In this document: in pieces, positions 1-64,000 of the stretch
How the letters are laid out: each line of letters opens with the position of its first letter
Position numbering within the stretch: the first letter of the stretch is position 1
Source of the DNA: Microbacterium sp. SLBN-154
Lineage (GTDB): Bacteria > Actinomycetota > Actinomycetes > Actinomycetales > Microbacteriaceae
Reading direction: 5' to 3'
NCBI RefSeq assembly: GCF_006715565.1
Contig: NZ_VFNL01000001.1
Location: 2,976,001-3,040,000 of the forward strand
Length of the DNA: 64,000 nucleotides
The notes under the pieces: model-generated
Told to the model about the DNA's origin: nothing
What the model saw: only the letters and a program-made list of their open reading frames with translations
The model's database searches: none
Made by a program: the position numbers and the translations under genes

Positions 1-633
1 AACGGCATCGTCATCGCCTACGGGAAGGTCGTGGCGTTCATGGCGACCCTCGCGATGCTCGTCGCGGCTCGCGGGCTCGCCGAGATTCTTGCCGAGCGAC
101 GCACGCTCGTCGTGGAGGAGCGAGGTTTCATCACCTTCATGAACACCGACATCCTCGGTGTCGACATGCTGATCTGGATCTTCGCGGTGGTCGCGGCGCT
201 CGGGTGGGTGCTGCTCAATCGCACCACCTTCGGACGCCGGACCGTCGCGATCGGCGGTAACCGCGAGGCGGCACGTCTGGCCGGCATCGACGTCAAGCGG
301 CACACGATGTGGTTGTACGTCATCTCCGGACTCACCGCAGGGATCGCCGCGGTGATGATCCTCGGCCGGACAACGGCCGGCACCTCTACCCACGGTCTGC
401 TCTACGAGCTTGACGCGATCGCCGCGGTGGTCGTGGGCGGCACTCTGCTCATCGGCGGCCGGGGCACGATCACCGGAACGGTGTTCGGTGTGCTGATCTT
501 CGCCACGCTCACCAACGTCTTCGTCCAGAACAACCTCAACTCCTCCGTGCAGGCGGTCGTCAAGGGGGTCATCATCGTGGTGGCCGTCCTGCTGCAGCAG
601 CGGTTCGCCCGCCCCTCCGGCCGCGCGACGTGA
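1..633 (+). CDS. ABC sugar transporter permease (RbsC/XylH type), 3' part
   Basis: The reading frame is open from base 1, so the 5' end lies outside the window; about 210 C-terminal residues are visible. They form several hydrophobic membrane segments. The stretch GRRTVAIGGNREAARLAGI followed by a GGTLLIGGRGT loop is typical of the BPD_transp_2 permeases for ribose, xylose and other pentoses. The protein would sit in the cytoplasmic membrane and work with a sugar ATPase and a periplasmic-type binding lipoprotein encoded upstream. Its stop overlaps the GTG start of a ROK-family regulator, which suggests translational coupling and local control by sugar. The substrate cannot be told from this fragment. 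Confidence 0.85.
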   Translation, partial: NGIVIAYGKVVAFMATLAMLVAARGLAEILAERRTLVVEERGFITFMNTDILGVDMLIWIFAVVAALGWVLLNRTTFGRRTVAIGGNREAARLAGIDVKRHTMWLYVISGLTAGIAAVMILGRTTAGTSTHGLLYELDAIAAVVVGGTLLIGGRGTITGTVFGVLIFATLTNVFVQNNLNSSVQAVVKGVIIVVAVLLQQRFARPSGRAT

Positions 634-1856
634 CCGACGTGCGCACCCGGATGCGCGACACTGGGAACGTGCCCAGAGAGACCCGCGACTCCCCCGTCTC
701 GTCAGGAGTGGGTGAGGTGTTCCAGCTGCTCCGCGACGGCGTGCCGCGCACCCGAGCCGATCTCGCCAAGACGACGGGGCTGGCCCGCTCCACCGTGGCC
801 GCCCGCGTGGACGCGCTCGTGCGCCTGGGCCTGGTGTCGCCGGTCGGAGACGCCTTGTCCACCGGGGGCAGACCGCCCTCGCAGTTCGCGCTCAACCCGC
901 AGGCCCGGGTCGTCCTGGCCGCCGACCTCGGCGCGTCGCATGCCCGCGTGGCTCTGACCGATCTCAGCGGGCTGACCCTCGCCGAACGCACCGAGGACAT
1001 CGCCATCTCACTCGGCCCTGAGGAGGTGCTCACCTGGGTGGTCCAGACGGCCGAACTCCTTCTGCACGAGGCGGGCCGCGATCGCGGCGATCTCGCCGCG
1101 ATCGGCATGGGGGTTCCTGGCCCTGTCGAACACGAGAGCGGTCAGCCCGTGAACCCGCCGATCATGCCCGGGTGGGATCGCTTCGACATCCCCGCCTGGA
1201 TCGGTCGCCATCTGGAAGCGCCCGTCCTCGTCGACAACGACGTGAACATCATGGCGCTCGGCGAGCGCTCTGCCGCGTGGCCGACCGTGGATCACCTCAT
1301 CTTCGTGAAGGTCGCCACCGGCATCGGCGCCGGCCTGATCTCGGGCGGAGCGCTGCAGCGTGGCGCCCAGGGCGTCGCGGGCGACATCGGCCACGTCCGC
1401 GTACCGGGCGGCGCCGACATCCCCTGCCACTGCGGCAATCGCGGATGCCTGGAGGCGCTGGCCTCGGGACCGGCGATGGCGCGGACACTGCGGTCGCAGG
1501 GGATCGAGGCGCACGACGGCGGTGACGTCGTGGCCCTGGTGAAGCAGGGCAATGTCGAGGCCGTCCAGACCGTTCGTCAGGCCGGCCGCGACATCGGCGA
1601 GGTGCTCACGACCTGCGTGAGCCTGATCAACCCCTCCGTGATCGCGATCGGCGGATCGATGGCCCGGGTCGGCGAGCACCTCCTCGCCGGCGTCCGCGAG
1701 GTGGTCTACACCCGGTCGATGCCTCTGGCGACCGAGCATCTCACGATCGCCCAGTCCGTCACGGCCGAACGGGCTGCCGTCCTCGGTGCGAGCATGCTGG
1801 CCGTCGAGCACGCCCTCTCCCCCGAATCACTGAGCCGCCAGTTCGAGGCCCGCTGA
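630..1856 (+). CDS. ROK-family transcriptional regulator
   Basis: A 408-residue protein with an N-terminal winged helix-turn-helix (about residues 27-75, with LAKTTGLARSTVAARVDAL) followed by a glucokinase-like ROK domain. The nucleotide-binding-type segment DLGASHARVALTDL lies near residue 97, and the zinc-binding cysteine cluster CHCGNRGCLEAL near 265. This is the layout of NagC/Mlc/XylR-type regulators, which sense sugars or sugar phosphates and usually repress transport genes. The GTG start at 630 overlaps the TGA stop of the preceding sugar permease, so it most likely regulates that transporter. An ATG at 651 is an alternative start. Operator and effector are unknown. Confidence 0.88.
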   Translation: MTDVRTRMRDTGNVPRETRDSPVSSGVGEVFQLLRDGVPRTRADLAKTTGLARSTVAARVDALVRLGLVSPVGDALSTGGRPPSQFALNPQARVVLAADLGASHARVALTDLSGLTLAERTEDIAISLGPEEVLTWVVQTAELLLHEAGRDRGDLAAIGMGVPGPVEHESGQPVNPPIMPGWDRFDIPAWIGRHLEAPVLVDNDVNIMALGERSAAWPTVDHLIFVKVATGIGAGLISGGALQRGAQGVAGDIGHVRVPGGADIPCHCGNRGCLEALASGPAMARTLRSQGIEAHDGGDVVALVKQGNVEAVQTVRQAGRDIGEVLTTCVSLINPSVIAIGGSMARVGEHLLAGVREVVYTRSMPLATEHLTIAQSVTAERAAVLGASMLAVEHALSPESLSRQFEAR

Positions 1857-1985
1857 GACGAGGGACGCCGACGCCGTTCTTTAGCACCGGCGTAACACGG
1901 GCGAGACAAAGGCCGGGTGTACTGAGTCTCACCGACCCATCTGCCTGCGTCCCCGACGAGGGGCGGCGCGAGAAAGGAGCGACCG

Positions 1986-3017
1986 ATGCGATTCCGGCCG
2001 CTGCGATCCCCCTCTCCCCCGCAGGCCCCGGCGGCGCAGCCCGACGCGCCGCCGGAGATGATGCGGGCCGTCACCCTCGCTGGCGCCGGCGGACCCGAGG
2101 CGCTCCGATGGGGCGAGGCTCCGACGCCGCGCCCTGTGCTGAGCGAACTCCTCGTGCGGGTCGTGGCAGCGGGAGTCAACCCGATCGACGCCAAGACCCG
2201 GGCCGGACGGGGCGTGTCGGCCGCGCTCGGCGACACCCCGGTCGTTCCGGGCTTCGACTTCAGCGGGGTGGTCGTCACCTCTCCCTTCGAAGCGCATCCG
2301 CTGACGCCGGGTACCGAGGTGTTCGGCATGGTGCCCTTCCCGCGAACCGGCGGCACGTACGCCGAGTACGTGGTGGTCCCCTCCCAATCAGTGACGCGCA
2401 AGCCCGCCTCCCTCTCCCACGTCGAGGCGGCCGGTGTGCCGTTGGCGGCCCTCACGGCATGGGGTCTGGTCGTGGAGATCGCGCACGCCCATGAGGGTCA
2501 GCGGATGCTGATCCACGCCGGCAGCGGTGGGGTCGGACACTTCGCCGTGCAGTTCGCCGCCTACTTCGGCGCCCATGTCACGGTCACCGCGTCCGGGCGC
2601 AACGCCGCCTGGCTGCGCGAACTCGGCGCCGCCGTGGTCGTCGACTACACCTCCACCCGTTTCGAGGAGGTCGTCGGCGAGATGGACGTCGTCATCGACC
2701 TCGTCGGCAACATGTCGGACCGCACCGCCAGCAGATCCCTGCAGGTGCTTCGACCCGGAGGCCTCTACGTGCTGGTCCCCACCGGCTCCTGGCCCGATTA
2801 CGCGCAGGCCGCCGAAGAGGCGGGGGTCCGCGCTACGTCGTACAAGGTGATCCCCGACGGCGGCACCCTCGCGACGATCGCCCGCCTGCTGGACTCGGGT
2901 GCCGTGCAGGTGTACATCGACCGGGTCTTCGACCTGCCCGATGCCCCGGCGGCGCACACCGAGCTGGAGCATGGCCACACCCGGGGGAAGATCGTGCTGC
3001 GCGTCAGCGACGACTGA
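1986..3017 (+). CDS. NADP-dependent quinone-oxidoreductase-like protein (MDR superfamily)
   Basis: A 343-residue zinc-free medium-chain dehydrogenase/reductase. Residues about 25-150 form the GroES-like domain (AVTLAGAGGPEALRWGE at its start) and a Rossmann domain follows, with the glycine motif GSGGVGHFAVQFA near residue 180. Such proteins reduce quinones or activated alkenes with NADPH in the cytoplasm. AGAAAGGAG seven bases before ATG 1986 supports this start, although homology would also suit the internal ATG pair at 2058/2061, which would remove an odd proline-rich extension of about 24 residues. The 3' end overlaps the converging LysR gene by 14 bases. Substrate unknown. Confidence 0.82.
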   Translation: MRFRPLRSPSPPQAPAAQPDAPPEMMRAVTLAGAGGPEALRWGEAPTPRPVLSELLVRVVAAGVNPIDAKTRAGRGVSAALGDTPVVPGFDFSGVVVTSPFEAHPLTPGTEVFGMVPFPRTGGTYAEYVVVPSQSVTRKPASLSHVEAAGVPLAALTAWGLVVEIAHAHEGQRMLIHAGSGGVGHFAVQFAAYFGAHVTVTASGRNAAWLRELGAAVVVDYTSTRFEEVVGEMDVVIDLVGNMSDRTASRSLQVLRPGGLYVLVPTGSWPDYAQAAEEAGVRATSYKVIPDGGTLATIARLLDSGAVQVYIDRVFDLPDAPAAHTELEHGHTRGKIVLRVSDD

Positions 3018-3924
3018 CCGATCCGGCGGTCTCGGGCGCGACGAGCACGCGCCTGCCCTCGGCGACGACCTCTTCGGCGACGGCGTCGAGGAGCGGCGAT
3101 CGCAGGTTCCATTGCTGCCATGTGAGGGGGACGTCCACGGAGGGCCCACCGAGGGCGACGAGTTCTCCCGAAGCCAGCCCCTCGGCGGACTGCGAGGTGG
3201 GCAGGAGCGCCCATCCCAGACCCAGGCGCGTCGCGGCGGCGAAGTCGTGCGAGGCGGGGACGTAATGGCGGGGCGGCTCCGTCGCCTCCACCCCGCGCAC
3301 CCGCAGCCAGCGCCGCTGCAGGTCGTCGCGACGATCGAAGTCGATCACGGGGGCGACCGTGAGTGCCTCGACGGTCACGCCGTCTGCGAACCACCGATCG
3401 TGGAACGCGGGAGTGGCGACAGCCCGGTATCTCATGAAGCCGAGGACGATCGCGCGGCATCCGGCCACGGGCTCCTCGCGTGAGGTGACCGCGCCCATCA
3501 CCGTCCCGGATTCGAGCAGTCCCGCGGTGAAGTCCTGATCGTCGCGGTGCAGATCGAAGACGATCGGATGCCGGTCGGCCAACGTCGCAAGCGGTGTCAG
3601 GAACCACGTGGCGAGCGAATCGGCATTCACCGCCAGCGGCACCGACACCCGTGTCCCGCCCGCGTCGTCGCCGGTGAGGCCCGCGATCGCATCGTGCTCG
3701 AGGAGGGCGAGCTGCCGGGCCAGACGGACGACGGCGATGCCGGCTGCGGTCGGGCGCACGGGTCGCGACCGGACGAGGAGCACCTGCCCGAGTAAGGATT
3801 CGAGCGTCTTCACCCGCTGACTCACCGCGCTCGGCGTGATCCGCAGCCGCCGGGCGGCGGCATCCATCGTGCCCTCGTCCGCCACCGCGGCGAGGGTCTC
3901 GGCGAGATCAAAAGGAATGCGCAT
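3004..3924 (-). CDS. argP: LysR-family regulator of the ArgP/LysG type
   Basis: A 306-residue LysR regulator. The N-terminal helix-turn-helix (about residues 6-60: LAAVADEGTMDAAARRLRITPSAVSQRVKTLE) precedes a two-lobed effector domain. It is divergently transcribed from a lysE-type exporter 71 bp away, the same arrangement as lysG-lysE of Corynebacterium glutamicum, where LysG activates lysE when basic amino acids accumulate. The role here is inferred from that context and the sequence style. The control region would be 3925-3995, but no clear operator was identified. Confidence 0.86.
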   Translation of the reverse strand: MRIPFDLAETLAAVADEGTMDAAARRLRITPSAVSQRVKTLESLLGQVLLVRSRPVRPTAAGIAVVRLARQLALLEHDAIAGLTGDDAGGTRVSVPLAVNADSLATWFLTPLATLADRHPIVFDLHRDDQDFTAGLLESGTVMGAVTSREEPVAGCRAIVLGFMRYRAVATPAFHDRWFADGVTVEALTVAPVIDFDRRDDLQRRWLRVRGVEATEPPRHYVPASHDFAAATRLGLGWALLPTSQSAEGLASGELVALGGPSVDVPLTWQQWNLRSPLLDAVAEEVVAEGRRVLVAPETAGSVSRR

Positions 3925-3995
3925 CTGAAGTCATGCTAATGCACCTGAAGAAACCTGCACTGGTGCTTATTCTCGCCCGGTCGTAACGTGCAAGG

Positions 3996-4664
3996 GTGAC
4001 TCTCCCCCTTCTCGCCGGACTCGGTCTGGGCTTCTCGCTCATCATCGCCATCGGTGCGCAGAATCTCTTCGTCCTCCGGCAGGGACTGCGGCGTGAGCAC
4101 GTGATCATCGTCGCGGCGCTGTGCGCCGTGTCGGACGCGGTCCTCATCGGCATCGGCGTGTCGGGGATCGGTCTGCTGCTCCAGGCTGTGCCCTGGTTGG
4201 TCACCGCCGTCCGATGGACGGGAGCGGCCTTTCTCATCGGCTACGGGCTGCTGGCCGCCCACCGGGCCTGGCGCCCGAGCGGGCAGGCGCTCACGGTGCG
4301 GGATGAGGACGCGTCGAGCGAGGGTGCCACGGGTCGGGGCGCAGGCGCGGCGGACGTGGCGACCACCACACGGACCCGGCTTCTCCCCGTCATCCTCACC
4401 ACCCTCGCCCTGACCTGGCTCAACCCCCACGTCTACCTAGACACCGTCTTCCTGTTGGGCTCGGTCGCCAACACCCATGGCGACGCCCGCTGGCTCTTCG
4501 CCTTCGGGGCCATGGCCGCCAGCGTCATCTGGTTCTTCGGCCTCGCGATCGGGGCTCGCTATCTCGGACGGTGGCTCTCGACACCGGCCTCGTGGCGGAT
4601 GCTCGATGGCGGCGTCGCGGTCATCATGATCGCGCTCGGGGTGTCACTGGTCCTGCCTCACTGA
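3996..4664 (+). CDS. lysE: LysE/ArgO-type amino-acid exporter
   Basis: A 222-residue membrane protein with about six hydrophobic segments and the family N-terminus LAGLGLGFSLIIAIGAQNLF, near-diagnostic for LysE/ArgO exporters of L-lysine and L-arginine. A hydrophilic loop rich in charged residues lies around 90-120. The start is GTG at 3996, next to the divergent LysR gene whose product presumably induces it. Exporters of this kind vent basic amino acids built up during peptide uptake, which fits the two peptide transporters further along. A hairpin at 4703-4732 probably ends the transcript. Confidence 0.9.
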   Translation: MTLPLLAGLGLGFSLIIAIGAQNLFVLRQGLRREHVIIVAALCAVSDAVLIGIGVSGIGLLLQAVPWLVTAVRWTGAAFLIGYGLLAAHRAWRPSGQALTVRDEDASSEGATGRGAGAADVATTTRTRLLPVILTTLALTWLNPHVYLDTVFLLGSVANTHGDARWLFAFGAMAASVIWFFGLAIGARYLGRWLSTPASWRMLDGGVAVIMIALGVSLVLPH

Positions 4665-4702
4665 GCCGAGCAGGTCCCGGGGACGCAGGCCGGGGAACGA
4701 CG

Positions 4703-4732
4703 AAGGGGCCCCGCCTGTCGGCGGAGCCCCTT
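4703..4732. terminator. Bidirectional terminator hairpin between lysE and rplA
   Basis: AAGGGGC, CCGCC, a TGTC loop, GGCGG and GCCCCTT form a long GC-rich stem with one unpaired base on each side. It lies between the convergent 3' ends of lysE and rplA and can serve both. No long T-tract follows on either strand, so termination would rely mainly on the stem. Confidence 0.7.
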
Positions 4733-4746
4733 CTGTGCGATGGCGA

Positions 4747-5439
4747 TCAGGCCAGCGAGTTGACGTCCAGCGGGATGCCGGGGCCGAACGTGGTCGACAC
4801 GGCGCCCTTCTGGATGTAGCGGCCCTTCGAGCTCGACGGCTTCAGACGGATGATCTCCTCGAGGGCGACCTTGAGGTTCTCGTCGAGCTGCTCGGCGCTG
4901 AAGGACGCCTTGCCGACGACGAAGTGCACGTTGGCGTGCTTGTCGACGCGGAACTCGATCTTTCCGCCCTTGATGTCCTCGACCGCCTTGGCGGGGTTCG
5001 GGGTCACCGTTCCGGTCTTGGGGTTGGGCATGAGGCCACGGGGACCCAGCACCTTGCCCAGGCGACCGACCTGGCCCATGAGCTCAGGGGTGGCCACGGC
5101 GGCGTCGAAGGAGGTGTAGCCACCCGCGACCTTCTCGATGAGCTCGGCGCCGCCGACCTCGTCGGCACCGGCCGCGATGGCGGCCTCGGCCGCGGGGCCG
5201 GTGGCGAAGACGATGACGCGGGCGGTCTTACCGGTGCCGTGGGGCAGGATGACGGTGCCGCGCACCATCTGGTCCGCCTTGCGGGGGTCGACCGAGAGCT
5301 TGAGTGCGACCTCGACGGTGGAGTCGAACTTCGCAGAGCCCGTCTCCTTGGCGAGGGCGACGGCCTCGGTCGGCGAGTAGAACGTGTCGGCCGCGATCTT
5401 CGCGGCGGCGGCCTGATAGGCCTTGGACTTGTGTGCCAT
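4747..5439 (-). CDS. rplA: 50S ribosomal protein L1
   Basis: A 230-residue protein starting MAHKSKAY, with the L1 signature [19 protein letters not shown]1 forms the mobile stalk at the ribosomal E site and in many bacteria represses its own operon by binding mRNA. The ATG at 5439 follows a GGGGGAG ribosome-binding site and lies 14 bp after the rplK stop, so the two are co-transcribed. A longer open frame upstream is only read-through of rplK in another frame. It is the last gene before the terminator at 4703-4732. Confidence 0.98.
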
Positions 5440-5453
5440 GGTTATTCTCCCCC

Positions 5454-5885
5454 TCAGTCCTCGACCGTGATGCCCATGGAACGGGCGGTGCCGGCGATGA
5501 TCAGCGAGGCGGCCCCGATGTCGTTCGCGTTCAGGTCGGGCATCTTCGTCTCGGCGATCTGACGCACCTGGTCCTTGGTGAGCTTGCCCACCTTGGCCGT
5601 GTGCGGCGTCTGCGAACCCTTCTGCACGCCCGCAGCCTTCTTGATCAGCTCGGCGGCCGGCGGGGTCTTCAGGACGAAGGTGAAGCTGCGGTCCTCGTAG
5701 ACGGTGATCTCGACGGGGATGACGTTGCCGCGCTGCGACTCGGTCGCGGCGTTGTACGCCTTGCAGAACTCCATGATGTTCACACCGTGCTGACCGAGCG
5801 CGGGGCCGATCGGCGGTGCCGGGTTGGCGGCGCCGGCGTTGATCTGGAGCTTGATCAGGCCGGTCACCTTCTTCTTCGGTGCCAT
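5454..5885 (-). CDS. rplK: 50S ribosomal protein L11
   Basis: A 143-residue protein, the usual length, starting [15 protein letters not shown] with the conserved [20 protein letters not shown] segment. L11 forms the GTPase-associated centre with 23S rRNA and is the target region of thiopeptides and of stringent-response signalling. ATG 5885 is preceded by a purine-rich site (GGAAAGGAAAACGAAC). It lies between nusG (85 bp upstream) and rplA (14 bp downstream), the standard bacterial order. Confidence 0.98.
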
Positions 5886-5970
5886 GTTCGTTTTCCTTTC
5901 CTCGAACCGGATGCCGCGGCATCCGCTTCTCCCGCAGTTCCGGCCGTTCCGGAACGCGGTGCCTCTGGGG

Positions 5971-6993
5971 TCAGAGCTTCGTGACCTGGTCGAACGACAG
6001 CTCGACGGGGGTCTCGCGCTCGAACAGCGAGACGAGGACCGTGAGCTTGCCGCTCTCGGGCTTGATCTCGCTGATGGTGCCGGGAAGGCCCGCGAACGAA
6101 CCCTCCTTGATCGTGATGGTCTCGCCGACCTCGAAGTCGACCTCGGCGGGGATGCTGCGCGCCGTGGTCGGAGCACCCTTGGCCGCGCCCTTCGCGGGGG
6201 CCACCTCCTTGACCTCGACGAGGCTCTTCAGCATGGTGAAGGCCTCCTCGAAACGGAGGGGCGTGGGGTTGTGCGCGTTGCCGACGAACCCGGTGACACC
6301 CGGGGTGTGCCGGACGACCGACCAGGTGTCCTCGTTCAGGTCCATGCGCACCAGCACGTAGCCCGGGATCCGGACGCGGGTGACCATCTTGCGCTGGCCG
6401 TTCTTGATCTCCACGACGTCTTCCATCGGGACCTCGACCTGGTAGATCTCGTCCTCGACCTCGAGCGTGGACTTGCGCTGCTCGATGTTCGCCTTCACCT
6501 TGCGCTCGAACCCGGCGTAGGAGTGGATGACGTACCACTTGCCCGGCAGTGACCGCAGCTCGGCGCGGAAGGCCTCGAACGGGTCGAGCTCCTCGTCGTC
6601 GGCGGCGTCCTCACGGTCGTCCTCGCCGTTGATGTCCGGCCCGTCGTAGGGGGTGACCTCGTCGGCGGCCTCGGCCTCGAGTTCCGCGATCTCCTCGGCC
6701 ACGGAGTCGGTGAGGACCTCCGCCGCGGCCTCGGCCTCGGCGGTCTCGTCGATGTTCAGGGCGTCGTTCACGATGGCGTCTGCCTCCGGATCCTGGATCT
6801 CGATGTCGTCGAGCTCTTCGGTGTCGTCCTCGACGTCGTCCTCGTCGTCGACGATGTGGATGGCGCTGTGCTCGGCGGGGGTGTTCGCGCGCTCCTCGTA
6901 CTCGAGGATGTTGCCCTCCTGGGCCTCGTCCTCCTCGGAGGACTGCTCCGCCGCGGGCGCCCAGTCGGCGTCGTCCACATATCTTTCAGACAC
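5971..6993 (-). CDS. nusG: Transcription termination/antitermination factor NusG
   Basis: A 340-residue NusG. The first roughly 155 residues are a low-complexity acidic extension (runs of D and E), common in actinobacteria and absent from the 181-residue E. coli protein. The NGN domain follows, from [20 protein letters not shown], and a C-terminal KOW domain contains [14 protein letters not shown]. It binds RNA polymerase and links it to Rho or the ribosome. The GTG at 6993 (MSERYVDD) was chosen because an AGAGGAAGAG site lies 6-8 bases upstream; the ATG farther upstream at 7053 lies in the secE-nusG gap and gives an arginine-rich extension without homology. Confidence 0.96.
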
Positions 6994-7082
6994 TTGTGTT
7001 CTCTTCCTCTGTCGTGCCCGGGGGATCCGGCTCGACGCGTCGCACGCCGCCACCGGACGAACCCGGCGGGCGCGTTATCGGC

Positions 7083-7349
7083 TCAGGCGCCCGGGATCCC
7101 GAAGACGTACTGCGCGATCCAGACGAACAGCACGTCCAGTCCGTACACGATCGCCATCATCACCAGGACGAAACCGAGCACCACGGCGGTGAACTTCACC
7201 AGTTCCTGCCGGGTCGGCGTGACGACCTTGCGGAGCTCGGCGAAGACCTGTCGGATGAACAGGACGATGCGCGCGAAGAAGTTGGGCTTCTTCTCTCGGG
7301 GCGCGTCGCTGCGTGCGACCACCTCGTTCTTCGGCTCGTCCTGGAGCAT
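7083..7349 (-). CDS. secE: Preprotein translocase subunit SecE
   Basis: An 88-residue single-membrane-pass protein: a charged cytoplasmic amphipathic part (FIRQVFAELRKVVTPTRQEL, the SecE signature) followed by one hydrophobic segment ending near the C-terminus. It clamps SecY in the SecYEG channel. ATG 7349 is chosen, with AGGTGG just upstream; GTG 7358 would add three residues. It lies 45 bp downstream of tRNA-Trp and 90 bp upstream of nusG, the classic actinobacterial order. Confidence 0.95.
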   Translation of the reverse strand: MLQDEPKNEVVARSDAPREKKPNFFARIVLFIRQVFAELRKVVTPTRQELVKFTAVVLGFVLVMMAIVYGLDVLFVWIAQYVFGIPGA

Positions 7350-7393
7350 GCCACCCACCTGATTGTTTCCTCGTGCCAGCAGACGCTGACGCG

Positions 7394-7466
<73 letters not shown>

Positions 7467-7608
7467 AAGGGTCTGCGACCCCGGGATGCCTGCAGACTTC
7501 TGCCCCTGCCTGGAAGGAAGGAGGTCCCGACCGGCGGGCACGGCGAAAGAATGCAGACTTCAACTGCATCTCCCAGTCTACGCCATGGCCGGGGACCCCG
7601 CGAATCAG

Positions 7609-8055
7609 TCAGTACGCCGCGACGCCGTATCGGTCCGGTTCGGGGCCGCGCGGGAAGGCACGCCCCGACACCGCGTGCGCGACGATGCGGACGTAGACGT
7701 ACTTCAGCGTGGGAATCCACGGCGACAGCCCGAGTCCGTCGGCGCGCTCGACCTCGGCAGAGGTGTCGAGGCGCTGGGCTCGGCCCCGGATCACGACGCT
7801 CCACGCCTCCTCGTCGCTGTAGTCGTCGACTTCGAAGAGCACCTCGTCGTTGACGGTCAGCTCGAACAGCTTGCTGCCCTCGGCGGTGCGGAAGAGGATC
7901 GTCTCGTCGTCCACGACGTAATTGACGGGGAAGATGTCCAGCACGTCCCCCACCCGCGTGACGAGGCGTCCCAGCCGATGGTCGCGCAGGCGCTCCCAGC
8001 ACTGGTCGTCGTCGAGGGCGGTCACGGCGTCGTCGATGTCGGACATGGACACCAT
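7609..8055 (-). CDS. Pyridoxamine 5'-phosphate oxidase (PPOX) family protein
   Basis: A 148-residue protein with the split-barrel flavin-binding fold of the PPOX family: GRLVTRVGDVLDIFPVNYVVDDETILFRTAEGSKL near the N-terminus and a WSVVIRGRAQ strand in the middle. Members bind FMN, F420 or heme and are often uncharacterised reductases. The start is ATG 8055 or ATG 8046 (MSDIDDAV); neither has a strong ribosome-binding site. It is separated by 142 bp from tRNA-Trp and by 49 bp from the end of the SnoaL-like gene. Function cannot be assigned further. Confidence 0.75.
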   Translation of the reverse strand: MVSMSDIDDAVTALDDDQCWERLRDHRLGRLVTRVGDVLDIFPVNYVVDDETILFRTAEGSKLFELTVNDEVLFEVDDYSDEEAWSVVIRGRAQRLDTSAEVERADGLGLSPWIPTLKYVYVRIVAHAVSGRAFPRGPEPDRYGVAAY

Positions 8056-8104
8056 TGTGTCGTGCCGACGGGAAGGGGGACAGACCGCAGGCGGCGCACG
8101 CCGC

Positions 8105-8566
8105 TCAGGCTGCGACCGGCGGGCCGGGGATCACCTGGTGGACGTAGCGGGCCTCGGTGACCACGTGCCGGCGGCCGAACACCCACCGACCGTCGATGCG
8201 GGCGTATTCGTCCTCGTAGCGGATGAGGAAGGCGTGGGTGAGGTCGAACGGGAACCTCCCGTGCTGGTGGGTGTCGCGGTAGAGGTGATGGGCGATGCAG
8301 TAGACGGTGCCCGTCGCGCGATCGCCGTCACGCGCGATCACCTGGGTCGTCACCGCGTGGAGGGTGCGTTCGTATCGCCGGAGCTGGTCTGCGGGAATGG
8401 CGAGGACATCCTCGCGACGACGCACCGTGCCGCCGCTTTCGAAGGCGACGTCCTCGGCGAACAGGGCGGCCCACGACTCGGTGTCGCCGCGGTCGAGCGC
8501 GACGGCGTAACGGTGGGACAGGTCCCGGATCTCCCGCTCGTCGTCGCGCTCCCCCGCGGATGTCAC
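8105..8566 (-). CDS. SnoaL-like / NTF2-fold protein
   Basis: A 153-residue NTF2-like protein (DLSHRYAVALDRGDTESWAALFAEDVAF is the typical start of SnoaL_4 domains), a cone-shaped fold used by cyclases, isomerases and ring-hydroxylase small subunits. The GTG start at 8566 overlaps the TGA stop of gcvPB (GTGA), so it is translationally coupled as last gene of the aminotransferase-NADK-gcvPA-gcvPB operon. That placement suggests an accessory enzymatic or binding role in the same pathway. Upstream in-frame codons lie inside gcvPB and were not used. The reaction is unknown. Confidence 0.78.
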   Translation of the reverse strand: MTSAGERDDEREIRDLSHRYAVALDRGDTESWAALFAEDVAFESGGTVRRREDVLAIPADQLRRYERTLHAVTTQVIARDGDRATGTVYCIAHHLYRDTHQHGRFPFDLTHAFLIRYEDEYARIDGRWVFGRRHVVTEARYVHQVIPGPPVAA

Positions 8567-10101
8567 GAGCCGACCGACTGCCGCGAGGCGGACTTGCGGC
8601 GATAGGCGGCCCACGTCACCGCCCAGGTGTCGGGGTCATCGAGCCCCGACCCGTCGATCTGGGCGACGACCTGGTTGTGCGGCGCGGTGCGGACGAGCTC
8701 CGGGTCGCGCCGGCCCTCCTCCAGGACGTGCGCGAGGACGGCGATCCACTCGTCCAGATCCTCCTTCGACCACATCTCCCCCGCCTCGGGGGTGAAGGGC
8801 TCGGGGATGAAGGCCGGCTCGTGGGATGTCCAGAACGCGTCGATGCCGAAGTCCGTCATCCGGTTCTGCACGTCATGGCCGGTCACACCGGTCTCGGCGG
8901 TGTACTCCTCCAGCGAGTAGCGCGTCATCTCCAGGCGCGGCAGAGCCTTCCCGGGGAAGGACATCGTCACCCCCGGGATGGCCATGAGCTGCTTCTCCAT
9001 GTAGTTGTTCGCCAGCACCGACAGGTCGGCGGCCTCGCGCAGCCCATCGGTGCCCATCGCGCGGGTCCAGGAGTAGGCCTTGACCAGCTGCTGGACGTTG
9101 CCGAGGAACTCGCGGACGCGGCCGACGCTGTTCTCGGGCTCGATGAGGTCGTAGGTCTCGCCGTCCTTGACCACCCGCGGACCGGGGAGGAATCGGGCGA
9201 GTTCCTCCGAGCAGCCGTACGCACCCACCGAGGGACCGTTGCCGCCCTTGGGCACACCGAAGGTCTTGTGGAGCATGTACATGCAGGCGTCGAACCCGAG
9301 GTCGCGGGCGCGGAGCCGCGTCATGACTCCGTTGAAGTTCGCGCTGTCGTAGAAGGCCAGGCCGCCGGCGTCGTGCACGGCGTCGATGAACTCGGTGATG
9401 TGGGGGTTGTAGATCCCCATGTCGTCGGGGTTGTTCAGCATGAGCGCGGCCGTGTGGGGTCCGACCACGGCGCGCAGCGCCTCGACGCTCGGATAGCCGT
9501 CCTCCTCGATCGGGAGGGTGATGACCTCGAAGCCCGCCGCCTTCGCCGTCGCGGGGTTGCAGGGGTGCGCCTGGGCGGTCGTGATGATCTGCCGCCGCTG
9601 GGCCAGCTCGCCCTTCGAGGCGAAGTAGGCCCGGGTGATCACGGTGTGGAGGTACGCCGCGTCGGCGCCGCCTCCGGGCTGGAAGCTGAAGGCCGACATC
9701 CCCGAGAGGTTGCGCAGCTCCTCCTCCAGCGAGTGCACGATCCCGAGCAGCCCCTGGTAGGTCGAAGGATCCTGCCGGGGGTGCACGGCGGCGACCTCGG
9801 GACGGGACGTGATCTGCTCGTTCAAGGTCGGGTTGTGCTTCATCGTGCACGTGCCGAAGAGGCTGATGCCCATCATCCCCATCGTCTGCTGAGACAGGTG
9901 GGTGTAGTGACGGCGGACCTCGTACTCGGCCAGCTCGGGCAGGTCGGGGTCGGCCGCGCGGCGCAGGTCCGCGGGGATCAGGTCGTCGGCTGCCGGCGCC
10001 CAGGATGACGGCGGGACGACGCCGCGGCGCCCGGGGGCGCCCAGCTCGTAGATGACGGGCTCATCCCACGACGCGGCGTGGTAGCGACGGATGGTGCTCA
10101 T
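8563..10101 (-). CDS. gcvPB: Glycine-dehydrogenase-like subunit 2 (GcvPB family), divergent
   Basis: A 512-residue PLP enzyme of the GcvPB family. The cofactor lysine is in MLHKTFGVPKGG, near residue 278, and ANFNGVMTRLRARDLGFD precedes it as in glycine decarboxylase subunit 2. SQQTMGMMGISLFGTCTMKHNP near residue 70 matches the start of the conserved domain. The residues after the lysine differ from the usual TPHGGGGPG pattern. It overlaps gcvPA by ATGA and forms the P-protein heterodimer with it. No gcvT, gcvH or lpd lies in the window, and the neighbours are an omega-aminotransferase, a NAD-kinase-fold protein and a SnoaL-like protein. It may therefore act on a glycine-like substrate in a catabolic route rather than in the glycine cleavage system. 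Confidence 0.85.
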   Translation of the reverse strand: MSTIRRYHAASWDEPVIYELGAPGRRGVVPPSSWAPAADDLIPADLRRAADPDLPELAEYEVRRHYTHLSQQTMGMMGISLFGTCTMKHNPTLNEQITSRPEVAAVHPRQDPSTYQGLLGIVHSLEEELRNLSGMSAFSFQPGGGADAAYLHTVITRAYFASKGELAQRRQIITTAQAHPCNPATAKAAGFEVITLPIEEDGYPSVEALRAVVGPHTAALMLNNPDDMGIYNPHITEFIDAVHDAGGLAFYDSANFNGVMTRLRARDLGFDACMYMLHKTFGVPKGGNGPSVGAYGCSEELARFLPGPRVVKDGETYDLIEPENSVGRVREFLGNVQQLVKAYSWTRAMGTDGLREAADLSVLANNYMEKQLMAIPGVTMSFPGKALPRLEMTRYSLEEYTAETGVTGHDVQNRMTDFGIDAFWTSHEPAFIPEPFTPEAGEMWSKEDLDEWIAVLAHVLEEGRRDPELVRTAPHNQVVAQIDGSGLDDPDTWAVTWAAYRRKSASRQSVGS

Positions 10102-11498
10102 GAGGCGACGACCTCCTCCAGTGCGGTGATCAAGCGACGGACGTCGGATTCGGAGGTGACCTCCGTGACGCAGTACAGGGCGCAGCCCTCGAGGCCCTCC
10201 CCCGTGCCGGACAGGTCGTGGCCCCCGAGGATTCCGCGGGCGAACAGCGCGGCATTGATCCGGGCGACCGAGAGGCCGGTGTCCGAGAAGTCGACGATGA
10301 ATTCCTTGAAGATGCCGTCGGCGTATCTCACCGACACCCCGGGCACCTCCGCGATCAGGGCGGCTGCTCGCCGGGCGTTGCCGACCACCGTGGTGGCCAG
10401 CTCCCGCATCCCCTGCGGCCCGAGGAGCGCGAGGTAGATCGCCGCGCGCACGGCCCACAGGTAGACCGAATTGCCGGTCCAGTCGTTGCCGAGTTCGCGG
10501 GCACCGTAGGAGCTCTGGCCGAACAGCGTCATCCCGAACGCCCGCTCGCCCTCGCGGATCGTCGGGGCGATGCTGACCTGCAGGGTGGGGAACTGGCGGG
10601 CGTAGCGCTCTTCGTCGCGGCTGGCGATGAAGCCGCCGACGCCGCCGCCGGCGTTCAGCGGAATCCCGAGGGGCTGCAGCGAACCCACGACGATGTCGGC
10701 CCCGAAGCTCGCCGGCGACGCCATGATTCCGAGCGAGATCGGGTCGACACCGACGATGGCCTCGGCACCGACCGCATGGGCGGCGTCGATGATGCGCGCG
10801 ATGTCGGCCTCGATGACCCCCCACGAGTTCGGCGTCTCGACGTAGACGGCGGCCACGGTGTCATCCAGCACGTCGGCCAACGCGGCGAGCGAGACCGTGC
10901 CGGTGGCGGCGTCCAGCGCCACCTCGCGGATGCTGAGCGACCCGTCCAGCTCGCGATAGCCGCAGTAGGTCTCGATCACGAGGCGGCGCTCACGGTCGAG
11001 CCCCGCGGGGATGACCACGACCGAGCGCCCGGTGAGGCGGGCCGCCATACGCAGCGCGTGACCGGCGGCGCACCCCCAGCTGTAGACCGGCAGCCCGACG
11101 AACTCGAGATCGACGAGCGCGCCGACCTGGGAGGTGAACTCGAACCACGCCTGGTTGCGCCCGTGATCGGAGCTCGGCGTGCCCCACACCGATGTCGAGA
11201 TCTCGGGCCGAGCCGCGATCTCGTCGCACAGCGCCGGGATGTGGTGCTTCCAGTACCCGCCGCCGAGGAACGACACGTGCGAGTCGGTCGAGGCGACACC
11301 GCGGAGCCGGTCTTCGAGCATGCGGCGCAGCTCGAACTCCGAGCGGATGCCGGCGGACGGCACGATCGCGTCATCCGAGCGGTGGTCCGCCGGGATCTGC
11401 CGGAACAGTTCGTCCGGGTCGCTCACGCCGATCGCCTCGAGGAGGGCGTTCCGGCTCCCCTCCGCCGAGTTGGCCATGTAGGGATGGGACGGGCTCAT
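10098..11498 (-). CDS. gcvPA: Glycine-dehydrogenase-like subunit 1 (GcvPA family), divergent
   Basis: A 466-residue protein with the overall plan of GcvPA (PLP-transferase fold without cofactor lysine). SFLGGGYWKHHIPALCDEI near the start and the segment GGGVGGFIA are recognisable. Family motifs are altered: the usual substrate-channel stretch around YQPEISQG and the YDGATA patch are replaced by unrelated residues such as TSVWGTPSSDHGR and YSWGCAAGH. AAGGAG eight bases before ATG 11498 supports the start. It is third in the five-gene minus operon and couples to gcvPB through an ATGA overlap. The divergence, with no other glycine-cleavage genes nearby, makes ordinary glycine decarboxylation doubtful. 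Confidence 0.82.
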   Translation of the reverse strand: MSPSHPYMANSAEGSRNALLEAIGVSDPDELFRQIPADHRSDDAIVPSAGIRSEFELRRMLEDRLRGVASTDSHVSFLGGGYWKHHIPALCDEIAARPEISTSVWGTPSSDHGRNQAWFEFTSQVGALVDLEFVGLPVYSWGCAAGHALRMAARLTGRSVVVIPAGLDRERRLVIETYCGYRELDGSLSIREVALDAATGTVSLAALADVLDDTVAAVYVETPNSWGVIEADIARIIDAAHAVGAEAIVGVDPISLGIMASPASFGADIVVGSLQPLGIPLNAGGGVGGFIASRDEERYARQFPTLQVSIAPTIREGERAFGMTLFGQSSYGARELGNDWTGNSVYLWAVRAAIYLALLGPQGMRELATTVVGNARRAAALIAEVPGVSVRYADGIFKEFIVDFSDTGLSVARINAALFARGILGGHDLSGTGEGLEGCALYCVTEVTSESDVRRLITALEEVVAS

Positions 11499-11542
11499 CT
11501 GCAGTGCTCCTTCGCGGGCGATACGGAAAGGGGTGGGGATTC

Positions 11543-12676
11543 TCAGGCTGCGGCGTCGACGACCCTGAGGACCCGGATGTCGCGGGCCCCGGTGCGCACG
11601 CGCCGATAACCGAGGAGCGGGTGGGGGAACGGGGAATCGGCAGCGAGGCCGGGCGGGGGGTCGGCGTCGACGAAGAGGACCGGCGGGTGCAGGGCGCCGA
11701 CCTTGTCCTCGGTCGCGACGATCTCGGTGTTGTCGGCGCCGACGGCGGCGACGACGCGGGGGCTGATCTCCTGATTACCGCGCCCGAGGAGGAATCCCTG
11801 CCCCCCGACGACGCCGAGCACGAGTCGGGGGCGGCGGGCCGCGCCCACGAGGTCGAACAGTCGCGGTTCGGTGACGTCCTGCTCCACCGCCCCGCCGGGC
11901 AGACGCACGTCGACGCCCCGCAGGGTGGCGGTGAACCCCAGCACCTCCGCCAGCGCGGCCGTGGTGGTCCCCGGGCCGAGGATCCACGTGGTGTCGGGGT
12001 GGGCTGCGGCCACGAGCGCCTCGGCGATCCGGCGGCGATCGCCCTCGCCCGTGCCGGGCGGCGCGGCGGCCTTCGCCCCCTGCAGCGGGTCGGTGGAGAT
12101 CGGTGCGATGACGGTGTGCAGCCGGCGCGGGGCTCCGGACGCGCCCGGGACGACGTCGAGGATCTCGACCCGGCGGCGCGAGGCCCGCCCGGCGACGAGG
12201 TCGCGGAGCAGACGACCGGCGCTCTCGGGCGATCGGGCGAACACCTCCGAGTGCATCTTCACCCCCGCGGGGACGCCGATGACCGGTGCCGCATCGCCGA
12301 GCACCTCGGCGATGTCGGTGGCGGTGCCGTCACCACCGGCGAACACCAGGCAGTCCGCGCCCGCCGCGAGGAGCGCGCGGACGGCTGCCTGCGTGTCGGC
12401 CGACGACGTGCGGTGCGGCGTCGCGGCGGCCGAGACCACGTCGAACGCGACACCGGCCTCGGCGAGCGCGTCAGCGCCCAGGATGCCGTCGGCGGTGAGG
12501 AAGACCGCGGTCTCGCGCGTCGCTTCGGCGCGCCGCAGCATCCGCACGAGCCGGTCGCGCGCACGCCCGGCTGTCACCGCCTCGTCGAACTGCTCGGGCG
12601 AGAGGTCGTCAGTGCCGTGCATCGCACGCGTGCCGCCGTACCCCGCAACGGGGTTCAGCACCACACCCACGCGCAC
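11543..12676 (-). CDS. ATP-NAD kinase-fold protein (AcoX-like, COG3199)
   Basis: A 377-residue protein with the NAD-kinase/diacylglycerol-kinase fold: GVVLNPVAGYGGTRAM at the N-terminus and the nucleotide signature FAGGDGTATDIAEVL near residue 111, then PVIGVPAGVKMHS. This resembles AcoX-type proteins found in acetoin and other catabolic operons whose exact activity is unsettled, not the housekeeping NAD kinase. GTG 12676 lies seven bases after the aminotransferase stop and gives the expected N-terminus; upstream in-frame codons fall in the aminotransferase gene. It is second in the operon, between the aminotransferase and gcvPA. It may phosphorylate a cofactor or a pathway intermediate; this is inference. 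Confidence 0.8.
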   Translation of the reverse strand: MRVGVVLNPVAGYGGTRAMHGTDDLSPEQFDEAVTAGRARDRLVRMLRRAEATRETAVFLTADGILGADALAEAGVAFDVVSAAATPHRTSSADTQAAVRALLAAGADCLVFAGGDGTATDIAEVLGDAAPVIGVPAGVKMHSEVFARSPESAGRLLRDLVAGRASRRRVEILDVVPGASGAPRRLHTVIAPISTDPLQGAKAAAPPGTGEGDRRRIAEALVAAAHPDTTWILGPGTTTAALAEVLGFTATLRGVDVRLPGGAVEQDVTEPRLFDLVGAARRPRLVLGVVGGQGFLLGRGNQEISPRVVAAVGADNTEIVATEDKVGALHPPVLFVDADPPPGLAADSPFPHPLLGYRRVRTGARDIRVLRVVDAAA

Positions 12677-12683
12677 GGGAAAC

Positions 12684-14057
12684 TCAGCTGCGGCGGAGGT
12701 CGGCGACCGCCTGATCGAGTCCGGTGCGGACACCGGCGACCATGCGCTCGAGCTCGTCGGGGGTGGTGACGAACGGCGGCGAGAACGACACCGTGTCGGC
12801 AGCCGGGAGGGCGCGGGTGATGACGCCTGCGGCGAGGGAGGCCTTGGTGACCGCGGCGGCGAACGAGCCCTGCGCGGCGAAGGGCCGCAGGGGGTCGCGG
12901 GACTCCACGAACTCCACCGCCGCCATGAGGCCCCGCCCACGCACCTCGGCGACGTGCGGATGATCGGCGAACGCGTCACGCAGCATCTCGTGCAGCAGCT
13001 CGCCGTTTCGCGCCACGGTGGCGATCAGGTCCTCGCGTTCGATGATGTCGAGGTTGGCCATCGCCGCGGCCGCCGCCAGCGGGTGGGCGGAGTAGGTGTA
13101 GCCGTGGCCGAAGCTGCCGTACTTCGTCGATCCGTCCAGCAGCACCTTCCAGACCTTCTCGCTGACGAGGATGGCCGACAGCGGCACGTAGGCGGAGGTG
13201 ATGCCCTTGGCGAGCGTCATCAGGTCGGGCTTCATCCCGACCGACTGGCTGCCGAAGGGGACCCCCAGGCGTCCGAAGCCGTTGACGACCTCGTCGGCGA
13301 TGAGCAGCACGTCGTGCCGATCCAGGACCTCCTGGATCTTCGGGAAGTAGGTGTCGGGGGGCACGATCACCCCGCCGGCGGCCATGACCGGCTCGGCGAT
13401 CATCGCGGCGACCGTCTCGGGACCCTCTTCGATGATGAAGCGGTCGAGTTCCGCCGCGAGCGCGGTGGCGAATTCGTCGTCGGTCTGTCCGGGGGCGCGC
13501 TCCCAGAGGCGGTGGGGCGGACGGACGTGACGGATCATCGGCAGGGGCAGGTCGAACCCGTCGTGGAGGTTCTGCAGGCCCGTCAGCCCGCCGGACAGCA
13601 CCGTCACGCCGTGGTACCCGCGACGGCGGGCGATGATCTTCTTCTTCTCGGGGCGGCCGAGGACATTGTTGTAGTACCAGACGAGCTTGGCCTGGGTGTC
13701 ATTGGCGTCCGAGCCCGAGTTGCCGTAGAAGACCGTGCTCATCGGCACCGGCGCCATCCGGATGAGGCGCTCCGACAGGCGCGCGGGGAGGTCGGTGCCC
13801 ATCGACGAGAAGGCGTGGAAGTAGGGGAGCTTCAGCGCCTGCGCGCGCAGCGCCTCGGCCATGTCGGGGTGGGAGTAGCCGACGTTGACGCACCACAGCC
13901 CCGCCATGGCGTCGAGATATCGATTGCCGGCACGATCGATGATCGTCGCGCCGTGACCCTCGACCACGGTCATGTGGGGGCCGTTCTGCGCGTGGGCAGC
14001 AAGGTTGGTCATCGGGTGGAACAGGTAGTTCCGGTCCAACTCCTCGACGTTCGTCAT
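12684..14057 (-). CDS. Class III omega-aminotransferase (PLP)
   Basis: A 457-residue aminotransferase close in plan to beta-alanine/omega-amine:pyruvate transaminases. It has AGLWCVNVGYSHPDM, TVFYGNSGSDANDTQAKLVW, RRRGYHGVTVLSGGLTG, the EPVMAAGGVI and LIADEVVNGFGR segments, and the PLP lysine in LAKGITSAYVPL. It would transfer a terminal amino group to pyruvate or a similar acceptor, giving an aldehyde. An aldehyde dehydrogenase is encoded divergently 112 bp away, a logical next step. It is first in the five-gene minus operon. The start ATG 14057 lies 12 bp from the operator pair at 14070-14103. Substrate not determinable. Confidence 0.88.
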   Translation of the reverse strand: MTNVEELDRNYLFHPMTNLAAHAQNGPHMTVVEGHGATIIDRAGNRYLDAMAGLWCVNVGYSHPDMAEALRAQALKLPYFHAFSSMGTDLPARLSERLIRMAPVPMSTVFYGNSGSDANDTQAKLVWYYNNVLGRPEKKKIIARRRGYHGVTVLSGGLTGLQNLHDGFDLPLPMIRHVRPPHRLWERAPGQTDDEFATALAAELDRFIIEEGPETVAAMIAEPVMAAGGVIVPPDTYFPKIQEVLDRHDVLLIADEVVNGFGRLGVPFGSQSVGMKPDLMTLAKGITSAYVPLSAILVSEKVWKVLLDGSTKYGSFGHGYTYSAHPLAAAAAMANLDIIEREDLIATVARNGELLHEMLRDAFADHPHVAEVRGRGLMAAVEFVESRDPLRPFAAQGSFAAAVTKASLAAGVITRALPAADTVSFSPPFVTTPDELERMVAGVRTGLDQAVADLRRS

Positions 14058-14069
14058 GGGGCCTCATCC

Positions 14070-14103
14070 GTTCGCATTACGCACTTATGGTCGCTTCTCG
14101 CAC
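14070..14103. promoter_or_regulatory. Tandem 15-bp operator pair A with promoter
   Basis: GTTCGCATTACGCAC (14070-14084) and GGTCGCTTCTCGCAC (14089-14103) are separated by four bases. They lie between the divergent aminotransferase operon and the aldehyde dehydrogenase gene. A -10-like TATGCT at 14112-14117 follows the second element for the plus-strand gene, putting that element over the -35 region. The same two-element layout with a 4-bp gap recurs at six other promoters in the window. The IclR regulator gene lies just downstream of the aldehyde dehydrogenase and is the likely binder. Confidence 0.72.
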
Positions 14104-14169
14104 ACTACCTCTATGCTGGGTGAGGATCAAACATCACATCCGTTCGGTCCGGAAAGGACGAGGGCGCCC

Positions 14170-15636
14170 ATGTCCACACCAGCGACGCAGATCGCCGACG
14201 ATCTGCTACGTACCCAGCTTCACATCGCCGGCGGGTGGCGGGACGGTTCCACCGGCGAGTCCTCCCCGGTCATCGATCCGGCCACCGGTGAAACCGTCGC
14301 CGAGGTGGCCGTCGCGACCCCCGACGACATGGTCGCGGCGATCGACGCGGCGCAGGAGGCCTTCGCCGGCTGGTCGCGCACGCCGGCCCCGCAGCGCTCG
14401 CGCATCCTCCGCCGCTGGTACGAGCTCATCGTCGAGCGCGCGGACGACCTCGCCCAGCTCCTGACCGCCGAGCAGGGCAAGCCCCTGGCCGAGGCGCGCG
14501 GCGAGATCCTCTACGGCGCGGGCTTCATCGAGTGGTTCGCCGAGGAGGCCAAGCGTCTCTACGGCGAGGTCATCCCGACCAACAACCCCGACCGCCGCAT
14601 GATGACGATCCGCAGCGCCGTGGGCGTGACCGCGGCGATCACGCCGTGGAACTTCCCGTGCGCGATGATCCTGCGCAAGGCCGCGCCCGCCCTCGCGGCC
14701 GGCTGCTCGATGATCATCAAGCCCGCCGAAGAGACGCCGCTGTCGGCCCTCGCCCTCGCCGCGCTCGCGCAGGAGGCGGGGATCCCCGCCGGCGTGCTGA
14801 GCGTGGTCACCGGCTCCGGCCCCCGCCTGGGTGAGGTGCTGACCGGCGATGAGCGCGTGCGCACCATCAGCTTCACCGGCTCCACCGAGGTCGGGCGCAT
14901 CCTCATGGCCCAGTCGGCGGGCACCCTCAAGCGCCTGGCGCTCGAGCTCGGCGGGAACGCCCCCCTCATCGTGTTCGACGACGCCGACCTCGACAACGCC
15001 GTCAAGGGCGCGATGGACTCGAAGTTCCGCAACGCCGGGCAGACCTGCGTGTGCGCCAACCGCATCTTCGTCCAGGACGGCATCCACGACGCGTTCGTCG
15101 AGGCGCTCGGCCGCGAGATGGCGAAGCTGCGGGTCGGCGACGGCCGCGAGCCCGGCACGACCCAGGGGCCCCTCATCTCCTCCGCCGCCGTCGACAAGGT
15201 CCGCCGCCACATCGACGACGCCCGAGACAAGGGCGCCCGCGTGGTGCAGGGCGGCGACCTCACCGAGCAAGGACGCACGTTCTTCACCCCCACCCTCATC
15301 GTCGACGCGAGCCCCGACATGCTGCTCGCGCGCGAGGAGACCTTCGGCCCGCTCGCGCCCGTCATCCGCTTCTCCACCGAGGAGGAGGCCATCCGGATGG
15401 CCAACGACACCGAGTTCGGCCTCGCCGGCTACTTCTTCAGCCGCGACATCGGACGCATCACACGGGTGTCCGAAGCCCTCGAGGTCGGCGTGGTCGGAGT
15501 CAACACGGGCCTCATCTCCTATGAGGGAGCGCCCTTCGGCGGGGTGAAGCAGTCGGGCATCGGCCGCGAGGGCTCGCGGCACGGGATCGAGGAGTACACC
15601 GACCTGAAATACATCTGCATCGAGGGCGTCGCGTGA
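14170..15636 (+). CDS. NAD(P)-dependent semialdehyde dehydrogenase (SSADH/KGSADH-like)
   Basis: A 488-residue aldehyde dehydrogenase. It has ITPWNFPCAMILRKAAPALAAG, SFTGSTEVG for the cofactor, catalytic glutamate in LELGGNAP (near residue 259) and nucleophilic cysteine in GQTCVCANR (near residue 293). The best family fit is succinate-semialdehyde dehydrogenase (GabD). The same branch includes alpha-ketoglutarate semialdehyde dehydrogenases of hydroxyproline catabolism. It probably oxidises the aldehyde from the divergent omega-aminotransferase or from DapA-like enzymes of the same regulon. ATG 14170 follows GGAAAGGACGAGG; longer upstream frames run through the promoter and operator. Confidence 0.9.
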   Translation: MSTPATQIADDLLRTQLHIAGGWRDGSTGESSPVIDPATGETVAEVAVATPDDMVAAIDAAQEAFAGWSRTPAPQRSRILRRWYELIVERADDLAQLLTAEQGKPLAEARGEILYGAGFIEWFAEEAKRLYGEVIPTNNPDRRMMTIRSAVGVTAAITPWNFPCAMILRKAAPALAAGCSMIIKPAEETPLSALALAALAQEAGIPAGVLSVVTGSGPRLGEVLTGDERVRTISFTGSTEVGRILMAQSAGTLKRLALELGGNAPLIVFDDADLDNAVKGAMDSKFRNAGQTCVCANRIFVQDGIHDAFVEALGREMAKLRVGDGREPGTTQGPLISSAAVDKVRRHIDDARDKGARVVQGGDLTEQGRTFFTPTLIVDASPDMLLAREETFGPLAPVIRFSTEEEAIRMANDTEFGLAGYFFSRDIGRITRVSEALEVGVVGVNTGLISYEGAPFGGVKQSGIGREGSRHGIEEYTDLKYICIEGVA

Positions 15637-15726
15637 CCCGGATGCCGCGGGGCGGCCGGTCCACGACGGAGGCGGATTGATATGGTGATCCCACTTTCCG
15701 CCGACGTCACAGAGGAACGTAGCGCG

Positions 15727-16530
15727 ATGACCGACACCGAGACCGACCGCAAGTCGGGCGAGTTCATCCAGTCCCTGGATCGCGGGCTCGCCGTCATCCG
15801 CGCCTTCTCCAACGAACGCGACCTGCTGTCTCTGGCCGACGTCGCCAAGATCACCCACCTGAGTCGCGCCTCGGTGCGTCGGGCGCTGCTGACGCTCGAG
15901 ACCCTGGGGTACGTCGGAAGCCGTCAGAACCGGTTCTACCTGCGCCCTCGGGTGCTCGACCTCGGCTATGCGTTCCTGTCGTCCTCGAGCCGGATCGACA
16001 TCATCCAGGACCACCTGCGGCGGCTGTCCGCTCAGATCGGCGAGTCGGTGTCGGCGTGCGAGTACGACGACGGCGATGTGGTCTACGTCGCCCGCGCCGC
16101 GACCGAGACGATCATGCCCATCCGCCTGGGGATCGGCCGACGGCTGCCCGCCTTCTGCACCTCGACCGGACGGGTGCTGCTCTCGGAGTTCGATGACGCC
16201 GCGCTCGATGAGTACTTCCGCACCTATCCGCGCGAGAAGCTCTCCCCCGCGACGATCGTCGACGAGCAGGAGTTGCGCGAACGCATCGCCGAGGTCCGTC
16301 AGCAGGGCTGGGCGCTGAACAACCAGGAGGTCGACCTCGGTGCGCGTTCTGTCGCGGCCCCCGTCGTCGGCGCCGACGGTCGCTACGTCAGCGCGGTGAA
16401 CCTCTCCGTGTCGACCTCGCGGGTCTCGGTCGAGCAGCTCGTCACCGACTACCTCCCGCAGCTGCTCGACGCCACCCGCGCCATGAGCGCGGACCTTGCG
16501 CTGCTGGACCGGCGCAAGACCTACGAGTGA
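15727..16530 (+). CDS. IclR-family regulator of the PcaR/PobR subgroup
   Basis: A 267-residue IclR protein. Winged HTH about residues 10-70 (SLDRGLAVIRAFSNE, then LADVAKITHLSRASVRRALLTLETLGYV), followed by RPRVLDLGYAFLSS, characteristic of the pca/pob regulators, and a C-terminal effector domain. ATG 15727 (MTDTETDRK) is preferred over 15682 because GAGGAA precedes it and the extra 15 residues look non-conserved. It lies 90 bp after the aldehyde dehydrogenase and 50 bp before an old-yellow-enzyme gene. Proteins of this subgroup bind palindromes such as those at 14070, 25162-25235, 54803, 57779, 59412 and 62299, so it is the best candidate regulator of the whole catabolic regulon. The effector is unknown. 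Confidence 0.9.
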   Translation: MTDTETDRKSGEFIQSLDRGLAVIRAFSNERDLLSLADVAKITHLSRASVRRALLTLETLGYVGSRQNRFYLRPRVLDLGYAFLSSSSRIDIIQDHLRRLSAQIGESVSACEYDDGDVVYVARAATETIMPIRLGIGRRLPAFCTSTGRVLLSEFDDAALDEYFRTYPREKLSPATIVDEQELRERIAEVRQQGWALNNQEVDLGARSVAAPVVGADGRYVSAVNLSVSTSRVSVEQLVTDYLPQLLDATRAMSADLALLDRRKTYE

Positions 16531-16579
16531 CTCTCCTCGTAGATCGCATCACTTTCTCGCTCTTCCTCGAAGGACCCCT

Positions 16580-17662
16580 GTGCCTCGTCTGTCTCCGCGC
16601 CTGTTCGACCCCATCACCGTCGGGGGCCTGACCGTTCCCCATCGTCTCTGGGTCGCTCCGATGTGCCAGTACTCCTCGGTCGACGGCATGCCCGGCGAAT
16701 GGCATCTGGTCCACCTCGGCTCGTTCGCCATCGGGCGCGCCGGTCTCATCATGACCGAGGCCGCGGCGGTCTCGCCCATCGGACGCATCACGCCCGACGA
16801 CGCCGGCATCTGGAACGACGACCACACCGCCGGATGGCGGCGCGTCGTCGATTTCGTCCACGGAATGGACGGCCTGATCGGCATTCAGCTCTCCCACGCC
16901 GGGCGCAAAGCCTCGACGTACCCCCCGACACGAGGCCGCGGATCGGTGCCGGCGTCCGAGGGCGGTTGGACCACGGTCGGACCGTCAGCGGTCGCGTGGG
17001 GACCGTTCACGCCGCCGGTCGAACTCGACCGCGAGGGGATCGCACGCATCGTCGCGGAGTTCGGCGACGCCGCCGCGCGATCGGTGGAGGCCGGCTTCGA
17101 CCTCGTCGAGATCCACGCGGCGCACGGATACCTACTGGGCCAGTTCCTGTCCCCCACCTCCAACCTCCGCACCGATGAGTACGGCGGCGACGTCGCGGGG
17201 CGCTCGCGCATCGTGCGCGAGGTCGTCGAGGCCGTGCGTGCGCGCGTGCCGTCCGAGATGCCCGTGGTGCTGCGCGTGTCGGCGTCGGAGTGGGTGCCCG
17301 GCGGCGTCACCGTCGACGACACCATCGCCGCGCTCCACCTGATCGACGGTGTCGACCTCGTGAGCGTGTCGTCCGGTGGGAACAATCCCGACCAGGCCAT
17401 CCCCTCCGGGCCCGGCTATCAGCAGCCGCTCTCACGCGCCGTGCGCGCCGCGATCGACGCCCCGGTGGGTGTGGCGGGCCTGATCACCACCCCCGAGCAG
17501 GCCGAGGCGGCGCTCGGGGCGGAAGACACCGACGTCGTCTACGTCGCGCGGCAGTTCCTGCGCGAGCCGACGTTCGCGCTGCGCGCGGCGGCCGCGCTCG
17601 GCGGTGAGCTGGCGTGGCCGTGGCAGTACAACCGCGCGAAGTACGTCGAGAGCATCCCCTGA
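16580..17662 (+). CDS. NADH:flavin oxidoreductase / old yellow enzyme (YqjM type)
   Basis: A 360-residue FMN-dependent TIM-barrel ene-reductase. The N-terminal APMCQYSS carries the cysteine typical of YqjM-class enzymes, SHAGRK and EIHAAHGYLLGQFLSP carry the phenolate-binding histidines, and NLRTDEYGG follows. These enzymes reduce activated C=C bonds with NAD(P)H. GTG 16580 has AAGGA seven bases upstream and gives the expected length; an earlier in-frame start at 16496 lies in the IclR gene. It follows the IclR gene on the same strand and probably shares its transcript. It could handle an unsaturated intermediate of the regulon, but this is inference. Confidence 0.88.
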   Translation: MPRLSPRLFDPITVGGLTVPHRLWVAPMCQYSSVDGMPGEWHLVHLGSFAIGRAGLIMTEAAAVSPIGRITPDDAGIWNDDHTAGWRRVVDFVHGMDGLIGIQLSHAGRKASTYPPTRGRGSVPASEGGWTTVGPSAVAWGPFTPPVELDREGIARIVAEFGDAAARSVEAGFDLVEIHAAHGYLLGQFLSPTSNLRTDEYGGDVAGRSRIVREVVEAVRARVPSEMPVVLRVSASEWVPGGVTVDDTIAALHLIDGVDLVSVSSGGNNPDQAIPSGPGYQQPLSRAVRAAIDAPVGVAGLITTPEQAEAALGAEDTDVVYVARQFLREPTFALRAAAALGGELAWPWQYNRAKYVESIP

Positions 17663-17699
17663 GTCGCGAACCGACCCGCTTCGCGCCGACCGCGGAGGG

Positions 17700-18023
17700 T
17701 CAGTGGGCGGTGTCGGGGTCCGGCTCGCCGCCGCCCGCTCCCACCTGGTGCTCGACGGTCATCCCCTCGCGCACCCACGTCATGCAGGTGCGGGTCTGCG
17801 GCACCCCGTCGACCACCATGGTGCAGTCGAAGCACACCCCCATGCCGCAGAAGTAGCCGCGCGGGGCGCCGCCCTCGGTGACACGCAGGGCCAGCGCCTC
17901 GGCGGCCATGACGGCGGCGGCGACGCTCTCACCCTCGAAGGCGGTCACGGTCACGCCGTCGACGACGATGTCGACCGGGCGGCCCCGCTCCAGTCCGTGG
18001 CCGGGCAGCCGGCGGCCGCTCAC
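17700..18023 (-). CDS. HcnA-type (2Fe-2S)-binding dehydrogenase subunit
   Basis: A 107-residue ferredoxin-like protein with the plant-type 2Fe-2S ligands in CGMGVCFDC plus a downstream TRTC. This is the small subunit type of HcnABC, opine oxidase and D-hydroxyproline dehydrogenase, and corresponds to the N-terminal domain of sarcosine oxidase alpha. The GTG start at 18023 overlaps the stop of the DapA-like gene (GTGA). It is the last gene of the operon starting at 25129. Its partners should be the fused BC protein at 18990-21686, from which it is separated by the DapA-like gene. In the second locus this domain is fused to the B subunit instead. Confidence 0.86.
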   Translation of the reverse strand: MSGRRLPGHGLERGRPVDIVVDGVTVTAFEGESVAAAVMAAEALALRVTEGGAPRGYFCGMGVCFDCTMVVDGVPQTRTCMTWVREGMTVEHQVGAGGGEPDPDTAH

Positions 18024-18964
18024 GCGGTCACCCGATCCGGTGCGAGCAGGCCCTCCTCCTGGAGGATCGATCGCATCGTCCGAAGGTCGTCGGCGTCGGT
18101 GATGGGCAGCCGCGGTCGGCGCACGTGGCCTGCCGGCTGATCCAGCATGTGCATCAGGGCCTTCAGCTGCGCCTGGTACGAGCCGAACTGCCCCGCCCAG
18201 CCGCCGGGGAGCCACAGCTTCGGAAACAGCCGGTCGGATCGTTCGGCGTGTGCGCGCATCCGATCGACGTTTCCGGACCAGTGGTCCTCCCAGAACTGCG
18301 GATCCGGGCGACCGTAGAGCGAACCGCCGCCGACGGTGCCGTCTCCGCCCTCGCTGCGGAGCACGTCGACCCCTCGGGCCGACATGTAGGGACCGAAGAC
18401 GCGTACCCGATCGCGCACACGCCGCGACGTCTCGAAGAACTGATCGGCGTCCGGCGTGGAGTCCTTGATCGCCACGACGGAATCGACGTCGGCCAGACGG
18501 TCGGCCAGCTCCGTGCCGATGTCGATGCCGGTCCCGTGCGGCCAGTTGTAGACCACGACGGGAGCCCGCAGCGCCGCGCCGATCTCCTCGTACCAGGCGA
18601 CGACTTCGTTCGGGAAGAGCTTGATGTAGGGCGGGGGCGAGACCAGCACGCCGTCGACGCCGGCATCGATCGCGTGACGACCGAGGGCGAGGACGTTCGT
18701 GGCGGTGTTCGATGTGCATCCCACGAGGACGCTGAGCCGGCCTCCCGCAGCGGCGACGGCGGTCTCAGCGACCTGCCGGCGCTCGTCCTCACTCTGGGAG
18801 AACCACTCGCCGCAGGTGCCGTTCACGACCACGCCGTGCATGCCGCGGTCGGCGTACTGCTCGATCAGCGCGTGGAGCGTGGGCAGGTCGAGTTCGCCGG
18901 TCTCGGTGAAGGGGGTGACGACGGCGGGGTAATAGCCGGCCCAGTCGACATCGTCGCGATTCAT
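18020..18964 (-). CDS. DapA/NAL-superfamily lyase or deaminase (copy 1)
   Basis: A 314-residue TIM-barrel aldolase-family protein. It has NGTCGEWFSQSEDERRQV (the family's GTTGE position reads GTCGE), the tyrosine of VVYNWPHGTG near residue 138 and the Schiff-base lysine of VVAIKDSTPD near 166. Beyond dihydrodipicolinate synthase the family includes deaminases acting on pyrroline-carboxylates in hydroxyproline breakdown and various 2-keto acid aldolases. GAGGAG nine bases before ATG 18964 supports the start. It lies between the two parts of an HcnABC-type dehydrogenase, so it probably acts on that enzyme's product. The exact substrate is undetermined. Confidence 0.84.
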   Translation of the reverse strand: MNRDDVDWAGYYPAVVTPFTETGELDLPTLHALIEQYADRGMHGVVVNGTCGEWFSQSEDERRQVAETAVAAAGGRLSVLVGCTSNTATNVLALGRHAIDAGVDGVLVSPPPYIKLFPNEVVAWYEEIGAALRAPVVVYNWPHGTGIDIGTELADRLADVDSVVAIKDSTPDADQFFETSRRVRDRVRVFGPYMSARGVDVLRSEGGDGTVGGGSLYGRPDPQFWEDHWSGNVDRMRAHAERSDRLFPKLWLPGGWAGQFGSYQAQLKALMHMLDQPAGHVRRPRLPITDADDLRTMRSILQEEGLLAPDRVTA

Positions 18965-18989
18965 CAGGAAGTGCTCCTCAGGGTTGTTG

Positions 18990-21686
18990 TCATCGCGTCG
19001 GTGCCGAGGCGATGGTGCGGTCCAGTGAGAACCGGGTCGGGAATCGGGAGGCGGTGCGCGCGGGATCGACGATGGATTCGGCGACCTGGCGGGCGTAGAT
19101 CGGGGAGAAGGTGAAGCCGGTCGAGGCGACACAGGCGTGGTAGCCGGGCACCCGCTCGGACTCTCCCACGATCGGTGAGTAGTCGTCGGTGAAGGCGATG
19201 ACGCCCGACCACGTGCGCACGACCCGCACGTCCTCGAGCTGCGGGACGACGTCGAGGGCCACCCGGAGGTTGCCCGCAGCGCTGCGCCAGGTGGTCGGAT
19301 AGCGGCGCGGATAGCCCGTCGCCGGGCTCGGCCACCCGCCGCCGATGATGAACGACCCGTGATGGGTCTGCTTGAGGGTGAGCCGGCGGCCGATGTGCTG
19401 GATCATCGACGGCAGGAGGGGCCTGCGAGCCTCGGTGACGTTGACGTGCAGGCCCTCGCGCCTGATGGGGAAGTCCAGCCCCACCATCGCGCCGATCTCA
19501 CCCGCCCATCCGCCTGCGCAGTTGACGATGTGGCGCGCACGGATGACGCCGGCACTCGTCGTCACCCGGAAACGGTAGGACGAGTCGGACTCGTCGACCT
19601 CGATGGCGAACACCTCGGTGTCCACGCGGAAGCGCGCACCGTGCTCTCGTGCCCTCCGGGCGTACAGTGGCGCGACGATAAGCGGATTGGCATGACCTTC
19701 GAGGTCGCAGTAGGTCGCCCCGAGCACACGGTCGGAGAAGTACGGCGCGCGGGCGCGCAGCGCTGCACCTTCGAGCACCTCGGTGTGGATGCCCGCTTCC
19801 TCCTCGAGAAGGTGCTTCTCGTGCAGGAGGGTCAGCTGCTCCGGCGTCTCGGCGACCATCCAGCCGCCGGTCTGATGGAGCCCGACATCGGCGCCGAGCT
19901 CCTCGGAGAGAGACGTCCACAGCGCGTACGCCTCGACGCTCGCCCGCGCGTCGCTGAGCAGCCGCGACCGATCGGCCTCGGTGCCCTTGCCGGAGAGCTG
20001 ATGGATGGCGAGTTGGAAGTGGAAGCTGCCGGCATTGGTCCCGGATGCTTCACGGTTGAGCTGGCCGCGATCGAGCAGTTCCACCTCGACACCCTCGCGG
20101 GCGAGGTAGTAGGCGACCGCCGCCCCGGCGATGCCGCCGCCGATGACGAGGACGTCGGTGTCGGTCACAGGGTCGCGCGGCCGACGGGCGAGGTCGCCGG
20201 GAGCGAGGTCGGTGCGCTCGGGTTCGACGGGATCGTCCTCCCCCGCCTGGAACAGCCCCGGATCGGCCACGTCGGCATCGGCGATCGCACCGATCGGCAC
20301 GGGCCGCGCGGGCATCCGCGGGGTGGCCGGCAGCACCGTCGCCGGCGCCACACCCTTCTGCTCGGCGATCAGCGCAGCGATGTGCCGCCCGCACATCCGC
20401 CCCTGGCACGGCCCCATGCCCGCACGGGTGAGCGCCTTGACTGCACTGACGTCGGGTGCTTCGGCGACCGCGGCGCGGATCTCGCCTTCGCGGACGCCCT
20501 CGCAGCGGCAGACGACGGTGTCGTCCTCGGCGAGCCCGAAGATCCCCTCGCCCACGTGGTACATCCGGGTGGTCGCGCGGGTGAGCGCCCGCCGCCGGCT
20601 GATCCGGCGACGCAGGCCCGCGATCGCCGAGCTGTCGACGGATGGGGTGCCGACGTCCTGCGTCACGGCGAGCGCCGCGAGGCGCCCCTCGTCGGCGGCT
20701 ACGGCGGATCCTTCGACGCCCGCGCCGTCGCCGGCGACGTAGATGCCGGCGACATCGGTACGGCCGAGATCGTCGCGGTGCACGACGGGGCCGCCGAGAT
20801 CCTCGTCGATGTCGAAACGGCAGCCGACGAGTCGCAGGAGCTCAGCACTCGGGGTGAACCCGTAGCCGATGCAGAGGATGTCGGCCTCGATGCTCTCCTC
20901 GGTACCGGGGAGCACGCGCCACCGCTCGTCCACGCGCGCGTGGACGACGCGTTCGACCCGTCCTTCGCCTTCGGCGCGCACGACGATGCGCCGATACTTC
21001 AGCGGGATCCCGCGACGCAGCAGGGTCGCCTGGTACCGCGCGGCGTCGCCGAGCAGGCCGACGTTGCCCGGGGCGGCGGCGGCGATCCGGGCGAGGTCGG
21101 TGGCGGATGGTGCGGGCCCGGCCTCGAGTGCGGTGACGATGTTGGCGCCGTAGCCGGCCAGCTGCGCGGGGAAGGCGAGGGCGACCGGACCGGAGCCTGC
21201 GAACACCACCCGGTCTCCCGGGACGAAGGACTGCGTCTTGGCCAGGGTCTGCAGACCGCCGGCGGTGATGACACCGGGAAGATCCCAGCCGGGGAAGACG
21301 ACCGGACGGTCGTGCGCTCCCGTCGCGAGGATGACCGCTCGCGCCCGGAGCGGGACGACGGCGCCGTCTTCGGGGTGGACCATGGCCGTCCATCCCGTCT
21401 CGGACGGCTCGAGATCCACGACGCTGGAGCGAAGCCGCACCGTCGCCCCCGAGGCCTCGACCTCGTCAATGAGACTCCGACCCTGGCGGTACTGCTTCCC
21501 CATCTCGCGGGCGTTCACCACCCGCATCCCGGGACCCGGCTGCTTGTACACCTGCCCACCGAGGGTCGGACGCTCGTCGATCAGCACCGCATCCAGTCCG
21601 CGTGTCGCCGCGGTCGCGGCGGCGGCCATGCCGGCCGGACCGCCCCCGATGATCAGGACGTCGTGCACCTGCTCATCGACGGTCAT
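18990..21686 (-). CDS. Fused HcnB-HcnC type dehydrogenase (two FAD domains in one chain)
   Basis: An 898-residue fusion. Residues 1 to about 480 form an HcnB/OoxA-type oxidoreductase: GGGPAGMAAA for FAD, a second nucleotide-binding fold, and a C-terminal BFD-like 2Fe-2S domain with cysteines in VVCRCEG and GPCQGRMCG (about 390-435). After a proline- and aspartate-rich linker, residues from about 510 form a DadA/HcnC-type FAD amine oxidase (VLVIGGGIAGAAVAYYLA, later GGGWPSPATGYPRRYP). Known relatives oxidise glycine to cyanide, opines, or D-hydroxyproline with separate subunits; the single-chain BC form is unusual. The matching 2Fe-2S subunit is encoded two genes downstream. ATG 21686 lies three bases after the upstream lipoprotein stop. 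Substrate unknown. Confidence 0.87.
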   Translation of the reverse strand: MTVDEQVHDVLIIGGGPAGMAAAATAATRGLDAVLIDERPTLGGQVYKQPGPGMRVVNAREMGKQYRQGRSLIDEVEASGATVRLRSSVVDLEPSETGWTAMVHPEDGAVVPLRARAVILATGAHDRPVVFPGWDLPGVITAGGLQTLAKTQSFVPGDRVVFAGSGPVALAFPAQLAGYGANIVTALEAGPAPSATDLARIAAAAPGNVGLLGDAARYQATLLRRGIPLKYRRIVVRAEGEGRVERVVHARVDERWRVLPGTEESIEADILCIGYGFTPSAELLRLVGCRFDIDEDLGGPVVHRDDLGRTDVAGIYVAGDGAGVEGSAVAADEGRLAALAVTQDVGTPSVDSSAIAGLRRRISRRRALTRATTRMYHVGEGIFGLAEDDTVVCRCEGVREGEIRAAVAEAPDVSAVKALTRAGMGPCQGRMCGRHIAALIAEQKGVAPATVLPATPRMPARPVPIGAIADADVADPGLFQAGEDDPVEPERTDLAPGDLARRPRDPVTDTDVLVIGGGIAGAAVAYYLAREGVEVELLDRGQLNREASGTNAGSFHFQLAIHQLSGKGTEADRSRLLSDARASVEAYALWTSLSEELGADVGLHQTGGWMVAETPEQLTLLHEKHLLEEEAGIHTEVLEGAALRARAPYFSDRVLGATYCDLEGHANPLIVAPLYARRAREHGARFRVDTEVFAIEVDESDSSYRFRVTTSAGVIRARHIVNCAGGWAGEIGAMVGLDFPIRREGLHVNVTEARRPLLPSMIQHIGRRLTLKQTHHGSFIIGGGWPSPATGYPRRYPTTWRSAAGNLRVALDVVPQLEDVRVVRTWSGVIAFTDDYSPIVGESERVPGYHACVASTGFTFSPIYARQVAESIVDPARTASRFPTRFSLDRTIASAPTR

Positions 21687-21689
21687 CGA

Positions 21690-22550
21690 TCAGCAGCCTC
21701 CGGGCATCTCGGGCATGGTCGGGGCCATCCACTTCGTGTACAGCTCCTCGAGGGTGCCGTCCTCCTGAGCCTGGCACAGGAATGCATCGAGCTGGTCGAC
21801 CAGAGCGCCATTGTCCTTCTGCACGCCCCACGCGCCGTAGTAGAGGCTGAGGGGCTCGTCCAGGTCGAGCGCGGTGAGCTGGTCGGGGTTGGACCGATCG
21901 AACTCGGCGAGGATGTAGTCCTCCACGACCACCGCGTCCGCTCGTCCGGTGGCGACTTCGAGAAGCGCCGCGTTCTGGTCGGGGAAGCCGGCAACGGTCG
22001 CATTGGGGAAGGTGTCGCGCACGAGCTGCTCGCCGGTCGAGCCCTGGAGCGCGGTGATGACGACACCTTCCTGGTTGTAGTCCTCGAGCGTCGACCCGAG
22101 CTCCTCGCCGGGCTGAACGCCCAGGATGGTGGCGTAGGGGACATAGCCGCGGCTGAAGTCGATGACCTCTTTGCGCTCGTCGGTGGCGCCGAGGCCCACC
22201 GACACCATGTCGAACTGCCGGGACTGCAGACCCGGGATCAGACCGTTGAAGTCGAGGTTCTGGATGTCCAGTTCCACACCGAGCTCGTCGGCGAGCGCGT
22301 TGAGGAGATCGACGTCGTAGCCCGAGGGGGTATCGCCCTCGAGGAACATCTGCGGCTTGTACTGGAGGTTCATTCCGACCACCAGGGTTCCCGGGGTCAT
22401 GAGGCCGATGTCATCCGCCGGAGCCTCACCGCCGGAATCCGCGTCGGCGCCCGCGTTACCTCCGCCGCAGGCGGAGAGCACCAGTGCTGCCGCCGCCAGG
22501 GCGGTGATGACGGGAAGGCGCAGCGCCTTCCGGCTGAATCGTGTGTTCAC
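21690..22550 (-). CDS. Polar amino-acid ABC transporter substrate-binding lipoprotein (locus 1)
   Basis: A 286-residue SBP_bac_3 protein. Signal peptide with lipobox LSAC near residue 28, then VVGMNLQYKPQMF, GYDVDLLNALADELGV and LDFNGLIPGLQSRQFDMV, as in GlnH/HisJ-type binding proteins. It would be anchored outside the membrane and deliver an amino-acid-like ligand to the permease encoded upstream in the same operon. GTG 22550 is chosen with GGAAA seven bases before; a TTG at 22562 would add four residues. It is followed within three bases by the fused dehydrogenase, tying the imported ligand to that enzyme. Confidence 0.88.
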   Translation of the reverse strand: MNTRFSRKALRLPVITALAAAALVLSACGGGNAGADADSGGEAPADDIGLMTPGTLVVGMNLQYKPQMFLEGDTPSGYDVDLLNALADELGVELDIQNLDFNGLIPGLQSRQFDMVSVGLGATDERKEVIDFSRGYVPYATILGVQPGEELGSTLEDYNQEGVVITALQGSTGEQLVRDTFPNATVAGFPDQNAALLEVATGRADAVVVEDYILAEFDRSNPDQLTALDLDEPLSLYYGAWGVQKDNGALVDQLDAFLCQAQEDGTLEELYTKWMAPTMPEMPGGC

Positions 22551-22602
22551 AACGGTTTCCAATCGTTCGGATGGGTGGGAGTGCTCGAAGGGTCGAGAGG
22601 GA

Positions 22603-23382
22603 TCATTTGGGGGTGGCGATGACCCCGGTGCCGGGCGTGACGGCCTTCACCCGTGCCGCCAGCGCCTCGATACGTCGCCGCTGGCGGGCTCGCAGGGCAC
22701 GGCCGAGGACCCCGAGGGGCGGGCGGACGTACGTGCTCTCGATGAGGCGGAACACCAGATCGATGGCGAAAGCGGCGAGGACGTAGATCACGGCAGCGGC
22801 GGTGTACAGCACGAACGGCTGGAAACTCGTCGCGACGAGGTTCTGGGTCACCCGCACGACCTCGAGCAACCCGATGACGGTGAAGGTCGAGGTGTCCTTG
22901 ACCATGCCGATGAACATGCTGCCGATGTTCGGCAGGGCGATCTTCACCGCCTGCGGGAGCGTGACGGAGAAGAAGATCTGGATCGACCGCATTCCCAGCG
23001 CCCAACCGGCCTCGGTGTGGCCGCTCGGCACCGCCTGGAGAGCGGAACGGAAGATCTCGGCGAAGAAGGCGCTGTAGAGCAGCGAGAGGGCGATCACTCC
23101 GGCCTCGAAGACCGAGAATCGCACTCCGAGCAGCAGGGCCAGTCCGAAGTACACCCAGATCACGCTCACGAGCGCCGGTACGCCGCGGAAGATGTTGATG
23201 TAGGCCAGGGCGATCCAGGAGAACGGCTTCGGCGCGGAGCGGAGCACCGCGAGCAGGAGACCGAAGACGAGCGAGATGGCCAGGCCCACGATCGCCACGG
23301 CGAATGCGGTCCACAGGCCGGCGAGGAGCGCCTCGCGGTTCTCCCAGATGAGGCTCCAGTCGTAGTCGGTGATCGACATCAC
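22603..23382 (-). CDS. Amino-acid ABC transporter permease (locus 1)
   Basis: A 259-residue HisM/GlnP-type permease with about five membrane segments and the coupling-loop region AGWALGMRSIQIFFSVTLPQAV. The basic C-terminal tail (RARQRRRIEALAARVKAV) is longer than usual. GTG 23382 overlaps the ATPase stop; the next codon is ATG, so translation may start at either. It works with the ATPase encoded before it and the lipoprotein after it. A single permease gene implies a homodimeric channel. Confidence 0.88.
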   Translation of the reverse strand: MMSITDYDWSLIWENREALLAGLWTAFAVAIVGLAISLVFGLLLAVLRSAPKPFSWIALAYINIFRGVPALVSVIWVYFGLALLLGVRFSVFEAGVIALSLLYSAFFAEIFRSALQAVPSGHTEAGWALGMRSIQIFFSVTLPQAVKIALPNIGSMFIGMVKDTSTFTVIGLLEVVRVTQNLVATSFQPFVLYTAAAVIYVLAAFAIDLVFRLIESTYVRPPLGVLGRALRARQRRRIEALAARVKAVTPGTGVIATPK

Positions 23383-24170
23383 ATCACCGCCCGAAGGAAC
23401 TCGCGGGCGCGCTCGCTGCGGCAGTTGTCGTAGAACCCGCGCGGTCCGGTCTCCACGATCCGCCCATCCTCCATGAAGACGTTGAGATCCCCGATCTCGC
23501 GGGCGAATCCGAGCTCGTGGGTGACGACGACCATCGTCATCCCGGTCTCGGCGACTTCTCTCATCGTCTTCAGCACCTCACCCACCAGTTCCGGGTCGAG
23601 GGCCGACGTGGGTTCGTCGAACAGCATGACCTCCGGGTCCAGGGCGAGCGCGCGAGCGATGGCGACGCGCTGCTGCTGTCCGCCGCTGAGCTCAGCCGGG
23701 TAGTTCGCCGCGCGGTCGATCAGGCCCACTCGGCGCAGCGTCACGGCCGCCTTCTCGCGCGCCGCCGACCGACTCATCCCCCGCACCTTCCGCAGTGGCA
23801 GGGCCACGTTGTCGAGGGCGCACAGGTGAGGGAACAGATTGAACTGCTGGAAGACCATTCCCACCCGGCGGCGCAGCGCCAAGCGGCCGCCGCGCGGTGC
23901 CCGGTCGCCGGCGAGCCCAGGGCCGAACTCGACCCCGTCGACCTTGAGAGAACCCGAATCGGGGTCGGCGAGCAGGTTGATGCTGCGCAGGACCGTCGAC
24001 TTGCCCGACCCGGACGGGCCGAACAGCACGACGTGCTGACCCCGCTCGATCGTGAGGTCGATGTCGAACAGCACCTGCGTCTTGCCGAAGGATTTGTTGA
24101 TCTTCTGGAGTTGGATGATCGGGAGAGCGTGCGACGTGACCTCGTCCACCGTGGCTGTGCGCGTGCTCAC
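23379..24170 (-). CDS. Amino-acid ABC transporter ATP-binding protein (locus 1)
   Basis: A 263-residue ATPase of the polar amino-acid class: Walker [11 protein letters not shown]-loop in VFQQFNLFPHL, signature LSGGQQQR, Walker [15 protein letters not shown] and switch histidine in VVVTHELGFA. The GTG start at 24170 overlaps the stop of the VOC gene (GTGA). It is the second gene of the seven-gene operon controlled from 25162-25195. Confidence 0.9.
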   Translation of the reverse strand: MSTRTATVDEVTSHALPIIQLQKINKSFGKTQVLFDIDLTIERGQHVVLFGPSGSGKSTVLRSINLLADPDSGSLKVDGVEFGPGLAGDRAPRGGRLALRRRVGMVFQQFNLFPHLCALDNVALPLRKVRGMSRSAAREKAAVTLRRVGLIDRAANYPAELSGGQQQRVAIARALALDPEVMLFDEPTSALDPELVGEVLKTMREVAETGMTMVVVTHELGFAREIGDLNVFMEDGRIVETGPRGFYDNCRSERAREFLRAVM

Positions 24171-25129
24171 GCCCGCACCTCCGTGACCGACACGTAGAGG
24201 TCGTCCGGGTCGCGGAAGTAGGCGTAGCGCCACGAGCGATGGTCATCGAGGGCGATCTCCGCGGGTTCGCCGACGAGCTCGACGCCGATCGATCCGAGAT
24301 GGTCGACGGCGAGGTCGAGGTTGCGCGCACCGATCGCGAATTCGAAGGTGCCGAGGTGCCCCCACTCCCCCCGCATGTCCGGACCGGCGGGGGTCTGCTC
24401 GACGGGCTCGAGCGAGCCGCCGTGCGGGCTCATCAGCATCATCATCCGCTGGCTGGGCGGCTGGCGGCCGACGTCGAGGAACCACTGATTCATCGGCTCG
24501 TTGATGCCGGCCATGTCGAAGAGCTTCGCGGTGAAGCCGAGCTTGCGGTAGAACTCCTCGGTCCGGTCGGCGCTGCCGACGCCGAAGGCGACGTGATTGA
24601 CCCCTTGGGGGCCGTCGGGGTAGGGCCAGCCCGCTTCGAGGGATCGCCACTCGATGAACTCGAGTTTGGCCCCGTCGGGGTCTTCGACGTACGACAGGCC
24701 GCAGTGGGTGTCGTAGGGCTCGAGGACCTGGTCGTTCGGCTCCATCAGGACGCGGTGCCCCGCGGCCACGAGCTTGTCGTGGAACTCCTCGTAGGACTGG
24801 ACGTGGATGCAGACCTCGCAGATGCCCGGCTCGCCATACGCGAATCCATCCGGAAGCGGGGGCTGGGGGCGGTCGAGGATCTGGACCAGCTTGATCCCCG
24901 ATCGACCCAGCACGGTCGGCTGGCTCGAGCGCAGATAGGCCACGCGCGCGCGTGTGCTCGCGTGCCCGGTGAGAGGAGACATCCCGGGGAGCTCGCCGGT
25001 GTAGTCGAAGGCCACGTCGATGAAGCCGAGCTGGGCGTAGAAGGCCAGCGACGCCGCCATGTCGGAGACCCCGACCCCGATGTGGTCGACCCCCAGCAGC
25101 GTTCCGAATCGGAAATCTGTCCCGTGCAT
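24167..25129 (-). CDS. Two-domain VOC (glyoxalase/extradiol dioxygenase-like) protein
   Basis: A 320-residue protein with two VOC modules (GVDHIGVGVSDMAASLAFYAQLGF at about residues 12-35, and VNHVAFGVGSADRTEEFYRKLGF at about 185). Histidine and glutamate at the usual positions suggest a metal site, with the second module also showing LEFIEWRSLEAG-like linker residues before it. Such proteins act as dioxygenases, epimerases or glyoxalases. ATG 25129 follows GGGGAAGAAGAG. It is the first gene of the transporter/HcnBC/DapA operon, so it probably modifies the imported compound or a product, for example as an epimerase. This role is inference. Confidence 0.8.
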   Translation of the reverse strand: MHGTDFRFGTLLGVDHIGVGVSDMAASLAFYAQLGFIDVAFDYTGELPGMSPLTGHASTRARVAYLRSSQPTVLGRSGIKLVQILDRPQPPLPDGFAYGEPGICEVCIHVQSYEEFHDKLVAAGHRVLMEPNDQVLEPYDTHCGLSYVEDPDGAKLEFIEWRSLEAGWPYPDGPQGVNHVAFGVGSADRTEEFYRKLGFTAKLFDMAGINEPMNQWFLDVGRQPPSQRMMMLMSPHGGSLEPVEQTPAGPDMRGEWGHLGTFEFAIGARNLDLAVDHLGSIGVELVGEPAEIALDDHRSWRYAYFRDPDDLYVSVTEVRA

Positions 25130-25161
25130 CTCTTCTTCCCCGACTGTCGTTGTGGAGTGAT

Positions 25162-25195
25162 GTTTGCACAACGAACACTTGTCCGCAATACGCAC
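25162..25195. promoter_or_regulatory. Tandem 15-bp operator pair B
   Basis: GTTTGCACAACGAAC (25162-25176) and GTCCGCAATACGCAC (25181-25195), four bases apart. It lies on the side of the divergent region next to the minus-strand VOC/transporter/dehydrogenase operon. It is the same arrangement as pair A. Confidence 0.7.
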
Positions 25196-25201
25196 AGAAC
25201 T

Positions 25202-25235
25202 GTTCGGATTGCGATACTTCGTTCGCATAACGTAC
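25202..25235. promoter_or_regulatory. Tandem 15-bp operator pair C
   Basis: GTTCGGATTGCGATA (25202-25216, weaker) and GTTCGCATAACGTAC (25221-25235), four bases apart. This pair lies on the side next to the plus-strand SDR operon. Pairs B and C share one 135-bp divergent region, with 6 bp between them, giving four elements in a row. Confidence 0.7.
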
Positions 25236-25264
25236 GTTACTGACAACGAAACAAAGGCAGACAG

Positions 25265-26062
25265 GTGGCACAGGACGATCTCTCCTCCGGCGCATCGCCC
25301 GCAGCGGCGATGGCGCCGACCTTGCTTTCCGGCCGCCGATTCCTCGTGACGGGCGGAGCGCGTGGCCTGGGCGCCGCCGTGGTCGAGGCGTTGGCGGCGG
25401 CGGGCGCCACCGGTGCGGTCGTCGATCTGCTCGCCCCGGAACCAGACGTCGTCTCCACCTGGCCCTCAGCGCAGGCCGACCTGACCGACGAGCGCGGGAC
25501 GCGTGAGGCGATCCGGGCCCTCGCCGAGGAATGCGGACCCTTCGACGGTCTCGTCGCCGCCGCGGGGATCGTCCCGTCCTGGCACACCCCCGATCAGGTG
25601 GATCTGAAGGACTTCGACCGGGTGATGGCCGTCAACGTCACAGGCGTCGTCACCACGATCGCCGCGGTCTCGCCCGACATGCCGCCGGGATCGACGATCG
25701 TCGCGATCGGATCCCTCAACTCCTGGCGCGGCGATCCCCACCTGCTGTCCTATGTTGCGAGCAAGCACGCCGTGCTGGGCGTCGTGCGGTCGGCGGCGAT
25801 GGCGCTCGGCCCCCGCGGCATCAGAGTCAATGCGATCGCACCCGGCCCCGTGGCCACCGCCGCCCTCCTCTCCCGCGTCGACGGCCGCGCGGCGACCACG
25901 GGCCTCTCCCGCACCGAGGCGCTGGCCAAGGCGGCGGAGCTGACCGCGCTGGGTCGGCTCGCAGAGGAGCAGGATGTCGCTGACGCGGCCGTCTTCCTCT
26001 CTTCCCCGCTCTCGCGGGCCATCACGGGGCACCTCCTCCCCGTCGACGGCGGAATGCTCTGA
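25265..26062 (+). CDS. Short-chain dehydrogenase/reductase (SDR 1)
   Basis: A 265-residue classical SDR: cofactor motif TGGARGLGAA near residue 28, AAAGI in the middle, catalytic serine in IGSLNS and YVASK near residue 162, with the C-terminus GHLLPVDGGML. It oxidises or reduces a hydroxyl/keto group with NAD(P)H. GTG 25265 follows AAAGG at seven bases. It is first in a four-gene plus-strand operon (two SDRs, a 3-hydroxyacyl-CoA-dehydrogenase-like protein, an HpcH aldolase) under operator pair C. Substrate unknown. Confidence 0.85.
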   Translation: MAQDDLSSGASPAAAMAPTLLSGRRFLVTGGARGLGAAVVEALAAAGATGAVVDLLAPEPDVVSTWPSAQADLTDERGTREAIRALAEECGPFDGLVAAAGIVPSWHTPDQVDLKDFDRVMAVNVTGVVTTIAAVSPDMPPGSTIVAIGSLNSWRGDPHLLSYVASKHAVLGVVRSAAMALGPRGIRVNAIAPGPVATAALLSRVDGRAATTGLSRTEALAKAAELTALGRLAEEQDVADAAVFLSSPLSRAITGHLLPVDGGML

Positions 26063-26069
26063 GAACGCC

Positions 26070-26828
26070 ATGACGACGCTCGCGGGACGCACCGCCCTCA
26101 TCACCGGAGTATCCGGGGCTCTCGGAGCCGCCACCGCCACGACGTTCGGCCGCGAGGGCGCCCGGCTCATCGGCACCTACCGCAGTCGGCCCTCCGAGGC
26201 CGAGGCCGCCCTCGCCGGGATTCCTGCGTCGCGTCGCGCTCTGCTCCACGCCGATCTCGACACCGCCGAGGCCGCCCGCTCCCTCTGGCGGCGCGCATGC
26301 GAGGTGTCGACCATCGACACCGTCGTCGTCAACGCCGCGGCCCTCACTCCCACGCCCCTCGACGGCGAGGACGGGATCTGGGACCGAGGCTGGCACCTGT
26401 CGCTCCAGGTCAACGTCGTGGCCGCGGCCACGCTCATGCGGGAAGCAGCGGCGACGATGTCCGCCCGCGGTTCGGGAACCATCATCGCGATCTCCAGCTG
26501 GGCGGCACTGCAGGGCAGCCGCATCCCCGATCTCGGCGCCTACGCCGCCTCGAAGGCGGCCCTGCGCAATTTCGCCCAGACACTCGCTCGCGCCCATGCG
26601 CGGTCGGGTGTGCGGGTCTACACGATCGCGCCCGGCGTCGTGGGTGCCGGGATGGGCACCGCCGACCTGGACGCCGCGCAGATCGACGCCGTCGCCGACG
26701 GCCTGGCGATGGGTGACCACGTCCACCCCTCGGAGGTCGCCGAGCTCGCCGCTTTCCTCGCCTCGGATCGATGCCCGAGCCTCACCGGCTCGACGATCGA
26801 CCTCAACGGAGCCTCGTACATCCGGTGA
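26070..26828 (+). CDS. Short-chain dehydrogenase/reductase (SDR 2)
   Basis: A 252-residue SDR: TGVSGALGAA for the cofactor, catalytic serine in ISSWAAL and YAASK near residue 157. The C-terminal pattern (LAMGDHVHPSEVAELAAFLA, ending LNGASYIR) closely matches the SDR at 57918-58682 of the second locus (LAMGEMVPPAEIAEL, ending VNGATYVR), so the two are paralogues. ATG 26070 lies eight bases after the SDR 1 stop. Its last bases overlap a GTG that could start the next gene. Confidence 0.86.
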   Translation: MTTLAGRTALITGVSGALGAATATTFGREGARLIGTYRSRPSEAEAALAGIPASRRALLHADLDTAEAARSLWRRACEVSTIDTVVVNAAALTPTPLDGEDGIWDRGWHLSLQVNVVAAATLMREAAATMSARGSGTIIAISSWAALQGSRIPDLGAYAASKAALRNFAQTLARAHARSGVRVYTIAPGVVGAGMGTADLDAAQIDAVADGLAMGDHVHPSEVAELAAFLASDRCPSLTGSTIDLNGASYIR

Positions 26829-26875
26829 CCGTCTTCGATCACCGCCTAGAACGCCACCTCGGATCGGATGCCGAT

Positions 26876-27919
26876 ATGACCTCACCCCCGCCCGCTCGAC
26901 CCGACGCCGCGGCGTCCGTCGCCGACACCGTGGCGGTGATCGGCGCCGGCAGCATCGGCATCGCCTGGACGATCATCTTCGCCTCCGCAGGAATCCGTGT
27001 GCGCATCTTCGAAGCCGCGCCCGGGGTGCGCAGAGCCGCGATGGACGAGGTGGCGCACATGCTCGGCGAGCTGTCGGGAGCAGGGCTCCTGGATGAGCCG
27101 GTCGCCACGGTGCTGAAGCGGGTGGAGGTGCTCGAGAGCCTCGAGGCCGCGGTGAGCGGGGCCCATTTCGTGCAGGAATGCGTGATCGAAGACCTCGGCG
27201 TCAAACAGAGCCTCTTCGCCCAGCTCGATGCGCTGACCGATCCCCGAGTGGTGCTGGCGAGCTCGACCTCGACGATCACGGCCTCGGCCTTCGCCGCGGG
27301 CCTGGCCAGACGAGAGCGGTGTCTCGTCGTCCATCCCGCCAATCCCCCGTACTTCCTCCGCGTGGCCGAGGTCGTCCCCGCGCCCTTCACCGCCGCGAGC
27401 ACCGTCGCCACCGCACGGGCGCTCCTGCTGCGCGCACGGCTGACACCGATCGTGCTCGGCCGCGAGATCGAGGGGTTCGCCTTCAATCGCCTGCAGGCCG
27501 CGATGCTCCGCGAGGCCTACTGCCTCGTCCGTGACGGCGTGGTGTCGGCGGAAGACATCGACACCCTCGTGCGGGAAGGCCTGGGCCTTCGCTGGTCGGT
27601 GATCGGCCCCTTCACGACGAGTGAGCTCAACACGCGGGGCGGGCTGCGCCGCCACGCCGAGGTCCTCGGGCCGGTGTACGCCCGTATCGCGGTCGAGCGC
27701 GGCGGCGACAACCCCTGGAACCCCGACACCATCGAACACGTGGCCTCGACCATCGAGCAGCGCCTGCCGCATCCGGCATGGGAGGACAACGTGCGCGAGC
27801 GCGACCGCGCCATGATGCGTCTGGCCTCCCTGCTGCAGCATTTCGACAACCCCCTCGCCGATGTCCGCCCCCGCCGGGAGGATCTGGCCGGCGTGACGCC
27901 GATGACGGCGCCTCAGTAG
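26876..27919 (+). CDS. 3-hydroxyacyl-CoA dehydrogenase-family protein
   Basis: A 347-residue protein with an N-terminal Rossmann domain (VIGAGSIGIAWTIIFASAG near residue 22), STSTITASAFAAGL and HPANPPYFL in the position of the catalytic histidine, and a helical C-terminal domain (GFAFNRLQAAMLREAY). This is the fold of 3-hydroxyacyl-CoA, L-carnitine and L-gulonate 3-dehydrogenases acting on free hydroxy acids. The C-terminal extension is longer than the minimal 310-residue form. ATG 26876 is chosen; GTG 26825, overlapping the SDR 2 stop as GTGA, would add 17 residues and is a real alternative. It is the third gene of the plus-strand operon. Confidence 0.8.
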   Translation: MTSPPPARPDAAASVADTVAVIGAGSIGIAWTIIFASAGIRVRIFEAAPGVRRAAMDEVAHMLGELSGAGLLDEPVATVLKRVEVLESLEAAVSGAHFVQECVIEDLGVKQSLFAQLDALTDPRVVLASSTSTITASAFAAGLARRERCLVVHPANPPYFLRVAEVVPAPFTAASTVATARALLLRARLTPIVLGREIEGFAFNRLQAAMLREAYCLVRDGVVSAEDIDTLVREGLGLRWSVIGPFTTSELNTRGGLRRHAEVLGPVYARIAVERGGDNPWNPDTIEHVASTIEQRLPHPAWEDNVRERDRAMMRLASLLQHFDNPLADVRPRREDLAGVTPMTAPQ

Positions 27920-27928
27920 AGTCGGCCC

Positions 27929-28693
27929 GTGACCTCCTCCCCCTCCCCGGTGCGCCTCGCCGCCTGGTCGATGCTCGGCGTCCCCGCCGCGGCATCCCTC
28001 CTCGCCGGGATCGGCGCCGATCTGCTCGTGCTCGACGGGCAGCACGGCCTGTACGACGACGCCACCCTGATCGCGGCCATCCCCGGCGCCGCACGGGTTC
28101 CGGTGCATGTCCGCGTTTCGCACAACTCCCCCGCTCTCATCGGTCGCGCCCTCGACGCCGGGGCGCGCGGGGTGATCGTGCCGATGGTCCAGAGCGGCGA
28201 CGAGGCGATCGCGGCGGCTCGCGCCAGTCGGTATCCCCCGCTCGGAGAGCGCTCGTGGGGTCCCCTCGCGGCCTACCGGGGCGAACCGACGATCGACCCG
28301 GTGACGGCGAATGAAGCCGTCTGGTGTGCCGTCATGGTCGAGACCGCCCGCGCCGTGGCCGACGTGGAGGTGATCGCCGCCGCCCCCGGGGTGGATGAGG
28401 TGTTCGTCGGCCCGTTCGACCTCGCCCTGGCCCTGGGCACCACGGTCGGCGATCTCCTCGCCGACCGGTCGCCCGGCAATCCGCTCGACACCGTCGTTGC
28501 TGCATGCCGCCGGGCGGGCACGGTGGCGGGCGCTTTCGCGGGGAGTCTGGCAGCCGCCGAGAACCTCATCGGCCGGGGGTACACCAGCGTCGCCGTGGCC
28601 GTGGACACCCAGGTGATCGCCGCCGCCGGCGCCGAGCTCATCAGCGCCGCGCGCTTGCTTCCGGTTCCCGCGAATCCGCCGCCCGCGGCGTGA
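27929..28693 (+). CDS. HpcH/HpaI-family aldolase
   Basis: A 254-residue TIM-barrel class II aldolase: GADLLVLDGQHG at the start, ARGVIVPMVQSGDEA, the metal-ligand glutamate in VMVETARAV and VDEVFVGPFDLALALG. Family members cleave 4-hydroxy-2-oxo acids to pyruvate or glyoxylate plus an aldehyde. GTG 27929 starts nine bases after the previous stop. As last gene of the SDR/HAD operon it would cleave the hydroxy-keto acid made by the dehydrogenases, giving central metabolites. Its 3' end overlaps the converging iron-ATPase gene by 53 bp. Confidence 0.86.
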   Translation: MTSSPSPVRLAAWSMLGVPAAASLLAGIGADLLVLDGQHGLYDDATLIAAIPGAARVPVHVRVSHNSPALIGRALDAGARGVIVPMVQSGDEAIAAARASRYPPLGERSWGPLAAYRGEPTIDPVTANEAVWCAVMVETARAVADVEVIAAAPGVDEVFVGPFDLALALGTTVGDLLADRSPGNPLDTVVAACRRAGTVAGAFAGSLAAAENLIGRGYTSVAVAVDTQVIAAAGAELISAARLLPVPANPPPAA

Positions 28694-29729
28694 GGTGAGC
28701 GGCGGCTCCGTCATCCGCGACGGTCGCGACCACTCCCTCGACGACCACACCGACCCGATCACCGGGACCGAGGTCGGCTGTCGTCACGGCCTCGATCTCG
28801 CCCCCGCCCGGAAGGGCGATCCGCACCAGTCGGTCGGCCCCCCGGAATGAGACGCGGACGACCGTTGCGCCGAGACCGGCGGCCGGATCGGTGAGCGACA
28901 CCGACTCGGGCCGGAGCACCGCCAGACGCGCGCCCGGCGGTGTCTCGGGGTCGACGGCGACGTGGCCGAGCGGGGTGACGGCGACGCCCGGCCGTGTCAC
29001 CCGCGCAGGCAGAAGGGTGGATCGTCCGACGAACTCGGCGGTGAAACGGTCGGCCGGGCGCCGGTAGACCTCGGCGGGATGCCCTGCCTGGTGGACCCGG
29101 CCGGCCCCCATCACCACCACGCGATCGGCGACGGCGAGCGCCTCGCCCTGATCGTGGGTGACCATGAGCGCAGACGTCCCGGTGCGGCGCAGCGCCGCGA
29201 CGGTCTCGTCGCGAACGTGTTCGCGCAGGCTCGCATCGAGGTGCGAGAAGGGCTCGTCCAGAAGCACCAGCGCGGGCCGCGCCGCCAGAGTCCTCGCCAG
29301 GGCCACCCGCTGCTGCTCGCCGCCGCTGATCTCCGACGGCATCCTCGCCGCCAGGTGCGCGATGCCCAGGAGGTCGAGGATGCGACCCGCCTGCGCCATG
29401 CGATCAGCCCCACGCAGTCCGAACGCGGCGTTGCCGGCGACGTCGAGGTGAGGGAAGAGGACGCTGTCCTGAAAGACCAGCCCGACCCCGCGCGCCTCGG
29501 GCGGCACGAACCGCGCACCCCCGCTCATGCGCACCCCGGCGATGTCGACAGTCCCCTCTCCGCGGTCGAGGCCGGCGACCAGGCGCAGGATCGAGGTCTT
29601 CCCGCAACCCGACGGTCCCAGAAGGGCGACCAGCTCGCCCTGCCGGACCGTGAGATCGACGTGATCGACGGCGACGACGTCGCCGAAGCGGCGGACCAGT
29701 GCGCGCGCGTCGAGCGCTGCGACGCTCAC
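28641..29729 (-). CDS. Iron-type ABC transporter ATP-binding protein (FbpC/AfuC type)
   Basis: A 362-residue ATPase: Walker A GPSGCGKTS near residue 36, Q-loop VFQDSVLFPHLD, signature ISGGEQQR, Walker B LVLLDEPFSHLDA and switch MVTHDQGEA, then a C-terminal TOBE-type domain (VLRPESVSL). The GTG start at 29729 overlaps the permease stop. Together with the permease and binding protein it resembles Fe3+ importers such as FbpABC, though thiamine or spermidine systems are distant relatives. The last 53 bases overlap the opposite-strand aldolase gene. Confidence 0.88.
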   Translation of the reverse strand: MSVAALDARALVRRFGDVVAVDHVDLTVRQGELVALLGPSGCGKTSILRLVAGLDRGEGTVDIAGVRMSGGARFVPPEARGVGLVFQDSVLFPHLDVAGNAAFGLRGADRMAQAGRILDLLGIAHLAARMPSEISGGEQQRVALARTLAARPALVLLDEPFSHLDASLREHVRDETVAALRRTGTSALMVTHDQGEALAVADRVVVMGAGRVHQAGHPAEVYRRPADRFTAEFVGRSTLLPARVTRPGVAVTPLGHVAVDPETPPGARLAVLRPESVSLTDPAAGLGATVVRVSFRGADRLVRIALPGGGEIEAVTTADLGPGDRVGVVVEGVVATVADDGAAAHLTPRAADSREPEASARR

Positions 29730-31330
29730 GACGCCACGCTCACACGCACCTGCGACCGCGCGTGCAGCGCGAGGAGGGGGACACTGATGACGACCATGAG
29801 GAGTGCGGCGATGCTGGCAGTGGTGTACTGCCCCTCGATCATCGCACCCCACAGGCGCACCGCGAGCGTCTCCGACCCCGTCGGACGCAGCAGCAGCGTC
29901 ACGGGCAGCTCGTGCAGCGTCGCGAAGAACACCAGCGCCGCCCCGGTCAGGATCGCAGGTCGGACCAGTGGCAGGACGACGCCGACGAGGGTGCGCATCT
30001 CACTCCGTCCGAGAGACCGGGAGACGTCGAGGAGCCGTTCGTCGATGCCGCGCAGCGCCTCGGAGAGCGGAGCGATCGCCAGGGGGAGGAACAGGGCGGC
30101 GTACGCGAGGACCAGCGTGGTGCGGGACTGGTAGAGCGCCGCCGGACCGGCGATGGAGAGGACCAGGATCGCCAGGCCCACCGCAAGGTGCGGCAGGGAA
30201 TGGGTGATCCACGGCACGCCCTCCACCACCCGTGTGAATCTGCTGCGCCTTCGCGCCGCCAGGGCGATCGGGAACGCCAGGAGCGTCGTGACCGCACCCG
30301 CCAGAACCGCCAGACCGAAAGCGTTCACCGCCTCCTCCAAGACCGGGCCGGGCCGCGCCCCCGCCGCGAGTCCCCGCAGCGCCCAGGTTGCCAGCGTCGT
30401 CACGGGGAGCACGGTCGAGAAGAGCACGAGCAGTCCGAGGAGCGTCGACGCGATCGCCGTGCCGAGCGACCCGAGCTGCGAGACGGCGGCCGGCCGGGAG
30501 TGGGCGGCTCCGGCGCCGTGCCGGCCGCGCAGCAGCACCTGACCGGCGATGAGCACGCCCGAGACCAGAACCAGGGTGAGGCACAGCGCGAAGGCCGGGC
30601 CGACCTCGACGCGCCCGCGGAATTGAGCGTAGATCGCCCGGGTGAAGGTCTCGTAGCGCAGCATCGACACCGCGCCGAAGTCGGAGATGACGTACAGCGC
30701 GACCACGCAGGCGGCGAGGGCGAGAGTGCCGCGCAGTTGCGGGAGGATGACGCGGAGGAACAGCCTCGGGCCACTCTGGCCGAGGAGGCGAGCGGTCTCT
30801 TCTAGCGCCGGGTCCATTCTCGAGAGCGCGACGGTGGCCAGGGTGTGGACGACCGGCACCGCCACGATCGTGAGGCACAGTGTCGCCGCCCAGAGCCCCG
30901 CGGCGGGCGGCAGGCGGGAGATCCCCCAGGGGCGGAGAAGGTCGGTGAGAAGCCCGTCTCCGCCGAACATGCCCGACAGGGCGACCGCGACGACGTAGGC
31001 GGGAAGCACGAGGGGGATCGTGATCACCGTCGCCCACACCCGCCGGCCCGCGAGGGTCGTGCGCACCGTCAGCCACGCCGTGGCCGTGCCGACGGGCAGG
31101 GAGAGGACGACGACGAGGGCGGCGAGCAGGAGGGTGTTCCCCAGGAGCACCAGCAGGCGTGCCGGAGGGACGGTCTCAGCTCCCATTCCCACCACGCCCT
31201 GGACCACGAGGACGACGAGCGGCGGAACGCTGAGTCCGAGGACCACGAGCACAGCGATGATCATCGCGACTCGGCCCCTGCTCGTCGCCGTGCCGCCGCG
31301 CTCCACCGGGCTCGACGTCGCCGGTCTCAC
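29726..31330 (-). CDS. Iron-type ABC transporter permease (FbpB type, two-module)
   Basis: A 534-residue protein with about 12 membrane segments in two homologous halves, as in FbpB/SfuB. Each half carries an EAA-like loop (ETARLLGQSGPRLFLRVILPQLRG and RSLGRSEMRTLVGVVLPLVRP). GTG 31330 lies five bases after the binding-protein stop; a longer upstream frame runs through that gene and is ignored. It forms the membrane channel for the binding protein 31336-32385 and the ATPase 28641-29729. Confidence 0.87.
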   Translation of the reverse strand: MRPATSSPVERGGTATSRGRVAMIIAVLVVLGLSVPPLVVLVVQGVVGMGAETVPPARLLVLLGNTLLLAALVVVLSLPVGTATAWLTVRTTLAGRRVWATVITIPLVLPAYVVAVALSGMFGGDGLLTDLLRPWGISRLPPAAGLWAATLCLTIVAVPVVHTLATVALSRMDPALEETARLLGQSGPRLFLRVILPQLRGTLALAACVVALYVISDFGAVSMLRYETFTRAIYAQFRGRVEVGPAFALCLTLVLVSGVLIAGQVLLRGRHGAGAAHSRPAAVSQLGSLGTAIASTLLGLLVLFSTVLPVTTLATWALRGLAAGARPGPVLEEAVNAFGLAVLAGAVTTLLAFPIALAARRRSRFTRVVEGVPWITHSLPHLAVGLAILVLSIAGPAALYQSRTTLVLAYAALFLPLAIAPLSEALRGIDERLLDVSRSLGRSEMRTLVGVVLPLVRPAILTGAALVFFATLHELPVTLLLRPTGSETLAVRLWGAMIEGQYTTASIAALLMVVISVPLLALHARSQVRVSVAS

Positions 31331-31335
31331 ACCGG

Positions 31336-32385
31336 TCAGATCAGGCCCGCCCGTGCGATCAGGTCGGTGGCGGCATCCAGGTTGCCGGCCACCTCGGCGA
31401 GGTTCATGGCGGCGATGAGCTCCGGATCGAGCGGCCGCTCGCCCTCGGGCGTTCCGATGCCGGGCACGAGCGGGTACTCGCCGACCTCCGCGAGGAAGTG
31501 GCGCTGCGCCTGGTCTCCGAGGAGGAACCGGATGAACTCCACGGCAGCATCGGGATGCGCTCCGCCGGTCAGGCGGCCGATCGCGGTCGGCATCAGCACG
31601 TCGCCGGCGTCGCCCGCGGCGAAGGAGTGGTTCCGCACCGAGAAGGCGGGGTCCTCGGCCCGCAGCCGGTGGACGTAGTAGTGGTTCACCAGACCCACAT
31701 CCAGATCTCCCGCCGCGATCGCTCGCAGCTGCTCCTCGTTGCCGTCGAAGATCTGGGGATCGTTGGCGGCGATGCCCTCGAGCCAGGCGAGCGCCTCGCC
31801 CTCGCCGCGGATCGCCACAAGAGCCGCCACGAACGAGACGAAGGAGCTGTGGGTGGGCGCGAGCCCCACCCGCCCCCGCCACGGCTCTTCCACGAGCTCC
31901 GAGATCGTGTCCGGAAGCCGATCGGCCGACGTCGTCGCGGGGTCGTAGGCCAGGACCCGCCGTCGAGCCGTCACGCCGACCCAGTCGCCGCCGCTCCCCG
32001 CGATCCCGGGGACGACGGCCTCAAGAACATCGTCGGGCAGGCGGCTCAGCAGCCCTGCCTCCGAGATCGCGCCGATGTAGGCGGGGTCCTGCGTGAAGAA
32101 GAGGTCGGCCGGAGACGACGCCCCCTCCTGCAGGATGGTCGTCGCGAGCTCGCCGGTGCTGCCGTACCGCGCGTCGACGTCGAGCCCGGTTCGCCGCTCG
32201 AACTCCTCCACGAGCGGCCGCACGTGGTCTTCGTTGCGCCCGACATAGACGACGAGGTCGGCTCCCCCCATCGCCGACGCCCCATCCGTCGACGAGGAGC
32301 CCCCGGGGGCACCGGTACCCGTTGCGCAGCCGGTGAGGGCGAGCACGGCGGCGAGCGCCAGGACGACGGAGCGGGGGGCACGCAT
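31336..32385 (-). CDS. Iron-type ABC transporter substrate-binding lipoprotein
   Basis: A 349-residue lipoprotein with lipobox LTGC near residue 20 and the class-F binding-protein start LVVYVGRNEDHVRPLVEEFERRTG. The tyrosine of YVGR and the paired tyrosines in VNHYYVHRL are positions that coordinate Fe3+ in FbpA-type proteins, supporting iron as ligand. It is 13 bp downstream of the large Asp-box protein gene and probably co-transcribed with it. No Fur/IdeR-like operator was recognised in that short gap. Confidence 0.86.
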   Translation of the reverse strand: MRAPRSVVLALAAVLALTGCATGTGAPGGSSSTDGASAMGGADLVVYVGRNEDHVRPLVEEFERRTGLDVDARYGSTGELATTILQEGASSPADLFFTQDPAYIGAISEAGLLSRLPDDVLEAVVPGIAGSGGDWVGVTARRRVLAYDPATTSADRLPDTISELVEEPWRGRVGLAPTHSSFVSFVAALVAIRGEGEALAWLEGIAANDPQIFDGNEEQLRAIAAGDLDVGLVNHYYVHRLRAEDPAFSVRNHSFAAGDAGDVLMPTAIGRLTGGAHPDAAVEFIRFLLGDQAQRHFLAEVGEYPLVPGIGTPEGERPLDPELIAAMNLAEVAGNLDAATDLIARAGLI

Positions 32386-32398
32386 GCGCAGAAGTCTC

Positions 32399-35300
32399 CT
32401 ACAGACTCAGTCCGAGCAAGGGGACGGTGGTGTCCGCACGCAGGGCTGCATCGAGCTGCGGCAGTCCGTCCGCGCGCAGGGCGGCCAGGCGCCGGAGCGC
32501 CTCGTCGGCCTCGGCCTCGAAGCGGTCGAGCACCTGGTACACCCCCGGGACAGGCCGGGTGTCGGAGAGCTCGACGACGATCTCGGGCAGGAGCACGATC
32601 TTCTGCTCGAGGCCCGCCGCCATCTTCAGCGCGTCGTTGTGATCCTTCATGTCGGGATTGGTGAGGATCCGACGCACCGCGTCGGCCTCCTCGGCGATCT
32701 CGGCGATGCGTGCCGTGAGCGGATGATCCCCGAGGCGGCGTGTGAGCCCCGAGAGCACGTCGTGCACGGCCGTCGATGTGCCGATGCCGTCGGCGACCCG
32801 CTGCAGCAAGTCCCGGATGCGCAGAAGCAGGCGGTACTGCTCGCGCAGATCGTCGTCGTCGGCCACGCCGCGGGGGTCGCGGTGCACCACCACGACCTGC
32901 GCACGGCTGTCGCCGTCGGCCGTGATCGTGACGGTGTAGCGCCCTGGCGCCACACGGGGACCGGGGTAGACCACGCCGCGTCGCCCGTCCTCACCCGGCG
33001 CGGTGAGGGCCGGCTCCACGCGCAGATCCCACAGGAAGGCGTGCGCGCCGGCGTCGGTGGACGGCACTTCGGCGGGCGGGAGTTTCCGGTCTTCCGGCAC
33101 GGAGGAGCGGAAGGTGCGCAGCGTCTGGCCCTCGGCGTCGGCGATGGCGATCGTGACCGAAGAGACGTCGGCGGGCAGGCGATAGATGAGCTGTGCGCCG
33201 TTCGGCGGGTTCTTCCCCCCGTCCAGCCACACCGTCTCGGCACTGCCGTCCGGCAGGTGGCGACGGGTGAAGGTCGCACCGCCCAGGGGAACCCCCGGGA
33301 AGCCGCCCACCCAGGTGCCCTCGCCGGGCATGTCGAAGCCGTCCGGAGTGGGATAGCGGTAGACCGTCGGCGGGGTGAAGAGGTGAAGCCCGTCGGATGC
33401 GAGCGCGGCGATCTCGCGCAGCGGCGCCAGATCGTCGAGGATCCAGAACGCCCGCCCGTGCGTGCCCGCGATGAGTTCGTGGTCGCGCACCTTGATGTCG
33501 TAGACCGGCACCGAGGGCATGTTCCCGCGCAGGCTCGCCCAGGTGCTCCCACGGTCGACCGAGAACCACACCCGCCGTTCGGTGGCCAGGAACAGCAGGT
33601 CGGGCTGCGTGGGATCCTCGCGGATGCTGCGCGCCCACTCCGACTCGGGGATGCCGGTGGCGATCGCCTCCCACGTCGCGCCGAAGTCATCCGTCCGATA
33701 GACCAGCGGCCGCAGGTCTTGCAGCCGGTAGGCATGCGCAGTGAGGTAGGCACGCCCGGCGCGGTGGTGGGAGGGCTCGATCCGGGTGACCGTCGCCCAC
33801 TCCGGCAGACCCGTCGGGAACAGCTCCGTCCATTCGCCGCCGCCGTCGCGGGAGAGGTGGACGCGTCCGTCATCGGTCCCGACCCACAGTTCGCCCGGCG
33901 TGATCGGCGACTCGGCGAAGGCGTGGATCGTGCAGTAGACCTCGGCTCCGGTGGAATCCCCCGAGATCGGCCCGCCCGTCGGCTGCTGCTTGGCGGGGTC
34001 GTCACGGGTGAGGTCGCCGCTGATGCTCTGCCAGGTGATCCCGCCGTCGGGCGAGCGGAAGACCCGCTCACCGCCGACGTAGAGCACCTTCGGCTCGTGC
34101 GGCGAGAACTCGATCGGATACGTCCATCCGAAGCGGTGCTTCATCTCGCTCGCGCCGATGCCCATGAAGTACTCCGGCCACACGGCCACGTCGCGGGCCT
34201 GCTCGGTGACCTGATCGAAGCGCAGCAGCGGACCGGGGTGGCCGAAGCCGGCCCCGCCCAGCATGACGAAACGAGGGTCGGAGCGATCCAGAGCGACATC
34301 GCCGGCCTCGGCCTCGCCGAGCTCGAGGCAATCGGGCCAGCGCAAGGCCCCCTTCCACGACCGCGAGGGCGCGCGGATGCCGGAGTTGTCCTGCTGGGTG
34401 GCGTAGAGGTCGAACGGGAACCGGTGGTCGACGTCGAACCGGTAGAACTGCGCGGTGGGCTGATTGTAGATCGACGACCAGGTCATCCCGCCGTTGACGC
34501 TCACGCACGCGCCACCGTCGTTGCCGTTGATCATCCGCTGCGGGTCGCTCGGGTCGATCCACAGATCGTGGTTGTCGCCGTGCGGGGTCTGGACCTGCTG
34601 GAAAGTCCGGCCGCCGTCGCGCGAACGCCAGGCCCAGGTGTTCATGCACCACACGGTGTCGGCCTCGGTGGGGTGCGCGATGATGTGGCTGTAGTACCAA
34701 GGTCGGCCCTGCACCGACCGCTCGGTGGACACCTGCGACCAGGTCTGGCCCGCGTCATCCGATCGATAGACGCCGCCCTGTTCCCCGATCGCCTCGACCA
34801 GCGCCCACACCCGACCGGGGCGCGCCGGGCTGGCCGCGATGCCGATCCGCCCGAGCAGGCCCGAGGCGAAGCCGGGGTGGTCAGAGATCAGCTCCCAGGT
34901 GTCGCCGCCGTCTCGCGATCGCCACAGGCCCGAGTCCTCCCCACCCGAGACGATGTCCCAGGGGTGGCGGACCATCTGCCAGATGGAGGCGTACACGACC
35001 CGTGGATTCGTCGGGTCCAGAACGAGATCGGCGGCCCCGGCGCGTTCGGAGACGTGCAGCACGAGATCCCAGCTGTCACCGCCGTCGCGCGTGCGGTACA
35101 CGCCGCGCTCGGCGGAGGGGCCGAACACGTCTCCGAGCGCCGCGACGAACGCAACGTCGGCGTCACGCGGGTCGACCCGGACCTTGGAGATGTGCTTGGT
35201 GGCATCCAGCCCCCGGTGCTGCCAGGTCTGGCCGCCGTCGACGGTGCGGTACACCCCGTCACCGGGCACGACGTTGTTGCGGGCGAAGGACTCGCCCGTT

Positions 35301-35572
35301 CCCACCCAGACCACCTGCGGATCGGCGTCGGCGACGGCGATCGCCCCGACCGAGGCGGACTCGAGGAAGCCGTCGGACATGGGCTTCCAGTACTGGCCGG
35401 CATCGTCGGTCATCCAGACCCCGCCCGAGCACGCGCCCATCCAGAAACGGGAGCGGTCGGAAGGATCGCCCGCGACGGCGACGACGCGGCCGCCACGGGA
35501 GGGTCCGACGCTGCGCCAGCGGATGACGTCGGGGCCGAGTTCGGCTGCCAGGTCCTCGCTCGAACGGGTCAT
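32399..35572 (-). CDS. Large Asp-box (BNR/VPS10-like) repeat protein, apparently cytoplasmic
   Basis: A 1057-residue beta-propeller protein with at least eight Asp-box motifs (DDAGQYW, VDGGQTW, RDGGDSW, RDGGDTW, DDAGQTW, PDGGITW, DDFGATW, VDRGSTW), as in sortilin/VPS10-like bacterial proteins and exo-acting sialidase or xyloglucanase relatives. The C-terminal ~200 residues are helical and do not look like propeller. The N-terminus (MTRSSEDLAAEL) has no signal peptide, so unlike most relatives it would stay in the cytoplasm. AAGGAG precedes ATG 35572. It lies within a long minus-strand run between a PPOX gene and the iron transporter. Function unknown. Confidence 0.83.
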   Translation of the reverse strand: MTRSSEDLAAELGPDVIRWRSVGPSRGGRVVAVAGDPSDRSRFWMGACSGGVWMTDDAGQYWKPMSDGFLESASVGAIAVADADPQVVWVGTGESFARNNVVPGDGVYRTVDGGQTWQHRGLDATKHISKVRVDPRDADVAFVAALGDVFGPSAERGVYRTRDGGDSWDLVLHVSERAGAADLVLDPTNPRVVYASIWQMVRHPWDIVSGGEDSGLWRSRDGGDTWELISDHPGFASGLLGRIGIAASPARPGRVWALVEAIGEQGGVYRSDDAGQTWSQVSTERSVQGRPWYYSHIIAHPTEADTVWCMNTWAWRSRDGGRTFQQVQTPHGDNHDLWIDPSDPQRMINGNDGGACVSVNGGMTWSSIYNQPTAQFYRFDVDHRFPFDLYATQQDNSGIRAPSRSWKGALRWPDCLELGEAEAGDVALDRSDPRFVMLGGAGFGHPGPLLRFDQVTEQARDVAVWPEYFMGIGASEMKHRFGWTYPIEFSPHEPKVLYVGGERVFRSPDGGITWQSISGDLTRDDPAKQQPTGGPISGDSTGAEVYCTIHAFAESPITPGELWVGTDDGRVHLSRDGGGEWTELFPTGLPEWATVTRIEPSHHRAGRAYLTAHAYRLQDLRPLVYRTDDFGATWEAIATGIPESEWARSIREDPTQPDLLFLATERRVWFSVDRGSTWASLRGNMPSVPVYDIKVRDHELIAGTHGRAFWILDDLAPLREIAALASDGLHLFTPPTVYRYPTPDGFDMPGEGTWVGGFPGVPLGGATFTRRHLPDGSAETVWLDGGKNPPNGAQLIYRLPADVSSVTIAIADAEGQTLRTFRSSVPEDRKLPPAEVPSTDAGAHAFLWDLRVEPALTAPGEDGRRGVVYPGPRVAPGRYTVTITADGDSRAQVVVVHRDPRGVADDDDLREQYRLLLRIRDLLQRVADGIGTSTAVHDVLSGLTRRLGDHPLTARIAEIAEEADAVRRILTNPDMKDHNDALKMAAGLEQKIVLLPEIVVELSDTRPVPGVYQVLDRFEAEADEALRRLAALRADGLPQLDAALRADTTVPLLGLSL

Positions 35573-35588
35573 GCCTTCTCCTTCGCGC

Positions 35589-35963
35589 TCACGCATAGGG
35601 CCGGATCTTGCAGATGACGCGTTCGCTCTCGATCTGCTCGGCGATGTAGGGGCGCCCGAAATACCGTTCGGACAGCTCGTCGATGTGGGCCCGCGCCCGG
35701 TCGCCGAGGATGAACTCGACCACCTCGCCGCGCACCTCGGCGTAGCTGTAGGGGTTCGCGTGATCGATGATCAGCACCGCCACCCGAGGATCGCGTCTCA
35801 TATGACGGTACTTCAGACGGTGCACCTCGGTGTTGATGAGGATGTGCTCGTCGTCGCAGTCGACCCACATCACCTGCGCGGTGGGCGATCCGTCTTTGCG
35901 CAGGGTCGTCAGGGAGGCGAAGTTCTTCCCCTTGGCGAGGGCGCGCGTGTGCTCATCGAGCAT
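35589..35963 (-). CDS. PPOX-class F420/FMN-dependent oxidoreductase family protein
   Basis: A 124-residue split-barrel protein: FASLTTLRKDGSPTAQVMWVDCDDEHILINTEVHRLKYRHMRRDP is cut short here to its core pattern, SLTTLRKDGSP followed by VMWVD and a lysine/arginine-rich strand. Actinobacterial members bind F420 or FMN and reduce small molecules or protect against oxidants. GAAAGG lies upstream of ATG 35963. It lies 18 bp after the dipeptide permease gene and 16 bp before the Asp-box protein gene, in the same run. Physiological role unknown. Confidence 0.82.
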   Translation of the reverse strand: MLDEHTRALAKGKNFASLTTLRKDGSPTAQVMWVDCDDEHILINTEVHRLKYRHMRRDPRVAVLIIDHANPYSYAEVRGEVVEFILGDRARAHIDELSERYFGRPYIAEQIESERVICKIRPYA

Positions 35964-35981
35964 GATGACCTTTCTTCGATC

Positions 35982-36937
<956 letters not shown>

Positions 36938-36941
<4 letters not shown>

Positions 36942-37993
36942 GCGTGCGCGGCCTTCCGTGCGGCGCGCTTGGCGGCGCGGCGGCGGGCGAGACCTCGGCG
37001 TCCGGCGAAGAGCGTCTGCCGCGGGTCCAGCGCGTCGCGGATCGAGTCGCCGAGGAGGTTGAAGGCGAGGGTCACCGACAGCAGCGCCGCCGAGGGGAAG
37101 ATGACCAGCCATGGAGCGATCGTGTAGAGCGATCCCTGGGAGGCGATCGAGAGCATGTTCCCCCAGGTCGCCGTCGGAGGCAGGACGCCGAGGCCGAGGA
37201 ACGACAGGGTCGCCTCGAAGACGATCGCCTGCGGGATCAGGAGGGTGCCGTAGACGAGGATCGGCACGAGCAGGTTCGGCAGGACGTCCACGCGCATGAT
37301 GCGCCAGTTCGACGCGCCGAGCGAACGGGCGGCTTCGACGAACTCGCGTTCGCGCAGCGACAGCACCTGTCCGCGCACCACTCGGGCGATCGGCGCCCAG
37401 GAGAACAGCACGATCACCACGACGGTCGTCGTCAGCGACGGTCCGACGAGCGCAACGAGGGAGATGGCGAAGAGCAGCTGCGGAAGGCTGAGGGTCGTGT
37501 CCATCAGCCACGTCAGGACGGTGTCGACCCAGCCGCGGAGGAACCCGGCGATGAGTCCGACCAGCGTGCCGATCCCCAGCGCCCCGATGGTCGCCGCGAA
37601 GGCGACGATGAGGCTGACCTGGGCGCCGTAGACGAGGCGGACCAGCACGTCGCGACCAAGGTTGTCGGTGCCGAGGAGGAACTGCGGCCCCGGGGGGACG
37701 GGAGCCCCGAACTCCGAGAGTCCTTCCTGCCGGAATTGCTCGTTCGGACCGTGGCCCACCCACGCGGCGACCAGCGGCGCCGCGAAGGCCGCGACGATGA
37801 CGAGGAGGATGACGACGGCTGAGATCATCGCCGTGCGGTCGCGCCGCAGGCGGCTCCAGACCAGCTGAAGGGGGCTGCGCGCGACGACCGCGGTCTGGCG
37901 GGTCTGGCCCGGGACCGCCTGCGCCTCGATGGCCTCGGCCTCTTCCTCACGTTCTGCTTCGACGCGCGCATCTGTGGGTCCGGGCCCGCTCAT
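36938..37993 (-). CDS. Dipeptide/oligopeptide ABC permease, DppC type
   Basis: A 351-residue permease: a charged N-terminal tail with many glutamates, six membrane segments, FLLGTDNLGRDVLVRLVYGA (the DppC signature) and FVEAARSLGASNWRIMRVDVLP as coupling loop. The C-terminal tail is rich in arginine and alanine. Start and stop overlap the neighbouring genes by 4 bp, giving a tightly coupled operon. Confidence 0.9.
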
Positions 37994-39837
37994 CGCTCTC
38001 CACCTTTCGCGAACATCCCGCCGCCGTCCAGAGCGGCATCCACATGCGGTGCGGCCTCGAGAAGCGCACGGGTGTAGGCCTCCTTCGGTGAACGGTAGAT
38101 CTCGTCCACCGTCCCCTTCTCGACCACGACACCGCGATACATGACGGCCACCACATCGGCGATGTGCTCCACGACGGCGAGGTCATGGGCGATGAAGACG
38201 TAGGTGAGTCCGAGCTCGTCCTGCAGCGAGCTCAGGAGGTTCAGGATCTGCGCCTGGATCGAGACGTCCAGCGCTGAGACGGGCTCGTCGCAGACGATCA
38301 GCTTCGGATTGAGCGCGAGCGCCCGGGCGATGCCGATGCGCTGACGCTGTCCGCCCGAGAATTCGGCCGGGAAGCGGTTGTAGTGCTCGGGGTTCAGGCC
38401 GACCAACTCCATCAGCTCCTGCACGCGAGGGCGCAGTCCCCTGCCGTCGGTCTGATCGTGGATGACGAGCGGGTCGGCGATGATCGATCCGACCCGTCGC
38501 TGCTGGTTCAGAGATCCGTACGGGTCCTGGAAGACCATCTGCACTTCCCGACGAAGCGCGCGCCGCTCGGCGCGTCGCATCGTGGAGATGTCCTGACCTT
38601 CGAACTCGACGCGGCCGCTGGTGAGCGGGATGAGCCCGGTCAGCGCGCGGGCGAGGGTCGATTTGCCGCTTCCGGACTCTCCGACGATGCCGAGGGTCCC
38701 ACCGCGCGGGATGTCGAGGCTGACACCGTCGACGGCGACGACCGTGTCGGACTTCAGGCCCAGGACACCCTTCCGAGCACCGGGGAAGGTGATCCGGACG
38801 TCCTCGATCCTGGCGAGGATCTCCCGGTCGGCACTCGCGGCGGCGTGGACCTCTTCGATGACGGGGAGGACCACGGGGCCGGCGTTCTCGACCGGCAGGA
38901 CGCAGGCCGATCCGTGCCCCGGCGCGATCCGCTTCTCCTCGGGGAATCTCGGGAGGCACTCGGCGTGCGCGAACGCGCACCGCGAGGCGAAGGGACAGCC
39001 GGGCTCATCGATCAACAGGCTCGGCGGGTTGCCGGGGATGGCCTGGAGCACCGTGCGCTGCGAGCCGACCCGGGGGACGGAGCCGAGCAGACCCCGCGTA
39101 TAAGGGTGGTGGGGCTGGGCGAGGACATCGGTGCGCGAGCCGCGCTCGACGATCCGCCCGCCGTACATCGTGATGACGCGGTCGGCGATGCCGGCGACCA
39201 CCCCGAGGTCGTGGGTGATCATCAGGATGGCCGTGCCGTGCTCGCGCTGGAGACGGTTCATCAGCTCGAGCAGCTGAGCCTGCACCGTGACATCCAGCGC
39301 CGTGGTCGGCTCGTCCGCGATCAGCAGCGACGGGCGCAGCGCGAGGGCGAGACCGATCATGACGCGCTGGCGCATGCCGCCCGAGAACTGGTGCGGGTAG
39401 TCGTCCACGCGTTTGTCGGGATTCGGGATCCCGACCTCGTCGAGGACGTCGATCACCCGCGAGCGCAGCGCCTTCGGCGAGGTGCGCTCATGAACCCGGA
39501 TCGCCTCGGCGATCTGGGCACCCACTCGGAACTGCGGATGCAGCGACGACAGCGGGTCCTGGAAGACCATGCCGATCTCGCGCCCTCGGATCGAGCGCAG
39601 GTCGGCGTCACCCATCGTCAGCAGGTCGCGTCCCTCGAACAGCGCGCGTCCGGAGACGATCGCGCCGCTGGAGAGTCCGACCATCGCCTGGGTACTGACG
39701 GACTTGCCCGAACCGGACTCTCCGACCACACCGAGGGTCTCCCCCCGGTCGAGATCGAAGGAGATGCCACGCACCGCGTGTAGTCGACCGTCTCCCGTGT
39801 CGAACGACACATCAAGATCCTCGACGCTCAGCAACAC
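37990..39837 (-). CDS. Fused DppD-DppF peptide ABC transporter ATPase
   Basis: A 615-residue protein with two full ATPase modules in one chain: Walker [10 protein letters not shown] near residues 37 and 370, signatures SGGMRQR and SGGQRQR, and two Walker B segments ([11 protein letters not shown] and [11 protein letters not shown]). A cysteine-rich oligopeptide-ATPase tail after the first module ([14 protein letters not shown]) suits an iron-sulfur-type site. Single-chain DppDF fusions are common in actinobacteria. It is the second gene after the binding protein. Confidence 0.92.
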
Positions 39838-39886
39838 GTGGCACCTCCTTCTCTCTCATTTCGTGATTCTCAGGGCTCCTCGACGA

Positions 39887-41677
39887 TCACTCGTTGAGGA
39901 ACACCTTCGTCATGTCGCCGTTGTTGGTCCACGCGTTCCACTCGAACCCGCCGACCCGCTCCGAGTGGAAGACGGGAGTGCGAGCGAAGGCGATCGGCAC
40001 CCAGGCCGCATCCTCGGTCGCGACCGCGTCGGCCTCGATCCACAGCTCGTTCGCCTCTTCGGGGCTCTCGGCTGCGAGGGCCTCGTCGACGAGGGCGTTG
40101 AACTCCTCGTTGTTCCAGCCGCCGAAGTTCGGCGAGCCGTCGACGTAGCCGCGGCCGTCGAGCATGGGAACGAGGTAGGGGCGCCCACCGAAGTAGTCCG
40201 CACTCCACGCCGCGATGGCGATGTCCCACTCGCCGGCCTCGGTGATGTCCTGGTTGAGCAGGAACTCGCCGTAGAAGGCGTTCTGGGTGGTGACCTTCAT
40301 CTCGACCTGGAAGCCTGCGGCCTCGAGGTCCTGCTGCATCGCCGTGGCGAGCGAGGCGTAGGGCTCGGTCTCGCGGTAGAGCAGCTTGACGGGAAGACCG
40401 TCGGCGTAACCGGCTTCCTCCAGCAGCTCCTGCGCACGCTCGGTGTCACCCTCGGCGGGCACGTCGAGAACGTTGGCCTGCTCGGTGCCCAGAACCTCGG
40501 GCGGAAGGATCTGCGTGGCGACCTCGGCGAGGCCCGGGCCACCCAGGATCTGCTGCGACGCGGCGCGGTCGATGGCGAAGTTCAGCGCCTGACGCACCGT
40601 GGTGTCGCCGTACGCGCCGTCAGCGTTCGGGCTGAGGGTGTTGATCACCACGTAGGGACGGATCGCGCCGTCGCTGCCGATGACCAGACGCTCGTCGTTC
40701 GCACCGATCAGCGCCGGGACCGAGGCGGTCGGGGTGACCGTGTCGGCCCACTGCATGTCGACGGTGCCGGCTTCCAGCTGCTGCTGCACGGCGGCGGCGT
40801 CCTGACCCATCGAGATCTCGATCGCGTCGACGTTGGCGTCGCGGATCGGGTCGAGCTCGGCGTTCCACACCGGGTTGCGCTCGAGGGTGAAGCTCTCCTC
40901 GGGGACGTACTCGGCGATGCGGTACGGGCCGGTGGAGATGATGTTCTGGCGCAGCTCCGGGGAGTCGGGCAGGTACTCCAGGTACTCGACCGGCTGCGGC
41001 GCGAGGAAGACGCCGAGGGCCATGATGTCGATGAAGTCGGCGGCCGGCTGCGTGATGGTGAACTCGACCGTGCGCTCGTCGACGGCGCGCACGCCCTCGA
41101 CGTCGTTGCCCTCGATGTACTCGCGGATCGCCTCGACGGTCGGCTCCACCTCGGCGAACCCGTCGCAGTACGCGTCGAGGCCGACGATGGTGTCGGTGAA
41201 ATAGCCGAGGGCGTTGGACGGCGACACCGGGTTGCAGATGCGCTTCGCGGCGAGCACGACGTCTTCGGCGACGATCTCGCGCGCACCGTCCGGTGCGTCG
41301 AACTCGACACCCTCCTGGAGTTCGACGGTGTAGACGGTGCCGTCCTCGGAGATGCCGCCGTTCTCGACGGTCGGGATCTCCAGGGCCAGGTCGGGCACGA
41401 TCTCGGTGTTGCCGGTGTCGTTGCCGGCGGGGACGTGCGCGAAGAGCGTCCGGGTGAGGGTGCGGTGGATCTGATAGTCCGGCGCGGAGTAGGCCGCCGC
41501 GGGATCCAGGTAGAGCACGTCGGAGTTCCCCGCGAGGCGGAGGGTGCCTCCCGTTGCGGCGTCGTCGCCGCCGGATGCGTCAGTCTCGCCTCCCCCGGGG
41601 TTGGAGCACGCGCTCAGAACGAGCGCGGGCAACGCGAGGGCTGCGGCGATGACCGCCAGCCGTGATCTTTTGTGCAT
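39887..41677 (-). CDS. Dipeptide/oligopeptide ABC transporter substrate-binding lipoprotein, DppA type
   Basis: A 596-residue SBP_bac_5 lipoprotein with lipobox LSAC near residue 24, then TLRLAGNSDVLYLDPAAAYS and the peptide-binding fold. GAGAGGAAAC before ATG 41677 decides the start over ATG 41692. It is the first gene of a run that continues through the dipeptide transporter, PPOX, Asp-box protein and iron transporter to 28641. The AT-rich leader at 41678-41872 should hold the promoter. Confidence 0.9.
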   Translation of the reverse strand: MHKRSRLAVIAAALALPALVLSACSNPGGGETDASGGDDAATGGTLRLAGNSDVLYLDPAAAYSAPDYQIHRTLTRTLFAHVPAGNDTGNTEIVPDLALEIPTVENGGISEDGTVYTVELQEGVEFDAPDGAREIVAEDVVLAAKRICNPVSPSNALGYFTDTIVGLDAYCDGFAEVEPTVEAIREYIEGNDVEGVRAVDERTVEFTITQPAADFIDIMALGVFLAPQPVEYLEYLPDSPELRQNIISTGPYRIAEYVPEESFTLERNPVWNAELDPIRDANVDAIEISMGQDAAAVQQQLEAGTVDMQWADTVTPTASVPALIGANDERLVIGSDGAIRPYVVINTLSPNADGAYGDTTVRQALNFAIDRAASQQILGGPGLAEVATQILPPEVLGTEQANVLDVPAEGDTERAQELLEEAGYADGLPVKLLYRETEPYASLATAMQQDLEAAGFQVEMKVTTQNAFYGEFLLNQDITEAGEWDIAIAAWSADYFGGRPYLVPMLDGRGYVDGSPNFGGWNNEEFNALVDEALAAESPEEANELWIEADAVATEDAAWVPIAFARTPVFHSERVGGFEWNAWTNNGDMTKVFLNE

Positions 41678-41872
41678 GGTGTTTCCTCTCATGCGTTTCG
41701 TCGGCTTTCCCTCCGCACGGGCGCCGAAGGGGGTTGTGAACACCGTGCCGCGACTGTGTTTCGATGCACGGCCACATGTGTTTCAGTTTTGCAAACAATC
41801 ACTCTTCATTGCGTGAAGTTTGGCTTTGACAAGCCTAATGCCAAATCCACCTTACATTCGATACCAATTCGA
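41678..41872. promoter_or_regulatory. AT-rich promoter region before the dipeptide operon
   Basis: This 195-bp gap is much richer in A and T than the surroundings. On the minus strand it shows a -35-like TTGTCA and a small dyad CTTCA-TTGCG-TGAAG (about 41806-41820). No copy of the 15-bp operator found at the catabolic promoters was seen. Exact promoter elements are uncertain. Confidence 0.4.
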
Positions 41873-43507
41873 TCACGCCCGCGCGGGGGTCGCCTCGATC
41901 GCGTCGAGGTCGCTGCGATCTCCGAGGATCTCCCAGCGCTGCAGCGAGAAGGGCACGTTGCCGTTCTGCCAGACCCGGTCGTGAAGGCGCTGCAGCGAGA
42001 AGCTCTCACCCTCGGCGACCATCGCGTCGGTGACGAGGCGCAGCAGCTGCTGCTTGCCCACGTGGTACGACATCGCGAGCCCGGGGGTCGCCAGATACAT
42101 GGCGCACTCCTCGCGCGCGGTCTCGACGTCCATGGGAACGAGGCGGACGAAGAAGTCGATCGCCTCGTCGAGGGAGAAGACCCCGGTGGCGAGGTTCACA
42201 TCGACCACGACACGCAGACTGCGAAGGCGGTTGAAGTTGTGGACGACCTCCTGCGAATGAGGGGCGTCGTCGAACAGCCCGGCGAGCAGCATCAGCTCCT
42301 CGTTGTAGAAGGCGATGCCCTCGTTCGCCACGGAATCGACGTAGCGACGGCGTACCGGATCCGGGTTCGCCCATGACAGCGCGAGCTGCTTGTAGTGGGC
42401 CCCCTCGTGGATGATCCCCAGACGCGGGTCGCGGGCGTTGGCGGCGTAGAAGTAGGGCAGGTCCGGTCGAGGCGGCGGCATGTACGACACGCCGTCCTGG
42501 TCGAGCCGGTCCTGGTCGGTGAGGTCGTCGGTGACGCCGAGGAATCGAATCGGCTCGAGGTAGGCCGGCATCGGCGCCACGTGATATCGCTGCAGGCCGT
42601 CGGGCTGCGAGAGCAGACCCTCGCGCTCCGAGAAGGCGCGCACCTCGGCTTCCTGAGCGACCTGGCGCTGCACCTGATCGTCGATGGTCGCGGCGATCGG
42701 ATCGGGCGCAAGGTCTCGGAAGCGGTTGCGGGTGACGGTCTCGGCGAGCACCGCGCGACGGTAGTCCTGCAGAGCGGCGCGGACCAGCTCTTCGGGCTCC
42801 TCGGCGATGAAGGCGATGTTGCGCAGGAACCAGACGAACTTCTCGCGCCCCACCGGCACCGACGGGGCGAAGCCCGAGGCCTCGGCGTCCAGCCAGTCGC
42901 CGAACATCTCCAGCGCGCCCCCGGCGGCCGGCGCGAGCAAGCGCAGCTCGCGGAGCATGTCGTCGGCGACGACACCGTCGAGGGCCTCGACCGAGGCGCG
43001 GAAGCGCTCGCGCATGCCGCGGAGCTCGAGGGCGGCCACGCGCGCCAGGTCGGCCACTCCGGCGCGCCGGAGGTTCTCCTCGGCGAGTGAGACCCGCTCG
43101 GGGATCGACCGGGCGACCTCGATGAGCCCCGCCTGGACCTCGGCGGAGAAGGGAGGCCTGGGAAGGAGAAGGTCGAACCAAGGTCCCAGGATCTGACCGA
43201 CCAGGAAGACCGCATCGCGTTCCCAGTTGCGGAGCACGTCGGTGTCCCACTCCATCCTGTTCAGCACCGAGCGGAGGAGCCGGAGATCGACCTGCCCGGC
43301 GACGTCGTCGTCGGCGATCCGAAGGTCGTCCAACCGCCCGCGGAACGCCGACACCGCGTGACACCGTTCCTCGATGGAGGCGGGCGTGAAGTCGGGCAGC
43401 CACCGGGGGTCGCGCCGCAGGCGTGGGATGTCGTCGGCTGAGCGGAAGGCCGCGCGGCGCGCCCACTCCTCGATGTCGTTCGAGAGCGCGATCAGGGCAT
43501 CGTTCAT
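41873..43507 (-). CDS. DUF885-family protein, probable metallopeptidase
   Basis: A 544-residue largely helical protein of the DUF885 family. A metal-site-like HEGAHYKQL lies near residue 365, and NEGIAFYNEELM downstream could supply the third ligand, in line with the M32/M3-like carboxypeptidase fold suggested for this family. It would be a cytoplasmic peptidase or hydrolase. ATG 43507 follows GAGGAGC and overlaps the LLM gene stop. It is last in an aminotransferase-LLM-DUF885 operon just upstream of the dipeptide transporter, which fits peptide use. The reaction is inferred. Confidence 0.8.
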   Translation of the reverse strand: MNDALIALSNDIEEWARRAAFRSADDIPRLRRDPRWLPDFTPASIEERCHAVSAFRGRLDDLRIADDDVAGQVDLRLLRSVLNRMEWDTDVLRNWERDAVFLVGQILGPWFDLLLPRPPFSAEVQAGLIEVARSIPERVSLAEENLRRAGVADLARVAALELRGMRERFRASVEALDGVVADDMLRELRLLAPAAGGALEMFGDWLDAEASGFAPSVPVGREKFVWFLRNIAFIAEEPEELVRAALQDYRRAVLAETVTRNRFRDLAPDPIAATIDDQVQRQVAQEAEVRAFSEREGLLSQPDGLQRYHVAPMPAYLEPIRFLGVTDDLTDQDRLDQDGVSYMPPPRPDLPYFYAANARDPRLGIIHEGAHYKQLALSWANPDPVRRRYVDSVANEGIAFYNEELMLLAGLFDDAPHSQEVVHNFNRLRSLRVVVDVNLATGVFSLDEAIDFFVRLVPMDVETAREECAMYLATPGLAMSYHVGKQQLLRLVTDAMVAEGESFSLQRLHDRVWQNGNVPFSLQRWEILGDRSDLDAIEATPARA

Positions 43508-44541
43508 GGGGTGCTCCTCAGGGCGGGAAGGACGCGGCGACCGAGCAGCTCGATCGCGGCGACGGGATCGGGACCGAGCGGTGGTCCGAAGGAGAGATGG
43601 TCGACCCCGCGCGCCATCAGCTCCCGGCACCGCTGGATGACCGTGTCGGGATCTCCGGAGATGCCGAGAGACAGCATCTGCGGAGTGATGGTGTCGATCG
43701 CCGCCTCCTCGTCACCCTCGCGCAGCGCGTCCGACGCCGGGGCGAAGTCCTCCGTGCGAAGGCCCGCGCGTTCCAAGAGGTAGGGCGAGAACGCCCCGCC
43801 GTAATAGGCGAGCTTGCGGGCGAGGGCGCGATCTGCCGATCGACGGTCCTCGTCGATCGAGAGCCAGATGCAGGCGGGCATGTCGACCTCGGCCATCGTG
43901 CGGCCGGCGCGCTGTGCGCCGTCAGCGACCAGGGCCGACGCGGTCGTGAAGTGCTCCGGAGGGAACAGCAGCGCCAGGACGCCGTCGGCCTCTTCGCCCG
44001 CCAGCCCCAGCATCCGGGGGCTCATCGCCCCGATGTAGATGGGGACCGACGTCGACGCGAGGCGCAGGTAGGCGTCCCGGGTCCACCCCTCCCCCGCTCC
44101 GGCGACGTCCATCGGCCGCTGGCCGGACAGGAGCGCGCGCACGGCCCGGAGGGCTTCGCGGGTGGCGGTGAGGGGCTTCGGCTGGTCGATCCCGATCCAC
44201 GACAGGAATTCGCCCGAGCCCGCTGCGAGGCCGAGCAGGAATCGTCCGCCGGAGATCTCCTGCAGGGTCGCTGCCGTCATCGCCAGCTCAGCGGGATGGA
44301 CGGAGTACGGATTCATGATGCCGATGCCGAGGTGGATCCGTGTCGTGCGCGTGAACAGCGCTCCCAGCAGCACGGGGGCCGAACGCAGCATCAGATCGTG
44401 GGAGACCCACAGCTGGTCGATCCCCGCCTCCTCCGCGGCGAGCGCCATGGCGCTCAGCGCCTCGAGGTCGAGGTCGTTGTTGACGCGCAGGCTGAAGCGA
44501 AGAGGCTTCTCGGGCGCTCTGACGGCCGGCGCTTCGGACAT
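43504..44541 (-). CDS. LLM-class flavin/F420-dependent oxidoreductase
   Basis: A 345-residue bacterial luciferase-like TIM barrel: AEEAGIDQLWVSHDLML, RIHLGIGIMNPYSVHP and GRFLLGLAAGSGEFL near residue 110. LLM proteins of this subgroup in actinobacteria often use F420 (methylene-tetrahydromethanopterin-reductase-like). The gene starts at ATG 44541, two bases after the aminotransferase stop, and overlaps the DUF885 gene by ATGA. Substrate unknown. Confidence 0.84.
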   Translation of the reverse strand: MSEAPAVRAPEKPLRFSLRVNNDLDLEALSAMALAAEEAGIDQLWVSHDLMLRSAPVLLGALFTRTTRIHLGIGIMNPYSVHPAELAMTAATLQEISGGRFLLGLAAGSGEFLSWIGIDQPKPLTATREALRAVRALLSGQRPMDVAGAGEGWTRDAYLRLASTSVPIYIGAMSPRMLGLAGEEADGVLALLFPPEHFTTASALVADGAQRAGRTMAEVDMPACIWLSIDEDRRSADRALARKLAYYGGAFSPYLLERAGLRTEDFAPASDALREGDEEAAIDTITPQMLSLGISGDPDTVIQRCRELMARGVDHLSFGPPLGPDPVAAIELLGRRVLPALRSTP

Positions 44542-44543
44542 CG

Positions 44544-45725
44544 TCAGGCTCCTCGGACCGAGAGACCGGAGCCGGTCGGCAGCGCGAGACGTGCGTCCCG
44601 CCACGCGAGGAAGCGGCCGAGCCCCTCCCGGATGGTTTCGTCGGCGGCCGCGAGCGACACCCGGAGATGGTGCGGGGTCTGCCGACCGAACGCCGTGCCC
44701 GGAGCGAACGAGACACCGTGAGCGACGAGCTCGAGCGCCGCGCTGCGCGCATCGGTGTCGTCGGGGAGCGGGAGCATCAGATAGAAGGCACCGTGCGGCC
44801 GCACGATCTCGATGCCCGCACCGGCGAGGATCCCGGCCGCCAGATCGCGACGCCGGCGGTAGGCGTCGCGCATCTCGCCGACGATCTCCTGCGGACCGGT
44901 GATCGCCGCGAGCGCGGCAGCCTGGGTCACGCTGGACACGCACGAGGACTGCAGCTCGAGGATGCGCACGACGGTGTCGGCGAGCCAGCTCGGCACGAGC
45001 GCGTAACCCACGCGCCATCCGGTCATGGCGTAGGTCTTGGAGAAGCTGAAGACGGACACGACGTTCTCTTCGGCCAGGGCCGCAGCCGCGCTGTGCCCCC
45101 CGTCGAAGACCATCTCGTCGTAGACCTCGTCGCTGATGACGAGGATGTCGCGGGAGACGGCGAACTCCACGATCGCCGCCACGGTCTCGGCCGGCATGAC
45201 CGCGCCGGTGGGGTTGCTGGGCGAGTTGATCACGATCACCCGCGTCCGGGGCGTCACGAGCGCGCGGATCTCGGCGAGGTCCGGCTGGAAGGCGTCTTCG
45301 GGGCGCAGACCGTAGCGCACGGGAACGGCGCCGAGCAGCGTCGCCTGCATCTCGTAGTTCGGCCAGGCGGGGTCGGGGATGAGGACCTCATCCCCCGCCG
45401 CGACCACCGCCGCCATCACGGCGTCGACGGCCTGGACGGCGCCGTGGGAGATGAGAACGCGTTCGATCGGTGCCCGGAGGCCGTAATCACCCGCCAGACG
45501 CTCGGAGATCGCCTCACGCAGCACGGGGATGCCGGCGGTCTGGACGTAGGAGGTCTTCTTCCGCGCCGCCTCGAAGGCGGCATCGATGACGTGCGCCGGT
45601 GTCGGGAAGTCCGGTTCACCGATCTCCAGACGGATCATCGGCGATGACGAACCCAGTGCCAGGTCCACGATCTCGCGGATGCCCGAGTGCGGCAGGTGCG
45701 ACGCCGGAACGGCGGTGCGTGGCAT
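44544..45725 (-). CDS. Class I/II pyridoxal-phosphate aminotransferase
   Basis: A 393-residue fold-type I aminotransferase: IGEPDFPTPAHVIDAA, VINSPSNPTGAVMP, ISDEVYDEMVF and the PLP lysine in VFSFSKTYAMTGWRVGYALV. The C-terminal arginine for carboxylate binding is in HHLRVSLAA. It probably deaminates an aromatic, alanine- or aspartate-type amino acid freed from peptides. AAAGGAC lies before ATG 45725. It is the first gene of the three-gene operon, divergent in logic from the Lrp gene downstream-left of the M24 peptidase. Precise substrate unknown. Confidence 0.87.
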   Translation of the reverse strand: MPRTAVPASHLPHSGIREIVDLALGSSSPMIRLEIGEPDFPTPAHVIDAAFEAARKKTSYVQTAGIPVLREAISERLAGDYGLRAPIERVLISHGAVQAVDAVMAAVVAAGDEVLIPDPAWPNYEMQATLLGAVPVRYGLRPEDAFQPDLAEIRALVTPRTRVIVINSPSNPTGAVMPAETVAAIVEFAVSRDILVISDEVYDEMVFDGGHSAAAALAEENVVSVFSFSKTYAMTGWRVGYALVPSWLADTVVRILELQSSCVSSVTQAAALAAITGPQEIVGEMRDAYRRRRDLAAGILAGAGIEIVRPHGAFYLMLPLPDDTDARSAALELVAHGVSFAPGTAFGRQTPHHLRVSLAAADETIREGLGRFLAWRDARLALPTGSGLSVRGA

Positions 45726-45913
45726 CTCAGGTCCTTTCTGACGGGGGTGGCGCGGCGCACGGCGTTGTGCCCCTGCGAAATCATTCGTAAACACTGTGGC
45801 GCTTTGGAACTTCCTATCGCCAAGAATTCTACGTGAAACTCCGAACAAATGAATGACATTCCGGGCGCGCGGTAGCGCGAGGCTGTCGACGGTGGAGCCG
45901 GGGTCGGAAAACG

Positions 45914-46531
45914 TCAGGCGGCGTCGTCGCCGGAGTGGTCCTCGACGTCGTCCGCGGCGTCGTCGACAGAGCCCTCGAGCAGTTCGCGCACGGCGCGTTC
46001 GCGGATGACTTCGCCGAGACTCAGGAAGGTCTCGATGCGCTGGAGGCCGCGAATCGGCCAGATCCGATCCAGCAGCAGTGCCTGCAGGTGGGCGTGGTCG
46101 CGGATTCGGAACCGAGCGATCATGTCGAAGCTGCCGGTGACGACGACCAGCTCGGTGAGCTCGGAGATCGACCGGAGCTCGGTCAGGATCTCACCGAGAT
46201 CGGCGTCGGTCGCGAGCGTCATCGGGATGTAGACCAGCCCCGGGTAGCCGAGCGCCGACCAGTCCACGACGGTCGTGTATCCCCTGATGACCTGCTGCCG
46301 CTCCAGACGCGCGATGCGCTCGCCGACCGCCGGAGGCGACATCCCCACCGCACGGGCCAGCTGGCGCTGGGACACCCGGGGGTCGTCGCTGAGCAGGAAG
46401 AGGATCCTCCGGTCGATCTCGTCGAGTTCGACGACCGGGTGCGGCTTCTCGACCTCGCGCGTCATGTTCGACATGGGCGAGCGCTTCGCGCGGACCTCCG
46501 GCGGTTCCTCCGGCGAGGATGATCGGGCCAT
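45914..46531 (-). CDS. Lrp/AsnC-family transcriptional regulator
   Basis: A 205-residue Lrp-type protein: HTH about residues 40-85 (LDEIDRRILFLLSDDPRVSQRQLARAVGMSPPAVGERI is the region; key core QLARAVGMSPPAVGERI) and a C-terminal RAM ligand-binding domain. An acidic C-terminal tail (DDAADDVEDHSGDDAA) is unusual. ATG 46531 follows AAGGAAC. It lies between an aminotransferase operon and an M24 peptidase gene and probably regulates one of these in response to an amino acid. Confidence 0.86.
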   Translation of the reverse strand: MARSSSPEEPPEVRAKRSPMSNMTREVEKPHPVVELDEIDRRILFLLSDDPRVSQRQLARAVGMSPPAVGERIARLERQQVIRGYTTVVDWSALGYPGLVYIPMTLATDADLGEILTELRSISELTELVVVTGSFDMIARFRIRDHAHLQALLLDRIWPIRGLQRIETFLSLGEVIRERAVRELLEGSVDDAADDVEDHSGDDAA

Positions 46532-46665
46532 GCCGTTCCTTGTCTGGTCGTGATGATGGTCTTCGTCGATCACTGTCGGATCGAGCATACGGTCGGCGTC
46601 CGCCGGGGTGACAGCGGCACGCGAGGGGCTGCGGGGGTGCCACAAGAGGGAAGCACCCCCGCAGG

Positions 46666-47928
46666 TCAGTTGACGACGGGCGCGTTGGGGTGGTCGTTGA
46701 TCGACGCGCAGCCGTCGTCGGAGAGCAGGAACACGTCCTCGACGCGGACCCCCACCCGGCCCGGCCAGAAGACCGATGGCTCGATGGTGAAGAGCATTCC
46801 CGCTTCCAGAGGCGTCTCATCCTCTTCCGAGATGTACGGCAGCTCATGGACATCGAGTCCGATGCAGTGGCCGGTGCGGTGACGGAACCACTCTCCGTAT
46901 CCGGCGTCCTCGATGACCGCGCGGGTCGCGCGGTGGACATCGCCGCCTGTCGCCCCGACGACCGCGGCTCGGCGCCCGGCCTCCTGTGCGGCGATGACGA
47001 TGTCATACACCTCGAGGTACTCCTCGTTCGGATCGCCGATGTGCACCGTGCGCCCGAAGTCGGAGCAGTAGCCCCGGGTGATGGCACCGAAGTCGAAGCT
47101 GACGCCCGAACCCGGGCCGAGCGTGTTCGTCGACACCCGCACCGAGGCATCGCGACCCAGCGCCGGCCCCATCGCCCAGACGCCTGTGTCGAACGAGGCA
47201 CCGGGAGACCCCAGGCGCCGCATCTGCAGATCCACCTCGGCGGCGAGATCGAGCTCGGTCACCCCCGACACGACCAGAGGAGCCACCGCCTGCATCACGT
47301 GGTCCACAATGGCGGCCGATCGCCGCATGAGGGCGATCTCCTGGTCATCCTTGATCCGTCGGATCTCGTTGATGAGACCATCGGCGACGACGAACTCGGC
47401 CTCCGGCCGGTGGTTGCGCAGCTCGACGGCGGTCTCGGCCCAGGTGCGACCGGCTAGCGCGATCCGCTCCGAGCTCACGCCCTCGTGAGCGCAGTGCTCA
47501 TCGGTCGGGCGCCCGCCGATCGCCACCGCACCCGTACGCGCGCGGTAGCTGTCGAAGGCGCGGCGGAAAACCTCGCGGCCGTCATCGCTTTCGGTGGCGG
47601 TGACCACTTCGCCCGAGACACCCTCGGGGAGGTCGAACTCCTGGAAGTGGCGCGTCAGGACGAACAGCGGCTCTTCGCCGGGGCTGACGAAGGCCCCCGA
47701 GATCCAGTGGTTGGTGTAGCCGATGTTCCCGAACGACGGTGCGCGTCGCGGAACCCCGGTGAAGTACTCCAGGTCGGACTGCGACGCGGGGAGGAACAGC
47801 ACATCGACGCCGGTGGCGTCCATCTTCTCCCAGAGCCGGCGTTGCCGCGCAGCGTGGTCGAAGGGGGTCGAGAGGGTGTCAGTGCCCGACGCGGGATCAG
47901 TGGTGAGCATGGGAACAGTCTGCCTCAT
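46666..47928 (-). CDS. M24-family metallopeptidase (Xaa-Pro peptidase/creatinase-like)
   Basis: A 420-residue pita-bread-fold protein. The metal ligands read in order: aspartates in FDFGAITRGYCSDFGRTV, histidine in GHCIGLDVHE, glutamates in FTIEPSVF and GVRVEDVFLL. It would be a cytoplasmic Xaa-Pro dipeptidase or a related creatinase-type hydrolase, cleaving imported peptides with proline or proline-like residues. The start is ATG 47928 or ATG 47910. It follows the oligopeptide transporter operon by 75 bp on the same strand, a functional match. Confidence 0.88.
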   Translation of the reverse strand: MRQTVPMLTTDPASGTDTLSTPFDHAARQRRLWEKMDATGVDVLFLPASQSDLEYFTGVPRRAPSFGNIGYTNHWISGAFVSPGEEPLFVLTRHFQEFDLPEGVSGEVVTATESDDGREVFRRAFDSYRARTGAVAIGGRPTDEHCAHEGVSSERIALAGRTWAETAVELRNHRPEAEFVVADGLINEIRRIKDDQEIALMRRSAAIVDHVMQAVAPLVVSGVTELDLAAEVDLQMRRLGSPGASFDTGVWAMGPALGRDASVRVSTNTLGPGSGVSFDFGAITRGYCSDFGRTVHIGDPNEEYLEVYDIVIAAQEAGRRAAVVGATGGDVHRATRAVIEDAGYGEWFRHRTGHCIGLDVHELPYISEEDETPLEAGMLFTIEPSVFWPGRVGVRVEDVFLLSDDGCASINDHPNAPVVN

Positions 47929-48002
47929 CTCACCGCCGTTTGGCTAGCGATTGTCACGTCTATGGAGCTCAAGCTTTGAAATTGAAAAGCGCGAGCGGCC
48001 CT

Positions 48003-48890
48003 TCACATTACTTTCGTGACGTCCTGTTCCATGGCCTCGGCGGCGACGAAGTGCCCGGGTCCGCATTCCACGAGCCGGGCGTCCTCGTCGCTCACCTCTC
48101 GCAGGACGCGCCGGTCGGGTTCGCTCGGCAGGGGAGCTCCCCGGCCCATCCGCGGGATGGCGCCGATGAGCGTGCGTGTATAGGGGTGACGCGGCTGTGT
48201 CCAGATCGCCTCGGTCGGCCCCGTCTCCACGATGCGTCCGAAGTACATCACCGCCAGACGGTGGGCGATGGTCCGCAATCCCGACAGGTCGTGCGAGATC
48301 ATCAGCAGTGCGACCCCCCGGGCGGTCGCGGTGTCCGAGAGGAGACCTGCCACCTGCTGCCGGGTCGAGGCGTCCAGGGCCGACACCGGTTCGTCCGCGA
48401 CGATCACGGTCGGGTCGGATGCCAGGGCGCGGGCGATCGCGATGCGCTGTCGCTGCCCCCCGGAGAACTGGTGGGGAAAGCGCTGGAGCGCCGACGCCGG
48501 CAACCCGACGGATTCGAGCAGCTCCCCGGCACGCGCCGAACCGCCGCGGGCGGAGATCGCATCCTGAATCTGACGACCGATCCGCCGCCGCGGGTTGAGG
48601 GAGGAGTACGGGTCCTGGAAGACCATCTGCACGGCACGGTCGGCCACCGGCCGGGCGCGGCGGCGGAGGGGCGCGAGTTCGCGCCCCTCGACGAGGATGT
48701 GTCCGGAGCTGAGCGGGTTCAACCCCACGATGGCCTTGCCGAGCGATGACTTGCCGCAGCCGGATTCGCCGACCAGGCCCAGGACCTCGCCCGCCTCGAC
48801 CCGGAGGGAGACCCCCGAGACCGCCCGAACGGTCTTCGCGCCGGGAACGCGGTACTCCACGACGGCGTCCTGCACCTCCAGTGCGCTCAT
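48003..48890 (-). CDS. Oligopeptide ABC transporter ATPase, OppF type
   Basis: A 295-residue ATPase: Walker A GLVGESGCGKSS near residue 40, Q-loop FQDPYSSLNPRRR, signature FSGGQRQR, Walker [15 protein letters not shown]. The C-terminal oligopeptide-specific region is short, and of the usual cysteine cluster only RLVECGPGHFVA remains. ATG 48890 overlaps the OppD stop. It is the last gene of the opp operon that starts at 53704. Confidence 0.9.
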   Translation of the reverse strand: MSALEVQDAVVEYRVPGAKTVRAVSGVSLRVEAGEVLGLVGESGCGKSSLGKAIVGLNPLSSGHILVEGRELAPLRRRARPVADRAVQMVFQDPYSSLNPRRRIGRQIQDAISARGGSARAGELLESVGLPASALQRFPHQFSGGQRQRIAIARALASDPTVIVADEPVSALDASTRQQVAGLLSDTATARGVALLMISHDLSGLRTIAHRLAVMYFGRIVETGPTEAIWTQPRHPYTRTLIGAIPRMGRGAPLPSEPDRRVLREVSDEDARLVECGPGHFVAAEAMEQDVTKVM

Positions 48891-49672
48891 GCGGTGGCCT
48901 CCGTGTCGGGCAGGGCGTCCACGAGCGCCCGGGTGTAGTCATCGGTGGGGGCGGCGAGCACCTCTCGCGTGGAACCCGACTCGACCACGCGACCGGAGCG
49001 CATGACGTACAGGCGATCGGTCAGCACGTTCATCACCGCCAGGTCGTGCGTGATGAACAGCATCGCCATGCCCAGCTCCTGTCGAAGTCCTTCGAGAAGC
49101 CGGAGGATACCCGCCTGCACGGTGACATCGAGTGCGGTGGTCACTTCGTCGGCGATCAGCAGCTCGGGCTCGCAGGCCAGCGCTGACGCGATCGCGATGC
49201 GCTGCCGCATCCCCCCGGAGAACCGGTGCGGATACGAGCGGATCGCGAGGTGCGGGTCGGGGATGCGGACGCGATCCAGCAGCTCGATGCCGCGCTGGCG
49301 CGCCTGCTTGCGGGTCACCGACCGATGGACGAGCTGGTGCTCGGTCAGCTGTCGTTCGATGGTCAGCATCGGATGCAGGGCCGTCATCGGATCTTGGAAC
49401 ACCACCGAGACACGGTCTCCCCGCAGCGCCCGCAGATCGCGCTTGCTGAGGGTCAGGACGTCACGACCGTCGAACAGGACCTCCCCCTCGGTCGCCGATC
49501 CGTCAGGGATGAGCCCCAGGGCGGTCAGGGCGGTGAGGGTCTTGCCGCTTCCGCTCTCGCCGGCCAGCCCCACGATCTCGCCCGGGGCGACGGAGAGCGA
49601 GACCCCGTCGACCAGGGCACGTCCCCCCAAGCGCAGCCGGAGGTCGCGGACGTCGAGCAGAGGGGCGTTCAC
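48887..49672 (-). CDS. Oligopeptide ABC transporter ATPase, OppD type
   Basis: A 261-residue ATPase: AGESGSGKTLTALTALGLIP, FQDPMTALHPMLTIERQL, signature FSGGMRQR, Walker B LLIADEVTTALDV. It is shorter than the usual ~320-residue OppD because the C-terminal cysteine-containing peptide-transporter domain is missing. GTG 49672 overlaps the OppC stop. It forms the heterodimeric motor with the following OppF protein. Confidence 0.9.
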   Translation of the reverse strand: MNAPLLDVRDLRLRLGGRALVDGVSLSVAPGEIVGLAGESGSGKTLTALTALGLIPDGSATEGEVLFDGRDVLTLSKRDLRALRGDRVSVVFQDPMTALHPMLTIERQLTEHQLVHRSVTRKQARQRGIELLDRVRIPDPHLAIRSYPHRFSGGMRQRIAIASALACEPELLIADEVTTALDVTVQAGILRLLEGLRQELGMAMLFITHDLAVMNVLTDRLYVMRSGRVVESGSTREVLAAPTDDYTRALVDALPDTEATA

Positions 49673-50583
49673 AGTTCCACCGCCTGCACGGCGCGGGAGG
49701 TGCGGGGGTCGAGCGCGTCGCGGAGCGAGTCGCCGATGAAGTTGAACGCCAGCACGATGCTGAGGATCGCCACCCCGGGGAAGAGGGCCACCCAGTAGTT
49801 GTAGAACACGCGAGACCCTTCGGAGACCATGGCCCCCCACTCGGGCGTGGGCGGCACCGCACCGAGCCCGAGGTAGCTGAGCCCTGCCAGCAGGAGGATG
49901 GCGTTGCCGAGTTCGAGCGTGGAGATCACGGCGATGGGGCCGAGGATGTTCGGCGCGATGTCACGAAGCAGTGTGCGCAGCGACGATGCACCCAGCAGCC
50001 GGGAGGCGGCGATGAAGTTGCTGTCGCGCAGCCCCAGCACGAGCGATCGTGTCACGCGCGCATAGGCGGGCCACGACACCACCACGATCGCCAGCACCGC
50101 ATTCACCAGGGACGGGCCGAGGGCCGCCGAGACGGCCATCGCCAGGATGATGGCGGGGAAGGAGAAGAAGAGGTCGACGATGCGCATCAGGACCGCATCG
50201 ACGGCGCCTCCGAAGTACCCCGCGATGGCTCCCACCGTCGAGCCGACGATGAGCGAGAGCGCGACGAGCATGATGGCGATCGGGATGCTGATGCGGGCGC
50301 CGTAGATCACGCGCGAGAGGACGTCGCGCCCGACCCCGTCGGTGCCGAAGGGATGCTCCAGCGAAGGCGGCAGGAAGCGTGCCGAGTCCTGGGCGAGCGG
50401 ATCGTAGGGGGCCAGGAGCGGCGCGAAGATGATCACGACGATCCAGAACACCACGATGACGATGCCGACGATCGCGAGCGGACGCCGCCATGCGGCGGGC
50501 AGGCGCCAGCGCGGCATCCACCGACGGCCGTCTGCCGCCTCGATGGGATCGACCGTGTCGAGGGCCTTCTCTGTGGTGCTCAT
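49669..50583 (-). CDS. Oligopeptide ABC permease, OppC type
   Basis: A 304-residue permease with six membrane segments, FGTDGVGRDVLSRVIYGARIS (OppC signature) and SRLLGASSLRTLLRDIAPNI as coupling loop. ATG 50583 overlaps the OppB stop and its own stop overlaps OppD, giving strict translational coupling. Confidence 0.91.
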   Translation of the reverse strand: MSTTEKALDTVDPIEAADGRRWMPRWRLPAAWRRPLAIVGIVIVVFWIVVIIFAPLLAPYDPLAQDSARFLPPSLEHPFGTDGVGRDVLSRVIYGARISIPIAIMLVALSLIVGSTVGAIAGYFGGAVDAVLMRIVDLFFSFPAIILAMAVSAALGPSLVNAVLAIVVVSWPAYARVTRSLVLGLRDSNFIAASRLLGASSLRTLLRDIAPNILGPIAVISTLELGNAILLLAGLSYLGLGAVPPTPEWGAMVSEGSRVFYNYWVALFPGVAILSIVLAFNFIGDSLRDALDPRTSRAVQAVEL

Positions 50584-51593
50584 GCGCGCCGGATCCTCGG
50601 GTCGATGATGCCGTACAGGATGTCGGTGATCAGATTCACGAAGATGTAGATCAGCGCGACGAAGATCGTCACTCCCACGATCGCCGACAGGTCGAGCGTG
50701 GATGCCGCCCGATAGGCGTAGGAGCCGATGCCCGGCCAGGCGAAGATCTGCTCGACCAGCACCGTTCCGGCCAGGAGCGACGCGAACGCCGTCCCCACAA
50801 CGGTGATCACCGGCACGAGCGCGCCGCGGAGGACGTGACCGAAGACGACCGAGCGGGGGCTCAGGCCCTTGGCTTCGGCGGCGCGGATGTATTCCTGACC
50901 GAGGACGTCGAGCACGGAAGCCCGGGTGAAGCGCATCAGCAGCCCGACCATCGGGGCCGACAGCACGATGGCGGGGAGGATCAGGTGGTCCACGGCCTGG
51001 AAGAACAGGGGCAGATCGCCGGCCAGCAGCGAGTCGATCGTGTAGAAGCCGGTGACGCGTGGCGGTGGGATCTCTCCGGCGTCCAACCGTCCCGAGGAGG
51101 GGAACCACTGCAACCGGGTGGCGAAGATCGACGTGGCGATCAACGCGAACCAGAAGATCGGGATCGACACTCCGCCGAGGCTGAACGCCCGCAGCACGTT
51201 GTCCACCGCGGTGTTGGCGCGCAGGGCCGCCACGATGCCGAGCCCGCCGCCGACCACGACGGCGATCAGTGTGGCCGAAAGCGCCAGCTCCGCAGACGCG
51301 GGACCGAACAGCAGGAGATCGGTGAGGACGGGGCGCGTGGTCTGGACGGAGTCGCCCAGGTCACCACGGAAGAGCCCGCCGAGATAGATGAAGAACTGCT
51401 CGTACAGGGGGCGGTCCAGCCCCATCTGCCGGCGCATCGCCTCGACGATCTCGGGATTCGCAGCGGCCTGTTCGCCCAGGCGCGCCGTCGCGGCGTCGCC
51501 GGGGAGGACGGCGGTGAGCACGAACGCCACCAGGATGGTGCCGACGACCAGGAGAAGGGCAGCGCCGAGACGTTTGGCGATGAACAGTGCCAC
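50580..51593 (-). CDS. Oligopeptide ABC permease, OppB type
   Basis: A 337-residue permease: LFIAKRLGAALLLVVGTILVA at the N-terminus, RFTRASVLDVLGQEYIRAAEAKGL as coupling loop, VLVEQIFAWPGIGSYAYRA near the end. It starts at ATG 51593, about 84 bp after the binding-protein gene, in a gap that contains a strong inverted repeat. Confidence 0.91.
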   Translation of the reverse strand: MALFIAKRLGAALLLVVGTILVAFVLTAVLPGDAATARLGEQAAANPEIVEAMRRQMGLDRPLYEQFFIYLGGLFRGDLGDSVQTTRPVLTDLLLFGPASAELALSATLIAVVVGGGLGIVAALRANTAVDNVLRAFSLGGVSIPIFWFALIATSIFATRLQWFPSSGRLDAGEIPPPRVTGFYTIDSLLAGDLPLFFQAVDHLILPAIVLSAPMVGLLMRFTRASVLDVLGQEYIRAAEAKGLSPRSVVFGHVLRGALVPVITVVGTAFASLLAGTVLVEQIFAWPGIGSYAYRAASTLDLSAIVGVTIFVALIYIFVNLITDILYGIIDPRIRRA

Positions 51594-51634
51594 GCGACGA
51601 CCTCGATCTGGATGGGGTGGGGGGAAGGGGACGA

Positions 51635-51670
51635 GAGCACGCTCCCGGATGCGTTCCCGGGAGCGTGCTC
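51635..51670. promoter_or_regulatory. 14-bp stem-loop between oppA and oppB
   Basis: Perfect 14-bp arms GAGCACGCTCCCGG and CCGGGAGCGTGCTC enclose an eight-base loop. Its position just after the binding-protein stop suggests an attenuator or mRNA-stabilising hairpin that makes more binding protein than permease, known in other binding-protein operons. No U-tract follows. Confidence 0.75.
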
Positions 51671-51677
51671 CCCGTGC

Positions 51678-53273
51678 TCAGCGGCCGATGGCCGCGATGT
51701 CGAGCGAGAATACCGGGTCGTACGGCACGTCGCCGACGGCGCTGGTGGAGACCACCGATGCCGCGGGCTGGAAGAGCGGCACGATCACGCCCGCCTCATT
51801 GCTCAGCTCCTGGAATTCCTCGTAGAGCGGCTCGCGCGCAGCCGGATCGACCTCACCGCGCACCTCTTCCATGACGGCCTCGATCTCGGGGGCCATGCCG
51901 GCCGTCCAGCCGGCGCGTTCGCCGACGATCCCGCCAGGCCCGAACGCGAGGTAGTCGGCCGAGTCCGGGTAGTCCGGGTTCCACAGCCACAGGCCCATCT
52001 CCTCGGTGCCGGCGCGGTAGCTCTCGAGCGTCGTCGCGATGGGGCCGGGAGCGAGGTTGACGGTGATGCCGACCTCGGCGAGCTGTGCAGCGATGCGCTC
52101 GGCGAACGGTCCCATGCTCAAGCCGTTGCTCGAGAAGTCGCTCGCGTATTCCAGTTCGACGGTGACGTCGCCGCCAAGCCGCGCCACGGCTTCCTGGGCA
52201 CGTTCCACATCGCGCTCGACCGCGCTGTCGGCGCCCAGAGCGCCGAGGTACGACGAGGGCACGATGCCGTAGGCGCGCTCGGCACCCTCACCAGCGAGTT
52301 CGAGCATCGCGTCGAAGTCGATGCCGTACCGGACGGCCTCACGGAAGTCCGGCGACGAGGTGATCTCAGACACCTCGGGGTTGGCATTGAGGAAGAAGAA
52401 GAACATCGTCGGCGACTGCGAGGTGTTCACCACGACGTCACCGCCGAGGCCGGCGATCTGGTCGGAGCCGAGATCGAGGGCGATGTCAGCTGTACCGCTC
52501 TGAATGTCCATCAGCTGCGCCTCGGCCGTGGCGTTGCGCAAGACGACGCGGTCATAGACCGGCGCCTCGCCCCAGTACTCGGGGTTGGCGACGAGGACCG
52601 TCTCAGTGGTGGTGTCGAACGATTCCAGAACGTAAGGCCCGCTTCCCGCCGACGTGGAGTTGAGGAACTCCTCGGCACTGTCGGTCTCCGCGGCGTCTTC
52701 GGCGTCGGTTCCGCCGTTCTCCGTGACGAGCGCACTGTTGACGATGCCCAGCGTCGGGCTCGTCACGATCGCCGGGACGGCGGTGTTCGACGTCTCGGAC
52801 GTGATGACGACCGTCGTCTCGTCGGGCGCGCTCACCGTCAGCCCGTTCATCAGGAACGAGCCGTTCCCCTGGACGTTCTTCACCCGGTTCAGCGAAAAGA
52901 CGACATCCGCCGAGGTCAGCGGGTTGCCGTCGGAGAAGGTGATGCCGTCGCGGATCGTGAAGGTGTACTCCGTGGCGTCGTCGTTGACGGACCATTCCGA
53001 TGCGACGCTCGGCAGCGGCTCGGTGGCGTCGCCGTCGGCGAAGGTGAGGAGACTGTCGTAGACGGCGTGGAGGACGATACCGCCGGTGGTCTCGAACATC
53101 CGCGCGGGGTCGGCTGTGACGAGGTCGAAGGACTTGTCGATGACGAGCGATTCGCTCTGCTCGCCATCGGGCTGGTCGGTGTCGGTGTCGGCCGGAGCCG
53201 CGCACGCGGCGAGGGCGAGGGCCGTGGCGGCGACGAGTGTCGCCGCCGTGAGGAGCCTTCTGGGTGTTTTCAC
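51678..53273 (-). CDS. Oligopeptide ABC transporter substrate-binding lipoprotein, OppA type
   Basis: A 531-residue SBP_bac_5 lipoprotein with lipobox LAAC near residue 24, then FDLVTADPARMFETTGGIV and the double-lobed fold (ATEYTFTIRDGITFSDGNPL). GTG 53273 with AAGAAGAG upstream gives a normal signal peptide. It is the second gene of the operon, after a small NTF2-like gene. Confidence 0.9.
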   Translation of the reverse strand: MKTPRRLLTAATLVAATALALAACAAPADTDTDQPDGEQSESLVIDKSFDLVTADPARMFETTGGIVLHAVYDSLLTFADGDATEPLPSVASEWSVNDDATEYTFTIRDGITFSDGNPLTSADVVFSLNRVKNVQGNGSFLMNGLTVSAPDETTVVITSETSNTAVPAIVTSPTLGIVNSALVTENGGTDAEDAAETDSAEEFLNSTSAGSGPYVLESFDTTTETVLVANPEYWGEAPVYDRVVLRNATAEAQLMDIQSGTADIALDLGSDQIAGLGGDVVVNTSQSPTMFFFFLNANPEVSEITSSPDFREAVRYGIDFDAMLELAGEGAERAYGIVPSSYLGALGADSAVERDVERAQEAVARLGGDVTVELEYASDFSSNGLSMGPFAERIAAQLAEVGITVNLAPGPIATTLESYRAGTEEMGLWLWNPDYPDSADYLAFGPGGIVGERAGWTAGMAPEIEAVMEEVRGEVDPAAREPLYEEFQELSNEAGVIVPLFQPAASVVSTSAVGDVPYDPVFSLDIAAIGR

Positions 53274-53299
53274 GGGACTCTTCTTTCTCGGGTGGGGGG

Positions 53300-53704
53300 T
53301 TACTGCTCGGGCAGGACGTCTTCGTGATTGTGGACGAGAAGCCACGTGCCCTCGCGCCGCCGCCAGACGCCGGTGTTCCGGACACGTTCAGGACGGGAGG
53401 CGGGATCGGTGAAACGAACGGTGAAGGTGTGCCGGACGAGCGCGAACTCGTCCCAGACGTCGATGACCGGTTCGGTGACGTCGATTCCGGCGACGGCCGC
53501 GACGCTTCCCGCGGGCCGGCTGTCGCGCAGCGCGTTCAGGCCCGAGAGCCCGAAGACCAGGGGCTCGTGCTCGGTGTCCCAGAGGGTCACGTCCTCGGCG
53601 ATGTAGCTGTCGGCTCGCGCACGGTCACTGGTCAGATAGGCGTCGTACATGGCGTACACGGCGTCGTGCAGCCACTTCTCGTCGTCGGTCATGGGTGCTG
53701 ACAT
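53300..53704 (-). CDS. SnoaL/NTF2-like protein
   Basis: A 134-residue NTF2-fold protein (DAVYAMYDAYLTSDRARADSYIAEDVTLWD start, RVRNTGVWRRREGTWLLVHNHED end), similar to SnoaL-3/DUF4440-type domains. GAGGAAG precedes ATG 53704; ATG 53692 is a shorter alternative. It is the first gene of the opp operon, 26 bp before oppA. Role unknown; it may modify or bind the imported ligand. Confidence 0.78.
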   Translation of the reverse strand: MSAPMTDDEKWLHDAVYAMYDAYLTSDRARADSYIAEDVTLWDTEHEPLVFGLSGLNALRDSRPAGSVAAVAGIDVTEPVIDVWDEFALVRHTFTVRFTDPASRPERVRNTGVWRRREGTWLLVHNHEDVLPEQ

Positions 53705-53865
53705 GTCACTTCCTCGGTGGTGGGGGGAACCGCGGTTGCTCAGATGGAAACAGATTCTTCGTTTCAGTCGTATTTCGTAAGGAGAAATCTGTCTCACGTC
53801 TTACGTTCAGAAGAAATCTGACGGATCAACTGCGCGTTTGTCTATAGCGAGTTGCAACGGAATCG
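53705..53865. promoter_or_regulatory. AT-rich control region of the opp operon with repeats
   Basis: This gap is AT-rich and carries a direct repeat AGAAATCTG at 53783-53791 and 53812-53820, a related inverted CAGATTCTTC at 53751-53760, and a dyad CGTAAG (53776-53781) / CTTACG (53800-53805). These are candidate regulator sites for the operon on the left. The regulator is unknown and the 15-bp catabolic operator is absent. Confidence 0.45.
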
Positions 53866-54798
53866 TCACAGTCCCAGCTGGCGGGTGACGTCGTCCAGCT
53901 CGTCGATCACGGCGCCGATGCGCCCGAGACGGTCCTCGCCCTCTGCTCCGAGCTGCGCGAACGTCGTCAGCGGCGGGCGCACCGTGCCCATCGGGAAGCC
54001 GGCTCGCTCGGCAAGCCGCTTGGAGTAGCACTGGTGGCCGTAGGTGGGGTGCCCGGCGGCGATGATCGCGTCGAACCGCTTGATCAGAGCGTCGATCCGT
54101 CGGGCGTCCTCGATGCGCCCTTCCTCCAGCAGACCCCAGATCCCCGCGGACGCGCGGGGGATGTAGTTGCCGTACGGATTGACGTAGCCCTTCGCGCCCA
54201 GGAGGTAGGAGTCCACCACCCGCTCCCCCGCGTAGACGGTGATGGCGTCGCCGGCGAGGTCGATCACGTCACGCACGCGCGCGATGTCCTGAGAGGACTC
54301 CTTGATGTACGAGACGGTGGCGAAGTCCTTCGCCAGACGCGCGACGAGCTCAGCGCTCATGTCCACGTTCGAGGTCACGGGGTTGTTGTAGAGCATGATC
54401 GGCAGATCGACCGCTCCGACGATCGCTTCGTAATGACGGTAGATCTCGTCGTCGGTGGGTGTGTAGTAGTACGGCGGCACGATCATCAGACCGTCCGCTC
54501 CCAGCTCCTGCGCCTCGACGCTGAACTGCACCGCCCGCGTCGTCGAGGCGTCGGCCGTGCCCACGAGCACGGGGATCCGTCCGTCGATGTGCTCGACGGT
54601 CGCGCCCACCAGCTCCCGACGCTCCTCCGGCGTGACCGAGAGGAATTCACCCGTCGTTCCGAGCATGATGATTCCGGGGACGCCCTCCGCGAGCTGCCAA
54701 TCGAGGAACGCACGCAGCCGGTCGAGGTCGATCCGGCTGAGGTCGTCGGTGAAGGGCGTGACCGCGACGGTATAGGAACCCGAGAAAGTGGCGGGCAT
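53866..54798 (-). CDS. DapA/NAL-superfamily lyase or deaminase (copy 2)
   Basis: A 310-residue TIM barrel with the canonical LGTTGEFLSVTPEERREL, tyrosine in IMLYNNPVTSN near residue 135 and Schiff-base lysine in VSYIKESSQD near 164. It is closer to the family average than the copy at 18020-18964. Candidates are a 2-keto-acid aldolase or a pyrroline-carboxylate deaminase-type enzyme. GAGAGGT precedes ATG 54798. It is divergent from an HcnC-type oxidase gene, the same enzyme pairing as in locus 1. Confidence 0.87.
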   Translation of the reverse strand: MPATFSGSYTVAVTPFTDDLSRIDLDRLRAFLDWQLAEGVPGIIMLGTTGEFLSVTPEERRELVGATVEHIDGRIPVLVGTADASTTRAVQFSVEAQELGADGLMIVPPYYYTPTDDEIYRHYEAIVGAVDLPIMLYNNPVTSNVDMSAELVARLAKDFATVSYIKESSQDIARVRDVIDLAGDAITVYAGERVVDSYLLGAKGYVNPYGNYIPRASAGIWGLLEEGRIEDARRIDALIKRFDAIIAAGHPTYGHQCYSKRLAERAGFPMGTVRPPLTTFAQLGAEGEDRLGRIGAVIDELDDVTRQLGL

Positions 54799-54802
54799 GA
54801 GT

Positions 54803-54836
54803 GACCTCTCTGCGAACAACTGTACGTAAAGTGAAC
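54803..54836. promoter_or_regulatory. Tandem 15-bp operator pair D
   Basis: GACCTCTCTGCGAAC (54803-54817, one good half-site) and GTACGTAAAGTGAAC (54822-54836), four bases apart, in inverted orientation relative to pair A. They lie in the 58-bp gap between the DapA-like gene and the HcnC-type gene. A -10-like TACGGT at 54845-54850 lies six bases before the plus-strand ATG, so that mRNA may be leaderless. Confidence 0.6.
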
Positions 54837-54856
54837 ACCCAGGATACGGTGTAGGC

Positions 54857-56014
54857 ATGGTGGATCGGAAGCATCCCGGGCATGTCTTCGATGTCGCGGT
54901 GGTCGGTGGCGGCGCGAGCGGGGCCTCGGCGACCTACCATCTGAGCCGGGCCGGACTCGATGTGGTGCTCCTGGACCGCAACGATCTCAATACCGAGGCG
55001 TCCGGGCGGAATGCGGGAAGTCTCCACGGTCAGATCCAGCACGAGCCCTTCCTGGAGGAGGGTGCCGAGTGGGCGGAGGAATGGCTGCCCGCACTGCGGT
55101 TCCTGGCCGACTCCCTGACGCTCTGGGACGATCTGAGCGACGAACTGGGCACCGATCTGCAGGTGGCGAAGAAGGGCGGCATCCTCGTCGCAGACGACGT
55201 GAGCCAGCTCGCCGCGATCGAGCGGAAGGTCGCGCTCGAGAATCGGATCGGCATTCCCAGTCGGATGCTATCGGCCGACGACCTCCGAGGCCTTGCGCCG
55301 TGGCTCAGCGACACCGTCGTCGGCGGCGAGCTGTGCCCCATCGAGGGGAAGGCGAATCCCCTTCTCGTCGCTCCGGCCTTCGCGCGCCGCGCCGTCGAAG
55401 CGGGAGCCCTGGTGCGCACCCAGACCCCGGCGGTCGGCTTCGATCGCGACGGCGACGCCCGCGTCATCCGGACCCCCGGCGGCGATGTGCGGGCACGACG
55501 CGTCATCCTCGCGGGAGGGGACGGGATGCCGGACCTCGCCCGCCACTTCGACCTCGACCTTCCGATCTCCAGCGGCGCGGTCCAGGTGAGCGTCACCGAG
55601 CGCGTCGATCCGATGGTGGCGCACCTGTTCTACTACGCCGGCGGAAAGCTGACCTTCAAGCAGGCGCAGTCCGGCACCCTGCTCATCGGCGGCGGATGGC
55701 CGGCTCGGCGCAACGCCGCCGGAGAATGGGTCGTCAACCCCGATTCGCTGCGTGCGAACCTCGCGATGGCGATCCGCATCGCGCCGATGATCGCCGACCT
55801 CGCCCTCCTTCGCACCTGGACCGGCATCGGCAACGGAACCCCCGACCACCGGCCGATCATCGGCCCCGTGACGGCCGAGGGCGACGTCATCGTCGGGTTC
55901 TACCCGTACATGGGCTTCACGGCGGCACCCCTCATGGGGCGGATCCTCGCCGATCTGGCCCAGGACAGGGATCCGGGCCTCGACCTCGCGCCGTTCGCTC
56001 CGACCCGATTCTGA
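54857..56014 (+). CDS. HcnC/DadA-type FAD-dependent amine oxidase subunit
   Basis: A 385-residue FAD oxidoreductase: VAVVGGGASGASATYHLSRAG at the N-terminus, RNAGSLHGQIQHEP, and a C-terminal GIGNGTPDHRPIIGP plus GFYPYMGFTAAP for cofactor and active site. It corresponds to the C-terminal half of the locus 1 fusion and to HcnC/D-hydroxyproline dehydrogenase beta. ATG 54857 has no ribosome-binding site, consistent with a leaderless message. Its partner is the fused AB protein at 56045-57760, encoded on the opposite strand, tail to tail. Confidence 0.87.
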   Translation: MVDRKHPGHVFDVAVVGGGASGASATYHLSRAGLDVVLLDRNDLNTEASGRNAGSLHGQIQHEPFLEEGAEWAEEWLPALRFLADSLTLWDDLSDELGTDLQVAKKGGILVADDVSQLAAIERKVALENRIGIPSRMLSADDLRGLAPWLSDTVVGGELCPIEGKANPLLVAPAFARRAVEAGALVRTQTPAVGFDRDGDARVIRTPGGDVRARRVILAGGDGMPDLARHFDLDLPISSGAVQVSVTERVDPMVAHLFYYAGGKLTFKQAQSGTLLIGGGWPARRNAAGEWVVNPDSLRANLAMAIRIAPMIADLALLRTWTGIGNGTPDHRPIIGPVTAEGDVIVGFYPYMGFTAAPLMGRILADLAQDRDPGLDLAPFAPTRF

Positions 56015-56044
56015 GCGGGCAGAGCCCTTCCGGGCCGACGGCTC

Positions 56045-57760
56045 TCACCCCTGGGCGACGTCCCCGAGCGGAACAGGCTTGACCGGAGCCTGCGGGGCGA
56101 ACCCGGAGCGCTCCGCGACGGCGACACCGGTGCGCGCAGCCTGCATCGCCGTGAGGACCGGGCCGCAGTACCGCCCTTGGCACTTCCCCATGCCGGCGCG
56201 CGTGACGCGCTTGACGGCACCGGCCGTGGTGACGCCATCGGTCATCGACTCGGCGAGGTCGCCGTGCGTCGTGCCTTCGCACCGACAGACCACCGTGTCG
56301 GGCCGGGCGAGCTGGTCGGTGAGGACCGGGGCCGCGAACAGCGTGTTCACGGCCCGCTGGAACGCCGCCTGACGGCGCGCGTCCGCCGCCGCCCGGCGGG
56401 GTGCGCCCGACGGCTCGCCGCGAAGGTCGCGGCGGACGGCGGCCGCGGCCAGCTTCGCCTGAGCCTGCGCGAACTTCGCGCCACGCACGCCCGCGGTGTC
56501 GCCGATCGCGAAGACGGACTCGATCGATGTGCGGCCGTCATCGTCGGTCACCGTGCGCAGCGCACCGCGGGCCGCATCTACCTCGTGCCGGCACCCGAGC
56601 GATCGTGCGAGATCGTTCCCCGGGAGGAAGCCGTAGCCGAGGCACACGGCGTCGACGTCGAAGGACCCCAGCTCCCGCGTCATCCGTCCCTCTTCATCGA
56701 TGCGTCCGATGTTCGCGCGGGAGACACCGTCTGCGGGGTCCCCCTCGAGTCCCACCACTGCCGCGCCGGTGATGATCGGAACGCGGCGCGCCGTCAACTC
56801 GGCGAGGTAGCGCACACCGTCGGCGGTGAGACCGGGGACGGCGAGGGCCATGCGCGCGACCGCGGCTGCGCGAAGCGGCGAGAAGATCCGGGCGGCCTCC
56901 ACCAGTGCGACGACGTTCACTCCCCCGCGCGACAGCTCAGCGGCCAGCTGGACATTCAGCGGCCCGTTCCCCGCCACGAGGACACGGTCGCCGGGAGAGA
57001 CCTGATAGGACCGCAGCAGGGTCTGGCCCGCACCCGTGGTCATGACACCCGGGAGGGTCCACCCCGGGATCGGGACGCCGCGCTCGTAGGCACCGGCGGC
57101 GATCACCACGCGCCGGGGGCGGATGATCCAGCGCTCCCGCTCCGACCGAGCGAGGAAGCGGTCCGGCTCGAAGGCCGCCCACACCGTGGTGCCGAGGAGC
57201 GTGCGCACCCCCGCGGTCTGAGCCGCGCGGATCAACCGGCGACCCGCGGTGTACTGGCCGTCCAGACGGTCCTCGTCGACGCGGAACGCCGGGTCGGGCT
57301 GCTTGTAGTACTGCCCTCCGAGCTTCGGACGATCGTCGACCAGCAGCACATCCAGGCCCGCCTCGGCCAGATCTGTCGCGACGACGAGTCCCGCGGGCCC
57401 GGCCCCGATGACGAGGACGTCGGGCGCGATCTCGGTCTCGGGCCGCGCCTGGGCCGCCCCGGCGGGAACCCGACGCCGGGGCGGTTGGGTCTCGACGATC
57501 TGTCCGTCCCGCGCGGGGGTCATGCAGGCGAGCCGGGCGTCCTCGCCGTCGATGCGCACCGCGCACTCGTGACACACGCCCATGCCGCACCAGACCCCGC
57601 GCCGACCGCCCGCGTCATCGGCGCGATTGCCCCGCTCCCCCGCCGCGACCATCGCGCTGGCGACCGAGTCGGTGGCGGTGACGGGCACGGTGCGGCCGTC
57701 GAAGCACAGCGCGCCGTCGCCGTCGGCGTCGCCTCCGATGCCGGGGGTGGTCACTCTCAT
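56045..57760 (-). CDS. Fused HcnA-HcnB type dehydrogenase subunit
   Basis: A 571-residue fusion. Residues about 15-90 form a 2Fe-2S domain (CGMGVCHEC, then LACMTP); from about 110 an HcnB-type FAD/NAD oxidoreductase (VLVIGAGPAGLVVATDLAEAG, KLGGQYYKQPDP), ending in a BFD-like 2Fe-2S domain (VVCRCEGTTHGD and KCQGRYCG). It is the alpha-type chain of an HcnABC/opine-oxidase-like dehydrogenase whose C subunit is at 54857-56014. ATG 57760 with GAGGAGG upstream is chosen; the ATG at 57799 would place operator pair E inside the gene and adds a non-conserved leader. Confidence 0.88.
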   Translation of the reverse strand: MRVTTPGIGGDADGDGALCFDGRTVPVTATDSVASAMVAAGERGNRADDAGGRRGVWCGMGVCHECAVRIDGEDARLACMTPARDGQIVETQPPRRRVPAGAAQARPETEIAPDVLVIGAGPAGLVVATDLAEAGLDVLLVDDRPKLGGQYYKQPDPAFRVDEDRLDGQYTAGRRLIRAAQTAGVRTLLGTTVWAAFEPDRFLARSERERWIIRPRRVVIAAGAYERGVPIPGWTLPGVMTTGAGQTLLRSYQVSPGDRVLVAGNGPLNVQLAAELSRGGVNVVALVEAARIFSPLRAAAVARMALAVPGLTADGVRYLAELTARRVPIITGAAVVGLEGDPADGVSRANIGRIDEEGRMTRELGSFDVDAVCLGYGFLPGNDLARSLGCRHEVDAARGALRTVTDDDGRTSIESVFAIGDTAGVRGAKFAQAQAKLAAAAVRRDLRGEPSGAPRRAAADARRQAAFQRAVNTLFAAPVLTDQLARPDTVVCRCEGTTHGDLAESMTDGVTTAGAVKRVTRAGMGKCQGRYCGPVLTAMQAARTGVAVAERSGFAPQAPVKPVPLGDVAQG

Positions 57761-57778
57761 CCGGGCCTCCTCTGCCTC

Positions 57779-57812
57779 GTTCGCAGGACGCACGTTCATT
57801 CGCCATACGAAC
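57779..57812. promoter_or_regulatory. Tandem 15-bp operator pair E
   Basis: GTTCGCAGGACGCAC (57779-57793) and ATTCGCCATACGAAC (57798-57812), four bases apart. A -10-like TATGCT at 57822-57827 follows for the plus strand, the same hexamer as at pair A. The pair controls the divergent HcnAB-type and SDR genes. Confidence 0.72.
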
Positions 57813-57864
57813 CGGATCCATTATGCTTGGTCCTGAGGTCCCGCGACCGTTCCTGGAGGCAATC

Positions 57865-57921
57865 ATGACTCGTCCGCCTGCTGATCTTCCCCAGCCCGAC
57901 GGCGTCGGCGGTCGCCGATGA
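57865..57921 (+). CDS. Short leader ORF coupled to SDR 3 (18 codons)
   Basis: ATG 57865, preceded by a good TGGAGGC ribosome-binding site, opens an 18-residue frame (MTRPPADLPQPDGVGGRR). Its TGA overlaps the ATG of the next gene as ATGA, and the SDR itself has no clear ribosome-binding site. It may serve to load ribosomes for the SDR, or may be a leader or a remnant. No homology expected at this length. Confidence 0.45.
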   Translation: MTRPPADLPQPDGVGGRR

Positions 57922-58682
57922 ACGAGCTGGCGGGACGGACCATCCTCGTCACGGGCGCTTCCGGCGGCATCGGCCGCGCAACGGTCGAGCGACTCGCCTC
58001 CACCGGCGCCCGGGTCATCGGGCATTGCCGCTCGAATCCCGAGGGGGCCCGCAAAGCCATCGCCGATTTCCCGGACGGAACCGCCACGGTCGTCCAGGCC
58101 GACCTCGCCGACCCGCAGGGCGCATCCGAACTGTGGCAGACCGCGCTGGACTGGGCGGGGCGGATCGACGTGGTGGTCCTGAACGCGGCGATCATGCCCA
58201 AGGTCGAGCTCGATGACACCGACGACGCGTGGAACGACACCTTCGAACAGGCCCTGCAGGTCAACACCCTCAGCCAGCTCACGCTCATCCGAAGGTCGCT
58301 GGCGCACTTCTTGACCGAGGGCGGCGGCACGATCGTGGGACTCAGCAGCTGGGTGACACAGCGGGGAGCGGGCAACCCGAACCTCGTCGCCTACGCCGCC
58401 TCGAAGGCGGCGACCGCTGCGGCGCTGAAGACGGTCGCCCGCGCGTACGCGGCGGACGGCGTTCTCACCTACCTCATCGCCCCCGGCGCCGTGGACACTG
58501 CGATGTCCGCGTCGGCGGGAGCCGACCGCGGCGGGCGGGACGCCGTGCTGCAGACGCTCGCGATGGGCGAGATGGTGCCGCCGGCCGAGATCGCCGAGCT
58601 CGTCGCGCTGCTGGCCGGCGGCCGGGTTCGCCACCTGAGCGGCGCCACGCTCGACGTCAACGGGGCCACCTACGTGCGCTGA
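57918..58682 (+). CDS. Short-chain dehydrogenase/reductase (SDR 3)
   Basis: A 254-residue classical SDR: TGASGGIGRATVERL for the cofactor, NAAIMPK, catalytic serine in LSSWVTQ and YAASK near residue 158, ending VNGATYVR. It is the paralogue of SDR 2 at 26070-26828. ATG 57918 overlaps the stop of a short leader frame, suggesting coupled translation. It converges with SDR 4, the stops being 10 bp apart. Substrate unknown. Confidence 0.87.
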   Translation: MNELAGRTILVTGASGGIGRATVERLASTGARVIGHCRSNPEGARKAIADFPDGTATVVQADLADPQGASELWQTALDWAGRIDVVVLNAAIMPKVELDDTDDAWNDTFEQALQVNTLSQLTLIRRSLAHFLTEGGGTIVGLSSWVTQRGAGNPNLVAYAASKAATAAALKTVARAYAADGVLTYLIAPGAVDTAMSASAGADRGGRDAVLQTLAMGEMVPPAEIAELVALLAGGRVRHLSGATLDVNGATYVR

Positions 58683-58692
58683 GCTGCGGATC

Positions 58693-59361
58693 TCAGCGGG
58701 AGCCGACGCCCTCTTCGATGCGTTCGATGACGCTCCACCCCGAGTCGATCACCACGAGGGCGCCGGTGACGTGCCGTGACACGTCCGACGCGAGGAAGCG
58801 CAGCGCCGTCTCATCCTGATCGCCGGCGGGCGCCAGGGCGTTCACCCGCACGCCGTGGGGCTCGAGCTCCTGAGCGAACTCACGCACCATCTGGTTGATC
58901 GCCTCCGAGGACATCGCGCGCGTGCCACGTTCTCCACCCGTCGCGGCGCGCGACCCCGAGTAGGCGATGATCGACCCGCGACCCCGGGCGGCCATTGCGG
59001 GAGCGAAATGGCGAAGCGCTGCCCAGCACGACGCGACCTCGGCGGTGAACGCATCGACGAGGTCCTGTTCCATGAACATCGGAGCAGCCGTGGTCGATCC
59101 GGCATCGGCGCAGTGGATCAGCACCTCGGTGTCGTCGAACTCCGCAGCCAGCCGCTGCACGTGGGTGCCGTCGGTGACGTCGGCTGCCCGCACCTGGAAG
59201 CGGTCATCGGCCCCGAAGGCGGCCTCGAGCTGCGCGACATCCTCGTCGGCGACGATCACGCGCGCCCCGTGCCCGGCCAACGCGTGCGCCGCCGAGCGCC
59301 CCATGGCACCCGCGGCACCGAGGACCAGCACGGTGCGGCCGGTCAGGTCAGGGGCGGACAT
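58693..59361 (-). CDS. Atypical SDR lacking the YxxxK catalytic motif (SDR 4)
   Basis: A 222-residue SDR-fold protein with a normal cofactor motif (LGAAGAMGRSAAHALAG) and GSIIAYSGSRA holding the serine. The catalytic tyrosine and lysine position reads RAMSSEAINQMVREFA, so both appear replaced (Y to A, K to E by simple alignment). The C-terminus LVVIDSGWS is like enoyl-ACP/glucose-type SDRs. It may bind rather than turn over its ligand, or use another mechanism. It is expressed from operator pair F. Confidence 0.78.
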   Translation of the reverse strand: MSAPDLTGRTVLVLGAAGAMGRSAAHALAGHGARVIVADEDVAQLEAAFGADDRFQVRAADVTDGTHVQRLAAEFDDTEVLIHCADAGSTTAAPMFMEQDLVDAFTAEVASCWAALRHFAPAMAARGRGSIIAYSGSRAATGGERGTRAMSSEAINQMVREFAQELEPHGVRVNALAPAGDQDETALRFLASDVSRHVTGALVVIDSGWSVIERIEEGVGSR

Positions 59362-59411
59362 GCCGCATCCGTTGGTCGCCGCGTGTGATCACCGAAGTAT
59401 CCTCGCCTCTT

Positions 59412-59445
59412 GTTCGCTTACCGCACACACGTTCACTGTGCGATC
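59412..59445. promoter_or_regulatory. Tandem 15-bp operator pair F
   Basis: GTTCGCTTACCGCAC (59412-59426) and GTTCACTGTGCGATC (59431-59445), four bases apart. They lie in the 129-bp gap before the minus-strand SDR 4 gene, after the end of the amino-acid transporter operon. Confidence 0.68.
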
Positions 59446-59490
59446 GCCTTCCCCTATCTTGCACGAGAACCACCGGGGCCGCATCTCTGA

Positions 59491-60303
59491 TCATGTGAAG
59501 GGCTCGCCCGCGTCCTCCGCAGAGCGCGTGTCGAGGATTCGGGAGAGGAAGCGTCGCGTGCGCTCCTCGACGGGATGATCGAGCACCTCGACGGCGCTGC
59601 CGCTCTCGACGATCCGTCCGTCGTCCATGAACACCACCCGGTCGGCGACCTCCCGTGCGAACTCGATCTCATGCGTGACGACGATCATCGTCAACCCCTC
59701 GGACGCGAGGCGGCGCATGACCGAGAGCACCTCCCCGACGGTTTCAGGATCAAGGGCCGAGGTGGGCTCGTCGAAGAGCATGACGCGCGGGCGCATGGCC
59801 AGAGCCCGAGCGATCGCCGCGCGCTGTTGCTGGCCGCCCGAGAGCTGGCGGGGGTAGGCAGACTCCTTGCCGCTGAGCTGCACCCACTCCAGCAGTTGAC
59901 GCGCATGGGTCTCCGCCTCGGCCCGTGGGGTGCGCAGAACCTGAATGGGAGCTTCGACGATGTTCTGCAGCACCGTCATGTGACCGAACAGATTGAAGTT
60001 CTGGAACACCATGCCGATCTCGGTGCGCTGACGCGCGAGCTCCGCCGGGGCGATCTCGACGAGATGTCCTCGGCTCTCACGAACCCCCACCGGCTCGTCA
60101 CCGAGCCACACGACCCCCGCGGTCGGGGTCTCGAGGTGGTTGATGCAGCGCAGGAGCGTGGATTTTCCCGACCCGGACGGGCCGATCACACAGACGACCT
60201 CGCCGCGGAAGACCTCGAGATCCACCGCATGGAGAACCGCAAGCGAGCCGAAGCTCTTGCTCACCGACTGCAGGCGGATGACCGGATCGACGATCGTTGT
60301 CAT
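59491..60303 (-). CDS. Amino-acid ABC transporter ATP-binding protein (locus 2)
   Basis: A 270-residue GlnQ/HisP-type ATPase: Walker [11 protein letters not shown]-loop [11 protein letters not shown], signature LSGGQQQR, Walker [15 protein letters not shown], and [25 protein letters not shown] 60303 overlaps the permease stop. It is the last gene of the three-gene transporter operon of locus 2, a parallel of the one at 21690-24170. Confidence 0.91.
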
Positions 60304-61325
60304 ACGGGCGTCTTCTCTTTCGGCGCCGAAGCGGGGGTGGTAGTGGTGGTGCGGGGCAGCAGCTTGCGCAGCTTCTGCACGTAGGTGTCGGGAGCGCTGC
60401 GGGTCGCACCACGTGCGTAGTACTTCTCGATGTAGTGCTGCCCGATCGAGAGCACGGTGGTCATCACGAGGTACCAGATGCACGCCACCACCAGAAGCGG
60501 AATGGTCTCGAAAGTGCGGGCGTAGATCACCTGGACGGTGTAGAGGAGCTCACTGATGGCGACGATGCTCACCAGGCTCGTTCCCTTGAGCATCGAGATC
60601 ACCTGGTTGCCGGTCGGTGGGACGATGACCCGCATCGCCTGCGGCAGCACGATGCGCCGCATCGCCCGACGACGCGACATGCCGAGCGCAGCAGCAGCCT
60701 CGCTCTGGCCCTGATCGACCGACTGGATGCCGGCACGGATGATCTCGGACATGTAGGCACCCTCGTTCAGCCCGAGCCCGAGCAGCGCGGCGATGAGAGA
60801 GCTGATCACGGTGTTGGTGTCCCATTCGAACCACTGTGGGCCGAAGGGGATCCCGAGGGTGAGCTTGGGAAGGAAGCTGGCGAGGTTGTACCAGAACAGC
60901 AGCTGCACCAGCAGTGGCGTTCCGCGGAAGAGCCAGATGTAACCGTCGGCGGCCACGTTGAACAGGAGGCTGTTGGAGATCTTCATCAGGGCGAGGATCA
61001 ACCCGATGAGGCACCCGAGCACCATCGCGACCGCGGTGAGGAACAGGGTCAGGCCGACCCCCTGAAGCACACGGGCACTGAACAGGTACTCTCCGACGAC
61101 ATCCCACCGCATGGCATCGGCGGTGAGGAACTTCGAGATGATCTCGAGCACGAACAACACCAGCAGGATGCGCAGCGCCCATCCCGCGACCTTCAGTGTG
61201 ATCTGGCGCCCCGTGGTGGTCCGCACCCGCGGCCCATCCGGACCTCGGCCGATCTGCAGCGTCGCCGTCAGCGGCCCCCGGCTCCGACGCTCGTCGGGCG
61301 CCTCGTCTGTGCCGGTCGAGGTCAC
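60300..61325 (-). CDS. Amino-acid ABC transporter permease (locus 2)
   Basis: A 341-residue HisM-type permease. A long charged N-terminal part precedes the first membrane segment (about residue 35), followed by five segments and the coupling loop [24 protein letters not shown] 61325 overlaps the binding-protein stop (GTGA). The N-terminal and C-terminal tails are longer than in the locus 1 permease. Confidence 0.9.
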
Positions 61326-62257
61326 TGCTCAACGCTCGGGTTGACGACCGCCTCATCGAGGAGGCCGAAATCGACATCCCAGCTGGTCATGATCGCCTCG
61401 TACGTACCGTCCTCGATCAGCTGGTTCACCGCCGCCGCGATGGCCTCGGTCATCCCGGACTCCTTACCCACGGCTACGCCTTCGAGGTTCGGCTGGTAGT
61501 CCAGCGGCTGGATCTCGAGACCTTCGGCGCTGCTGTCCTCGCGCAGCAGCCACGAGAGCTGTCCCTTCGCGGTCATGAACGCGTCGATCCGGTCCGAGCT
61601 GACGGCCAGGATCGCCGCGCCCTGCTGCGGGAAGGAGTCGATGGTCGGAGCAGGCTCCCCGGCGTCTTCGCAGATGGCGACGATCTCCTCGATCTGGATG
61701 AGGAACGCCGAGCCCGCCAAGGCCCCGACCCGCAGGCCGCACAGGTCCTCCGGGGTGCTGATGTCCAGGCCCGCGCCCTCACTCGTGATGACCCCGGTCG
61801 TGCTCTCGTGCACGGCGACGATGTCGACGACGTCGAGTCGCTCCTGCGTGACGATGATCGACGCCCACGAGCTGTCGAACCGGCCGTTCTCGATCCCCGG
61901 GATGAATGTGTCGAATGCACCCGACACCTCGGCGGTGTACTCCAATCCGAGGAGCGCTGCAGCCGCGCGACCGAGGTCAGGACCCCACCCGGCGATCTCG
62001 TCATTCTCGTCGAGGAACGTGTCCGCGGGGGCGTTGTCGAACTGGATGGCCGTGAGAGTTCCACGATCGGCGACGTCGTCGGGCACGAGCGCGGCGAGCT
62101 CGTCGTTCGTCTCGATCGCGACCCCGGCGACCTCGATCGCGAGGTCCGAACCGCCCGCGTCTTCGGCGGATTCCGACGTGCAGCCCGTGAGTGCGAGCCC
62201 GAGGGCGGAGAAGGCGGCAAGGCCGACGAGAACGCGGCGGGAGACGGAGGTGTTCAT
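61322..62257 (-). CDS. Amino-acid ABC transporter substrate-binding lipoprotein (locus 2)
   Basis: A 311-residue SBP_bac_3 lipoprotein: lipobox LTGC near residue 25, then GWGPDLGRAAAALLGLEY and DTFIPGIENGRFDSSWASI. GAAGGAGC before ATG 62257 supports the start. It is first in the operon controlled by pair G. It is not closely similar to the locus 1 binding protein, so the ligands may differ. Confidence 0.89.
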   Translation of the reverse strand: MNTSVSRRVLVGLAAFSALGLALTGCTSESAEDAGGSDLAIEVAGVAIETNDELAALVPDDVADRGTLTAIQFDNAPADTFLDENDEIAGWGPDLGRAAAALLGLEYTAEVSGAFDTFIPGIENGRFDSSWASIIVTQERLDVVDIVAVHESTTGVITSEGAGLDISTPEDLCGLRVGALAGSAFLIQIEEIVAICEDAGEPAPTIDSFPQQGAAILAVSSDRIDAFMTAKGQLSWLLREDSSAEGLEIQPLDYQPNLEGVAVGKESGMTEAIAAAVNQLIEDGTYEAIMTSWDVDFGLLDEAVVNPSVEQ

Positions 62258-62298
62258 CGAAAGTTGCTCCTTCAAGACGTGACGACGGGGGCGGAAGT

Positions 62299-62332
62299 GT
62301 GCGTAATACGCACGAGTGTTCACTATGCGTTC
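62299..62332. promoter_or_regulatory. Tandem 15-bp operator pair G
   Basis: GTGCGTAATACGCAC (62299-62313), a perfect palindrome apart from its central base, and GTTCACTATGCGTTC (62318-62332), four bases apart. It is upstream of the minus-strand amino-acid transporter operon. It is the most symmetric copy of the element. Confidence 0.72.
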
Positions 62333-62371
62333 ATTGAAGTCAACACATCAGCCAGCGGTGCGGCGCCGGGA

Positions 62372-62866
62372 TCAGCGGAACGAGTCGACGACGGCGTTGC
62401 GGTGGTAGTCGAAGATGATGTTCGTCCGCGTCGAAGCCACGCGCTCATGACCGGAGATCTGCTCGACGACGAATCGTCGCAGCGCCGAGGAGTCGGTCAC
62501 CGCGACGTGGACGATGAAGTCGTCGGCGCCGCCGAGGAAGAACACCTGCACGACTTCGGCGAGCGAGCGGGTGTGCTCGGCGAAATCGGTGATGCTCGCC
62601 TGACGCGCACCGGGCCGGAGCGTCACCCCGACCAGCGCCTGCAGGGCTACGCCGAGCCTGGCCTGGGCGACGCTCGCGGTGAACGACGAGATGACGCCGC
62701 GATCGATGAGCCCCCGGAGGCGTGTGTGAGCGGTGGACGGGGCGACACCGACCCGCTCCGCCAGTGCGGCGTTGGTGATCCTGCCGTCCGCCGTGACCGC
62801 CTCGAGGATCCGGCGATCGAGCTCGTCCAGCGGAACAGGCTGTGGATCGTTCGGCTCGCGCGTCAT
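62372..62866 (-). CDS. Lrp/AsnC-family regulator, probable AldR
   Basis: A 164-residue Lrp protein: HTH about residues 15-60 (LDELDRRILEAVTADGRIT, then AALAERVGVAPSTAHTRLRGLI) and a RAM domain (FFLGGADDFIVHVAV). ATG 62866 has a strong AAGGAGGT. It is divergent from the alanine dehydrogenase gene, as aldR is in mycobacteria, where it controls ald in response to L-alanine. A 27-bp dyad in the gap would be its operator. Confidence 0.88.
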   Translation of the reverse strand: MTREPNDPQPVPLDELDRRILEAVTADGRITNAALAERVGVAPSTAHTRLRGLIDRGVISSFTASVAQARLGVALQALVGVTLRPGARQASITDFAEHTRSLAEVVQVFFLGGADDFIVHVAVTDSSALRRFVVEQISGHERVASTRTNIIFDYHRNAVVDSFR

Positions 62867-62920
62867 CCGAGACCTCCTTCTTCGGTGCAAACCCGCCGAA
62901 CAGCATGATCTGCCGAATCT

Positions 62921-62947
62921 TCATCGGAAGGACTGCCCTTCTGATGA
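62921..62947. promoter_or_regulatory. Dyad overlapping the ald promoter
   Basis: TCATCGGAAGG and CCTTCTGATGA, separated by ACTGC, form an 11-bp dyad with one mismatch. It overlaps a -35-like TTCTGA (62939-62944), which is 17 bp from a -10-like TATTCA (62962-62967). The placement suits an operator for the divergent Lrp/AldR-type protein. Confidence 0.6.
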
Positions 62948-62988
62948 CTTTTCTCCAACACTATTCATCAACTGCGAAAGGAGCTGTG

Positions 62989-64000
62989 ATGCGCGTCGGT
63001 ATCCCAGCGGAGATCAAGAACAACGAAGATCGCGTGGCAGCGACGCCCGCGATCGTGGACCAGCTGCGGCGCCGCGGCCATGAGGTCGTCATCCAGGCCG
63101 GCGCCGGGGAGGGGTCGCGCATCTCCGACGCCGACTTCTCCGCCGCGGGAGCCCGGATCGCCACGAGCGCGGACGAGGTCTGGGAGCAGGGCGACCTGAT
63201 CCTCAAGGTCAAGGAGCCGATCGCGGCCGAGTACGGCAGGATGCGCCGGGGTCAGGTGCTCTTCACCTTCCTCCACCTCGCCGCCTCGCGCGCGTGCACC
63301 GACGCGCTGCTTTCTAGCGGGGTCACCTCCATCGCCTACGAGACGGTCCAGCTGCCCGATCGCTCGCTCCCCCTGCTCACTCCCATGAGCGAGGTCGCCG
63401 GCCGCCTCTCGATCCAGGTCGGTGCGACCAACCTGATGCGTCCGGCCGGGGGACGCGGGACGCTCCTCGGTGGAATCGCCGGCACCCGCAAGGGCAAGGT
63501 CGTGGTCATCGGCGGCGGGGTCGCCGGTGAGAACGCTGCCCGCAACGCCGTGGGGTTCGGCGCCGACGTCACGGTGATCGACATCTCGCTCCCGCGTCTG
63601 CGCGCCCTGGAATCGGAGTTCGGCGGTCTCATCCAGACCCGCCACTCCTCACCCCTCGAGATCGCCGACCAGCTCGTCGACGCCGATCTCGTCATCGGAT
63701 CGGTCCTGATCCCCGGGGCGGCCGCACCCAAGCTCGTCACCGACGACATGGTCGCGGCGATGAAGCCGGGGTCGGTGCTGGTGGACATCGCCATCGACCA
63801 GGGCGGCTGCTTCGAGGGCTCGCGCCCCACCACCCACGATGAGCCGACCTTCGCCGTGCACGAGAGCCTGTACTACTGCGTCGCGAACATGCCCGGTGCC
63901 GTCCCCGAGACCGCCACGCGGGCCCTCACGAACGCCACTGCGCCCTACGTGCTGCGCCTGGCCGACCGCGGATGGCAGGACGCGCTGCGCGCCGATGCGG
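62989..64000 (+). CDS. ald: Alanine dehydrogenase, 5' part (cut by window end)
   Basis: The first 337 residues of about 370 are visible; the frame runs off the window. It shows the family start MRVGIPAEIKNNEDRVA, LILKVKEP with the pyruvate-binding lysine, the histidine in FTFLHLAAS, TPMSEVAGRLS, the nucleotide motif VVIGGGVAGENAARNAVG and DIAIDQGGCFE with the catalytic aspartate. It interconverts L-alanine + NAD and pyruvate + ammonia + NADH. AAAGGAG seven bases before ATG 62989 fits. Control is probably by the divergent Lrp-type protein. It could dispose of alanine made when pyruvate accepts amino groups. Confidence 0.96.
   Translation, partial: MRVGIPAEIKNNEDRVAATPAIVDQLRRRGHEVVIQAGAGEGSRISDADFSAAGARIATSADEVWEQGDLILKVKEPIAAEYGRMRRGQVLFTFLHLAASRACTDALLSSGVTSIAYETVQLPDRSLPLLTPMSEVAGRLSIQVGATNLMRPAGGRGTLLGGIAGTRKGKVVVIGGGVAGENAARNAVGFGADVTVIDISLPRLRALESEFGGLIQTRHSSPLEIADQLVDADLVIGSVLIPGAAAPKLVTDDMVAAMKPGSVLVDIAIDQGGCFEGSRPTTHDEPTFAVHESLYYCVANMPGAVPETATRALTNATAPYVLRLADRGWQDALRADA

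Follow-up and report, generated by a model that had tools for sequence, protein, structure and literature searches.

Tandem IclR-type operators and a predicted catabolic gene set of about 26 genes in Microbacterium sp. SLBN-154

Do the palindromes that recur between catabolic genes in a 64,000-nucleotide stretch of the Microbacterium sp. SLBN-154 genome (the window) mark a single regulon, and which regulator would read them? The best explanation as a whole, to which we give a probability of roughly 0.7, is that seven pairs of these elements are tandem operators of the IclR family, most likely those of the locally encoded regulator IclR1, and that they act in a dual mode on about 26 genes. Judged from the sequence, these genes probably break down an amino-acid-like compound and are switched by one neighbouring regulator. 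The coordinates given here define a coherent set that should act on one compound, so its substrate can be sought through whatever releases or recruits a single regulator.

Paired elements in the window

All 14 elements listed in the initial annotation were found exactly in place by direct reading of the window, as pairs starting at 14070/14089, 25162/25181, 25202/25221, 54803/54822, 57779/57798, 59412/59431 and 62299/62318. The start-to-start distance is 19 bp in all seven (15 + 4 + 15), as had been claimed. The promoter regions had been counted as seven; there are six, because 25162/25181 and 25202/25221 share one intergenic region, where they form a four-element array with steps of 19, 21 and 19. 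The consensus of 37 operators – the seven of the window and 30 of the 43 found in relatives – is GTNCG-N5-CGNAC.

Scored with a matrix made from the same 14 elements (self-trained), the seven pairs reach 28.2–34.6, while the window randomised 60 times by a first-order Markov model yields no pair above 16.1, so the proposed check against shuffled sequence came out in favour of the pairs. When each of the six promoter regions was left out in turn, every held-out pair scored above all non-listed pairs in the 64 kb. Taken singly, element 14089 is the weakest and drops to 0.6 bits when left out of the training, but all nine aligned orthologous promoters share its counterpart GGTCGC....CG.AC without variation. 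By a hand-made gene list that leaves 9% of the window non-coding and lacks part of GcvPA (10825–11498), all seven 34-bp operators fall outside coding sequence. A 34-position sequence model, trained on the window operators and those of relatives, gave 12 matches in the window under default filters, only at the seven operator places. At the sensitivity of this model, it remains true that no operator precedes the peptide, iron or housekeeping operons.

Genes under the operators

The operators are assigned no strand. Operator 1 (elements 14070 and 14089; 14070–14103) lies between a predicted aminotransferase operon on the minus strand and a predicted ALDH-IclR-OYE operon on the plus strand. The former begins with AT3, a class III aminotransferase (12684–14057, minus) whose start codon is 13 nt from the operator. 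It continues with an NAD-kinase-like protein (11543–12679, minus; start approximate) and the two subunits of a split glycine-cleavage P-protein: GcvPA, subunit 1 (10098–11498, minus; 381.9 bits against an equivalog cut-off of 364), and GcvPB, subunit 2 (8563–10101, minus, start from alignment; 499.3 bits against a cut-off of 441, scored on the open frame 8563–10824). The cluster contains no H-protein gene: the genome's only GCV_H match, at 2530433, has a one-chain GcvP (2527563) as its neighbour. The plus-strand operon encodes an aldehyde dehydrogenase of the succinate-semialdehyde-dehydrogenase subfamily (ALDH, 14170–15636; start inferred from sequence), IclR1 (15727–16530, its ATG preceded by AGAGGA) and an old-yellow-enzyme-type flavin oxidoreductase (OYE; entire open frame 16496–17662, with translation probably starting at about 16580).

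Operator 2 (elements 25162, 25181, 25202 and 25221; 25162–25235) separates a predicted VOC-ABC-amine dehydrogenase operon on the minus strand from a predicted SDR-SDR-HCDH-HpaI operon on the plus strand. The minus-strand genes encode an amino-acid-type ABC importer (SBP1, permease, ATPase) with a VOC (glyoxalase-fold) protein (21690–25129; VOC start inferred), a fused amine dehydrogenase with Pyr_redox_2, BFD and DAO domains (18990–21686), DHDPS-family protein 1 (18020–18964; start inferred) and a Fer2_4 [2Fe-2S] subunit (17700–17990; upper end approximate, domain about 17745–17981). On the plus strand are two SDR proteins, a 3-hydroxyacyl-CoA-dehydrogenase-like protein and an HpcH/HpaI aldolase (25265–28693).

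The remaining operators are in the right half of the window. Operator 3 (54803–54836) lies between DHDPS-family protein 2 (DHDPS2, 53866–54798, minus; start inferred) and DAO2, a DAO-type amine dehydrogenase subunit (54857–56014, plus), and operator 4 (57779–57812) between PyrRed, a fused Fer2_4, Pyr_redox_2 and BFD subunit (56045–57760, minus; start inferred), and SDR3 (57918–58682, plus). Operator 5 (59412–59445) is upstream of SDR4 (58693–59361, minus), and operator 6 (62299–62332) is upstream of SBP2, in a second amino-acid-type ABC importer (ATPase, permease, SBP2; 59491–62257, minus; start inferred).

The initial annotation had proposed one catabolic regulon of about 22 genes under the local IclR protein. 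Operators at orthologous promoters and a whole-genome profile search support that regulon, and the rest of the aminotransferase operon had been overlooked; the number becomes about 26, because the left operon also holds GcvPA, GcvPB and the NAD-kinase-like gene. The dipeptide ABC genes (about 48–53.8 kb), on the same strand as DHDPS2 and 68 bp behind it, were considered and, as a judgement, left out of the regulon because a promoter-like TATAGA stands between them and DHDPS2 on that strand.

Conservation in related loci

A scan of related genomes for pairs at 19 bp, proposed in the initial annotation, gave 43 pairs in 15 related loci and none in the reversed control; 14 of the 15 loci have at least one. 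Five further pairs are spaced at 21 bp and none at 18, 20 or 22. Most of the 19-bp pairs (34 of 43) are at promoters orthologous to those of operators 1, 2, 3, 4 or 6, and in these five promoter groups conservation is 0.91–0.99 in the half-sites versus 0.56–0.78 in the flanks. Counting the window, operator 1 is conserved in 9 of 9 aligned promoters and operators 2 and 4 in 6 of 6 each. For operator 5, no orthologous site was found or aligned in the relatives. In favour of the main reading, one locus with an orphan regulator (L050) has no strong pair, the best scoring 10.6.

Promoter geometry and mode of action

One dimer would bind each 15-bp palindrome (GTNCGNNNNNCGNAC), and a pair of palindromes, with 19 bp between their centres, would seat two dimers, probably as a tetramer. 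Since 19 bp is about two turns, both dimers should face the same side of the DNA. The operators appear to lie on or beside core promoters. Putative -10 boxes on the plus strand are TATGCT for ALDH-IclR-OYE (14112–14117, 23 nt from the start of the proximal element), TACGGT for DAO2 (54845–54850, 23 nt) and TATGCT for SDR3 (57822–57827, 24 nt), which would place the proximal element over the -35 position. With the window included, TANNNT occurs 22–24 nt from the proximal element start on the plus side in 10 of 10 promoters at operator 1, 6 of 6 at operators 3 and 4, and at the single operator 5, where it faces no sense gene. The best distance bin over the 12 operator sides of the window was reached by 66 of 20,000 shuffles. 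No TANNNT was found at 22–24 nt at operator 2, at operator 6 or on any minus side.

At operator 6, a TTGAC box on the minus strand starts 11–12 nt before the operator in all six aligned promoters; the hexamer 17 bp after TTGACT, AACACT, is poor as a -10. With a -35-like box just upstream, the operator should cover the -10 of the SBP2 promoter, so unliganded protein would block it. The 54803 element of operator 3 hardly varies across the six aligned promoters and on the minus strand contains AGAGAGG, likely the ribosome-binding sequence of DHDPS2. To the known tandem architecture, this locus adds two conserved promoter geometries, one with the operator on the -35 and one with it downstream of a -35-like box; it further adds an operator element that likely doubles as a ribosome-binding sequence, and the likely loss of a regulator described below.

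If binding always blocked and an inducer released it, the fixed -10 distance would be merely steric, and both operator 6, behind its TTGAC box, and operator 3, over the likely ribosome-binding sequence, fit such a pure repressor. We regard this as a serious but somewhat less than even prospect: at ALDH, DAO2 and SDR3 the -35 position is operator sequence and a poor -35 box, with a nearly fixed -10 distance in 22 of 22 promoters. A near-fixed distance from site to -10, combined with a poor -35, is usual for activator sites. Under the dual mode that we prefer, ligand-bound protein may activate the promoters that have no good -35. The locus offers a test case for how a single type of tandem operator can overlap the -35 at some promoters and yet lie further downstream at another.

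In all, a joint response is expected of about 26 genes, arranged in ten transcription units. These units would supply two flavin amine dehydrogenases, two DHDPS-family enzymes, two amino-acid-type importers and an aminotransferase, with an aldehyde dehydrogenase, the split P-protein and reductases.

A second regulator in relatives

In 5 of 10 related genomes, the right half of the cluster holds a second IclR gene (IclR2, about 70% identical) that is absent here. In five loci (L058, L059, L061, L062 and L063) this gene is flanked by SDR3 and the ABC genes, and the right-half operators of the window may therefore have been IclR2 targets; the regulator was likely lost in this lineage. The left half could then belong to IclR1 and the right half have been built for IclR2, its operators now relics or partly adopted by IclR1. 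The tree keeps IclR1 and IclR2 apart, and at E <= 1e-80 there is one IclR copy in genomes G000, G086 and G051 and two in G017 and G095, both points in favour of two regulons. Such a division is nevertheless unlikely. The right-half operators score 28.5–34.6, no lower than the left ones; SDR4, whose gene is flanked by those of SDR3 and the ABC ATPase, carries an operator at the very place that IclR2 takes in the five loci; and Leucobacter and Aeromicrobium join parts of the two halves in one cluster around one IclR gene, the one regulator found there.

IclR1 and its paralogues

IclR1 is well above the Pfam cut-offs for HTH_IclR (50.3 bits, cut-off 22) and IclR_C (122.2 bits, cut-off 24), which upholds the family named in the initial annotation. 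Its PcaR/PobR label is borderline: against TIGR02431 (PcaR/PcaU/PobR) IclR1 scores 283.4 bits, 1.35 under the cut-off of 284.75. IclR1 would work like members of that subfamily but is not filed as one. It is one of three strong TIGR02431 matches in the genome, with a PcaR-like protein at 768 kb and a paralogue at 3415 kb. The best (338.6 bits, over the cut-off) is that at 768 kb, close to CoA-transferase and thiolase genes. The C. glutamicum PcaR motif tabulated in PMC8222616, GTTCGC-N3-GCGAAC, fits the window element, and the model for the PcaR proteins of Corynebacterium glutamicum and Pseudomonas putida is the one that scores IclR1 at 283.4 bits. Unlike PcaR, IclR1 falls just below the subfamily cut-off, has no recognised pca gene under its operators and shares its genome with a separate, better PcaR match.

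Either of the other two proteins might bind some or all of the operators, alone or with IclR1. Tandem 19-bp pairs of the same consensus lie near both (765450 and 3412198), and cross-binding is possible because the recognition helices of IclR1 (LSRASVRR) and PcaR (LTRAAARR) are similar. We consider another binder quite improbable. By blastp, PcaR is only 48% and the third paralogue, which has a very long branch in the tree, 37% identical to IclR1. Several genera have the cluster operators together with IclR1 or IclR2, in loci where an IclR gene is present by construction because they were fetched by IclR query. Independently of that choice of loci, cluster genes and IclR1 co-occur in the genus sample: PyrRed (E <= 1e-120) and VOC (E <= 1e-80) are found in the same 4 of 119 genomes, this one included, and IclR1 (E <= 1e-80) in those four plus one. 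IclR1 stays the most likely binder, and the locus lets one test how IclR paralogues split operators between them or use them jointly.

Candidate substrate

No protocatechuate, 4-hydroxybenzoate or beta-ketoadipate genes were recognised under the operators. An aromatic-acid regulon was rejected, since neither ring-cleavage nor pca genes could be recognised there and a better PcaR match lies elsewhere. Our best guess for the substrate is a secondary-amine amino acid, similar to an opine or to hydroxyproline, that yields glycine when broken down. PDB sequence searches with DHDPS2, DAO2 and ALDH returned general names only.

The S. coelicolor L-hydroxyproline operon SCO6289-6293 is described with a DAO beta, a Fer2_4 gamma and an alpha subunit (with Fer2_BFD) beside a DHDPS-like deaminase (PMC6608401). 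DAO, Fer2_4 and Fer2_BFD-type subunits likewise stand beside a DHDPS-like gene here, and the combination of an alpha-beta-gamma flavin dehydrogenase with a DHDPS-family enzyme is present by domains, with specificity only predicted. The two differ in that the window has two dehydrogenase sets and no PF05544 match, and in the GntR regulator HypR described for S. coelicolor (PMC6608401). The classical L-hydroxyproline pathway was rejected as a filing because there is no epimerase; hydroxyproline epimerase (PF05544) has no match in the genome at E <= 0.001. The operator-1 ALDH, the one ALDH compared, scores 686.5 in the SSADH subfamily (cut-off 646.35) and 376.1 with one model for alpha-ketoglutaric semialdehyde (alpha-KGSA) dehydrogenase (cut-off 770).

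The flavin opine dehydrogenase OdhABC is a three-part FAD/FMN/[2Fe-2S] enzyme whose homologues cluster with ABC transporter genes (PMC4575208), a likeness to the window at the level of description. Here, the subunits are instead fused in two different ways and accompanied by DHDPS, aldolase and GcvPA/GcvPB genes, and opine activity is putative.

A more elaborate history is possible, and we think it rather doubtful: two paralogues would once have shared one operator code over two half-clusters, and the survivor of the pair would now run both halves of an undescribed pathway in which two flavin amine dehydrogenases of the opine type are coupled to a dedicated P-protein of the split form that works with the housekeeping H-protein.

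Relation to known tandem operators

Tandem architecture is already known for the IclR family. The main text of Suvorova and Gelfand (2021; PMC8222616) predicts tandem palindromic sites for 94 IclR orthologous groups, with centres 18–22 nt apart, mainly 19–21. It gives the consensus GTNCG-N5-6-CGNAC for PcaR, PobR, CatR and others, and takes the sites to be in line with tetramers whose dimers face one DNA side. The window shares GTNCG-N5-CGNAC and the 18–22 nt centre distance. It differs in the exact 19 bp of seven pairs out of seven, the four-element array and the ten transcription units; an IclR regulator is described as generally governing its own gene plus one or two neighbouring operons (PMC8222616). 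Relative to that main text, in which neither 'Microbacteri' nor 'hydroxyproline' occurs, the gene set is the new part. No description of this cluster or its regulator was found in the open-licence papers cited here, and one may exist in other papers or in supplements.

Occurrence across the genome

Single elements are weak evidence, because the pattern with up to three mismatches matches at least 527 times in the genome (a count that left out an exact match at 2990070). Chance or coding-constraint repeats, which such numbers might suggest, have a negligible probability and are refuted by the held-out and orthologue tests: the backwards control pattern matches at least 302 times, the controls have no comparable pairs, and all seven operators are non-coding and conserved. 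In the whole-genome profile search, with 150 of 501 candidates scored and the window's seven operators in the training set, those seven made up 7 of the 11 places found. A pair scan of 49 loci (155,064 bases) of the same genome at spacings of 18–22 found, besides the pairs of the window, one pair in each of three loci (L019, L030 and L038).

Tandem operators in the window

All 14 of the 15-bp palindromic elements were found where the initial annotation had placed them, and the start-to-start distance, read directly from the sequence, is 19 bp in every pair. The seven pairs lie in six promoter regions (operators 1–6), with operator 2 a four-element array of two pairs. Scored with a matrix built from these same 14 elements, the pairs reach 28.2–34.6, while the best pair in 60 Markov-sampled windows scores 16.1. 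Because this matrix is self-trained, each promoter region was held out in turn; the held-out pair still scored above every non-listed pair of the window. Seven of seven pairs are non-coding according to our own gene list of the window. The scores and the non-coding positions speak against such pairs being equally frequent in shuffled or coding DNA, the outcome by which the initial annotation would have been overturned. A 34-position profile trained on 37 operators, the seven of the window and 30 of the 43 from relatives, matched only the same seven places within the window.

Conservation in related genomes

A search with IclR1, the candidate regulator (15727–16530, plus strand), returned 15 loci in ten genomes: Microbacterium, Plantibacter, Leucobacter, Salinibacterium, Aeromicrobium, and a record labelled Planococcus. 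A scan of these loci for 19-bp pairs, of the kind that the initial annotation had proposed for related genomes, agrees with its reading – the loci contain 43 pairs at this spacing, and reversed sequence contains 0 at any distance. The 29 other distances tried gave 26 matches in total; of these, the 10 at 40 and the 5 at 21 correspond to steps across the array of four elements. By position relative to the annotated genes, 34 of the 43 pairs are at promoters orthologous to those of the window: nine at operator 1, ten at operator 2, where each promoter has two, and five each at operators 3, 4 and 6. The remaining nine are elsewhere in the loci.

In ungapped alignments on the operator (five groups of 9, 6, 6, 6 and 6 promoters, window included), half-sites are 0.91–0.99 conserved, versus 0.56–0.78 for flanks; the operator 3 flanks are themselves 0.78 conserved. 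This conservation argues that the tandem operators are real and functional. Their architecture is a known design.

At least one pair is present in 14 of the 15 loci. The exception, L050, has no pair above threshold, only a weak one (10.6) just upstream of its IclR1 gene, and the regulon cluster is absent from the 10 kb on either side of that gene. At this locus (10001–12588) the IclR1 gene, 92% identical, adjoins AsnC and alanine dehydrogenase genes.

Matches elsewhere in the genome

In the 3.57-Mb genome the profile, which was trained in part on the window's operators, has at least 19 matches at no fewer than 11 places; 150 of the 501 initial candidates were scored. Seven of the 11 places listed are the window's operators; the other four were absent from the training set. 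The match at 765450 has CoA-transferase and thiolase genes beside it and is near the PcaR match that scores best in the genome (338.6 bits). That at 3412198 coincides with the start of a dehydratase gene, which precedes an FAD oxidoreductase gene; the third strong match to the subfamily model (TIGR02431, PcaR/PcaU/PobR) is nearby. An MFS transporter and a DUF3237 gene flank the pair at 820874–820905 (18.5 bits), which has no strong TIGR02431-type regulator within 50 kb. At 1115610, one neighbour was scanned, and it matched nothing in Pfam at E <= 1e-8. A pair with 20-bp spacing is close to another IclR gene of this genome. Given this pair and the 19-bp matches near other subfamily regulators, tandem sites near IclR genes are a habit of the genome, in agreement with Suvorova and Gelfand (PMC8222616), who report such sites for the IclR family.

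Promoter geometry

On the plus side, counting from the first base of the proximal element, a TANNNT box begins at a distance of 22–24 nt in 10 of 10 promoters at operator 1, 6 of 6 at each of operators 3 and 4, and the one at operator 5. Over the window's 12 operator sides the best three-offset bin holds 4, a value attained in 66 of 20,000 shuffles. With this spacing, the predicted −35 position at these four operators lies within the operator, and its sequence makes a poor −35 box. No TANNNT box was found at 22–24 nt on the plus sides of operators 2 and 6, or on any minus side. All six aligned promoters of operator 6 have a TTGAC box whose start precedes the operator by 11–12 nt; with the usual 17-bp spacer the −10 would be inside the operator, where the hexamer is AACACT, a poor −10. 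Our reading is that an IclR1 tetramer on the tandem operators would exert dual control; IclR1 may instead be a pure repressor.

The weak element of operator 3 reads GTTCGCAGAGAGGTC on the minus strand, directly before the DHDPS2 start, and its departures from consensus, which are conserved among the aligned promoters, therefore appear to fit a ribosome-binding sequence. A TATCTT box at 59455–59460 (plus strand), 24 nt from operator 5 as at the other promoters, points antisense into the ABC ATPase gene, with no sense gene to serve.

Genes of the proposed regulon

The initial annotation's single regulon is retained as the likely reading, but its total of about 22 genes is not: we count 26 genes in ten transcription units, taking probable operon limits from strand and gaps. 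Operator 1 faces an aminotransferase, an NAD-kinase-like protein, GcvPA and GcvPB (minus strand), and ALDH, IclR1 and OYE (plus strand). Operator 2 faces a VOC protein, a three-gene ABC importer, a fused amine dehydrogenase, DHDPS1 and Fer2 (minus strand), and two SDR genes, HCDH and HpaI (plus strand). The units at operators 3 to 6 are DHDPS2, DAO2, PyrRed, SDR3, SDR4, and a three-gene ABC importer. An ABC transporter at 28641–31882 (minus strand), resembling 2-aminoethylphosphonate/molybdate types, is convergent with the HpaI operon and has no operator.

GcvPA and GcvPB (8563–11498, minus strand) are a split glycine-cleavage P-protein, encoded after the NAD-kinase-like gene and the class III aminotransferase; these genes, the aminotransferase apart, are also in nine relatives' loci. 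No H-protein gene was found in the cluster. Since the genome's single H-protein match and a complete one-chain GcvP both lie elsewhere, GcvPA/GcvPB are extra. GcvPB retains HKTF, the P-protein motif with the PLP lysine, followed by the loop KGGNGPS, which differs from the canonical loop. The presence of a P-protein suggests that glycine is released in the pathway.

In having a three-part flavin dehydrogenase together with a DHDPS-family enzyme, the window resembles L-hydroxyproline breakdown (PMC6608401); with opine breakdown (PMC4575208) the likeness is the flavin dehydrogenase alone. A search of the genome for a hydroxyproline epimerase gave no match. To our knowledge, within the limits of the literature search, the gene set, promoter details and probable regulator history are new.

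Probable history of the regulators

Since the 15 loci were retrieved with an IclR sequence as query, a neighbouring IclR gene in them is no proof in itself. PyrRed, VOC and IclR1 were also sought in 119 genomes of the genus, drawn independently of that query: at the thresholds used, PyrRed and VOC both turn up in one identical set of four, the window's own genome among them, and IclR1 occurs in these and in a fifth.

In five of the ten related genomes, the position between SDR3 and the ABC genes is occupied by a second, paralogous regulator, IclR2 (identity ca. 70%); no second copy was found in the other five, where the IclR1-query search could have missed one. Among the genus genomes sampled, copy number is two in G017 and G095 and one in G086, G051 and the own genome (G000). 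The IclR1 and IclR2 groups are separate in the tree, with Aeromicrobium outside both and the Leucobacter regulator beside IclR1 (modest support, 90/89); the duplication may therefore predate Microbacterium and have been followed by more than a single loss. SDR4 and operator 5 take the place of IclR2 in the window, and we infer that IclR2 was lost in the SLBN-154 lineage.

Two contigs (L055, L063) from the record that bears the label Planococcus (Bacillota) contain cluster DNA like that of Microbacterium, with 69–70% GC; this record is probably mislabelled or contaminated.
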